Shown: piece after piece, positions 1-64,000 of the stretch
Layout: every line of letters starts with the position of its first letter
Numbering within the stretch: position 1 is the first letter of the stretch
Assembly (NCBI GenBank): GCA_022432975.1
Contig: CM039510.1
Coordinates: 31,527,023 to 31,591,022 of the forward strand
Direction of reading: 5' to 3'
Length of the DNA stretch: 64,000 bases
From: Begonia masoniana
Lineage: Eukaryota; Streptophyta; Magnoliopsida; Cucurbitales; Begoniaceae
Program-made: the position numbers and the translations under genes
The notes under the pieces: generated by a model
Told to the model about the DNA's origin: nothing
What the model saw: the letters and a program-made list of their open reading frames with translations, nothing else
The model's database searches: none

Positions 1-794
1 ACTTCCCAAACATAATCGAATATCAGAAACAAACTCAACCTACTACCCTTGTGATGCAGGGTCGTAATGGCTGGAAATCTTAACACACTCACTTACCTGG
101 ATTCCTTAGCAATGACTTTCCTTCACTTGGAGCTTTTTTTTCCCACCTAAGTCATTTCACGTATTAATGTAAGAAAACAAATCATAAGTAGTCTAATATT
201 CCAGAATGGTAGCTTTCTAACTAAGTATATATCCTAGAAGTTTAACTCATTTCCATTCGAGCATTATATCAATCACCTAGTGTGCATAAAAACCTCAGCT
301 AAACGATAATGGAGTTCGGGTTCACCAACTACCCAGGCTCAGCCAACGTTCATTATTTCTACTTATTATCTATAACAATCATAAATGTCTACCATGATAC
401 TTCAACTTCCTCAGAAAACCCGAATCTAAACCTCTAATCAACTCTCAAATGACTAATCAGTAAACACATTGTCCAAATCTTAGCTCGAGCTTGGAGTATC
501 GGAAGAAAACAGAAGGAAGCTGATCGCTGGAGGAAGAACAGAGAAAAGAGCTTAGGGGAGAGAGTCGGCTGAAAGAAGGAAGTCGGCTGGTGGAGGTTTT
601 AGGATTTCCATTTTCTATTTATACACTTAATAAGCTAGGCTTAATTAAAAGTTTGCCACCAAACCTAATTTTATAAAAAGAGCTGATTAAACATTGGCGC
701 CTAAATTTTTGACCAAGGAAATATATGCATGGATGGCAGTTAATTCAGTTGCGTTAAAAGAAAGTTCACCTGCCCGAAGTTGTCGGGTGTTACA
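1..794 (-). mobile_element. Partial 3' LTR of gypsy-type element D
   Basis: This stretch resembles part of the LTR at 1340-4017. Positions about 421-700 align with about 3708-4000, sharing a block around ACACATTGTCC and a TATA-like TTTCTATTTATAC. It ends on the plus strand in TGTTACA at 788-794, matching the terminal TGTTACA of the other LTR (4011-4017). The two copies are clearly diverged near that end, so this may be a related element rather than the partner LTR of the same insertion. The remainder would lie to the left of the window. Confidence 0.55.
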
Positions 795-1079
795 TAACAT
801 TTCCCAGGTCATAGTTCCCACGTTAGTAGTGCTCCAGATTGAGTCACACCAATGCCTTGCATCCAGTTCTAGGTGTAGAACAACATATGTGACCTTGTCT
901 CCTTCATCAACCTTTGCATACATGAACATGTCCTCAATTTTCCGAATCCATTCCTCAGCATGGATAGGATCCGAAACTCGACCATTAAATGTCGGTGGTT
1001 GAAGTCGGTGAAAACGTTCGCCACCATAATCATGGGTTGCATTTGAACTATAGTTCCCTTGCTCTTCTCTAGTAGCCAC
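795..1079 (-). pseudogene. Truncated gag N-terminus of element D
   Basis: Read on the minus strand from ATG at 1079, this gives about 95 residues of a plant Ty3/gypsy Gag N-terminal region: RFHRLQPPTFNG, then a conserved AEEWIRKIEDMF, then DARHWCDSIW. This matches the usual 'PPxFxG...W...ie.iF...A..WW' pattern of the retrotransposon gag domain. The reading frame then runs straight into the LTR at 794 and stops at 687. The rest of gag, protease, RT, RNase H and integrase are missing. I infer an internal deletion joining gag to the LTR, so the element is non-autonomous. Confidence 0.7.
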
Positions 1080-1323
1080 AAGCTGCTCGATTTAGCGGGA
1101 TTGGCGAATCACCAACTCCGTTAATTGGGCAATAGTGTTACTATCCTCGTTGCCTTCTCTCTGTTGACCTCTCACCATCTTGGAAATCCTAACATATTAT
1201 CATAAACACATCTTAACTTTGAATGACAATACTAAAATCGTAAACACTTATAGTTGCTGGAGAGTACTCATGCAGTGATTTGTGCTGGTAGGCAGTCTAT
1301 AGAACCGATTTTAAACCCGGGTC

Positions 1324-1335
1324 GCTCTGATACCA
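1324..1335 (-). other. Primer binding site (tRNA-Met type) of element D
   Basis: On the minus strand this reads TGGTATCAGAGC, complementary to the 3' end of plant initiator tRNA-Met. It lies four bases inside the LTR edge at 1340. It fixes the element's orientation (minus) and identifies 1340-4017 as its 5' LTR. Confidence 0.8.
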
Positions 1336-1544
1336 TAATTGTCAAGACCCGAAACCTGACGGGTTGAGAATTTCGTATAATCATATTCGTAATCAAAATG
1401 TCAACCCAATTCCCTTTTTTTTGTGTATATATATAAATACGTTTTTAAAGAAATTCCAATCAAATTCGAAGTCATTTAAAATCATTTGGGGAAATATCTA
1501 TTTAAAGAAAAGAATCAACAGATAAACGAATTAACCTCTGTCGT

Positions 1545-2125
1545 TCACATCCACCGTTAATTTCTGTCGAACGTCATCCACCTCTCAACAGTAATATCCC
1601 ACATCTACCGATGACGTCAGCCGGATGACTCATTCACCCAGCATCCACCGGTCATTTCTGTCGAGCGACATCCACCACTCAACAGTAATATCCCACATCT
1701 ACCGATGACGTCAGACGGATGACTCATTCACCCAGCATCCACCGGTCGTTTCTGTCGAGCGACATCCACCGCTCAACAGTAATATCCCACATCTATCGAT
1801 GACGTCAGCCGGATGACTCATTCACCCAGCATCCACCGGTCGTTTCTGTCGAGCGACATCCACCGCTCAACAGTAATATCCCATATCTACTGATGACGTC
1901 AGCTGGATGACTCATTCACCCAGCATCCACCGGTCGTTTCTGTCTAGCGACATCCACCGCTCAACAGTAATATCCCACAGCTATCGATGATGTCAGTCGG
2001 ATGACTTATTCAACCAACATCCACCGGTCATTTCTGTCGAGCAACATTCACCGCTCAACAGTAATATTCCACATCTACTGATTGCATCTATTGAGCACAT
2101 CCACCGCTCAACAGTAACCGAACAT
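1545..2125. repeat. 94-bp minisatellite within LTR D
   Basis: About six imperfect copies of a 94-bp unit. The anchor ATGACGTCAG or its variants begins at 1611, 1705, 1799, 1893 and 1987, exactly 94 bp apart. Each unit also contains CATCCACCGGTC, CTGTCGAGCGACATCCACC and CTCAACAGTAATATCCCA. Each carries the CRE/bZIP-type palindrome TGACGTCA, mutated to TGATGTCA in the last copy, and TGACTCA. The outer copies are the most degenerate. Confidence 0.9.
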
Positions 2126-2659
2126 CTACCGATTATCAATCGACGTTGAGACTTAAATTCTTCCCCTTTTTTAAAAGAACTTAACTCCCTTTACCAAAAT
2201 CCCCATACACATGAACCTCGCAATCATTAACTTAAGTTCGTAGCGGAAGACTTATCACATAAAGAAGATTCTTAAATCTGGAACTTTCTTAAACTTAAAC
2301 TTGTACTTAACAAGTCAGATATCTATTAACATAAAGAAATTCTTTTCCTATCAATGAAATCTTATCATAGATCTTACTAAATTGTACTGAAAGCAACACT
2401 CCGCGTGTTAAAATTTCTTCTCAACCACAAATCATCACCATGAGCATCAACCAGCAACCAGACCTAAGCATTTTCTTCTATAGTGAAGTCCTCACCTGCT
2501 GTTTCGTCACCTACATCATAAGGTTAAAACTATAAGCCTAATGCTTAGTAAGGAGTGCAACAAATACATGCTTACTCAATAAAATCATGTTCACATCTCT
2601 TACTCAAATCAGAAATCATGCTTATGGTCTCATTCATTTTCAAATCGTGGGAATCATAT

Positions 2660-3010
2660 TCTTGTTCATCGTTTTCATTTCATGAATTAAGGAGGAGTTT
2701 GTGCCGAGGGGAGTAGGCAGTGCGCGTGTACATGGCCCTTGCGGGCAAGAATCATGGTCCATTCCTGGACAGTGACATGGCCAAAACCGCCCCCAACTCT
2801 CACTTAATCAAGGTTTCATACGTTTCATTTTCTTGTTCTTTTCATGTTCTTGTTCATCATTTACATAACATGGATTAAGGAGGGATTTGTGCCGAAGGGG
2901 GGTGGGTAGGCAGAGTGCGTGTACATGGCCCCCTCTCGAGCAGTAATCTTGGTCCATTTCTGAACAGTGACATGGCCAAACCGCCCCAACCCTCACTTAA
3001 TCATAGTTGA
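2660..3010. repeat. Tandem duplication (~180 bp x2) in LTR D
   Basis: Two adjacent diverged copies, about 2660-2835 and 2840-3010. Both contain TCTTGTTCAT, GATTAAGGAGG or its variant, TTTGTGCCGA, CGTGTACATGGCCC, GACAGTGACATGGCCAAA or its variant, and CACTTAATCA. They differ by substitutions and short indels, so the duplication is not recent. Confidence 0.8.
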
Positions 3011-3203
3011 ATACTTTTCATATTCTTATCTTATTCATAAAGAGGCTCGCACTTAAAACATTTTCGTATACTTGGAAGATAAATCATAATACAGACATAG
3101 GAATGGACTTAAATCATTAGACTATGGAAAGAGTCATACAACAGATAACATATCGTAATATAAGCCAAACATCATACCAAAACAGATAATTTCATAAACA
3201 CTA

Positions 3204-3709
<506 letters not shown>

Positions 3710-4200
3710 TAATCTAAGATCAACTCCTAAATAACAAATCGGCAAACACATTGTCCAAGTCTTACCTCGAACTTTGAATCGTCGAAGAAGGAGGAGGAGA
3801 AATCGGTTGCTGAAGGAGGAAATCGCCAAAGGGAAATGTTGGCTACAGGAGGGTTTAAATGAGGTTTTAGACTTTCCAATTTCTATTTATACCAAATAAA
3901 ACTAACTTAATTACAATTCTGCCACTAAACCTACTTTCATTTATAATCTCTTTATTACATAAATCACACCATAATTAATTACGGGAAAAATACCTGACCA
4001 AGGTGCTGGTTGTTACACCTACGACGATTTGGGCAATACTCTTCATCGTCCTCGGCCCAATCTTCATCCTCCGATCCATAATAGTGAGGTCTCCTTCTTT
4101 GGGGTTCAACCCATTCTTCTTCCTTTAAGGGTTGGGACAAAGGATTTCGACGTCTAGGACGCTCGGGTATAACCCTAGAGGAGGTCTCTTGAGAAGGAAC

Positions 4201-4419
4201 TCAATGATGGGGTTCTCTACGGGGAGGATTTGTGATAAGTGATTGGACTTGTTGGGCAAGGTTGTTAACTATGCTTGTTAAGGCATCAATTTGACCTTGC
4301 ATGCCTCCTTGTTCGCTAGTTTCACCTTCGTGACGTATGTTTTCGGGTGGGGGAGTATCCCTAGCCCGATTTGATTCCAGGTGTGGTCGATCACGATTGA
4401 ATCCACTTCGATTAGTCAT
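4201..4419 (-). CDS. Gag N-terminal fragment of element C
   Basis: 72 residues starting MTNRSGF. It includes RHEGETSEQGGMQGQIDALT and LAQQVQSLI, near-identical to the product at 20005-20247 of element B. I recognise it as the N-terminal region of plant gypsy Gag-like proteins, with a short predicted helix and heptad pattern (IDALT..VNNLAQQVQSL). The frame stops at 4201, although homology to element B continues to 4018, so this copy is probably broken. Confidence 0.65.
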   Translation of the reverse strand: MTNRSGFNRDRPHLESNRARDTPPPENIRHEGETSEQGGMQGQIDALTSIVNNLAQQVQSLITNPPRREPHH

Positions 4420-5611
4420 AGTTAAGTGTTTTAATTAAATTCAAATTCTTGTCTAAGTTAATTTTTCCTAAATTAGTGAGATGTTTATCTTCTCAATGTC
4501 TTAGGTAATTTTAGGCACTAAGGAATAATCTTAGCTAAGACAAAAGAAAAATGGGGAACATGGTCAAATAGGTCATCAACTTAACAATTTTAATTAACAC
4601 TTAGCAATTTAACTAAATAAATGAATATTTACTAATCACCACAAATTTTCAATAAATTTCAACCAAGTTATCAACTTTTATCTAAGATCACTTAGAGTAA
4701 TATTAATAATAACTAATTAACTATAAAAACAGCAAGTAATAAAATTTAGAACACCAATTAAATCAAGATAACATGCTGAAATTTCAATTCAAACATAGTA
4801 GAATTTTCATGTAGTGTTTTGCTCAATTTTGCTAATTTAAATCATACTTTGCTAAATTCTTATAAACCAATTTCATGCATTCAATTAACAGCATATAATA
4901 GGTAAGTTTATAAGCTAAAGCAAGAGCAACATTCAACAATTAATCATGCCAATTCGAGCATAACAAAAAGATGCAAAATTGAGAGGATAAGTCAATAATA
5001 ATCCGATTTTGATAGTAATAGATCTAAGCCGATTTTAAGCACCAAAATTTCAAGAAATGTTATATAGTTAATGGACAATATTTAAAGGTTAAAACATGGC
5101 TCAAATGATAACATGATAAGCTAAATAAGTTAAGCAAAAATATACTAAAAAAACCGTGAAGAGAATTAAGCAACAATTAACCGGTTTTTTTTTTGTAGAT
5201 TTCAACTTAGGTCGATTTCATGCTTCATTTTCTCCAATATTTGAGTAAACTTTTGGCTTAGATTTTAGATGAAAATATTGACTAAAAAAAACACAGCAAA
5301 CTAATTGAAAAAAAAAAAAACTGAGGCACAAAAAAATGAAGAAAAAAAAAACGAGAACTAAGAGATAAAAACTAAGAGAAATTTTGAGCTATACCTTGGC
5401 CGATTTCGTAGCATTGCCTACCATAGTTTTCCAAAACAGATCAAGCATTAAAATGGCAATAATATTGGCAGCAAATATAATAGTTAGGTTAGCACAAAGT
5501 TAGCACAAAATATAAGAAAAATAATGCTAGAAACGAAACGAGCTGCTATCCCGATTTTGTGCCCATTTTTGACTATTGTCAGGGCACTAAAATGCATAGG
5601 GGAAGCCTTGT
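4420..5611 (-). other. AT-rich untranslated leader of element C
   Basis: About 1.2 kb of AT-rich sequence with no convincing ORF, between the primer site and gag. It is similar in composition to the leader of element B (18665-20004). Short A-runs occur near 5280-5350. Confidence 0.7.
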
Positions 5612-5624
5612 GGCTCTGATACCA
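5612..5624 (-). other. Primer binding site of element C
   Basis: The minus strand reads TGGTATCAGAGCC, two bases from the LTR end at 5627. This is the standard arrangement for tRNA-Met priming in plant LTR retrotransposons. Confidence 0.85.
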
Positions 5625-5626
5625 CT

Positions 5627-7094
5627 TGACAGGGGATCCTCTAGAAAGGGGTCCGTGTAACCCACAAAGATATTCAAGATGTGCTCGGGTGAAGTGTGCT
5701 CAAATCCAAGAGAAATAAAGAGTAGTAATGGAACCAAAAAAAATGCAAATAAATGAGGAAGTGAAGAGGGGTAAATATGGCCGATTATCACATGAGAAAA
5801 ATAGCACTAGACGTAGAAGAAATTAGACGAAGATCAAGGTGAAAATGTGGGTGCAATCCATGAAGAATGATTAAAAGAGATGAAAAGAAAAATGAAGTGA
5901 AGTGTGTGGAAATGTGTATGGCCGAAGATAAGAGGTGAATGCGTGTGAAAAGTGATGGCAAATAGTAAATGGAAATACCATTAGTGAGTTCAAAGAGCTA
6001 TCCTACGTTAGGCTCTTTGAACAAATGATTTTCCCGTAGAAAAATCGACCACCTAGGGCCTAGGTTTCCGTCCTCAACTCCAACTCCCAATGGAGAAGGC
6101 GAGGAAATAGTTAAGAGCTAACCTAGCAACCCAAGCTAGGCTAGCAATGGAGGGCTACTCTATTTGGTTTAAGGAACCAAGGAAAAGCCAAAGGAAAAAG
6201 GGCTTTGGTAGGGAAATAGGTGTTTTATAAATTTGGCAAAAAGTATTTTACACACACCAATGCAATGCTTAAATAGGAAACCTAAGGTGGATTGGGTTTG
6301 GAGGAAAAATTGTGGCCTTTGATTAGAAGAAAATTGGATGGCAAGGAGATGTGAAGCCGAGGCGCGCATGAGACGCCAGTCTGCGCGCGCCAGCTGGTCT
6401 CGGCAACGCGCCATCGCCAGCACCCAGGTAGGCGCAATCTGACGGTCCCCATGCGCCAGGTCACCAATCCTCACCAGCTGCCCGCGCCTGCGCCCCTAGC
6501 CAGCTTGCCTGCGCCTGCTGCTTCCTGCTCGCGCGCGCGCGCTAGTTGTACATCTTGGGTGAAGGCCGAGCAAAAAATGCATCAAGGGCCAAAAATTGTC
6601 CAAGTCTTGAATCCATGTTGCTACCCACTCATGTACCTGCAAATTTATACCTTTAGATGTGGGCTCTTCTTTGGACCAAGTCTTCATTTAGGCTTGATTT
6701 TGTTGAGGCTTTTCCTTGAGGCTTGATTATGAGTTGAATTTCTTCAACAACCCAAATACACCATCATACATCTAATCCTAACCACACAATCTAATGCATG
6801 CAATGCAATTATAAATCCATACAATAAAGGTGAATGTATGCCAAATAAGTTTGAAATTAAAAGTACTCATTTAATGGCCCGAGAAGACAAATTCCCATAG
6901 GGCTGCTAGAATGCTCTGTGTGTATGCTCCGATGAATGACATGACAAGGCTTCTCCACATCTTCCGAGGTCGGCTCCCAAGTAAAGTCCATGATGGGATA
7001 AAAACCTGCAAAAAGAGACAATTCATTAGAACATTGAGTGATTAAATTTTGTGCCCGAGTTTGTGATCTTATGACGGGCCTCCGAGGCATGTCA
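5627..7094 (-). mobile_element. 5' LTR of element C (1468 bp)
   Basis: On the minus strand it starts TGACATGCCTCGG at 7094 and ends CCCCTGTCA at 5627. It has the same modules as the element B LTRs: a G/C-rich block (6340-6560), the AATTTGTCTTC motif (around 6888), a TATA-like CTATTTAAG (around 6266-6274) and ATGGAGGGCT. Just inside its 5' terminus it encodes RSQTRAQNL, which resembles the end of a gypsy polyprotein overlapping the LTR. Confidence 0.85.
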
Positions 7095-10000
7095 GACTCG
7101 CATGCAAAAAGTGTCATTCTCGGGCCCCGAATGTCATAATTTGCCCAAATTTTTAATAGTCAGTGCCGTAGGCGCCATCTTCCGCTACGCGCGAACCCGC
7201 GCGTGGCAAAAAGGACAAGTGCCACTAAAATCGCAGCCTCAGCTGCCCTTCGCGGATCTCCGGCGAATCTGATATGGAAGAAAGTACTCGGTCGAAAAAT
7301 AGGGGCGCAACACGAGGACTTCCCAAGTGGTCACCCAACTTAGTACTACTCTCGCCGAAGCACTTTTAACTTCGGAGTTCTGATGAGATCCGGTGCATTA
7401 GTGCTCGTATGGTCGCACCAAACATTCTTCGTCTGCCAATTCACTTTGTCTGATGCCCAGCGAGACCGCCGCAACCCGTTCCTCCCACGTAAATACCTCT
7501 CGCGCCATTGAATTACGCTCCACAAAACCCTCCACGCCCCCTGCCCTCCTCCTCGGCGACACGGCTTTACAACCTCTGCACTCCCACGTGTAAAACGCTT
7601 CCCCCGCGATCGCCTTTCACTCCGAATCAACCACGACTCGCATGCAAAAGCTGCCATTCTCGGGCCACGAACGTCACAATTTACCCAAATTTTCAATAGT
7701 CAGCGTCGTAGGCGCCCACTCCCGTTACGCATGAACCTGCGCGTGGCAAAAAGGACAAGGGCCGCTTAAACCACCGCCTCAGCTGCCCTGCGTGGATCTC
7801 CGGCGAATCTGATATGGAAGAAAGTACTCCGTCGAAAAAAAGAGGTGCAACACGAGGACTTCCCAAGTGGTCACCCAACTTAGTATTACTCTCGCCGAAG
7901 CACTTTTAACTTCGGAGTTCAGATGAGATCTGGTGCATTAGAGCTCATATCGTCGCACCCAATATTCTTCGTCAGCCAATTCACTTTGTCCGATGCCCAG
8001 CGAGACCGCCGCAACCCGTTCCTCCCACGTAAATACCTCCCGAGCCATTGAATTCCGCTCCACAAAACCCTCCACGCCTCCAGCCCTCCTCCTCAGCGTC
8101 ACGGCTCTACAGCCTCTGCACTCCCACGCGTCACACGCTTCCCCTGCGATCGCCTTCCACCCCCAATCGACCACGACTCGCATGCAAAAAGTGCCATTCT
8201 CAGGCCCCGAACGTCGCAATTTCCCCAAATTTTCAATAGTTAGTGGCGTAGGCACTTACTCCCGCTACGAGTGAACCCGCGCGTGGCAAAAAGGACAAGG
8301 GCCGCTTATACCCCAGCTTCAGCTGCCCTGCGCGGATCTCTGGCGAATCTGATATGGAAGAAAGTACTCGGTCGAACAAATTGGGTGCAACATGAGGACT
8401 TCCCAAGTGGTCACCCAACTTAGTACTACTCTGGCCGAAGCACTTTTAACTTTGAAGTTCTGATGGGATCCGGTACAATAGTGCTCGTATGGTAGCACCC
8501 AACATTCTTCGTCCGCCAATTCACTTTGTCCGATGCCCAGCGAGACCGCCGCAACCCGTTCCTCTCACGTAAATACCTCCCGTGCCATTGAATTCCGCTC
8601 CACAAAACCCTCTACGCCTCCCGCCCTCCTCCTCGACGTCACGGCTCTACAACCTTCGCACTCCGACGCGTCAAACGCTTCCCCCGCGATCGCCTTCCAC
8701 TCCCAATTGACCACGACTCGCATGAAAAAAGTGCAATTCTTGGGCCTCGAAAGTTGCAATTTGCCCAAATTTTCAATAGTCAGCGCCGTAGGCGCCCACT
8801 CCCACTACGCGCGAACTCGCGGGTGGCAAAAAGGACAAGGGCCGTCTAAACCCCAGCCTCAGCTGCCCTGCGTGGATCTCCGGCGAATCTGATATGCAAG
8901 AAAGTACTCGGTCGAAAAAAAGTAATGCAGCACGAGGTCTTCCCAAGTGGTCACCTAACTTAGTACTGCTCTCGCCGAAGCACTTTTAAATTCAGAGTTC
9001 TGATGGGATCCGGTGCATTAGTGCTCGTATGGTCGCACCCAACATTCTTCGTCTGCCAATTAACTTTGTCCAAAGCCCAGAGAGACCGCCGTAACCCTTT
9101 CCTCCCACGTAAATACCTCCCGTGCCATTGAATTCCGCTCCACAAAACCCGCCACGCCCCCCGCCCTCCTCCTCAGCGTCACGGCTCTACAACCTCCGCA
9201 CTCCCACGCGTCAAACGCTTCCCCCGCGATCGCCTTCCACTCCCAATCGACCACGACTTGCATGCAAAAAGTGCCATTCTCAGGCCCCGAACGTCGCAAT
9301 TTGCCCAAATTTTCAATAGTTAGCACCGTAGGCGGCAACTCCCACTACGCGCAAACCTGCGCGTGGCAAAAAGGACAAGGGCCGCTTAAACCCCAGCTTC
9401 AGCTGCCCTGCGTGGATCTCCGGCGAATCTGATATGGAAGAAAGTACTCCGTCGAAAAAAAGAGGTGCAACACGAGGACTTCCCAAGTGGTCACCCAACT
9501 TAGTATTACTCTCGCCGAAGCACTTTTAAATTCAGAGTTCTGATGGGATCCGGTGCATTAGTGCTCGTATGGTAGCACCCAACATTCTTCGTCCGCCAAT
9601 TCACTTTGTCCGATGCCCAGCGAGACCGCCGCAACCCGTTCCTCCCACGTAAATACCTCCCGTGCCATTGAATTCCGCTCCACAAAACCCGCCACGCCCC
9701 CCGCCCTCCTCCTCAGCGTCACGGCTCTACAACCTCCGCACTCCCACGCGTCAAACGCTTCCCCCGCGATCGCCTTCCACCCCCAATCGACCACGACTTG
9801 CATGCAAAAAGTGCCATTCTCAGGCCCCGAACGTCGCAATTTGCCCAAATTTTCAATAGTCAGCGCCGTAGGCGCCCACTCCCACTACGCGCAAACCTGC
9901 GCGTGGCAAAAAGGACAAGGGCCGCTTAAACCCCAGCTTCAGCTGCCCTGCGTGGATCTCCGGCGAATCTGATATGGAAGAAAGTACTCGGTCGAAAAAA

Positions 10001-11914
10001 AAGGGGTGCAACACGAGTACTTCCCAAGTGGTCACCCAACTTAGTACTACTCTGGCCGAAGCACTTTTAAATTCAGAGTTCTGATGGGATCCGGTGCATT
10101 AGTGCTCGTATGGTAGCACCCAACATTCTTCGTCCGCCAATTCACTTTGTCCGATGCCCAGCGAGACCGCCGCAACCCGTTCCTCCCACGTAATACCTCC
10201 CGTGCCATTGAATTCCGCTCCACAAAACCCTCCACGCCTCCAGCCCTCCTCCTCAGCGTCACGGCTCTACAGCCTCTGCACTCCCACGCGTCACACGCTT
10301 CCCCTGCGATCGCCTTCCACCCCCAATCGACCACGACTCGCATGCAAAAAGTGCCATTCTCAGGCCCCGAACGTCGCAATTTCCCCAAATTTTCAATAGT
10401 TAGTGGCGTAGGCACTTACTCCCGCTACGAGTGAACCCGCGCGTGGCAAAAAGGACAAGGGCCGCTTATACCCCAGCTTCAGCTGCCCTGCGCGGATCTC
10501 TGGCGAATCTGATATGGAAGAAAGTACTCGGTCGAACAAAATGGGTGCAACATGAGGACTTCCCAAGTGGTCACCCAACTTAGTACTACTCTGGCCGAAG
10601 CACTTTTAACTTTGAAGTTCTGATGGGATCCGGTACAATAGTGCTCGTATGGTAGCACCCAACATTCTTCGTCCGCCAATTCACTTTGTCCGATGCCCAG
10701 CGAGACCGCCGCAACCCGTTCCTCTCACGTAAATACCTCCCGTGCCATTGAATTCCGCTCCACAAAACCCTCTACGCCTCCCGCCCTCCTCCTCGACGTC
10801 ACGGCTCTACAACCTTCGCACTCCGACGCGTCAAACGCTTCCCCCGCGATCGCCTTCCACTCCCAATTGACCACGACTCGCATGAAAAAAGTGCAATTCT
10901 TGGGCCTCGAAAGTTGCAATTTGCCCAAATTTTCAATAGTCAGCGCCGTAGGCGCCCACTCCCACTACGCGCGAACTCGCGGGTGGCAAAAAGGACAAGG
11001 GCCGTCTAAACCCCAGCCTCAGCTGCCCTGCGTGGATCTCCGGCGAATCTGATATGCAAGAAAGTACTCGGTCGAAAAAAAGTAATGCAGCACGAGGTCT
11101 TCCCAAGTGGTCACCTAACTTAGTACTGCTCTCGCCGAAGCACTTTTAAATTCAGAGTTCTGATGGGATCCGGTGCATTAGTGCTCGTATGGTCGCACCC
11201 AACATTCTTCGTCTGCCAATTAACTTTGTCCAAAGCCCAGAGAGACCGCCGTAACCCGTTCCTCCCACGTAAATACCTCCCGTGCCATTGAATTCCGCTC
11301 CACAAAACCCGCCACGCCCCCCGCCCTCCTCCTCAGCGTCACGGCTCTACAACCTCCGCACTCCCACGCGTCAAACGCTTCCCCCGCGATCGCCTTCCAC
11401 TCCCAATCGACCACGACTTGCATGCAAAAAGTGCCATTCTCGGGCCCCGAACGTCGCAATTTGCCCAAATTTTCAATAGTTAGCACCGTAGGCGGCAACT
11501 CCCACTACGCGCAAACCTGCGCGTGGCAAAAAGGACAAGGGCCGCTAAACCCCAGCTTCAGCTGCCCTGCGCGGATATCCGGTGAATCTGATATGGAAGA
11601 AAGTACTCGGTCGAAAAAAAGGGGTGCAACACGAGTACTTCCCAAGTGGTCACCCAACTTATTACTACTCTCGCCTAAGCACTTTTAACTTCGGAGTTCT
11701 GATGGGATCCGGTGCATTAGTGCTCATATGGTCGCACCCAACATTCTTCGTTTACCAATTCACTTGTCCGATGCCCAGCGAGACCACCGCAACCCGTTCC
11801 TCCCACGTAAATACCTCCCGTGCCATTGAATTCTGCTCTATAAAACCCTCCATGCCCCCACCCTTTTCCTCGACGTCACGGCTCTACAACCTCCACACTC
11901 CAACGCGTCAAACG
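7095..11914 (-). repeat. 5S-rDNA-type tandem array, block 1
   Basis: Nine ~540-bp units, each a 119-bp 5S-like gene on the minus strand plus a ~421-bp spacer. The left edge is cut by element C inside a spacer. The right edge is cut by element B, whose target duplication AAACG lies at 11910-11914. Units here are more divergent than in block 2. A four-unit higher-order period of 2160 bp is visible: about 8233-9461 recurs almost exactly at 10393-11621. Before the insertion of B this block was continuous with 23452-48129. Confidence 0.95.
7302..11739 (-). rRNA. Nine 5S rRNA-like genes (block 1)
   Basis: The 119-bp copies lie at 7302-7420, 7842-7960, 8382-8500, 8922-9040, 9462-9580, 10003-10121, 10542-10660, 11082-11200 and 11621-11739, all on the minus strand. 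The copies at 8382, 8922, 10542 and 11082 have altered 3' ends and weakened T-runs. Several copies also have altered intermediate-element sequence (GGCCAGAG-type changes) or a changed base near nucleotide 7. They look older and less constrained than the block 2 copies, but they carry the same G15/C64 and AAGT/ACTT stem states. Confidence 0.85.
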
Positions 11915-11926
11915 TGACATGCCTCG

Positions 11927-13203
11927 TGATAGGCTACGGGCTGCAAATGGGGTGAATAAACGCATGCGGATGACAACAAAATAGAAACAAAGATCGGTGC
12001 TTAAGAACACCCCAAAACAGATGCTAAAATGCTGGAAAAATACAGAGAAAACAGTGCAGGGGAGACGAGGGATGAAAGATGGTTACCGAGAGGTGGGCAC
12101 GTCGACCAACTCCTCAGATAGCTGCGGAGGATTGAGAGAAATGTTGTAGAGGTGGCGGAACGATGAGGGAACCATCGTCAGCCGAATGGTGGCTCTTGGC
12201 ATCATTCAGAACAGAGCTCCGCCGAAGTACGGGGAAGCGCTCCAGCGGCTGGAACAGCCCTGCAAGGCGTTTCTTCATCCTCAGAAGAGGCTGATGGGAG
12301 GTGGGTTGATGACCCTTAGCTGGCCCAGAAGCTATCGAAGCTTTGGGTGAGAAATTCGCCGTTGCCAGAGACGAATTCACAACGACGGGCACTTCGGTTT
12401 TGTCGTCTTCCTTCAGTCGAGCTCGTGTGGGAGCTGGCAGAAGACGACTCAGACGCATCTGAGCAACCGTGAACTCGGAGAGTGCTGGCCAAGCCTTCAA
12501 GCGCTGGGCACCGGCGAGGCCGAGAGAAGTTTTCTCTCTTCGCAGAGGAACTCCGACAAACACGAAGACAATCTTTTGGTTTCCAAAAATTTGCATTACT
12601 AGCTAACATTTTACAGAAGAGAAAGAAAGCTTAAATACAGAGGGGAACAGGAAGAAGAAGGAGGAGAGAGCTCGACAGGAAATAGCATCGGCAACGGCTA
12701 GAAAAAGAGTCGTTGGAGCTTCTGGCGGTTCGCTGGCACCCGGTTCACTGGTGGCAGGGCACTCCAGCCGGTTCACATCTCTTGCTCTTGGTTCAGCTCT
12801 CTTTTAGCCTTGGTTCATCCGGTTCAAGCTTTGTTCCTCTTGGTTTGGTCGGTTCAGCATTGGTTCCTCTTGGTTCGGCCACTTCAGCCCTTGGTTCTCT
12901 CTTTAATCTTCCATTTTCCTAAGGCATTAACGATTATATAACCTAGACAAATATTATGCTACGAGTTTGCCCAAAAATGAGTGTTTTAAATTACAAATAA
13001 AATAAAACGAAAACTTGGCTACAAAAGTTGAATTTAAGGAAAACAAATTCCTTTTTCATTCCAAGCTTCGGAAGCCAATTTGCCTACATAATTCCATAAA
13101 TCCATTAGATAGATAAATTAGATAAATACTTACCTTGACTTGTGTTTTAACGGTTCAGACCATAGGCACATTATGGCGGATCTTTGGAACTCGGGGCATA
13201 TCA
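11927..13203 (-). repeat. 3' LTR of element A (1277 bp)
   Basis: Direct repeat of 16008-17245. On the minus strand it contains the GGAATTTG motif near its start, a run of degenerate GGTTC/TTGGTTC repeats (about 12750-12910), a TATA-like TGTATTTAAGC near 12640, and a leader-type ORF (12114-12596, starting MQIFGNQK) downstream of that box. The ORF is 160 residues here but only 96 in the other LTR. It may simply be a chance frame. Confidence 0.9.
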
Positions 13204-16007
13204 TCCCTCCCGATTGTTGAGGATTTGACCTCAAATCCAATGGTTGACTCACCGGGGGACATTACAACACTTAGAATAAAATTTCTCTACCAAAAAGCTT
13301 AAACCAGCAAACCATAGTAGACACAAAATAAAGTTATCCTAAAGTTGAAAATCATTTAACCATTTACAAATGTCAAAACCAAATTGTTCATTTTATCAAT
13401 TTGGAAACAATCATACAAGATAAAAACAAGTTTTAAACAAAGTTGAACAATCCATTTTATATGCTATACCAATCAAAGTAGTTATTGAATCCAAATGAAA
13501 ATTATCCTTTAGAAAAGAAGGAAAACACTTGATTCAATCAATTTAAATTCATCTAAAAAGTAAGAATTTAAAGTCAAGGTTAGCATAAGTTCATTCTAAA
13601 TTCAAACTCATTGAAAACAATTTTCACTAAAAATTTGAGTTAGAATCCATCAATTAAAATAGGCAACATATGGCAACAAAAACTATTTCCTCCAAGTTCT
13701 ATCCATCAAGATAAGCATAGACAATAATTTAAACTTGACATTTTAAATGTTTTAAGAACTATAAAGGAGTTGGTTACAACATTTCAAATCATCCATTAAT
13801 CTCCTATATTCGATCTATCCACAAGATATTCAAGAGATCATTGGAACATACCTTGTTGCCAAAAATTTATTCCATCTCCTTGGCTCATCCATAGCCAATG
13901 CTCAAATGGACTGGAAGCTACCAAACCTCAAATGATCTTTTCCTTTTCAAATCATGAAAACAAGAAGACAACAATATGCATATATTTTGATTTTACCTTT
14001 ACCTTGGCCAACAACAATTAAACTAATTGACCAAGCACTAAATTCTAAAGTGAAACTCTAAATTTAATTCCTAAACAAAGACAAATAAAGTGGTTTGGTT
14101 GGGTATCAACCACTAATTAGATCAAAGATTAGTCATGCATACCTCATGCTACTAACCAAAAATTTAATCCACAATTAGCACAAAAAATAAGTCACAAGAT
14201 TCAATCTAAAAGTCCTAAACATTTAATCAAACAGCACAACAAATCAAACAAGTTAATCAAGGAAAATAAACTTGCAACTAATATCAATGATAAGCTATTG
14301 GGTCTAGGCAACCCTCTAGAACTTTTGTGGAAATCGTCACACTATCCCACACCCTTTAAAGGCGACTTCCTCACACGGAGATCTGTCGGGCCCAATGGCC
14401 AGCGGTAAACTTCAGACAATACCAACGGGTCACAGAGGAAAAGCTCTTGGCCACAAACACAGATCACTCGACGGTACAAGTGAATCCTAAGTGACTAACA
14501 AGATAGTATATGACATGCTTTTGTTAAAAGGTCGGACCTCAAGTTAACATAGTCCTAAACAAAACAGAAAACACTCAACTTGATGCAATCAAACAAGAGT
14601 TCAAAACAGAATTTCAAAACATGGTGAAATAGAATTTGCCAAGCTCTATTTAACATGCAATTTAGTTCATGCTTTTCATTCTAAATTTAACTTTAACATC
14701 AAGGACTCAAACACCTGACACTAAACATCAATTAAACACAAGTTGGATGCATCATAATAGGAATCAAAAACATATCCAAGAAACATAGCAAAACAGAATT
14801 TTAAATCCAATTTTACAAGTAATTTGGCTCAATTTAATCAACCTAGAAATTCTAAATTAAGCATCAACTAAAACGGAATTAAAAACAAGTTTAAAACACA
14901 AATAAGCATGGCAAAACATTTACATAATATTTTAGATACTTTAAAGACACAAACAGAAATTGAAACTCAAAACAATGCACAAAACACATAAAAGCAACAA
15001 AATTTCCTAAATAGAAAAACTAACACAAATCTACTCCAATATTCCTGAAAATTTAACATGGACTAGCAAACAAGATGATTAATATTCTGTCAAATTTTCA
15101 AATCTAGATTCAACATGAGAAGAAAGTTATGCAAGCTCAAAGTTCAGGAAATTTAAACTCAAAAACCAGAAAAATTTCTAAATAACCTAACGTATCCTCA
15201 ACATAAACTAGCACAATCCACATCCGAATAATCTGAAATTTTAACAGAGGTTAGCCCACAATATGATTAGCATTCTGTAAAAATTTCAAATCAAAGTTCA
15301 CTATGAGAAGAAAATTATGCAGGTCCAAAGTAGCAACAAAAACCAGAAAAACTAAAAAAGTAGATTCTAAACAACTTAGATTCCTAAACCGAAACTAACA
15401 CAATTCAACTCCAAATAACCTGAAATTTTCACAGATGATAGTTAACAATATGTTGATTATGCTGTAAAAATTTCAAATCAAAATTCATAGTAAGCAAAGA
15501 ATTATGCAAGTCCAAAGTAGCAACAAAAACTAGAAAAACCAGAAAATTCTAAACCAGAATTTTAATCTAAACATACTAGAAAAGTCTAAACAAAACAATG
15601 CCAATTTAGACACCAAATTAGCACAATAAACTCTCCTAAACATGAGAATTCAATTCTAACATTTCATTTTCTAATCCATTCTCTATGTAAGGTAAATTTT
15701 GCCAACACAAACCTAAACAACTAAACATGGTTCTAAAACAGAAATAACACAACATTAGAACATGCTTTTCAGGAATAACATTCTGAAAATTAAACCAATA
15801 CTGGCCATGGTTAGTTCATGCTTGCTAATCAGAAACATGAGGTTCATATGGAAAAATCATATCAGATAATATCACAGCAATGGAATCTAATTAAACAGCA
15901 AATTCAAACACTTACACGACACAAACAAAAATCACAGCAAAAAACAGGGGACTGAAAAAAATAGAACCCGAATTGCAAACAAAGAGCACTTATGCTCTGA
16001 TACCACT
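13204..16007 (-). other. Internal region of element A, no coding capacity
   Basis: 2.8 kb, very AT-rich. A polypurine-like tract (minus strand TCGGGAGGGA) abuts the 3' LTR at 13204-13213, and the tRNA-Met primer site lies at the other end. The stretch around 14290-14470 is GC-richer. Three degenerate repeats spaced ~185 bp (about 15075, 15260 and 15450) share CTGTAAAAATTTCAAATC-like cores and ATTATGCAAGTCCAAAG. I see no ORF above background. Confidence 0.8.
15994..16005 (-). other. Primer binding site of element A
   Basis: The minus strand reads TGGTATCAGAGC, two bases from the LTR boundary at 16008. This is the same tRNA-Met arrangement as in elements B and C. Confidence 0.85.
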
Positions 16008-17245
16008 TGATAGGCTACGGGCTGCAAATGGGGTGAATAAACGCATGTGGAAGACAACAAAATAGAAACAACGATCGGTGCTCAAGAACACCCCAAAATA
16101 GATGCTAAAATGCTAGAAAAATACAGAGAATACAGGGCAGGGGAGACGAGGGATGAAAGATGGTTACAGAGAGGTGGGCACGTCGACCAACTCCTCAGAG
16201 AGCTGCGGGGGATTGAGAGAAGTGATCGACCAACTCCTCGGCACCATTCAGAACAGAGCTTCGCTGAAGGACGGGGAAGTGCTCCAACGGCTGGAACAGC
16301 CCTGCAAGGCGTTGTTTCTTCCTCAGAAGAGGGCGATGGGAGGTGGGTCAACGACCCTTAGCTGGCCCAGAAGCTATCGAAGCTTTGGGTGAGAAATTCG
16401 CCGTTGCCAGAGACGAATTCACAACGACGGGCACTTCGATTTCGCCGTCTTCCTTCAATCGAGCTCGTGTGGGAGCTGACAGAAGACGACTCAGATGCCT
16501 CCGAGCAACCGTGAACTCGGAGAGTTCTGGCCAAGCCTTCAAGCGTTGGGTGCCGGCGAGGCCGAGAGAAGTTTTCTCTCTTCGCAGAGGAACTCCGACA
16601 AACACGAAGATAATCTTTTGGTTTCCAAAAATTTGCATTACTAGTTAACATTTTACAGAAGAGAAAGAAAGCTTAAATACAGAGGGGAACAGGAAGAAGA
16701 AGGGGGAGAGAGCTCGACGGGAAATAGCATCGGCAACGGCTAGAAAAAGAGTCGTTGGAGCTTCTGGCGGTTCACTGGCACCCGGTTCACTGGTGGCAGG
16801 GCACTCCAATCGGTTAACATCTCTTGCTCTTGGTTCAGCTCCCTTTTGGCCTTGGTTCATCTGGGTCAAGCTTTGTTCCTCTTGGTTTGGCCGGTTCAGC
16901 GTTGGTTCCTCTTGGTTCGGCCACTTCAGTCCTTGGTTCTCTGTTTAATCTTCCATTTTCCTAAGGCATTAATGATTATATAACCAAGACAAATATTATG
17001 CTACGAGTTTGCCCAAAAATGAGGGTTTTAAATTACAAATAAAATAAAACGAAAACTTGGCTACAAAAGTTGAATTTAAGGAAAACAAATTTCTTCTTCA
17101 TTCCAAGCTTCAGAAGCCAATTTGCCTACATAATTCCACAAATCCATTAGATAGATAAATTAGATAAATACTTACCTTGACTTGTGTTTTAACGGTTCGG
17201 ACCGTAGGCACATTATGGCGGATCTTTGGAACTCGGGGCATATCA
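16008..17245 (-). repeat. 5' LTR of element A (1238 bp)
   Basis: Direct repeat of 11927-13203 with the same termini. It carries the GGAATTTG-type motif near 17085, the GGTTC-rich stretch near 16770-16940 and the TATA-like TATTTAAGC near 16672. On the plus strand the end GGGCATATCA at 17245 is followed by the CCTTG copy of the target duplication. Confidence 0.9.
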
Positions 17246-17250
17246 CCTTG

Positions 17251-18649
17251 GGTTACAATCAAATAGAAAATTGGCAAAATCCCAAACTTTATATCATCTC
17301 TCTACTGATTACGTGTTTTTTTTTTGTAGGTATAATTTTTGGAAGGGATGCATACGTAGCACTTGGAGGAGTCACATTTGGCCCATGGGATTTTGTCTTC
17401 CCAGCCCGTTAATTTGTAATTTTTAATTTTAAACTCATTGGCATACATTAGCCTTTTTGTATAGATTATTATTATATTTGCATATCATGCATTAGATTGT
17501 GTGGTTAGGGTTAGATGTATGTTGGTGGATTATGGGTTGAAGAAATTAAACCAATTATTCAAAGGAAGAAGACATCAACATAAGGGAGCTAAAAGGAAGT
17601 CTTGGCCCAAAGAAGAGCCCACAAAAAATGTATAATTTTGGAGGTACATGAGTGAGTGGCAACATGGATTGATGAGTTGGCAAAATCTCACCCATTGGCT
17701 AAGTAATGGCTCAATTTAAAGGAGGAAAACTGGTCTGGCACGCGCGGGTAGGCAGCTGGAGGGCGCGGGCAGCAGGCACTTTGGATCGCTGAGTTGGCGT
17801 GCAAGGAGGCAGCTTGGCCGTCAATCAGCGCGGGCGATCAGCATCGCTCCTTCACCCGGGTAGCACGCACGTGGCCGCGCCTGATTCGTGGATGGCGCGC
17901 GCACCAGATCCTTCATCTTAGCCATCCGATTCTTCTCCTCATCGATGGCCCTCCTTCACTCTTGTCAAACCCTAATCTACCGTAGGAACTCTACAAAGGC
18001 ATGGCATTGGTGAATGTTTGAGAACTTTTGCTCATTTATAAAATTTCTATTTCTCTCTAAAGCTTTGTTTGCTTTTGGTTTTCCTTGGTTCTTTGAATCA
18101 AGTGGATAAGCTCTCCATTGTTAGCCTAGCCTTCGGGTTGCTAGGTTAACTCTTAACCATTCCCTCGCCTTTTCCAACGGGATTAAGAGTTTAGAACGAA
18201 AACCTAGGCCCTAGGTGGTCATTTTTCCTACGGGAAATTCGTTTATCCGAGAGCGTAAAACGTAAGATAGCTATTTGGATCCGCCGAAGGTATTTACATT
18301 TTTAGCATTTCCATCACTTTCCACACACTTTCCACCGTTTAATTTCAGCATACACTACACACATTCCACCTTTATTTTGTGCAATTTTCTTCTTTCATTT
18401 TTGCATCAATTCCCTCCACGTTTTCATCCATCTTCTCTTCATCTCTTTCTTTTATTTTCTTCATATTTCATACCCTTATCATGCCTATACTCCTCGGCCA
18501 TCATTAGCATACAACAACACCTTCACTTATTCATCTTTTCTAGCTATTTTCTTTATGTATTTTCGGTTCTTGCAACACCAATCACCCGAGCACACTTCTA
18601 ATTAATTTTGTGCATTACACAACCCCCTTTTCTAAGGGGTTTCATGTCA
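17251..18649 (+). repeat. 5' LTR of element B, main part
   Basis: Continuation of the LTR that begins at 11915. It matches 22117-23451 along its length, except for ~90 bp near 18548-18640 that are missing from the 3' LTR. It includes the TTTGTCTTCCC motif near 17393, a G/C-rich block (17735-17910) and a TATA position mutated to CTACAAAGG near 17987. It ends ATGTCA at 18649. Confidence 0.9.
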
Positions 18650-18651
18650 AG

Positions 18652-18664
18652 TGGTATCAGAGCC
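18652..18664 (+). other. Primer binding site of element B
   Basis: TGGTATCAGAGCC, two bases after the LTR end, complementary to plant initiator tRNA-Met. Confidence 0.9.
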
Positions 18665-20004
18665 AAAAGGCTTCCCACGATGCATTTTAGTTCCCATGAC
18701 AATAGTCAAAAATCGGCACAAAACTGGGATAGCGGCTCGTTTCATTTCTAGCAATATTTTCACTTCTATTGCTGATCTAACTTTGTGCTAACTTGTGCTA
18801 ATCTTAACGTTATATTTGCTGCCATTATTCTTATCATTTGCTAGCTTGAAATATTAAGTTAAATATGGTATGCTTTGATGGAGAAAAATTCGGCCAAGGT
18901 AAGGAAGAAATTCCTCTCGGATTTTTGGTTATTCCCTCTCGGTTTTCTTACCTATTTTAGCTTCGGTTTGCCTATTCCTTGCTTTAATTTTTGCAGCATA
19001 TTTATGCCTTATTGTGAACCATGTTTTGCATCTAAATATTGTCAAATGACTAGAGGTAAAATCTGAATATTTTGGATGCATAAAATCGGCCTAAAGTTAA
19101 AGCTATAAAATCGGTTTTATGTCTACTTTAGTTTCGGTTTTTGCATGTTTCTTTGCCTCGGTTTTTCTATCACATTTTGCATGATTTGAACCATGAATTT
19201 TACCTCTAAGATTTGCCTATAATTTAGTATAAAATCTGGTGATAATGATATTTGCAAATCGGCCTTAATGACATATTCTAAATTGGTTTAATGGTGTTTT
19301 CCTTTCTTTGTTTGTGGGATTTGTTAACTTCCATTTTTGGCTTGATTTGGATTCGGTTTTCTAGTCTTTAAATGTTAGGTTTTAATCCCATAATTGCATC
19401 TAAATTTTCCTTAAAATCTGAATATATGGATACATAAAAATTGCCACTAAATATAAAGCTATAAAAATTGGTTTAATTGTTATTCTCGGTTTCTATTATG
19501 TTATGCTCGATTTTTATGGCCTATTGCTGATTGTTTGCACTTGGATTTAGCCTTTAATTCATCTATTCTATGCTGTTATTTGAATGCACAAGATTGGTTT
19601 ACGAGAATTTAGCAATAGCATGTTAAAATTCGTCATTATTGCACTTAATGCTTCATGAAAATTCTACTATATAACTTGAAAATTTCAGCATGATTACCTT
19701 GATAAAACTTGTGCTTTAATTCTAATACTTGTTGATTTTGGAGTTATTTAGTTGTTATTTATATTATTTTGGGTGATTCTAGTTTAAAGTTGATTAATTT
19801 TTGAAGTTTGATTGAAAATTGTGGTAATTGCACGTATTAAAAATTTCATTTCTAAAATTAGTTTGTTAAGTGTTTAATGTTATCATTAAGTTGTTTCCTT
19901 AAGTGAGCATGATCCATATTTTATTATTGTCTTAGTTAAGAATTTGCCCTTAGTGCTTAAAATTTTCCTAAGACATTAATCATATAATCACCTCACCAAT
20001 TAGG
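18665..20004 (+). other. AT-rich leader of element B
   Basis: About 1.3 kb between primer site and gag. It contains repeated TCGGTTTT-type motifs and no supported ORF, and it parallels the leader of element C. Confidence 0.7.
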
Positions 20005-20927
20005 ATGAAATTTTTAATTAGACACTTAATTATGACTAATAGAAGTTGGTTTGCACGTGACACACCACACAAAGAGCCAAATCGTGCGAAGGGCACTCCC
20101 CCTCCCAAACCTATACGTCACGAGGGTGAAACTAGTGCTCAAGAAGGCATGCAAGGACAAATTGATGCCTTAACGAGCTCAATTAACACCCTTGCCCAAC
20201 AAGTCCAATCATTAATGAACAATCCTCCCCGTAGAGAATTCCAATAACGAAATCCTTCACGAGAGACATATTCTAGGGTTATTTCCGAACGTCCTAAGCG
20301 TAGAAATCTTTTTCCACAACCCTTAGAGGAAGAAAAATGGGCTGAGCCCCAAAGAAAGAGATCCTGATATTTTGAATCGGAGGATGAGGATTGGGCACAT
20401 AATCAAGAACCAAACATTTTCCCATTTAGTGGTCTCTATGGTAGTGATGAATATTCCTTTTGGGTTAAAAGGTTAGAAAGAGATTTGCTTATAAGTATTA
20501 TTGTGAAAGGAAAAAAATTAACTTAGCCTCTAAGAGTTTAACCAAGAAAGCTAAATCTTTGTGGGAAAGATTTGTAGCAAAGATAAGAAGAACTAAGGAA
20601 GAAGACTTCATTTCTTGGACAATAATGAAGAGGTTATTAGCAAAGGAATTTGCCCCAAAACTACAAAAGGAAGAGCCCAATTTTAGGAACAAAATTTTTA
20701 AGGAAGATCACCCTATATGTTATCCTAGCTCCTTCAAATTTAAGAATCAAAATAGGCGTGAATATCCCTCTACTCATGGAAGAAATTTAAGGGATAAAAT
20801 GGGGATAAGGACTAGGATTAATCAACCACCAATTCTACCTTCCAAACCAATTGTTGACGGAAATCTAGGACGGCTAGATAAGATCATGCGCGGAATTGAA
20901 ATTACTGGCCACCTTTTGGAAAATTAG
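20005..20927 (+). pseudogene. Gag-like region of element B, broken
   Basis: The first ORF (20005-20247) gives MTNRSWFARDTPHKEPNRA and then QGQIDALTSSINTLAQQVQSL, matching the element C gag. After the stop near 20247, homologous sequence continues in other frames: an acidic stretch near 20370-20410, then around 20530-20690 'KSLWERFVAKIRRTKEEDFISW', here only partly open (from 20559). That piece resembles the middle of a gypsy Gag (W and basic residues before a helix), and the tail is rich in R, K and N. I see no CCHC zinc knuckle. At least two stops or frameshifts break it. Confidence 0.6.
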
Positions 20928-20987
20928 GTACAAGAAACTTCAAGGATACTTGCCAATTAACCAACCATTTCTAGACCACCGTCTTCT

Positions 20988-21776
20988 ATGCCCCAAAAGT
21001 TTAATTCACTTAAAGAAGAATCTTTAAGCGACGCTGAATATCAAAAGATTTTAGAGGAAACACCTAGCTTAAGTATTGAGGAAGAAGAGACATTAGAAGG
21101 AGCCAATTATTACCCCGAAGAAGTTCCTCTTGTTGAGATGGAAAATCAAAAGGATGAAGGAATTTTGAAAGAGGAAGAAAGTGATCGAGTAAAGGAGGAA
21201 TTACCACAAGGATTACCACCCATGCATGGTATTACATACCAATTGGATGGATCAACCCAAGAGCACCCTCATTCAAGTGTTGTCAATTGGCATCATAATC
21301 CCCTTTATAATGAATCAACCGCCTCCCAACCCTCAAATTTACCCTTCCTCAAAACAAATGACCTTTGGGAAGAGATGGTGGAAGAAGATAAGATGCCTTA
21401 CCATTTGAAAGAAGAGTCAACATGGCATCAAGCAGAAAAGGAGTTTAGTGACGAGAGTATTTTTGGAACTTGTCATATGATCATCGGTCTACCCCACTCC
21501 TTTTCGACTATTGAAAGAATAAACCCTTCCTTCCACCCATTTTCGAAGAAATTAGCATATTCCTTAGTTCATTCATATTGTGCTACTTTAGACCCTAATA
21601 GAAATAGGCAAAACAAGGAAAAATGTACGCCTAATGGACGTAACAAAAGCCTTAGTTTGCAATTGGGTAAACTAGAAAAACCACATGTTCCACCATTTGA
21701 CTACCACAAATTCTACCATAGAACTAGACTTAAGGTTCAATTGGTAAGAAATTTTATCTTTGAGGTCTTAAGATAA
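20988..21776 (+). CDS. Acidic ORF of unknown function in element B
   Basis: 262 residues. The N-terminal 75 residues are strongly acidic (SIEEEETLEGA, ILKEEESDRVKEELPQG). This is followed by a Pro/His/Ser-rich middle (STQEHPHSSVVNWHHNP) and a more basic, aromatic C-terminus (HVPPFDYHKFYHRTRLKVQL). No aspartic protease (DTGA/DSGA), RT or integrase motif is visible. It lies after gag, where gag-C or protease would be expected. It may be an element-specific accessory or gag-C product. It is the longest intact frame in the element. Confidence 0.5.
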   Translation: MPQKFNSLKEESLSDAEYQKILEETPSLSIEEEETLEGANYYPEEVPLVEMENQKDEGILKEEESDRVKEELPQGLPPMHGITYQLDGSTQEHPHSSVVNWHHNPLYNESTASQPSNLPFLKTNDLWEEMVEEDKMPYHLKEESTWHQAEKEFSDESIFGTCHMIIGLPHSFSTIERINPSFHPFSKKLAYSLVHSYCATLDPNRNRQNKEKCTPNGRNKSLSLQLGKLEKPHVPPFDYHKFYHRTRLKVQLVRNFIFEVLR

Positions 21777-22116
21777 AATGGACTATTTCTTTGGTCGAAG
21801 GATTTTAGCATTTCCACATCACTACATGTCGGATTTGACTACTTTGAAAAATTTCATCCCATCAATGAGCAATTGCCCTCCAAAGTAGCTTTCGGATCCA
21901 ATTTTACCACCCTTACCAAAGAAAATTTTTGTAAGACCATCCAACCCCTTTTCCATCTAGCGCATCGTTTGGTGAGATTCCTTCAAACGAAAGAATATAC
22001 CCTCATTGCATTCAAATTCGGGCCTTCAAATAGTGGACAAGAAATCGTAGGAGACATCCTTGAGAAGAAGCCAACCAACGAATTTGAGGTCAAATCCTCA
22101 AATCATCCGGAGAGGA
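21777..22116 (+). other. 3' internal region and polypurine tract of element B
   Basis: Includes a 99-residue frame from 21873 that runs into the 3' LTR (ending near HPERMTCLG at the LTR start). This resembles the way gypsy polyproteins overlap the LTR. The purine tract CCGGAGAGGA at 22107-22116 directly precedes the LTR TG at 22117. Confidence 0.6.
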
Positions 22117-23451
22117 TGACATGCCTCGGGTTACAATCAAAGAGAAAATTGGCAAAATCTCAAACTTTATAACATCTCTCTACTTATTACGTGTTTTTCT
22201 TTTGTAGGTATAATTTTTGGAAGGGATGCATGCGTAGCACTTGGAGGAGTCACATTTGGCACATGGAAATTTGTCTTCCCGGCCCGTTAATTTGTAATTT
22301 TTAATTTCAAACTCATTGGCATACATTAGCCTTTTTGTATGGATTATTATTATATTTGCATATCATGCATTAGATTGTGTAGTTAGGGTTAGATGTATGT
22401 TGGTGGATTATGGGTTGAAGAAATTAAACCAATTATTCAAAGGAAGAAGACATCAACATAAGGGAGCCAAAAGGAAGTCTTGGCCCAAAGAAGAGCCCAC
22501 AAAAAAATGTATAATTTTGCAGGTACATGAGTGGATGGCAACATGGATTGATGAGTTGCCAAAATCTCACCCATTGGCTAAGGAATGACTCAATTTAAAG
22601 GAGGAAAATTGGTTTGGCACGCACGGGCAGTTGAAGGAGCGCGCGGGCAGGCAGCTGGAGGGCGCAGGCAGCAGGCACTTTGGATCGCTGAGTTGGCGCG
22701 CAAGGAGGCAGCTTGGCCGTCGATCAGCGCGCGCGATCAGCAGTGCTCCTTCACCCGGGTAGCTCGCACGTGGCCGCGCCTGGTTCGTGGATGGCGCGCG
22801 CACCAGATCCTTCATCCTAGCCATCTGATTCTTCTCCTCATCGATGGCCCTCCTTCACTCTTGCCAAACCCTAATCCACCCTAGGAACTCTATAAAAGCA
22901 TGGCATTGGTGAATGTTTGAGAACTTTTGCTCATTTATAAAATTTCTATTTCTCTCCAAAGCTTTGTTTGCTTTTGGTTTTCCTTGGTTCTTTGAATCAA
23001 GCGGAGAAGCCCTCCATTATTAGCCTAGCCTTCGGGTTGCTAGGTTAACTCTTAACCATTCCCTCGCCTTTTCCAACGGGATTAGGAGTTGAGGACGAAA
23101 ACCTACCCTAGGTGGTCATTTTTCCTACAGGAAATTCGTTTATCCAAGAGCGTAAAACGTAAGATAGCTCTTTAGATCCGCCGAAGGTATTTACATTTCT
23201 AGCATTACCATCACTTTCCACACACTTTTCACCCTTTAATTTCGGCATACACTATCACACATTCCACCTTTATTTTGTGCAATTTTCTTCTTTCATTTTT
23301 GCATCAATTCCCTCCACGTTTTCATCCATCTTCTCTTCATCTCTTTCTTTTATTTTCTTCATATTTCATACCCTTATCATGCCTATACCCCTCGGCCATC
23401 ATTAGCATACAACAACACCTTCACCTTATTCATCTAAGGGGTTTTGTGTCA
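22117..23451 (+). repeat. 3' LTR of element B (1335 bp)
   Basis: Starts TGACATGCCTCGGG and ends TTGTGTCA. Relative to the 5' copy it lacks ~90 bp near its end (CTTATTCAT joined to CTAAGGGGTTT). It keeps the intact target site for element A, so A inserted only into the 5' LTR. The right flank returns to 5S spacer. Confidence 0.9.
22891..22898 (+). promoter_or_regulatory. TATA box in 3' LTR of element B
   Basis: TATAAAAG within CTCTATAAAAGCATGGCATTGG. Equivalent boxes sit before the same GCATTGG-type sequence in related LTRs of this window (TATATATT near 56454, CATAAATG near 61062, TATAAATG at 63329). In the 5' LTR of B the box is mutated. Confidence 0.6.
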
Positions 23452-23699
23452 AAATGCTTTCCCCGCGATCGCCTTCCACTCCCAATCGACCACGACTCGC
23501 ATGCAAAAAGTGCCATTCTCGGGCCCCGAACGTCGCAATTTGCCCAAATTTTCAATGGTCAGCGCCGCAAGCGCCCACTCCTTTTATGCGCGAACCCGCG
23601 CATGGCAAAAAGGATAAGGGCCGCTTAAACCCCAGCCTCAACTGCCCTGCGCGGATCTCCGGCGATATGATATTGAAGAAAGTACTCGGTCGAAAAAAA

Positions 23700-23816
23700 G
23701 GGGTGCAACACGAGGACTTCCCAAGTGGTCATCCAACTTAGTACTACTCTCGCCGAAGCACTTTTAACTTTGGAGTTCTGACGGGATCCGGTGCATTAGT
23801 GCTCGTATGGTCGCAC
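23700..23816 (-). rRNA. 5S rRNA-like copy truncated at its 5' end by an LTR
   Basis: Complete from its 3' end to TCGCAC; its first two nucleotides are lost at the junction with the LTR at 23817. It carries the array's diagnostic states and a T-run after its 3' end. Confidence 0.85.
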
Positions 23817-24566
23817 TGATGTGCCTACGATCCCGAACCGTCGAACACGAGCCAAGGTATGAATTCTAACTATTTTATATACTAATTGGTTTGCGAGTTT
23901 TGTAGGTTAAAAATTCTTCACAAAACTTGGAATGATTAAAGGAAGAGGGAATTTGTCTTCCCTGTATCAAATTTTGTAACCGAGCTCTGTATTTGTTTTT
24001 AAGTTTATGACACTATGAATTTTTCTTAATCCTTATTTATTGGCCACTTGTAGCCAATTTTATTTTTAGGTTATTTGGTTAAATTGTTTAGGGTTTGGAA
24101 ATTTTAAGTGAACAAGGAGACACACAAAGCCTACAAAGAGGCTTGACCAAGAAACTTGTCATGCCTGGAGCCAGCTGCTGACGTGGTCGAGCGCAACGGC
24201 TACATTTTTGAAGAAGCGACTCCAACGGCTCTTGCTTTCTCCCGAAGCCTTCCCTGGATATTTAAGCTTTTCCTTAGGTTATTGTAGTTAGTTTTTTTTT
24301 ATCAATATTTAGAATTTACAGAAGAGCTTCTTCTTGTTCGGAGCATCCTCCGTGTGGGTTTTTCCCACGGTATTCATCGGAGCGAGACACCATGGATGAC
24401 CACCAAATTTTGCCTCAAGCCTCACAGTTGCTTGGAGGTACTCTTACTCTTGCCTTCTCTCCCTCTGAAAAGAGCTGGAGTCAAAAAGAAGGAAGGAGGA
24501 AACCAGTGCCCTTAAGCTCTGATTTCTCCTCGGCAACGAGGGACTTCTTCCCAAAGGCGCAGAGCT
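23817..24566 (+). mobile_element. Truncated LTR related to element A
   Basis: Begins TGATGTGCCTACGATCC, matching the start region of the A LTR (TGTGCCTACGGTCC on the minus strand). It shares the GGGAATTTGTCTTCCC motif (23946 onward), a TATA-like ATATTTAAGC near 24257, and a downstream region encoding SSDFSSATRDFFPKA, similar to SSLATANFSPKA in element A. The 3' part of the LTR is missing. There is no target duplication; instead 34 bp of the 5S gene occur on both sides. Confidence 0.75.
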
Positions 24567-24601
24567 GGATCCGGTGCATTAGTGCTCGTATGATTGCACC
24601 C
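24567..24601 (-). pseudogene. Partial 5S rRNA-like copy (5' 35 nt)
   Basis: Only the first ~35 nucleotides of the 5S-like gene remain, running from GGATCC to the 5' end, directly after the truncated LTR. They duplicate 23783-23816 on the other side of it. Confidence 0.85.
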
Positions 24602-27600
24602 AACATTCTTCGTCCGCCAATTCACTTTCTCTGATGCCCAGCGAGACCGCCGCAACCCGTTCCTCCCACGTAGATACCTTCCGTGCCAATGAATTCCGCT
24701 CGACAAAACCCTCCACGCCCCCCGCCCTCCTCCTCCGCGTCACGGCTCTACAACCTCCGCACTTCCACGCGTCAAACGCTTCCCCCGCGATCGCCTTCCA
24801 CTCTCAATCGACCACGACTAGCATGCAAAAAGTGCCATTCTCAGGCCCCGAACGTCGCAATTTGCCCAAATTTTCAATAGTCAGCGCCGTTTGCGCCCAC
24901 TCCCGCTACGCGCGAACCAGCGCGTGGCAAAAAAGACAAGGGCCGCTTAAACCCCAGCCTCAGCTGCCCTGCGTGGATCTCTGGCGAATCTGTTATGGAA
25001 GAAAGTACTCGGTCAAAAAAAAGGGGTGCAACACGAGGACTTCCCAAGTGGTCACCTAACTTAGTACTACTCTCGCCGAAGCATTTTTAACTTCGGAGTT
25101 CCGATTGGATCCGGTGCATTAGTGCTCGTATGGTCGCACCCAACATTCTTCGTCCGCAAATATACTTTGTCTGATGCCCAGCGAGACCGCCGCAACCTGT
25201 TCCTCCCACGTAGATACCTTCCGTGCCATTGAATTCCGCTTCACAAAACCCTCCACGCCCACCGCCCTCCTCCTCCGCGTCACGGCTCTACAACCTCCGC
25301 ACTTCCACGCGTCAAACGCTTCCCCCGCGATCGCCTTCCACTCTCAATCGACCACGACTCGCATGCAAAAAGTGCCATTCTCGGGCTCCGAACGTCGCAA
25401 TTTGCCCAAATTTTCAATAGTCAGCGCCGTTGGCGCCCACTGCCGCTACGCGCGAACCCGCGCGTGGCAAAAAGGACAAGGGCCGCTTAAACCCCAGCCT
25501 CAGCTGCCCTGTGCGGATCTCCGGCGAATCTGTTATGGAAGAAAGTACTCGGTCAAAAAAAGGGGTGCAACACGAGGACTTCCCAAGTGGTAAACAAACT
25601 TAGTACTACTCTCGCCGAAGCACTTTTAACTTCAGAGTTCTGATGAGATCCGGTGCATTAGTGGTCGTATGGTCGCACCCATCATTCTTCGTCAGCCAAT
25701 TCACTTTGTCCGATGCCTAGCGAGACCGCCGCGACTAGTTCCTCCCACGTAGATACCTTCCGTGCCATTGAATTCCTCTCCACAAAACCCTCCACGCCCC
25801 CCGGCCTCCTCCTCCGCGTCACGGCTCTACAAGCTCCACACTTCCACGCGTCAAACGCTTACCCCGCGATCGCCTTACACTCTCATTTGACCACAACTCG
25901 GATGCAAAAAGTGCCATACTCAGGCCCCGAACGTCGCAATTGCCCAAATTTTCAATAGTTAGCGCCGTTGGCGCCCACTCCCGCTACACGCGAACCCGCG
26001 CGTGGCAAAAAGGACAAGGACCGCTTAAACCCCAGCCTCAGCTGCCCTGCGCGGATCTCCGGCGAATCTGTTATGGAAGAAAGTACTCGGTCAAAAAAAA
26101 GGGGTGCAACACGAGGACTTCCCAAGTGGTCACCCAACTTAGTAATACTCTCGCCGAAGCACTTTTAACTTCGGAGTTCTGATGGGATCCGGTGCATTAG
26201 TGCTCGTATGGTCGCACCCATCATTCTTCGTCAGCCAATTCACTTTGTCCGATGCCTAGCGAGACCGCCGCGACTAGTTCCTCCCACGTAGATACCTTCC
26301 GTGCCATTGAATTCCTCTCCACAAAACCCTCCACGCCCCCCGGCCTCCTCCTCCGCGTCACGGCTCTACAAGCTCCACACTTCCACGCGTCAAACGCTTA
26401 CCCCGCGATCGCCTTACACTCTCATTTGACCACAACTCGGATGCAAAAAGTGCCATACTCAGGCCCCGAACGTCGCAATTGGCCCAAATTTTCAATAGTT
26501 AGCGCCGTTGGCGCCCACTCCCGCTACACGCGAACCCGCGCGTGGCAAAAAGGACAAGGACCGCTTAAACCCCAGCCTCAGCTGCCCTGCGCGGATCTCC
26601 GGCGAATCTGTTATGGAAGAAAGTACTCGGTCAAAAAAAAGGGGTGCAACACGAGGACTTCCCAAGTGGTCACCCAACTTAGTAATACTCTCGCCGAAGC
26701 ACTTTTAACTTCGGAGTTCTGATGGGATCCGGTGCATTAGTGCTCGTATGGTCGCACCCAACATTCTTCGTCTGCCAATTCACTTTGTCTGATGCCCAGC
26801 GAGACCGCCGCAACCCTTTCCTCCCACGTAGTTACGTTCCGTGCCATTGAATTCCGCTCCACAAAACCCTCCACGCCCCCCGCCCTCCTCCTCGCGTCAC
26901 GGCTCTACAACCTCCGCACTTCCACGCGTCAAACGCTTCCCCCGCGATCGCCTTCCACTCTCAATCGACCACGACTCGCATGCAAAAAGTGCCATTCCCG
27001 GGCCCCGAACGTCGCAATTTGCCCAAATTTTCAATAGTCAGCGCCGTTGGCGCCCACTCCCTCTACGCGCGAACCCGCGCGTGTCAAAAAGGACAAGGGC
27101 CGCTTAAACCCCAGCCTCAGCTGCCCTGCGCGGATCTCCGGCGAATCTGTTTTGAAAGAAAGTACTCGGTCAAAAAAAAGGGGTGCAACATGACGACTTC
27201 CCAAGTGGTCACCCAACTTAGTACTACTCTCGCCGTAGCACTTTTAACTTTGGAGTTCTGATGGTATCCGGTGCATTAGTGCTCGTATGGTCGCACCCAT
27301 CATTCTTCGTCAGCCAATTCACTTTGTCCGATGCCCAGCGAGACCGCCGCAACCTGTTCCTCCCACGTAGATACCTTCCGTGCCATTGAATTCCTCTCCA
27401 CACAACCCTCCACGCCCCCTGGCCTCCTCCTCCGCGTCACGGCTCTACAACCTCCGCACTTCCACGCGTCAAACGCTTACCCCGCGATCGCCTTCCACTC
27501 TCAATCGACCACGACTCGCATGCAAAAAGTGCCATTCTCAGGCCCCGAACCTCGCAATTTGCCCAAATTTTCAATAGTTAGCGCCGGTGGCGCCCACTCC

Positions 27601-30600
27601 CGCTACACGCGAACCCGCGCGTGGCAAAAAGGACAAGGGCCGCTTAAACCCCAGCCTCAGCTGCCCTGCGCGGATCTCCGGCGAATCTGTTATGGAAGAA
27701 AGTACTCGGTCAAAAAAAAGGGGTGCAACACGAGGACTTCCCAAGTGGTCACCCAACTTAGTAATACTCTTGCCGAAGCACTTTCAACTCCGGAGTTCTG
27801 ATGGGATCCGGTGCATTAGTGCTCGTATGGTCGCACTCGACATTCTTCGTCCGCCAATTCACTTTGTCCGATGCCCAGTGAGACCGCCGCAACCCGTTCC
27901 TCCCACGTAAATACCTTCCGTGCCATTGAATTCCGCTCAACAAAACCCTCCACGCCCCCCGCTTTCCTCCTCCGCGTCACGGCTCTACAACCTCCGCACT
28001 TCCACGCGTCAAACGCTTCCCTCGCGATCGCCTTCCACTCTCAATCGACCACGACTCGCATGCAAAAAGTGCAATTCTCGGACCCCGAACGTCCCAATTT
28101 GCCCAAATTTTCAATACTCAGCGCCGTTGGCACCCACTCCCGCTACGCGCGAACCCGCGCGTGGCAAAAAGGACAAGGACCGCTTAAACCCCAGCCTCAG
28201 CTGCCCTGCGCGGATCTTCGGCGAATCTGTTATGGAAGAAAGTACTCGGTCAAAAAAAAGGGGTGCAACACGAGGACTTCCCAAGTGGTCACCCAACTTA
28301 GTACTACTCTCGCCGAAGCACTTTTAACTTCGGAGTTCTGATGGGATCCGGTGCATTAGTGCTCGTATGGTCGCACCCAACATTCTTCGTCCGCCAATTC
28401 ACTTTGTCCGATGCCCAGCGAGACCGCCGCAACCCGTTCCTCCCACGTAAATACCTTCCGTGCCATTGAATTCCGCTCCACAAAACCCTCCACGCCCCCC
28501 GCCCTCCTCCTCCGCGTCACGGCTCTACAACCTCCGCACTTCCACGCAACAAACGCTTCCCCGCGATCGCCTTCCACTCTCAATCGACCACGACTCGCAT
28601 GCAAAAAGTGCCATTCTCGGGCCCCGAACGTCCCAATTTGCCCAAATTTTCAATAGTCAGCGACGTTGGCGCCCACTCCCGCTACGCGCGAACTCGCGCG
28701 TGGCAAAAAGGACAAGGACCGCTTAAACCCCAGCCTCAGCTGCCCTGCGCGGATCTTCGGCGAATCTGTTATGGAAGAAAGTACTTGGTCAAAAAAAAAG
28801 GGGTGCAACACGAGGACTTCCCAAGTGGTCACCCAACTTAGTACTACTCTCGCCGAAGCACTTTTAACTTCGGAGTTCTGATTGGATCCGGTGCATTAGT
28901 GCTCGTATGGTCGCACCCAACATTTTTCGTCCGCCAATTCACTTTGTCCGATGCCCAGCGAGACCGCCGCAACCCGTTCCTCCCACGTAAATACCTTCCG
29001 TGCCATTGAATTCCGCTCCACAAAACCCTCCACGCCCCCCGCCCTCCTCCTCCGCGTCACGGCTCTACAACCTCCGCACTTCCACGCAACAAACGCTTTC
29101 CCCGCGATCGCCTTCCACTCTCAATCGACCACGACTCGCATGCAAAAAGTGCCATTCTCGGGCCCCGAACGTCCCAATTTGCCCAAATTTTCAATAGTCA
29201 GCGCCGTTGGCGCCCTTTCTCGCTACGCGCAAACCCGCGCGTGGGAAAAATGACAAGGACCGCTTAAACCCCAGCCTCAGCTGCCCTGCGCGGATTCTTC
29301 GGCGAATCTGTTATGGAATGAAAGTACTCGGTCAAAAAGAAAGGGGTGCAACACGAGGACTTCCCAAGTGGACACCCAACTTAGTACTACTCTCGCCGAA
29401 GCACTTTTAACTTCGGAGTTCTGATGGGATCCGGTGCATTAGGGCTCGTATGGTCGCACCCAACATTCTTCGTCCGCCAATTCACTTTGTCCGATGCCCA
29501 GCGAGACAGCCGCAACCTGTTCCTCCCAAGTAAATACCTTCCGTGCCATTGAATTCCGCTCCACAAAACCCTCCACGCCCCCCGCCCTCCTCCTCCGCGT
29601 CACGGCTCTACAACCTCCGCACTTCCACGCAACAAACGCTTCCCCCGCGATCGCCTTCCACTCTCAATCGACCACGACTCGCATGCAAAAAGTGCCATTC
29701 TCGGGCCCCGAACGTCCCAATTTGCCCAAATTTTCAATAGTCAGCGCCGTTGGCGCCCACTTCCCGCTACGCGCGAACCCGCGCGTGGCAAAAAGGACAA
29801 GGACCGCTTAAATCCCAGCCTCAGCTGCCCTGCGCGGATCTTCGGCGAATCTGTTATCGGAAGAAAGTACTCGGTCAAAAAAAAGGGGTGCAACACGAGG
29901 ACTTCCCAAGTGGTCACCCAACTTAGTACTACTCTCGCCGAAGCACTTTTAACTTCGGAGTTCTGATGGGATCCGGTGCATTAGTGCTCGTATGGTCGCA
30001 CCCAACATTCTTCGTCCGCCAATTCACTTTGTCCGATGCCCAGCGAGACAGTCGCAACCCGTTCCTCCCAAGTAAATACCTTCCGTGCCATTGGATTCCG
30101 CTCCACAAAACCCTCCACGCCCCCCGCCCTCCTCCTCCGCGTCACGGCTATACAACCTCCGCACTTCCACGCAACAAACGCTTCCCCCGCGATCGCCTTC
30201 CACTCTCAATCGACCATGACTCGCATGCAAAAAGTGCCATTCTCGGGCCCCGAACGTCCCAATTTGCCCAAATTTTCAATAGTCAGCGCCGTTGGCGCCC
30301 AATCCCGCTACGCGCGTAACCCGCGCGTGGCAAAAAGGACAAGGACCGCTTAAATCCCAGCCTCAGCTGCCCTGCACGGATCTTCGGCGAATCTGTTATC
30401 GAAGAAAGTACTCGGTCAAAAAAAAAGGGGTGCAACACGAGGACTTCCCAAGTGGTCACCCAACTTAGTACTACTCTCGCCGAAGCACTTTTAACTTCGG
30501 AGTTCTGATGGGATCCGGTGCATTAGTGCTCGTATGGTCGCACCCAACATTCTTCGTCCGCCAATTCACTTTGTCCGATGCCCAGCGAGACAGCCGCAAC

Positions 30601-33600
30601 CCTGTTCCTCCCAAGTAAATACCTTCCGTGCCATTGGATTCCGCTCCACAAAACCCTCCACGCCCCCCGCCCTCCTCCTCCGCGTCACGGCTATACAACC
30701 TCCGCACTTCCACGCAACAAACGCTTCCCCCGCGATCGCCTTCCACTCTCAATCGACCATGACTCGCATGCAAAAAGTGCCATTCTCGGGCCCCGAACGT
30801 CCCAATTTGCCCAAATTTTCAATAGTCAGCGCCGTTGGCGCCCAATCCCGCTACGCGCGTACCCGCGCGTGGCAAAAAGGACAAGGACCGCTTAAATCCC
30901 AGCCTCAACTGCCCTGCACAGATCTTCGGCGAATCTGTTATCGAAGAAAGTACTCGGTCAAAAAAAAAGGGGTGCAACACGAGGACTTCCCAAGTGGTCA
31001 CCCAACTTAGTACTACTCTCGCCGAAGCACTTTTAACTTCGGAGTTCTGATGGGATCCGGTGCATTAGTGCTCGTATGGTCGCACCCAACATTCTTCGTC
31101 CGCCAATTCACTTTGTCCGATGCCCAGCGAGACAGCCGCAACCCTGTTCCTCCCAAGTAAATACCTTCCGTGCCATTGATTCCGCTCCACAAAACCCTCC
31201 ACGCCCCCCGCCCTCCTCCTCCGCGTCACGGCTATACAACCTCCGCACTTCCACGCAACAAACGCTTCCCCGGCGATCGCCTTCCACTCTCAATCGACCA
31301 TGACTCGCATGCAAAAAGTGCCATTCTCGGGCCCCGAACGTCCCAATTTGCCCAAATTTTCAATAGTCAGCGCCGTTGGCGCCCACTCCCGCTACGCGCG
31401 TAACCCGCGCGTGGCAAAAAGGACAAGGACCGCTTAAATCCCAGCCTCAAGCTGCCCTGCACAGATCTTCGGCGAATCTGTTATCGAAGAAAGTACTCGG
31501 TCAAAAAAAAAGGGGTGCAACACGAGGACTTCCCAAGTGGTCACCCAACTTAGTACTACTCTCGCCGAAACACTTTTAACTTCGGAGTTCTGATGGGATC
31601 CGGTGCATTGGTGCTCGTATGGTCGCACCCAACATTATTCGTCCGCCAATTCACTTTGTCCGATGCCCAGCGAGACAGCCGCAACCTGTTCCTCCCAAGT
31701 AAATACCTTCCGTGCCATTGAATTCCGCTCCACAAAACCCTCCACGCCCCCCGCCCTCCTCCTCCGCGTCACGGCTCTACAACCTCCGCACTTCCACGCA
31801 ACAAACGCTTCACCCGCGATCGCCTTCCACTCTCAATCGACCACGACTCGCATGCAAAAAGTGCCATTCTCGGGCCCCGAACGTCCCAATTTGCCCAAAT
31901 TTTCAATAGTCAGCGCCGTTGGCGCCTACTCCCGCTACGCGCGAACCCGCTCGTGGCAAAAAAGACAAGGACCGCTTAAATCCCAGCCTCAGCTGCCCTG
32001 CGCGGATCTTCGGCGAATCTGTTATCGAAGAAAGTACTCGGTCAAAAAAAAAGTGGTGCAACACGAGGACTTCCCAAGTGGTCACCCAACTTAGTACTAC
32101 TCTCGCCGAAGCACTTTTAACTTCGGAGTTCTGATGGGATCCGGTGCATTAGTGCTCGTATGGTCGCACCCAACATTCTTCGTCCGCCAATTCACTTTGT
32201 CCGATGCCCAGCGAGACAGCCGCAACCTGTTCCTCCCAAGTAAATACCTTCCGTGCCATTGAATTCCGCTCCACAAAACCCTCCACGCCCCCCGCCCTCC
32301 TCCTCCGCGTCACGGCTCTACAACCTCCGCACTTCCACGCAACAAACGCTTCACCCGCGATCGCCTTCCACTCTCAATCGACCACGACTCGCATGCAAAA
32401 AGTGCCATTCTCGGGCCCCGAACGTCCCAATTTGCCCAAATTTTCAATAGTCAGCGACGTTGGCGCCCACTCCCGCTACGCGCGAACTCGCGCGTGGCAA
32501 AAAGGACAAGGACCGCTTAAACCCCAGCCTCAGCTGCCCTGCGCGGATCTTCGGCGAATCTGTTATGGAAGAAAGTACTTGGTCAAAAAAAAAGGGGTGC
32601 AACACGAGGACTTCCCAAGTGGTCACCCAACTTAGTACTACTCTCGCCGAAGCACTTTTAACTTCGGAGTTCTGATGGGATCCGGTGCATTAGGGCTCGT
32701 ATGGTCGCACCCAACATTCTTCGTCCGCCAATTCACTTTGTCCGATGCCCAGCGAGACAGCCGCAACCTGTTCCTCCCAAGTAAATACCTTCCGTGCCAT
32801 TGAATTCCGCTCCACAAAACCCTCCACGCCCCCCGCCCTCCTCCTCCGCGTCACGGCTCTACAACCTCCGCACTTCCACGCAACAAACGCTTCCCCCGCG
32901 ATCGCCTTCCACTCTCAATCGACCACGACTCGCATGCAAAAAGTGCCATTCTCGGGCCCCGAACGTCCCAATTTGCCCAAATTTTCAATAGTCAGCGCCG
33001 TTGGCGCCCATTCCCGCTACGCGCGAACCCGCGCGTGGGAAAAAGGACAAGGACCGCTTAAACCCCAGCCTCAGCTGCCCTGCGCGGATCTTCGGCGAAT
33101 CTGTTATGGAAGAAAGTACTCGGTCAAAAAAAAAGGGGTGCAACACGAGGACTTCCCAAGTGGTCACCCAACTTAGTACTACTCTCGCCGAAGCACTTTT
33201 AACTTCGGAGTTCTGATGGGATCCGGTGCATTAGTGCTCGTATGGTCGCACCCAACATTCTTCGTCCGCCAATTCACTTTGTCCGATGCCCAGCGAGACA
33301 GCCGCAACCTGTTCCTCCCAAGTAAATACCTTCCGTGCCATTGAATTCCGCTCCACAAAACCCTCCACGCCCCCCGCCCTCCTCCTCCGCGTCACGGCTC
33401 TACAACCTCCGCACTTCCACGCAACAAACGCTTCCCCCGCGATCGCCTTCCACTCTCAATCGACCACGACTCGCATGCAAAAAGTGCCATTCTCGGGCCC
33501 CGAACGTCCCAATTTGCCCAAATTTTCAATAGTCAACGCCGTTGGCGCCCACTTCCGCTACGCGCGAACCCGCGCGTGGCAAAAAGGACAAGGACCGCTT

Positions 33601-36600
33601 AAATCCCAGCCTCAGCTGCCCTGCACGGATCTTCGGCGAATCTGTTATCGAAGAAAGTACTCGGTCAAAAAAAAAGGGGTGCAACACGAGGACTTCCCAA
33701 GTGGTCACCCAACTTAGTACTACTCTCGCCGAAGCACTTTTAACTTCGGAGTTCTGATGGGATCCGGTGCATTAGTGCTCGTATGGTCGCACCCAACATT
33801 CTTCGTCCGCCAATTCACTTTGTCCGATGCCCAGCGAGACAGCCGCAACCTGTTCCTCCCAAGTAAATACCTTCCGTGCCATTGGATTCCGCTCCACAAA
33901 ACCCTCCACGCCCCCCGCCCTCCTCCTCCGCGTCACGGCTATACAACCTCCGCACTTCCACGCAACAAACGCTTCCCCCGCGATCGCCTTCCACTCTCAA
34001 TCGACCATGACTCGCATGCAAAAAGTGCCATTCTCGGGCCCCGAACGTCCCAATTTGCCCAAATTTTCAATAGTCAGCGCCGTTGGCGCCCAATCCCGCT
34101 ACGCGCGTACCCGCGCGTGGCAAAAAGGACAAGGACCGCTTAAATCCCAGCCTCAACTGCCCTGCACAGATCTTCGGCGAATCTGTTATCGAAGAAAGTA
34201 CTCGGTCAAAAAAAAAGGGGTGCAACACGAGGACTTCCCAAGTGGTCACCCAACTTAGTACTACTCTCGCCGAAGCACTTTTAACTTCGGAGTTCTGATG
34301 GGATCCGGTGCATTAGTGCTCGTATGGTCGCACCCAACATTCTTCGTCCGCCAATTCACTTTGTCCGATGCCCAGCGAGACAGCCGCAACCTGTTCCTCC
34401 CAAGTAAATACCTTCCGTGCCATTGGATTCCGCTCCACAAAACCCTCCACGCCCCCCGCCCTCCTCCTCCGCGTCACGGCTATACAACCTCCGCACTTCC
34501 ACGCAACAAACGCTTCCCCCGCGATCGCCTTCCACTCTCAATCGACCATGACTCGCATGCAAAAAGTGCCATTCTCGGGCCCCGAACGTCCCAATTTGCC
34601 CAAATTTTCAATAGTCAGCGCCGTTGGCGCCCAATCCCGCTACGCGCGTACCCGCGCGTAGCAAAAAGGACAAGGACCGCTTAAATCCCAGCCTCAGCTG
34701 CCCTGCGCGGATCTTCGGCGAATCTGTTATCGAAGAAAGTACTCGGTCAAAAAAAAAGGGGTGCAACACGAGGACTTCCCAAGTGGTCACCCAACTTAGT
34801 ACTACTCTCGCCGAAGCACTTTTAACTTCGGAGTTCTGATGGGATCCGGTGCATTAGTGCTCGTATGGTCGCACCCAACATTCTTCGTCCGCCAATTCAC
34901 TTTGTCCGATGCCCAGCGAGACAGCCGCAACCTGTTCCTCCCAAGTAAATACCTTCCGTGCCATTGAATTCCGCTCCACAAAACCCTCCACGCCCCCCGC
35001 CCTCCTCCTCCGCGTCACGGCTCTACAACCTCCGCACTTCCACGCAACAAACGCTTCCCCCGCGATCGCCTTCCACTCTCAATCGACCACGACTCGCATG
35101 CAAAAAGTGCCATTCTCGGGCCCCGAACGTCCCAATTTGCCCAAATTTTCAATAGTCAGCGCCGTTGGCGCCCAATCCCGCTACGCGCGAACTTGCGCGT
35201 GGCAAAAAGGACAAGGACCGCTTAAATCCCAGCCTCAGCTGCCCTGCACGGATCTTCGGCGAATCTGTTATCGAAGAAAGTACTCGGTCAAAAAAAAAGG
35301 GGTGCAACACGAGGACTTCCCAAGTGGTCACCCAACTTAGTACTACTCTCGCCGAAGCACTTTTAACTTCGGAGTTCTGATGGGATCCGGTGCATTAGTG
35401 CTCGTATGGTCGCACCCAACATTCTTCGTCCGCCAATTCACTTTGTCCGATGCCCAGCGAGACAGCCGCAACCTGTTCCTCCCAAGTAAATACCTTCCGT
35501 GCCATTGAATTCCGCTCCACAAAACCCTCCACGCCCCCCGCCCTCCTCCTCCGCGTCACGGCTCTACAACCTCCGCACTTCCACGCAACAAACGCTTCCC
35601 CCGCGATCGCCTTCCACTCTCAATCGACCACGACTCGCATGCAAAAAGTGCCATTCTCGGGCCCCGAACGTCCCAATTTGCCCAAATTTTCAATAGTCAG
35701 CGCCGTTGGCGCCCAATCCCGCTACGCGCGTAACCTGCGCGTGGCAAAAAGGACAAGGACCGCTTAAATCCCAGCCTCAGCTGCCCTGCACGGATCTTCG
35801 GCGAATCTGTTATCGAAGAAAGTACTCGGTCAAAAAAAAAGGGGTGCAACACGAGGACTTCCCAAGTGGTCACCCAACTTAGTACTACTCTCGCCGAAGC
35901 ACTTTTAACTTCGGAGTTCTGATGGGATCCGGTGCATTAGTGCTCGTATGGTCGCACCCAACATTCTTCGTCCGCCAATTCACTTTGTCCGATGCCCAGC
36001 GAGACAGCCGCAACCTGTTCCTCCCAAGTAAATACCTTCCGTGCCATTGAATTCCGCTCCACAAAACCCTCCACGCCCCCCGCCCTCCTCCTCCGCGTCA
36101 CGGCTCTACAACCTCCGCACTTCCACGCAACAAACGCTTCCCCCGCGATCGCCTTCCACTCTCAATCGACCACGACTCGCATGCAAAAAGTGCCATTCTC
36201 GGGCCCCGAACGTCCCAATTTGCCCAAATTTTCAATAGTCAGCGCCGTTGGGCCCACTACCGCTACGCGCGAACCCGCGCGTGGCAAAAAGGACAAGGAC
36301 CGCTTAAACCCAGCCTCAGCTGCCCTGCACGGATCTTCGGCGAATCTGTATGGAAGAAAGTACTCGGTCAAAAAAAAAGGGGTGCAACACGAGGACTTCC
36401 CAAGTGGTCACCCAACTTAGTACTACTCTCGCCGAAGCACTTTTAACTTCGGAGTTCTGATGGGATCCGGTGCATTTGTGCTCGTATGGTCGCACCCAAC
36501 ATTCTTCGTCCGCCAATTCACTTTGTCCGATGCCCAGCGAGACCGCCGCAACCCGTTCCTCCCACGTAAATACCTTCCGTGCCATTGAATTCCGCTCCAC

Positions 36601-37324
36601 AAAACCCTCCACGCCCCCCCGCCCTCCTCCTCCGCGTCACGGCTCTACAACCTCCGCACTTCCACGCAGTCAAACGCTTCCACCGCGATCGCCTTCCACT
36701 CTCAATCGACCACGACTCGCATGCAAAAAGTGCCATTCTCGGGCCCCGAACGTCCCAATTTGCCCAAATTTTCAATAGTCAGCGCCGTTGGCGCCCACTA
36801 CCCGCTACGCGCGAACCCGCGCGTGGCAAAAAGGACAAGGACCGCTTAAATCCCAGCCTCAGCTGCCCTGCACGGATCTTCGGCGAATCTGTTATCGAAG
36901 AAAGTACTCGGTCAAAAAAAAAGGGGTGCAACACGAGGACTTCCCAAGTGGTCACCCAACTTAGTACTACTCTCGCCGAAGCACTTTTAACTTCGGAGTT
37001 CTGATGGGATCCGGTGCATTAGTGCTCGTATGGTCGCACCCAACATTCTTCGTCCGCCAATTCACTTTGTCCGATGCCCAGCGAGACAGCCGCAACCCTG
37101 TTCCTCCCAAGTAAATACCTTCCGTGCCATTGAATTCCGCTCCACAAAACCCTCCACGCCCCCCGCCCTCCTCCTCCGCGTCACGGCTCTACAACCTCCG
37201 CACTTCCACGCAACAAACGCTTCCCCCGCGATCGCCTTCCACTCTCAATCGACCACGACTCGCATGCAAAAAGTGCCATTCTCGGGCCCCGAACGTCCCA
37301 ATTTGCCCAAATTTTCAATAGTCA

Positions 37325-37366
37325 GCGCCGTTGGCGCCCACTACCGCTACGCGCGAACCCGCGCGT
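37325..37366. other. Paired GC-rich hairpins in the 5S spacer (example unit)
   Basis: Two adjacent perfect inverted repeats: GCGCC-GTT-GGCGC (37325-37337) and ACGCGCG-AACC-CGCGCGT (37349-37366). They recur at the same place in most units, about 100-140 bp beyond the T-run terminator. In some outlying units one arm is mutated (for example around 8240-8285). Confidence 0.8.
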
Positions 37367-37464
37367 GGCAAAAAGGACAAGGACCGCTTAAATCCCAGCC
37401 TCAGCTGCCCTGCACGGATCTTCGGCGAATCTGTTATCGAAGAAAGTACTCGGTCAAAAAAAAA

Positions 37465-37583
37465 GGGGTGCAACACGAGGACTTCCCAAGTGGTCACCCA
37501 ACTTAGTACTACTCTCGCCGAAGCACTTTTAACTTCGGAGTTCTGATGGGATCCGGTGCATTAGTGCTCGTATGGTCGCACCC
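37465..37583 (-). rRNA. Representative 5S rRNA-like gene
   Basis: A core copy. On the minus strand it starts GGGTGCGACC at 37583 and ends GTTGCACCCC at 37465, followed at once by nine T, a Pol III terminator. Compared with the angiosperm 5S consensus from memory, it differs at nucleotides 9 (T>C), 15 (C>G), 56-57 (GC>AA), 64 (G>C), 81 (G>A), 83 (A>T), 93 (T>A) and 95 (C>T). Helix I termini pair, helix II keeps 15/64 as G-C, and helix IV becomes AAGT/ACTT. Boxes A (50-64) and C (80-97) are altered; the intermediate element GGCGAGAG is kept. I see no TATA-like element near -28 and no C at -1, both usual in plant 5S genes. Confidence 0.85.
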
Positions 37584-40500
37584 AACATTCTTCGTCCGCC
37601 AATTCACTTTGTCCGATGCCCAGCGAGACAGCCGCAACCTGTTCCTCCCAAGTAAATACCTTCCGTGCCATTGAATTCCGCTCCACAAAACCCTCCACGC
37701 CCCCCGCCCTCCTCCTCCGCGTCACGGCTCTACAACCTCCGCACTTCCACGCAACAAACGCTTCCCCCGCGATCGCCTTCCACTCTCAATCGACCACGAC
37801 TCGCATGCAAAAAGTGCCATTCTCGGGCCCCGAACGTCCCAATTTGCCCAAATTTTCAATAGTCAGCGCCGTTGGCGCCCACTACCGCTACGCGCGAACC
37901 CGCGCGTGGCAAAAAGGACAAGGACCGCTTAAATCCCAGCCTCAGCTGCCCTGCACGGATCTTCGGCGAATCTGTTATCGAAGAAAGTACTCGGTCAAAA
38001 AAAAAGGGGTGCAACACGAGGACTTCCCAAGTGGTCACCCAACTTAGTACTACTCTCGCCGAAGCACTTTTAACTTCGGAGTTCTGATGGGATCCGGTGC
38101 ATTAGTGCTCGTATGGTCGCACCCAACATTCTTCGTCCGCCAATTCACTTTGTCCGATGCCCAGCGAGACAGCCGCAACCTGTTCCTCCCAAGTAAATAC
38201 CTTCCGTGCCATTGAATTCCGCTCCACAAAACCCTCCACGCCCCCCGCCCTCCTCCTCCGCGTCACGGCTCTACAACCTCCGCACTTCCACGCAACAAAC
38301 GCTTCCCCCGCGATCGCCTTCCACTCTCAATCGACCACGACTCGCATGCAAAAAGTGCCATTCTCGGGCCCCGAACGTCCCAATTTGCCCAAATTTTCAA
38401 TAGTCAGCGCCGTTGGCGCCACTCCCGCTACGCGCGAACCCGCGCGTGGCAAAAAGGACAAGGACCGCTTAAATCCCAGCCTCAGCTGCCCTGCACGGAT
38501 CTTCGGCGAATCTGTTATCGAAGAAAGTACTCGGTCAAAAAAAAAGGGGTGCAACACGAGGACTTCCCAAGTGGTCACCCAACTTAGTACTACTCTCGCC
38601 GAAGCACTTTTAACTTCGGAGTTCTGATGGGATCCGGTGCATTAGTGCTCGTATGGTCGCACCCAACATTCTTCGTCCGCCAATTCACTTTGTCCGATGC
38701 CACGCGAGACAGCCGCAACCGTTCCTCCCAAGTAAATACCTTCCGTGCCATTGAATTCCGCTCCACAAAACCCTCCACGCCCCCCGCCCTCCTCCTCCGC
38801 GTCACGGCTCTACAACCTCCGCACTTCCACGCAACAAACGCTTCCCCCGCGATCGCCTTCCACTCTCAATCGACCACGACTCGCATGCAAAAAGTGCCAT
38901 TCTCGGGCCCCGAACGTCCCAATTTGCCCAAATTTTCAATAGTCAGCGCCGTTGGCGCCCACTACCCGCTACGCGCGAACCCGCGCGTGGCAAAAAGGAC
39001 AAGGACCCGCTTAAATCCCAGCCTCAGCTGCCCTGCACGGATCTTCGGCGAATCTGTTATCGAAGAAAGTACTCGGTCAAAAAAAAAGGGGTGCAACACG
39101 AGGACTTCCCAAGTGGTCACCCAACTTAGTACTACTCTCGCCGAAGCACTTTTAACTTCGGAGTTCTGATGGGATCCGGTGCATTAGTGCTCGTATGGTC
39201 GCACCCAACATTCTTCGTCCGCCAATTCACTTTGTCCGATGCCCAGCGAGACCGCCGCAACCGTTCCTCCCAAGTAAATACCTTCCGTGCCATTGAATTC
39301 CGCTCCACAAAACCCTCCACGCCCCCCGCCCTCCTCCTCCGCGTCACGGCTCTACAACCTCCGCACTTCCACGCAACAAACGCTTCCCCGCGATCGCCTT
39401 CCACTCTCAATCGACCACGACTCGCATGCAAAAGTGCCATTCTCGGGCCCCGAACGTCCCAATTTGCCCAAATTTTCAATAGTCAGCGCCGTTGGCGCCC
39501 ACTCCCGCTACGCGCGAACCCGCTCGTGGCAAAAAGGACAAGGACCGCTTAAATCCCAGCCTCAGCTGCCCTGCACGGATCTTCGGCGAATCTGTTATCG
39601 AAGAAAGTACTCTCGGTCAAAAAAAAAGGGGTGCAACACGAGGACTTCCCAAGTGGTCACCCAACTTAGTACTACTCTCGCCGAAGCACTTTTAACTTCG
39701 GAGTTCTGATGGGATCCGGTGCATTAGTGCTCGTATGGTCGCACCCAACATTCTTCGTCCGCCAATTCACTTTGTCCGATGCCCAGCGAGACAGCCGCAA
39801 CCTGTTCCTCCCAAGTAAATACCTTCCGTGCCATTGAATTCCGCTCCACAAAACCCTCCACGCCCCCGCCCTCCTCCTCCGCGTCACGGCTCTACAACCT
39901 CCGCACTTCCACGCAACAAACGCTTCCCCCGCGATCGCCTTCCACTCTCAATCGACCACGACTCGCATGCAAAAAGTGCCATTCTCGGGCCCCGAACGTC
40001 CCAATTTGCCCAAATTTTCAATAGTCAGCGCCGTTGGCGCCCACTCCCGCTACGCGCGAACCCGCTCGTGGCAAAAAAGGACAAGGACCGCTTAAACCCC
40101 AGCCTCAGCTGCCCTGCGCGGATCTTCGGCGAATCTGTTATGGAAGAAAGTACTCGGTCAAAAAAAAAGGGGTGCAACACGAGGACTTCCCAAGTGGTCA
40201 CCCAACTTAGTACTACTCTCGCCGAAGCACTTTTAACTTCGGAGTTCTGATGGGATCCGGTGCATTAGTGCTCGTATGGTCGCACCCAACATTCTTCGTC
40301 CGCCAATTCACTTTGTCCGATGCCCAGCGAGACAGCCGCAACCTGTTCCTCCCAAGTAAATACCTTCCGTGCCATTGAATTCCGCTCCACAAAACCCTCC
40401 ACGCCCCCCGCCCTCCTCCTCCGCGTCACGGCTCTACAACCTCCGCACTTCCACGCAACAAACGCTTCCCCCGCGATCGCCTTCCACTCTCAATCGACCA

Positions 40501-43500
40501 CGACTCGCATGCAAAAAGTGCCATTCTCGGGCCCCGAACGTCCCAATTTGCCCAAATTTTCAATAGTCAACGCCGTTGGCGCCCACTCCCGCTACGCGCT
40601 AACCCGCGCGTGGCAAAAAGGACAAGGACCGCTTAAATCCCAGCCTCAGCTGCCCTGCACGGATCTTCGGCGAATCTGTTATGGAAGAAAGTACTCGGTC
40701 AAAAAAAAAGGGGTGCAACACGAGGACTTCCCAAGTGGTCACCCAACTTAGTACTACTCTCGCCGAAGCACTTTTAACTTCGGAGTTCTGATGGGATCCG
40801 GTGCATTAGTGCTAGTATGGTCGCACCCAACATTCTTCGTCCGCCAATTCACTTTGTCCGATGCCCAGCGAGACCGCCGCAACCCGTTCCTCCCACGTAA
40901 ATACCTTCCGTGCCATTGAATTCCGCTCCACAAAACCCTCCACGCCCCCCGCCCTCCTCCTCCGCGTCACGGCTCTACAACCTCCGCACTTCCACGCAAC
41001 AAACGCTTCCCCGCGATCGCCTTCCACTCTCAATCGACCACGACTCGCATGCAAAAAGTGCCATTCTCGGGCCCCGAACGTCCCAATTTGCCCAAATTTT
41101 CAATAGTCAGCGCCGTTGGCGCCCACTCCCGCTACGCGCGAACCCGCGCGTGGCAAAAAAGGACAAGGACCGCTTAAACCCCAGCCTCAGCTGCCCTGCG
41201 CGGATCTTCGGCGAATCTGTTATCGAAGAAAGTACTCGGTCAAAAAAAAGGGGTGCAACACGAGGACTTCCCAAGTGGTCACCCAACTTAGTACTACTCT
41301 CGCCGAAGCACTTTTAACTTCGGAGTTCTGATGGGATCCGGTGCATTAGTGCTCGTATGGTCGCACCCAACATTCTTCGTCCGCCAATTCACTTTGTCTG
41401 ATGCCCAGCGACACCGCCGCAACCCGTTCCTCCCACGTAAATACCTTCCGTGCCATTGAATTCCGCTCCACAAAACCCTCCACGCCCCGCGCCCTCCTCC
41501 TCCGCGACACGGCTCTACAACCTCCGCACTTCCACGTGTCAAACGCTTCCCCAGTGATCGCCTTCCACTCTCAATAGACCACGACTCGCATGCAAAAAGT
41601 GCCATTCTCGGGCCCCGAACGTCCCAATTTGCCCAAATTTTCAATAGTCAGCGCCGTTGGCGCCTACTCCCGCTACGCGCGAACCCGCGCGTGGCAAAAA
41701 GGACAAGGACCGCTTAAACCCCAGCCTCAGCTGCCCTGCGCGGATCTTCGGCGAATCTGTTATGGAAGAAAGTACTCGGTCAAAAAAAAAGGGGTGCAAC
41801 ACGAGGACTTCCCAAGTGGTCACCCAACTTAGTACTACTCTCGCCGAAGCACTTTTAACTTCGGAGTTCTGATGGGATCCGGTGCATTAGTGCTCGTATG
41901 GTCGCACCCAACATTCTTCGTCCGCCAATTCACTTTGTCCGATGCCCAGCGAGACCGCCGCAACCCGTTCCTCCCACGTAAATACCTTCCGTGCCATTGA
42001 ATTCCGCTCCACAAAACCCTCCACGCCCCCCGCCCTCCTCCTCCGCGTCACGGCTCTACAACCTCCGCACTTCCACGCGTCAAACGCTTCCACTGCGATC
42101 GCCTTCCACTCTCAATCGACCACGACTCGCATGCAAAAAGTGCCATTCTCGGGCCCCGAACGTCCCAATTTGCCCAAATTTTCAATAGTCAGCGCCGTTG
42201 GCGCCTACTCCGCTACGCGCGAACCCGCTCGTGGCAAAAAAGACAAGGACCGCTTAAACCCCAGCCTCAGCTGCCCTGCGCGGATCTTCGGCGAATCTGT
42301 TATCGAAGAAAGTACTCGGTCAAAAAAAAAGGGGTGCAACACGAGGACTTCCCAAGTGGTCACCCAACTTAGTACTACTCTCGCCGAAGCACTTTTAACT
42401 TCGGAGTTCTGATGGGATCCGGTGCATTAGTGCTCGTATGGTCGCACCCAACATTCTTCGTCCGCCAATTCACTTTGTCCGATGCCCAGCGAGACCGCCG
42501 CAACCCGTTTCTCCCACGTAAATACCTTCCGTGCCATTGAATTCCGCTCCACAAAACCCTCCACGCCTCCCGCCCTCCTCCTCCGCGTCATGGCTCTACA
42601 ACCTCCGCTCTTCCATGCGTCAAACGCTTCCCTCGCGATCGCCTTCCACTCTCAATCGACCACGACTCGCATGCAAAAAGTGCCATTCTCGGGCCCCGAA
42701 CGTCCCAATTTGCCCAAATTTTCAATAGTCAGCGCCGTTGGCGCCCACTCCCGCTACGCGCGAACCCGCGCGTGGCAAAAAAGGACAGGACCGCTTAAAC
42801 CCCAGCCTCAGCTGCCCTGCGCGGATCTTCGGCGAATCTGTTATGGAAGAAAGTACTCGGTCAAAAAAAAGGGGTGCAACACGAGGACTTCCAAGTGGTC
42901 ACCCACTTAGTACTACTCTCGCGAAGCACTTTTAACTTCGGAGGTCTGATGGGATCCGGTGCATTAGTGCTCGTATGGTCGCACCCAACATTCTTCGTCC
43001 GCCAATTCACTTTGTCCGATGCCCAGCGAGACAGCCGCAACCCGTTCCTCCCACGTAAATACCTTACGTGCCATTGAATTCCGCTCCACAAAACCCTCCA
43101 CGCCCCCCGCCCTCCTCCTTCGCGTCACGGCTCTACAACCTCCGCACTTCCACGTGTCAAACGCTTCCCCCGCGATCGCCTTCCACTCTGAATCGACCAC
43201 GACTCGCATGAAAAAAGTGCCATTCTCGGGCCCCGAACGTCCCAATTTGCCCAAATTTTCAATAGTCAGCACCGTTGGCGCCCACTCCCGCTACGCGCGA
43301 ACCCGCGCGTGGCAAAAAGGACATGGGCTGCTTAAACCCCTGCCTCAGCTGCCCTGCGTGGATCTCTGGCGAATCTAATATGGAAGAAAGTACTCGGTCA
43401 AAAAAAGGGGTGCAACACGAGGACTTCCCAAGTGGTCACCCAACTTAGTACTACTCTCGCCGAAGCACTTTTAACTTCAGAGTTCTGATGGGATCCGGTG

Positions 43501-46500
43501 AATTAGTGCTCGTATGGTCGCACCCAACATTCTTCGTCCGCCAATTCACTTTGTCCGATGCCCAGTGAGAGCGCCGCAACCCGTTCCTCCCACGTAAATA
43601 CTTTCCGTGCCATTGAATTCCGCTCCACAAAACCCTCCACGCCACCCGCCCCCCTCCTCCGCGTCACGGCTCTACAACCTCCGCACTTCCACGCGTCAAA
43701 CGCTTCTCCCGCGATCGCCTTCCACTATCAATCGACCACGACTCGCATGCAAAAAGTGCCATTGTCGGGCCCCGAACGTCCCAATTCATTATCAATCGTC
43801 AGCGCCGTTGGCGCCCACTCCCGCTACGCGCGAACCGGCGCGTGGCAAAAAGGACAAGGACTGGTTAAACCCCAGCTTCAGCTGCTCTGCGCGGATCTTC
43901 GGCGAATCTGTTATGGAAGAAAGTACTCGGTCAAAACAAAGGGGTACAACACGAGGACTTCCCAAGTGGTCACCCAACTTAGTACTACTCTCGCCGAAGC
44001 ACTTTTAACTTCGGAGTTCTGATGGGATCCGGTGCATTAGTGCTCGTATGGTCGCACCCAACATTCTTCGTTCGCCAATTCACTTTGTCCGATGCCCAGC
44101 GAGACCGCCGCAACCCGTTCCTCCCACGTAAATACCTTACGTGCCATTGAATTCCGCTCCACAAAACCCTCCACGCCCCCCGCCCTCCTCCTTCGCGTCA
44201 CGGCTCTACAACCTCCGCACTTCCACGTGTCAAACGCTTCCCCCGCGATCGCCTTCCACTCTGAATCGACCACGACTCGCATGCAAAAAGTGCCATTCTC
44301 GGGCCCCGAACGTCCCAATTTGCCCAAATTTTCAATAGTCAGCACCGTTGGCGCCCACTCCCGCTACGCGCGAACCCGCGCGTGGCAAAAAGGACATGGG
44401 CTGCTTAAACCCCTGCCTCAGCTGCCCTGCGTGGATCTTCGGCGAATCTAATATGGAAGAAAGTACTCGGTCAAAAAAAGGGGTGCAACACGAGGACTTC
44501 CCAAGTGGTCACCCAACTTAGTACTACTCTCGCCGAAGCACTTTTAACTTCGGAGTTCTGATGGGATCCGGTGAATTAGTGCTCGTATGGTCGCACCCAA
44601 CATTCTTCGTCCGCCAATTCACTTTGTCCGATGCCCAGCGAGACCGCCGCAACCCGTTCCTCCCACGTAAATACCTTCCGTGCCATTGAATTCCGCTCCA
44701 CAAAACCCTCCACGCCCCCCGCCCTCCTCCTCCGCGTCACGGCTCTACAACCTCCGCACTTCCACGCGTCAAACGCTTCCCCCGCGATCGCCTTCCACTC
44801 TCAATCGACCACGACTCGCATGCAAAAAGTGCCATTCTCGGGCCCCGAACGTCCCAATTCGCCAAATTATCAATCGTCAGCGCCGTTGGCGCCCACTCCC
44901 GCTACGCGCGAACCCGCGCGTGGCAAAAAGGACAAGGACCGCTTAAACCCCAGCCTCAGCTGCCCTGCGCGGATCTTCGGCGAATCTGTTATGGAAGAAA
45001 GTACTCGGTCAAAAAAAAAGGGGTGCAACACGAGGACTTCCCAAGTGGTCACCCAACTTAGTACTACTCTCGCCGAAGCACTTTTAACTTCGGAGTTCTG
45101 ATGGGATCCGGTGCATTAGTGCTCGTATGGTCGCACCCAACATTCTTCGTCCGCCAATTCACTTTGTCCGAGGCCCAGCGAGACCGCCGTAACCCGTTCC
45201 TCCCACGTAAATACCTTCCGTGCCGTTGAATTCCGCTCCACAAAACCCTCCACGCCCCCCGCACTCCTCCTCCGCGTCACGGCCCTACAACCTCCGCCCT
45301 TCCACGCGTCAATCGCTTCCCCCGCGATCGCCTTCCACTCTCAATCGACCACGACTCGCATGCAAAAAGTGCCATTCTCGGGCCCCGAACGTCCCAATTT
45401 GCCCAAATTTTCAATAGTCAGCGCCGTTGGCGCCCACTCCCGCTACGCGCGAACCCGCGCGTGGCAAAAAGGACGAGGACCGCTTAAACCCCAGCCTCAG
45501 CTGCCCTGCGCGGATCTTCGACGAATCTGTTATGGAAGAAAGTACTCGGTCAAAAAAAAAGGGGTGCAACACGAGGACTTCCCAAGTGGTCACCCAACTT
45601 AGTACTACTCTCGCCGAAGCACTTTTAACTTCGGAGTTCTGATGGGATCCGGTGCATTAGTGCTCGTATGGTCGCACCCAACATTCTTCGTCCGCCAATT
45701 CACTTTGTCCGATGCCCAGCGAGACCGCCGCAACCCGTTCCTCCCACGTAAATACCTTCCGTGCCATTGAATTCTGCTCCACAAAACCCTCCATGCCCCC
45801 GCCCTTCTCCTCCGCGTCACGGCTCTTAAACCTCCGCACGTCCACGCGTCAAACGCTTCCCCCGCAATCGCCTCCCACTCTCAATCGACCACGACTCGCA
45901 TGCAAAAAGTGCCATTCACGGGCCCCGAACGTCCCAATTTGCCCAAATTTTCAATAGTCAGCGCCGTTGGCGCCCACTCCCGCTACGCGCGAACCCGCAC
46001 GTGGCAAAAAGGACAAGGACCGCTTAAACCCCAGCCTCAGCTGCCCTGCGCGGATCTTCGGCGAATCTGTTATGGAAGAAAGTACTCGGTCAAAAAAAAG
46101 GGGTGCCACACGAGGACTTCCCAAGTGGTCACCCAACTTAGTACTACTCTCGCCGAAGCACTTTTAACTTTGGAGTTCTGATGGGATCCGGTGCATTAGT
46201 GCTCGTATGGTCGCACCCAACATTCTTCGTCCGCCAATTCACTTTCTCCGATGCCCAGCGAGACCGCCGCAACCCGTTCCTCCCACGTAAATACCTTCCG
46301 TGCCATTGAATTCTGCTCCACAAAACCCTCCACGCCCACCGCCCTTCTCCTCCGCGTCACGGCTCTACAACCTCCGCACTTCCACGCGTCAAACGCTTCC
46401 CCCGCGATCGCCTCCCACTCTCAATTGACCACGACTCGCATGCAAAAAGTGCAATTCACGGGCCCCGAACGTCCCAATTTGCCCAAATTTTCAATAGTCA

Positions 46501-48129
46501 GCGCCGTTGGCGCCCACTCCCGCTACGCGCGAACCCGCACGTGGCAAAAAGGACAAGGACCGCTTAAACCCCAGCCTCAGCTGCCCTGCGCGGATCTTCG
46601 GCGAATCTGTTATGGAAGAAAGTACTCGGTCAAAAAAAAGGGGTGCAACATGAGGACGTCCCAAGTGGTCACCCAACTTAGTACTACTCTCGCCGAAGCA
46701 CTTTTAACTTCGGAGTTCTGATGGGATCCGGTGCATTAGTGCTCATATGGTCGCACCCAACATTGTTCGTCCGCCAATTCACTTTTTCCGATGCCCAGCG
46801 AGACCGCCGCAACCCGTTCCTCCCACGTAAATACCTTCCGTGCCATTGAATTCCGCTCCACAAAACCCTCCACGCCCCCCGCCCTCCTCCTCCGCGTCTC
46901 GGCTCTACAACCTCCGCACTTCCACGCGTCAAACGCTTCCCCCGCGATCGCCTTCCACTCTCAATCGACCACGACTCGCATGCAAAAAGTGCCATTCTCG
47001 GGCCCCGAACGTCCCAATTTGCCCAAATTTTCAATAGTCAGCGCCGTTGGCGCCCACTCCCGCTACGCGCGAACTCGCGCGTGTCAAAAAGGACGAGGAC
47101 CGCTTAAACCCCAGCCTCAGCTGGCCTGCGCGGATCTTCGGCGAATCTGTTATGGAAGAAAGTACTCGGCAAAAAAAAGGGTGCAACAAGACGACTTCCC
47201 AAGTGGTCCTCCAACTTAGTACTACTCTCGTCGAAGCACTTTTAACTTCGGAGTTCTGATGGGATCCAGTGCATTAGTGCTCGTATGGTCGCACCCAACA
47301 TTCTTCGTCCGCCAATTCACTTTGTCCGATGCCCAGCAAGACCACCGCAACCCGTTCCTCCCACGTAAATACCTTCCGTGCCATTGAATTCCGCTCCACA
47401 AAACCCTCCACGCCCCCCGCCCTCCTCCTCCGCGTCACGGCTCTACAACCTCCGCACTTCCACGCGTCAAACGCTTCCCCCGCGATCGCCTTCCACTCTC
47501 AATCGACCACGACTCGCATGCAAAAAGTGCCATTCTCGGGCCCCGAACGTCCCAATTTGCCCAAATTTTCAATAGTCAGCGCCGTTGGCGGCCACTCCCG
47601 CTACGCGCGAACCCGTGCGTGGCAAAAAGGACAAGGACCGCTTAAACCCCCGCCTCAGCTGCCCTGCGCGGATCTTCGGCGAATCTGTTATGGAAGAAAG
47701 TACTCGGTCAAAAAAAAGGGGTGCAACACGAGGACTTCCCAAGTGGTCACCCAACTTAGTACTACTCTTGCCGAAACACTTTTAACTTCGGAGTTCTGAT
47801 GGGATCCGGTGCATTAGTGCTCGTATGGTCTCACCCAACATTCTTCGTCCGCCAATTCACTTTGTCCGATGCCCAGCGAGACCGCCGCAACTCGTTCCTC
47901 CCACGTAAATACCTTCCGTGCCATTGAATTCCGTTCCACAAAACCCTCCACGCCCCCCGCCCTCCTCCTCTGTGTCACGGCTCTACAACCTCTGCACTTC
48001 CACGCGTCAAACGATTCCCCCGCGATCGCCTTCCACTCTCAATCGACCACGACTCGCATGCAAAAAGTTCCATTCTCGGGCCCCGAACGTCCCAATTTGC
48101 CCAAATTTTCAATAGTCAGCGCCGTTGGC

Positions 48130-48325
48130 TCTGATATTGTCCAAAAGACCGTTTAACTTTTGATGGGTGTGTTTGTATTTTATACTTTTTTTTTATAGAT
48201 TGTTCTCTTCATAGTAGAAACCGTTATTAGTTTTAAAATGTAGAGGAACCATGGTGATTGATTTTGTTAGTGAAAACTAGAGAGAGCGCTGGCGAACTTT
48301 AATTGAAAAATCTCGTTCACAACTT
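48130..48325. other. Unassigned sequence right of the 5S array
   Basis: AT-rich junction DNA beginning at TCTGATATTG. Nothing is recognisable: no LTR terminus and no similarity to the 5S spacer. Confidence 0.5.
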
Positions 48326-48985
48326 ATGCAAATAAAAAAACAAATCATAGGTTGGCATAAAATCGACAACGCTGGTTTTGAATCTACATTGTATATTTTG
48401 GAATTTAATCATATCTTAACAGTTGCCACAAGAATTGAGTTACCATTGCTTCATAAGAATCTAGTTACCATTGCTTCGTTGATTTGTCTAAAACCGGATG
48501 CAATACCGAACCAGCTTGATTGTTTAAGTGCTGGGTTCAATTGCCAAGATGGTTTCTTTCAATCTATTTCTGGTCATGGCAACCGTAAGCTAATAGAAAG
48601 TTCAGTTCTGTCTGGTACTGATGGTTATATGGATGATAACTATACAAGCTCACTTAATCATGCAGCCTTATCTCAACTGCCGAAAATTGGACGCATTATT
48701 CTTGATTCTAAAAAGGGTTCTATTCATACTCCATTTTTTGAAGGATGTATTCTAGATGATGGAAGAAATGAAAATTTAATCGTGCTTGCAGTTGATGATA
48801 ATCATTTTGGCAGTAATGTTGGGATTGATATTCAAAGTACTGGTTTTGCGGATCATCTAACGAATGAATCCTTTCCGTCCAATTATAAACATCTTTCTCA
48901 AATGTTAAGTGTTCTCAAGGTGAATTCAATCCAACAAGGTCAAGTATTGATCTTGGTTTGTTTCCAGGTATTGATAAAATTTTGA
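48326..48985 (+). CDS. Unrecognised 219-residue ORF, possible gene fragment
   Basis: An open frame of ordinary amino-acid composition in AT-rich DNA, unlike the repeats around it. It starts MQIKKQIIGWHKIDNAGF and contains LICLKPDAIPNQLDCLSAGF and DGYMDDNYTSSLNHAALSQL. The protein is mildly acidic in the middle with no obvious membrane segment. I cannot name the family. The frame ends shortly after TTTCCAG/GTATTG, and conceptual translation in the same frame beyond the stop (KSFNEHIPGLAFEYQ) looks coding-like. It could be an exon or a decayed host gene fragment. Confidence 0.4.
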   Translation: MQIKKQIIGWHKIDNAGFESTLYILEFNHILTVATRIELPLLHKNLVTIASLICLKPDAIPNQLDCLSAGFNCQDGFFQSISGHGNRKLIESSVLSGTDGYMDDNYTSSLNHAALSQLPKIGRIILDSKKGSIHTPFFEGCILDDGRNENLIVLAVDDNHFGSNVGIDIQSTGFADHLTNESFPSNYKHLSQMLSVLKVNSIQQGQVLILVCFQVLIKF

Positions 48986-49260
48986 CCCTCAGCTGGTTTG
49001 AAATCATTTAATGAGCATATCCCTGGTCTTGCTTTTGAGTACCAAAGCCATGGAAGTCAAAGTGAGAACCCAAGACATTTAGATATGACATACAATGCAA
49101 ATGCCACACCCCCCCTTCGGGAGACGAATTATCGTACATTTTGACGAGAAAAATACACTTGATGAAAGCCTGAATACTTTACATGCAAAATGGGCTGATA
49201 ATATGGATGAGGATATGAACTCAATAAGTCCCAGCTACTCATTTAATTTATTCTCAAAAT
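48986..49260 (+). other. Possible continuation of the unrecognised gene fragment
   Basis: After the stop at 48985 the frame encodes a short coding-like peptide, then hits further stops. A 61-residue frame starts at 49095. No family is assignable. Confidence 0.25.
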
Positions 49261-49799
49261 ACAAGGTTTATGTAATGTAACTCTTACAAAACTGTATCGA
49301 GTAAATCAAAAAATAAATTATAATGAAATAGGAGTCTACTAAATATAATGAATTAAGATCATACATATATGACCATCATTATGATAAAATTAGTTGTTCT
49401 TCATTCAACGGATATTATAAGAACAATATAATTTCATCTGGTCCAGTCCTATATAATCATATTATATAAAATACAATCACTTTATGTCACTACATATATA
49501 GTCGGGATATAACTACACGTTCTCAACGAAGTGAACTGTATTTATGACTTTATTAATTTGAAGATCATTTACTTCAAATATAAGTCATGGACTATTGTGA
49601 TTATTTCTTTTTAAATTTAATTCCACATATATCAGCATATATGTAAATTTAAAATTGCATAAATAATCAAGGATTTTTCTTTGAATTTATAAAGCATATC
49701 GAATAATGCAAACATAAAAATTAATCATAAAATTTATTTATTAATTACAGCAATAAAAATGTTCATAACATTTGCTTGTTGGGCACATTATTCCCAACA
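49261..49799 (-). mobile_element. 3' LTR (or part) of copia element
   Basis: On the minus strand it starts TGTTGGGAATAATGTGCCC at 49799, immediately after the purine tract GTGGGAGAT. It is AT-rich, as copia LTRs often are. Its distal end is not identifiable; 49261 is only an estimate. Confidence 0.6.
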
Positions 49800-49801
49800 A
49801 T

Positions 49802-49810
49802 CTCCCACTT
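49802..49810 (-). other. Polypurine tract of copia element
   Basis: The minus strand reads GTGGGAGAT directly upstream of the LTR start at 49799. This is the usual plus-strand priming site. Confidence 0.6.
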
Positions 49811-49842
49811 ACCCTAAAGCAAATGAGACATGTCTCTAATCC

Positions 49843-52754
<2,912 letters not shown>

Positions 52755-53215
52755 CTTTCCGTATTCGTTTTTAGAAAAATATTTTCTAAGATCGAAGAGA
52801 GACGTCTCATGTGTTGAGAACACGTCTCTCCAGAAATATAAGAGTGTATTGTTCTTGTAGGAGAGACGCCCACACGTCAGGAGATTTAAGTGTAAAGATC
52901 TTCAGAGAAGACTCGACGGTATCAAAGTCTTCGGGAAAAACACCTGATCCTAAGTTAAAGTTGTTAAGATCAGACGGGAGTACCTGAAAAAGCGTTGCTC
53001 CAAAAAGGTATTTTCTTTTAATATATCACAATCTAATTCTAATAATTTTTCTCAATGTAAATTGTTTACATTTTGAAAAATTACATATTTCTCAAAAATT
53101 ATTTCGTTTAGACTAACGATCCAATTTATGTTTTTTTGATGATTTTAAAATAGTTTTAAAGTCATAGGGTAACGCATGTCACTATTATTATGAATAATAG
53201 TGAATTTCACCATGC
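52755..53215. other. Unassigned AT-rich sequence
   Basis: Contains two near-repeats of GAGACGTC/ACGTCTCTCC around 52798-52835. It could be LTR or leader of the copia element, but it does not visibly match 49261-49799. No ORF is supported. Confidence 0.35.
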
Positions 53216-53896
53216 GTAGGGACCTAGAAAACCAACATCTCCAGCATTCCCAATGCTATCCGGAATAGGGCCGGTGAACTCGTTGTTGGCGAAAGTGAGG
53301 TATCTGGCCGGAGTGGAGTCAAAATTATCAGGAAGTGGGTTAGAAAACTTGTTGTTGATGAAAATAACGTCGAATTCAAGGGAGAAGAGTTGGGGAGGAA
53401 CTGAACCCGAGTAGCCGTTGAAACGGAGGTCCAAGAGCGTGAGATTTGTAGCTCCTATAACTGGCTTTGGAAAAGAACCTGAAAACTTGTTGTTGCTGAG
53501 ATGTAGCTAAAAAAATTACGGAAGTTGAGAAATGTTTTCTAGGATTGGAATAGTGAAGTTGTTGGAGTTTGCATGGAAGAATGTAAGATCTGGAAATCTA
53601 TCCAAGAATCCATCGAGAGTAAGTTGAGGACCAGCAAAGAAGTAGTTGTTGAAGTCTATGCTGGAAATCATCGGTTGGTTGAAGACGAGGTCTCTTGTGG
53701 CAGGAAAATCCTTGGTATGAACGTACATCGTTGCCAACCCATGATGCCAGTGATATTCTAGGGATCAGATGTGACTTTGGGTTTGAAGTTTTGTATCACA
53801 TTGAAGGCCACTACTATTCTGTCAATTTGAGACGGCGAGGGAGGAGAAGGCGGCGGCGGTGGAGGAAGAGAAGGCATTGGTAGTGGAGGCAGTGGA

Positions 53897-54273
53897 TGTA
53901 ACGACCCCGTTTCCCAGCAAGATATTGTCCGCTCTGGGGATTGGGCCGTAACCCAATATCCTCCCCTCACGGCTTTGTTTGGCGAGAACTTCCCGGAAGG
54001 TCACCCAACCTGGAATTGCTCTCGCCGAAGCACTCTTAACTTCGGAGTTCTTATGGGATCCGTTGTCAATTGTGCTCCAAAACGCGTCTTGCTATGTTGG
54101 GAGGATCTCTTTACATATGTTTCATTTCCACATACTTCCCCAAGCGCTGTGGGATTGTGACGACCCCCCTTTTTACGACCCGCCACCTTCCGGCTCGCCC
54201 GCGCGGACGTACCGCCATCCGGGTTCCGGTTCGTGCAGCCATCGTACCATACTTACAGATCCGGGTCATCACA
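53897..54273 (-). repeat. Cassandra LTR (left, 3' LTR)
   Basis: On the minus strand it starts TGTGATGACCCGG and ends GTCGTTACA. The 5S relic occupies about 53984-54078. Its 5' third is degraded and shortened, while the region from GGATCCCAT to the box C equivalent is recognisable. Confidence 0.93.
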
Positions 54274-54329
54274 ATCACCCCCCCTCGGGGGCCCAACGTC
54301 CTCGTTGGCCACAATTCCGGTTGGGTACA

Positions 54330-54342
54330 GGCTCTGATACCA
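54330..54342 (-). other. Primer binding site of Cassandra
   Basis: The minus strand reads TGGTATCAGAGCC within the 71-bp internal domain, two bases from the 5' LTR. Confidence 0.9.
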
Positions 54343-54344
54343 TT

Positions 54345-54721
54345 TGTAACGACCCCGTTTCCCAGCAAGATATTGTCCGCTCTGGGGATTGGGCCGTAAC
54401 CCAATATCCTCCCCTCACGGCTTTGTTTGGCGAGAACTTCCCGGAAGGTCACCCAACCTGGAATTGCTCTCGCCGAAGCACTCTTAACTTCGGAGTTCTT
54501 ATGGGATCCGTTGTCAATTGTGCTCCAAAACGCGTCTTGCTATGTTGGGAGGATCTCTTTACATATGTTTCATTTCCACATACTTCCCCAAGCGCTGTGG
54601 GATTGTGACGACCCCCCTTTTTACGACCCGCCACCTTCCGGCTCGCCCGCGCGGACGTACCGCCATCCGGGTTCCGGTTCGTGCAGCCATCGTACCATAC
54701 TTACAGATCCGGGTCATCACA
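54345..54721 (-). repeat. Cassandra LTR (right, 5' LTR)
   Basis: Identical in length and, on reading, in sequence to 53897-54273. Its 5S relic is at about 54432-54526. Confidence 0.93.
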
Positions 54722-54880
54722 GTGGAAGCGGAGAAGCCGGCGAGGGTGGTGGAAGGCATAAACGACAAGGAGCTGGTGATGGTGGAGGGGGCGGGGAGGA
54801 TGAACATAACACCCTTTACCGCCACGTCCACTGCGACCCTAAGAAGGACACCCACCGGCATTGCCGCCTATGAAAATGAG

Positions 54881-55266
54881 CAAGTCTTTCCAAGACTCAT
54901 CACATACGACCTCAAGTGCAGAGCCGGGGAAGAGCAATGAAGTGAACACCAAAACAAGAAAAAACAAGCCACTGCCCATTTACTGCTCTGCAAATTGCCA
55001 AACTCAAATGGAAGAAATACAAGGCAGGAATGGCTCAAAACCCTTGATAATTTACGCATGATTGTCCATTAACAATGGGCAATGACTAAGTGTCCACTTC
55101 TTGCAATCAACCATTCTTGGACACATGTCACTATGCCACCCATGCAAATATCTACAAGAATTGGGCTGGCTATGTCCTCGGAACCGTATTGTAAAAATCA
55201 AAAACTAAATATTAGGGGTTGACCTTTTTTTTTCACTGTTTGGTTGGGTTTACCCTCATAACTTGA
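54881..55266. other. Unassigned sequence
   Basis: Upstream (minus strand) of the LRR pseudogene. It could include former promoter or N-terminal coding sequence, but nothing is recognisable. Confidence 0.3.
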
Positions 55267-55982
55267 TCAACTGGGCCTGTGCTGACACGATGGCCGTAGG
55301 GAAGGAACCATACAAAAACCCACAAAAGAGAAACAAGTGCTCGGGTGTTGATGTGAAGCACAAATTCGAGGAGAAAATGTAGATGAAGGAGATGGAAATG
55401 TAACCAAAATGAAAATGTAAATGTGTGTGAAGATGGCCAAAAATGATAAGGGAAGAAAGTGCATAAATTGGAGAAGAAAATGAAAATACCTTTGGCGGAC
55501 CCGAGAGCTATCTAACGTTGCCTCACGGGTGCATGTTTTCTCGTAGGAAAACAACCACTGTTAGGGCTAAGTTTCTCGTCCTCCAACTTTTAAACTCTCA
55601 AGGAGAGAGGTGAGGGAATGATAAGAATTCACCTAGTAACCCAAGAGCTAGGGAAATAATGGAGGGCTACTCCACTCGATTGAGAAACCGAGGAAAAACC
55701 CGTAGGTCTTCTAACTCTTCGGTTAGGAAAATAGAGATTTCATAAATTTGGCAAAAAGTCCCTACAATCACCAATGCAATGCCTTGAATAGAAAACCTAG
55801 GTGGATGATTAGGGTTTGGCAAAAGAGGGAGTGAAGGTGAGCCATTGGATGAGGAGATGATCGGCGGCCATGAGGAGCAATTTGTGCGCGCCAATCTGAC
55901 GGTGTGATGCTACTCGTACGCGCCTGATCAACGGTGAGGGTGTTGATTCGTGCGTGCTAGATAGACTGCTAGCGATGCAGCC
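55267..55982 (-). mobile_element. Gypsy LTR fragment (C/B-related)
   Basis: Aligns with element C's LTR (about 5880-6400) in the same orientation: the ATGGAGGGCTACTC block (55660 versus 6147), CTAGTAACCCAAG, TTTGGCAAAAAGT, CACCAATGCAATGC and a G/C-rich block near 55870-55960. Neither LTR terminus is clear; the right end abuts another LTR in opposite orientation at 55983. Confidence 0.65.
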
Positions 55983-56279
55983 TGATGTGCCCCGTAGACC
56001 CATTACACGATCCCAGACCCGAGTCCACAATTTGCTCAACACACTTGTCTCTTTTGCAGGTCATGGTTCATGTGAAGACTTGGAGGACACCGTGGATGAC
56101 TTGAAGTGGGAGATTAAAGCTGGAGACGTTGACCAACCGAAGCATCTCCTCATGTGGAAAGACTAAAGATACACCTTAATGCTCACATGGGAATTTGTCT
56201 TCCCGAGCTTTAATATTTGTTGCTTTTTTTGAAATTTCAAACTTATTGGCAAATGTTGGCCTTCTTGTTTAAACTTTAT

Positions 56280-56335
56280 TAGATGCATGTTAGGATTAGA
56301 TGCATGTTAGGATTAGATGAATGATAGGATTAGTT
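56280..56335. repeat. 17-bp short tandem repeat in LTR E
   Basis: Three copies of a GATGCATGTTAGGATTA-type unit, the last one altered (GATGAATGATAGGATTA). Confidence 0.8.
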
Positions 56336-56403
56336 GGTGGCTTTGGTTTGGCCCATTGAAGTTGAAGACATGGCTCAAGCCCACATGGTGACCATCATTC
56401 CTC

Positions 56404-56446
56404 TTCCAAGTCCAAGTCCAAGCCCAAGCCCAAACCCAAGCCCACC
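56404..56446. repeat. Hexamer microsatellite (CCAAGY)n in LTR E
   Basis: About seven units alternating CCAAGT, CCAAGC and CCAAAC. A local expansion not seen in the related LTRs. Confidence 0.8.
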
Positions 56447-56632
56447 ATTAGGTCTATATATTCATGGCATTGGTGTTTGTAACTTTTTTTGGTTTATTTA
56501 TGAGCACCCACGGATTTCTCTCTCAATAGAAAAAGAAGCTTAGAGCAAAGAGCTTCCAAGGTAAGCTCGATGACAACAACGAGGGGTTGCGCCCCCCGAA
56601 CCCTTCTTCTAGTTGGTAGCTAGTTGGAGTGG

Positions 56633-60387
<3,755 letters not shown>

Positions 60388-61260
60388 TGATGGGCCCCAG
60401 AGGGCCATCGCTCGATCACAAACCAAGGCACAATCTTTATCAAACCTTTTCACTAACAAGCTAAATTCTTTTACAAGTATTGATGGCTTCAAAGACCTCT
60501 TCAAGGATTTGGATTGGGAACCGAGCACAAAGGACATGGATCAGCCTTTGCACATGCTATCATAGGAACAAAAGAGGGAAGCACTTAAAGAAGAGATTTG
60601 TCTCCCTTTGAATTAAAATTTGTAACCAAACACTTACTTTCTTGTTTTGTTTTAGAAAACTTTTAGCCTTGTATTTTGTAGGAATACATTGGCCTTCATG
60701 TAATGTTTTATAGTTGCATGCATCCTTAGGCATTAGGATTAGATGTATGTTAAGGTAGATGGTAGTTGGAAGTTGGTTGAGGCAAAGGAAATGGAAGAGA
60801 GAACTCGGCCGAGCAAGGAGGACCCGTGCGCGCCATTTTAGCACTCGAGTTTGGAGAGCCTTTTCTCCTTTTTGGCTGGACCATTTTGCCATCATTTGAA
60901 GCTGCAAAAGTCCACCACACATTGCTGAAGATAACCTGTATTGGTGACATGGCTTGAGGTAGCAAATTGAAGCAACAAATGGGCCAAGCAAAGGAGTTGT
61001 TGCGATTTTGCACAAAACCGAGAAAGGCCAAAACCAACCAAGCAACCAGCCACCCTTAGGTCCATAAATGCATTGGTATTTGTAATGGTTGTTGAATCAA
61101 TGAGAATTACCTAGTTTGTCTGCTGAAGTCGAGCCATGAAGATTGGTGAACGGTAAGCTCTGTTTGGTGAACCAAGAAGGAGTTCTATCTCCTTTGAGCT
61201 TTCAAGCCCAAGGTTGCTTGAATTCCCTCTCTTTACATAGTAGGATACACGAAGAATATG
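60388..61260 (+). mobile_element. Gypsy LTR F1
   Basis: Starts TGATGGGCCCCAGAGGGCC and encodes ARSQTKAQSLSNLFTNK. It contains GAGATTTGTCTCCC near 60594 and a TATA-like CATAAATG (61062-61069) before CATTGG. It is a direct repeat of 62881-63483: 60708-61218 matches 62974-63483 closely. The 3' end of the LTR is uncertain. Confidence 0.7.
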
Positions 61261-62880
<1,620 letters not shown>

Positions 62881-63483
62881 CTGATGTTCCCCAGAGGGCC
62901 GTCACTCGATCGCAAACCAAGGCCCAAGCATTATCTAATCTATTTACTAACAAGCCCAATTCTTTTGTAGGACTTATAGTTGCATGCATCCTTAGGCATT
63001 AGGATTAGATGTATGTTAAGGTAGATGGTAGTTGGAAGTTGGTTGAGGCAAAGGAAATGGAAGAGAGAACTCGGCCGAGCAAGGAGGACCCGCACGCGCC
63101 ATTTTAGCACTCGAGTTTAGAGAGCCTTTTCTCCTTTTTGGCTGGACCATTTTTTCATCACTTGAAGCTGCAAAAGTCCACCTCACATTGATGAAGATCA
63201 CCTGGATTGGTGACATGGCGTGAGGTAGCAAATTGAAGCAACAAATGGGACAAGCAAAGGAGTTTTTGCGGTTTTGTACAAAACCGAGAAATGCCAAAAC
63301 CAACCAAGCAACCAGCCACCCTTAGGTCTATAAATGCATTGGTATTTGTAATGGTTGTTGAATCAATGAGAATTACCTAGTATGTCTGCTGAAGTCGAGC
63401 CATGAAGATTAGTGAACGGTAAGCTACTTTTGGTGAAACAAGAAGGAGTTCTATCTCCTTTGAGCTTTCAAGCCCAAGGTTGT
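62881..63483 (+). mobile_element. Gypsy LTR F2, internally deleted
   Basis: Starts TGATGTTCCCCAGAGGGCC and encodes TRSQTKAQALSNLFTNK. Relative to F1 it lacks about 230 bp (the stretch corresponding to about 60478-60707) including the TTTGTCTYCC motif. It keeps a TATA-like TATAAATG at 63329-63336. It is interrupted at 63483/63484 by another LTR. Confidence 0.7.
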
Positions 63484-64000
63484 GTAATACCCGGTTTGTA
63501 CGGACCTTTGATTATATATTATGTTATATTATCATTTCCTTATTTAATGGCATTTTTGGTAAATATGTCAAATCAGGTCCGATTCACAAAAAGAAAGCGT
63601 CATTACGATTCTAACGAATAATAAGAATTTTAAGGAAATTACGGGAATTTTCGGAGATCAAACACTACATTCCGAGTAAATACATTTTTCGTAATGTAAA
63701 AGACGTTCTCGTAAAAATAGCGAACGAGGTCCAAATTGCGAACGGACAGTTTTAATAAATCCCTGGCAATGAATAGAAGTTGTTGGCAAAATATGGAACT
63801 TTCGAGAATCCAAATAGTTGGACGATTAACGAACCGAAGGACGAAACAAATAGAAATAAGAGCTAAGGGCAATTTGGTAATTTGCCAAATCAAATTATTA
63901 AATAACCTCACTTTTCTCTCTTTTCCTCACTTCCTCTCTTTCTCTTCTCTGGAATTCACGAACAGAGAGCTTTCTCTCACGCGAGCCGCCGACGCCTTTC
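63484..64000 (+). mobile_element. 5' end of another LTR (element G), runs off window
   Basis: Begins TGTAATACCCGG immediately after CAAGCCCAAGGTTG. The F1 copy continues there with different sequence (CTTGAATTCC), so this is an insertion point. The TGTAAYACCC start is common in plant gypsy LTRs. The remainder is outside the window, so the family and insertion type (solo or full) are unknown. Confidence 0.6.

Follow-up and report, generated by a model that had tools for sequence, protein, structure and literature searches.

The 5S array in the stretch of DNA analyzed here (64 kb in full, hereafter the window) is very probably one of several Begonia 5S loci that share a derived rRNA, which would have replaced the canonical sequence with its stem changes matched. 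Few sequences of flowering plants are as conserved as 5S rRNA, whose gene contains its own promoter. Each change in the gene must therefore suit both the ribosome and TFIIIA.

The Rfam covariance model RF00001 (gathering score 38) was used to find 5S matches in the window. It yielded 55 matches, 53 in the array and two in a Cassandra element (Table 1). The array copies were 119 nt long in 52 cases and 116 nt in one, and the consensus copy is a full-length match that scores 111.9 bits. Twenty-two of the 52 full-length copies are identical to the consensus. The array is interrupted by two elements with direct repeats at about 11.9-12.5 and 16.0-16.5 kb and at 17.2-18.5 and 22.1-23.4 kb, respectively, which we infer to be LTR elements. 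In the core (33 copies), differences amounted to 14/3924 in the gene (0.36%) and 313/13831 in the spacer (2.26%), and the left segment differed from the consensus at 59/1071 gene and 362/3745 spacer positions. The gene was thus more conserved than the spacer in the core and left segments, and also in the middle segment, whereas the relation was reversed in the four copies at the right end (15/476 versus 32/1673). The consensus sequences of all seven locus groups have six to nine T residues after the gene and share the upstream block.

Table 1. Positions of the 5S-related features, in window coordinates unless a contig is given
Feature	Position	Strand	Description
5S array	7302-47836	-	53 tandem copies, unit ~540 bp, all on the minus strand
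Left segment of array	7302..11739	-	9 degenerate copies, unit ~540 bp
Interruption of array	11919..23424	.	two repeat-flanked LTR-like elements
Right segment of array	23700..47836	-	44 copies; homogenised core ~28-46 kb
Consensus 5S copy	28260..28378	-	111.9 bits to RF00001, model 1-120
T8 run, Pol III terminator-like	28252..28259	-	directly 3' of the 28260..28378 copy
Upstream block, candidate external promoter	28379..28423	-	common to 7 locus groups, small differences
Complete Cassandra-type TRIM	53897..54721	-	two LTRs, PBS, target duplication
5S-derived domain of one LTR	53971..54083	-	49.7 bits to RF00001
5S-derived domain of other LTR, identical	54419..54531	-	49.7 bits to RF00001
5S-like stretch in TFIIIA gene	C3:3222976-3223004		between TFIIIA zinc-finger exon matches

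The gene consensus was compared with a canonical angiosperm 5S sequence. The array consensus is identical to this reference at 108 of 119 positions and differs at 3, 9, 15, 56, 57, 64, 81, 83, 93, 95 and 116. Nine of these sites had been listed in a preliminary description of the window, all of them correctly, and pair 3/116 was added here. Other angiosperms have G3-C116, so this latter exchange depends on the chosen reference. The claim that the variant is fixed over more than 50 copies was also borne out: each of the eleven sites is variant in 50 to 52 of the 52 full-length copies, and all eleven are variant in 48.

Four pairs were exchanged on both sides, namely 3-116 (AU to GC), 15-64 (CG to GC), 81-95 (GC to AU) and 83-93 (AU to UA). 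Two changes were one-sided, i.e. UG to CG at 9-110 and UC to UA at 21-57, where C57A turned a U·C mismatch into a U-A pair; G56A is the sole unpaired change. The computed pairs agree with the compensation previously proposed for 15/64, 81/95 and 83/93 and with the C-G pair formed by T9C. That compensation had been made dependent on the helix positions in the covariance model; pair 15-64 is annotated as paired in RF00001, but its consensus line leaves 81-95 and 83-93 unpaired, and these two rest on the minimum-energy fold, in which helix IV is identical for the canonical and variant sequences. When eleven substitutions were placed at random, four two-sided exchanges were obtained in 0 of 200,000 trials and all 35 pairs were kept in 99 of 200,000, in agreement with the earlier view that random decay is unlikely to preserve pairing.

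Because the Pol III promoter of 5S lies inside the gene, the A-box and C-box were changed along with the rRNA. With the limits of both boxes as we take them to be, the A-box is changed at 56, 57 and 64 and the C-box at 81 and 83, and the IE is unchanged. The variant C-box, AAGTTGGGTG, does not fit the proposed plant consensus RGSWTGGGTG at position 81.

The whole assembly (795 Mb) was scanned with exact and near-exact canonical and variant 5S strings. A canonical array elsewhere had been named at the outset as the finding that would speak against a functional variant; the exact canonical A-box/IE 25-mer was found 0 times, versus 742 exact matches of a variant 52-mer. When a single mismatch was tolerated, 145 matches to the canonical 25-mer were obtained, 100 of them listed. 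The canonical C-box/helix IV 29-mer with up to two mismatches was found at only four places (two Cassandra-like domains, one degenerate array copy and a putative 5S-like exon of TFIIIA), in a scan that would miss a canonical gene if its 25-mer had a mismatch and its 29-mer at least three. All 290 5S-like matches in 18 regions on five other chromosomes resembled the variant more closely than the canonical sequence. In the subset of 244 that agreed with the variant at no fewer than 100 of the 119 positions, each site was variant in 224 to 243. On contig C4 (locus L011), 30 of 30 copies of a homogeneous 334-bp array equal the consensus at 119/119. One array copy on C14 has G81 and C95; it may represent a relic or have acquired both changes by chance, and it was left out of the evidence. 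In IMG/VR, neither the variant nor the canonical 5S strings had a match. The variant was the only 5S type found in the assembly and thus is, judged from sequence, almost certainly the working 5S rRNA, which favors the truly divergent functional 5S that had been offered as one of two possibilities. A small chance of a missing canonical array is left, because assemblies often recover 5S arrays incompletely and parts of the sequence may be given as N.

The window array itself is partly decaying. Thirty of the 52 full-length copies deviate from the consensus, the array is interrupted by the repeat-flanked elements, and in 20 outer units the commonest change is G>A (193), followed by C>T and G>T at 86 cases each. 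Ongoing compensation was not found when the private mutations of the window copies were tested: the 96 substitutions included no two-sided exchange (0.55 expected) and broke 45 pairs (43.5 expected), i.e. at a random rate. With all copies pooled, decaying copies showed six single two-sided exchanges versus 11.4 expected by chance. Selection thus does not act on the individual copies of the window array. The preliminary description proposed that the RNA fold was under selection once the sequence had left the consensus; this holds for the shared changes, but not for the private mutations, which are uncompensated. All of these signs of decay would fit a satellite or pseudogene array that is derived from 5S while the ribosome uses another 5S. 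We nevertheless regard this reading as very improbable and reject it because no exact canonical A-box/IE core was found in the assembly; moreover, the same consensus was found at each locus examined, and one stretch is fully homogeneous. Several 5S loci are present in the genome, the window array among them.

The Cassandra-type TRIM in the window has two LTRs of 377 bp (53897-54273 and 54345-54721) with no mismatches between them, a short non-coding internal part of 71 bp, a target duplication TCCAC and the PBS TGGTATCAGAGC, which is presumably of the methionine tRNA type. Its 5S-derived domains have A57, C64 and T83 as in the host 5S and the canonical G56, G81, T93 and C95 (the states of 53971..54083 were taken from its identical partner). 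Cassandra elements throughout the readable set carry part of the host changes: A57, C64 and T83 were present in 21 of 21 domains and A56 in 14, and the copies fall into three A-box grades, C64 alone, C64 with A57, and C64 with A57 and A56. G15 was left out of this count because of its position at the margin of the 5S-like region. A second subfamily was seen in eight distinct domains of four elements. These shared states could also mean that gene conversion carried the changes from Cassandra into the 5S genes, instead of the elements having followed the genes. However, A81 and A93 are missing from all 21 readable domains and T95 from 20, so that a Cassandra tract would not have given the paired helix IV states, and a published watermelon 5S clone already has these states. 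We consider this direction of transfer slightly less probable still than a satellite. The least likely alternative, the second of the two possibilities originally offered, is that the variant RNA has acquired a constrained role outside the ribosome: its only support is that the fold was kept through sequence change, and the ribosome needs a 5S, no other type was found in the assembly for this task, and the variant retains the full-length 5S fold.

A further record of the 5S sequence lies in the TFIIIA gene, where one zinc-finger match ends at 3222519 and the next starts at 3223140. The 5S-like stretch between them had no Rfam match up to an E value of 0.1, and it keeps the helix IV pairing with canonical G81-C95 and A83-U93. 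Its location and kept pairing resemble those of the plant 5S rRNA mimic exon of TFIIIA, known as P5SM; the mimic here retained the canonical pairs and did not follow the rRNA. An exonised 5S insertion that affects TFIIIA splicing is mentioned in work on Anthemideae (PMC3409069).

Our preferred reading is that the derived 5S replaced the canonical angiosperm sequence in the Begoniaceae lineage, at all loci examined. As to this lineage, a plastid-like matK fragment in the assembly was closest to Begonia (87-88%), with Hillebrandia at 87% and the listed cucurbits at 75-77%. Stem substitutions would have been fixed as matched exchanges, as the rRNA has to adopt its fold and bind both L5 and the ribosome, and homogenisation may have spread the new sequence, now identical between loci. 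The Pol III machinery would have had to tolerate the A-box and C-box changes, part of which Cassandra, using the same promoter, also carries. As the main expressed locus, the homogeneous C4 array would be the more likely candidate, and the window array would be secondary. Tentatively, and with somewhat less than even confidence, we propose further that the 5S and its promoter were rewritten in a pair-preserving manner in Begoniaceae, in the A-box as well as the C-box, that the Cassandra grades record the order of the A-box changes, and that the TFIIIA mimic kept the ancestral helix IV. If so, the genome would hold a datable series of an essential internal promoter shifting without loss of function. 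The same genome combines eleven changed sites, with all considered pairs kept, with Cassandra copies of different grades and a mimic in the canonical state. How rRNA, promoter, TFIIIA and parasitic elements have evolved together thus becomes testable within one genus, for which four assemblies have been published, along with shotgun data for 74 further species (PMC7612470).

Literature searches found no paper on Begonia 5S by title and none that combined Cassandra and Begonia. The watermelon paper was the only one among the sequence-matched papers with plant 5S in its title. Four features appear to be new as far as searched: pairing survives all of the stem changes, the C-box departs from the consensus proposed for plants, Cassandra copies come in three grades of the A-box, and a putative TFIIIA mimic exon has canonical helix IV. 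Compensated variants of 5S and its Pol III promoter are a kind already known from Anthemideae and Cardamine, and Cassandra elements mirroring such variants are known as well. These cases in print, together with the helix IV state of the watermelon clone, make the variant less surprising.

Anthemideae have a shifted C-box, GGCTTGGGTG, that is lineage-specific, homogenised and present in cDNA, and a compensated +3/+118 exchange in helix I; the A-box and IE have stayed conserved in this group, and of the three C-box changes two were called non-compensatory (PMC3409069). Anthemideae (Garcia et al. 2012) and Begonia thus share a lineage-specific, homogenised change of the internal promoter, but Begonia has an altered A-box as well, and its stem changes all preserve pairing. 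Cassandra LTRs of Anthemideae mirror the C-box mutations of the host 5S promoter, with several grades per genome (Maiwald et al. 2024, PMC10853983), whereas in Begonia mirroring was found at 56/57, 64 and 83 but was absent from 81 and 93 and, in all domains but one, from 95. The type 2 5S of Cardamine amara differs from type 1 by seven substitutions and is homogenised and expressed; its changes lie in the A-box, IE and C-box, four of the seven sites are in stems, and the authors described small structural differences and called the changes compensatory or nearly so (PMC13087485). Joint change of A-box and C-box is therefore not new. Unlike in Cardamine amara, all pairs considered are kept in Begonia. 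The watermelon clone has exactly A81, T83, A93 and T95, the last of which differs from the canonical base in the reverse primer, and it keeps G56, C57 and G64; its states at positions 9 and 15, which the forward primer covers, are uncertain (PMC6843817). Watermelon and Begonia 5S thus share the helix IV state and differ at 56, 57 and 64.

The window contained 55 Rfam 5S rRNA matches, 53 in the tandem array and two at 53971 and 54419. The array copies are 119 nt long in 52 cases and 116 nt in one. A canonical angiosperm 5S sequence served as the reference, and the array consensus departs from it at 11 of 119 positions (A3G, T9C, C15G, G56A, C57A, G64C, G81A, A83T, T93A, C95T, and T116C). The nine differing positions listed in the preliminary description are all among them. 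Each variant state is present in 50-52 of the 52 full-length window copies, and 48 copies carry all eleven together.

Features of the window
Feature	Position	Strand	Remarks
5S tandem array	7302-47836	minus	53 Rfam 5S matches, spacing ~540 bp
Two repeat-flanked elements	inside 5S array		array interrupted by both
Complete Cassandra-type TRIM	53897-54721		identical 377-bp LTRs, 71-bp internal part, methionine-type PBS, 5-bp target duplication
Copia-type polymerase piece	50830-52089	minus	RVT_2, retroviral SH3-like; integrase below cut-off
94-bp tandem repeat	1548-2082		5.7 copies, 92% matches
300-bp direct repeat	60708-61007, 62974-63273		95% identity, 2266 bp apart
503 C	3205-3707		probably sequencing or assembly artefact
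504 T	52255-52758		same; inside copia-type frame (minus strand)
1942 A	56633-58574		same
888 T	58622-59509		same
908 T	61363-62270		same

Pairing was scored on a list of 35 pairs for plant 5S rRNA. Four exchanges are two-sided and keep the pairing (3-116, 15-64, 81-95, and 83-93), although counting 3-116 depends on the chosen reference. Two further changes are one-sided (U9-G110 to C-G, and the U21·C57 mismatch to U-A), and only G56A is unpaired. The variant forms 35 of the 35 pairs versus 34 for the canonical sequence, with minimum energies of -44.1 versus -42.0 kcal/mol. When 11 substitutions were placed at random 200,000 times, a null that ignores phylogeny, four two-sided exchanges never occurred, and all 35 pairs were kept 99 times. 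The Rfam consensus line annotates 15-64 as paired and leaves 81-95 and 83-93 unpaired, and therefore these two helix IV pairs rest on minimum-energy folds. With helix IV as predicted by folding, the compensations originally proposed (C15G/G64C, G81A/C95T, A83T/T93A, and G-U to G-C by T9C) were confirmed on the 35-pair list.

Selection on the RNA fold had also been proposed, and the four two-sided exchanges support it for the fixed sequence, but it did not hold for single copies. Among 28 distinct full-length window sequences with 96 private substitutions, two-sided exchanges were absent, against 0.55 expected, and 45 pairs were broken, against 43.5 expected. When other loci were added (186 distinct sequences, 1008 substitutions; the outside part drawn from the 242 of 290 copies matching the variant at at least 105 positions), six still-paired two-sided exchanges were found versus 11.4 expected, and 485 broken pairs versus 457.8. 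Private mutations behave unlike the fixed changes; hence it was the fixed sequence that selection acted on, not each copy. In the array core (33 copies), the difference from the consensus is 0.36% in the gene versus 2.26% in the spacer. Spacer change also exceeds gene change in the left (nine) and middle (seven) copies, whereas the reverse applies to the four right-end copies.

The assembly comprises 795.45 Mb in 308 contigs, and the window belongs to contig C9. Contigs C1 to C15 are chromosome-size (45-85 Mb for the 14 sizes seen, at least 39.9 Mb for C10); of the small contigs, C16 has 0.15 Mb and seven others inspected are 12-60 kb long. Searching with RF00001, with 47 of 42,527 first-look candidates scored, revealed 5S loci on C2, C3, C4, C7, C9, and C14. 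Outside the window, 18 fetched 10-kb regions on C2, C3, C4, C7, and C14 were sampled, and all 290 of their 5S-like matches resemble the variant more closely than the canonical sequence. Among the 244 matches with at least 100 of 119 positions as in the variant, each site has the variant state in 224-243, and in one C4 region 30 of 30 copies equal the consensus. Unit lengths differ between loci (334, ~540-550, and 250 bp); the seven locus groups compared have in common a slightly varying block that precedes +1 and a T run 3' of the gene.

Throughout the assembly, a variant 52-mer has 742 exact matches, versus none for the canonical A-box/IE 25-mer. One mismatch yields 145 matches to the latter; of the 100 listed, 99 are C64-carrying copies and one is another one-mismatch form. 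The canonical C-box/helix IV 29-mer has four matches with up to two mismatches. Neither the second, canonical array considered earlier nor any canonical 5S gene was found with the exact 25-mer, with the 29-mer at up to two mismatches, or in the 18 regions. Because the variant is the only 5S type found in the assembly, it very probably is the working 5S. One degenerate copy (C14:15497201-15497800) carries G81, T83, A93, and C95, a combination that may be left over from an intermediate helix IV state or may have arisen by chance.

The string at C3:3222976, one of these four near-canonical C-box/helix IV matches, falls within a TFIIIA gene, where it is flanked by matches to query residues 48-92 and 90-152. 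It belongs to a 5S-like stretch, GGATCCC...AGAACTCC...CCAGGAAGGGTGACCTCCTGGGAAG, which we interpret as the plant 5S mimic exon of TFIIIA. The stretch keeps G81-C95 and A83-U93, so that two RNAs encoded in one genome preserve the helix IV fold through different pairings, and the mimic has not followed the rRNA changes. A second, decayed TFIIIA-like locus (C8:46881701-46886400) contains remains of the mimic exon. An excerpt of PMC3409069 mentions a 5S insertion that became exonised and affects the splicing of TFIIIA.

A published watermelon 5S clone (excerpt of PMC6843817) has A81, T83, A93, and T95, a helix IV state identical to that of the variant, but G56, C57, and G64 in place of A56, A57, and C64. 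Judging from this one clone, the helix IV changes may therefore predate the Begoniaceae-Cucurbitaceae split, and those in the A-box and at position 64 may postdate it. The assembly also has 77 matK-like matches, most on chromosome-size contigs; 11 stops interrupt the match on C16, a contig of 145 kb. On C14, a plastid-like matK fragment, read through stops, has identities, among the best 120 of 3,111, of 87-88% to Begonia, 87% to Hillebrandia, 80-81% to Datisca and Corynocarpus, and 75-77% to the listed cucurbits.

The window Cassandra, being complete with identical LTRs, has probably inserted recently. Its LTR, used as a query, had 86 matches (40 scored of 3,689 candidates), and 22 domains were inspected, from the window, region L009, and 20 of the best rows, a sample consequently biased to close relatives. 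One (L060) without an anchor was dropped. In this biased sample, all 21 readable domains carry A57, C64, and T83, 14 carry A56, none carries A81 or A93, and one carries T95. A second subfamily combines C64 with canonical G56 and C57; eight loci were cut, giving eight distinct domains of four elements. T83 is present in each of them, with an additional T at that position in one domain and A84 in one. For one element (L065), the LTR ends and the PBS were also read. Together with the A57/C64 domains with or without A56, this makes three A-box grades side by side in the genome. This fits a stepwise mirroring of the host at 64, then 57, then 56, the order being presumed. Position 64 may also vary within Cassandra independently of the host, since an excerpt of PMC10853983 describes a variable motif located between A-box and IE. 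Mirroring of the host is confined to promoter positions and does not extend to their partner bases 93 and 95, an argument against wholesale copying of the 5S gene. Tandem Cassandra arrays with three and four LTRs in a row were seen at C7:28003565-28004830 and C15:24959480-24961212 (spacing 444-461 bp).

Excerpts of published work describe functional Anthemideae 5S variants whose C-box has shifted (PMC3409069), mirroring of host 5S by Cassandra (PMC10853983), and an expressed 5S variant of Cardamine amara with changes in the A-box, IE, and C-box (PMC13087485), and therefore the kind of phenomenon is already known. In contrast to these cases, all stem changes here are pair-preserving. The C-box of the variant, AAGTTGGGTG, deviates from the relaxed consensus RGSWTGGGTG. 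Further differences are that Cassandra mirrors the host at the A-box and that the TFIIIA mimic stayed canonical.
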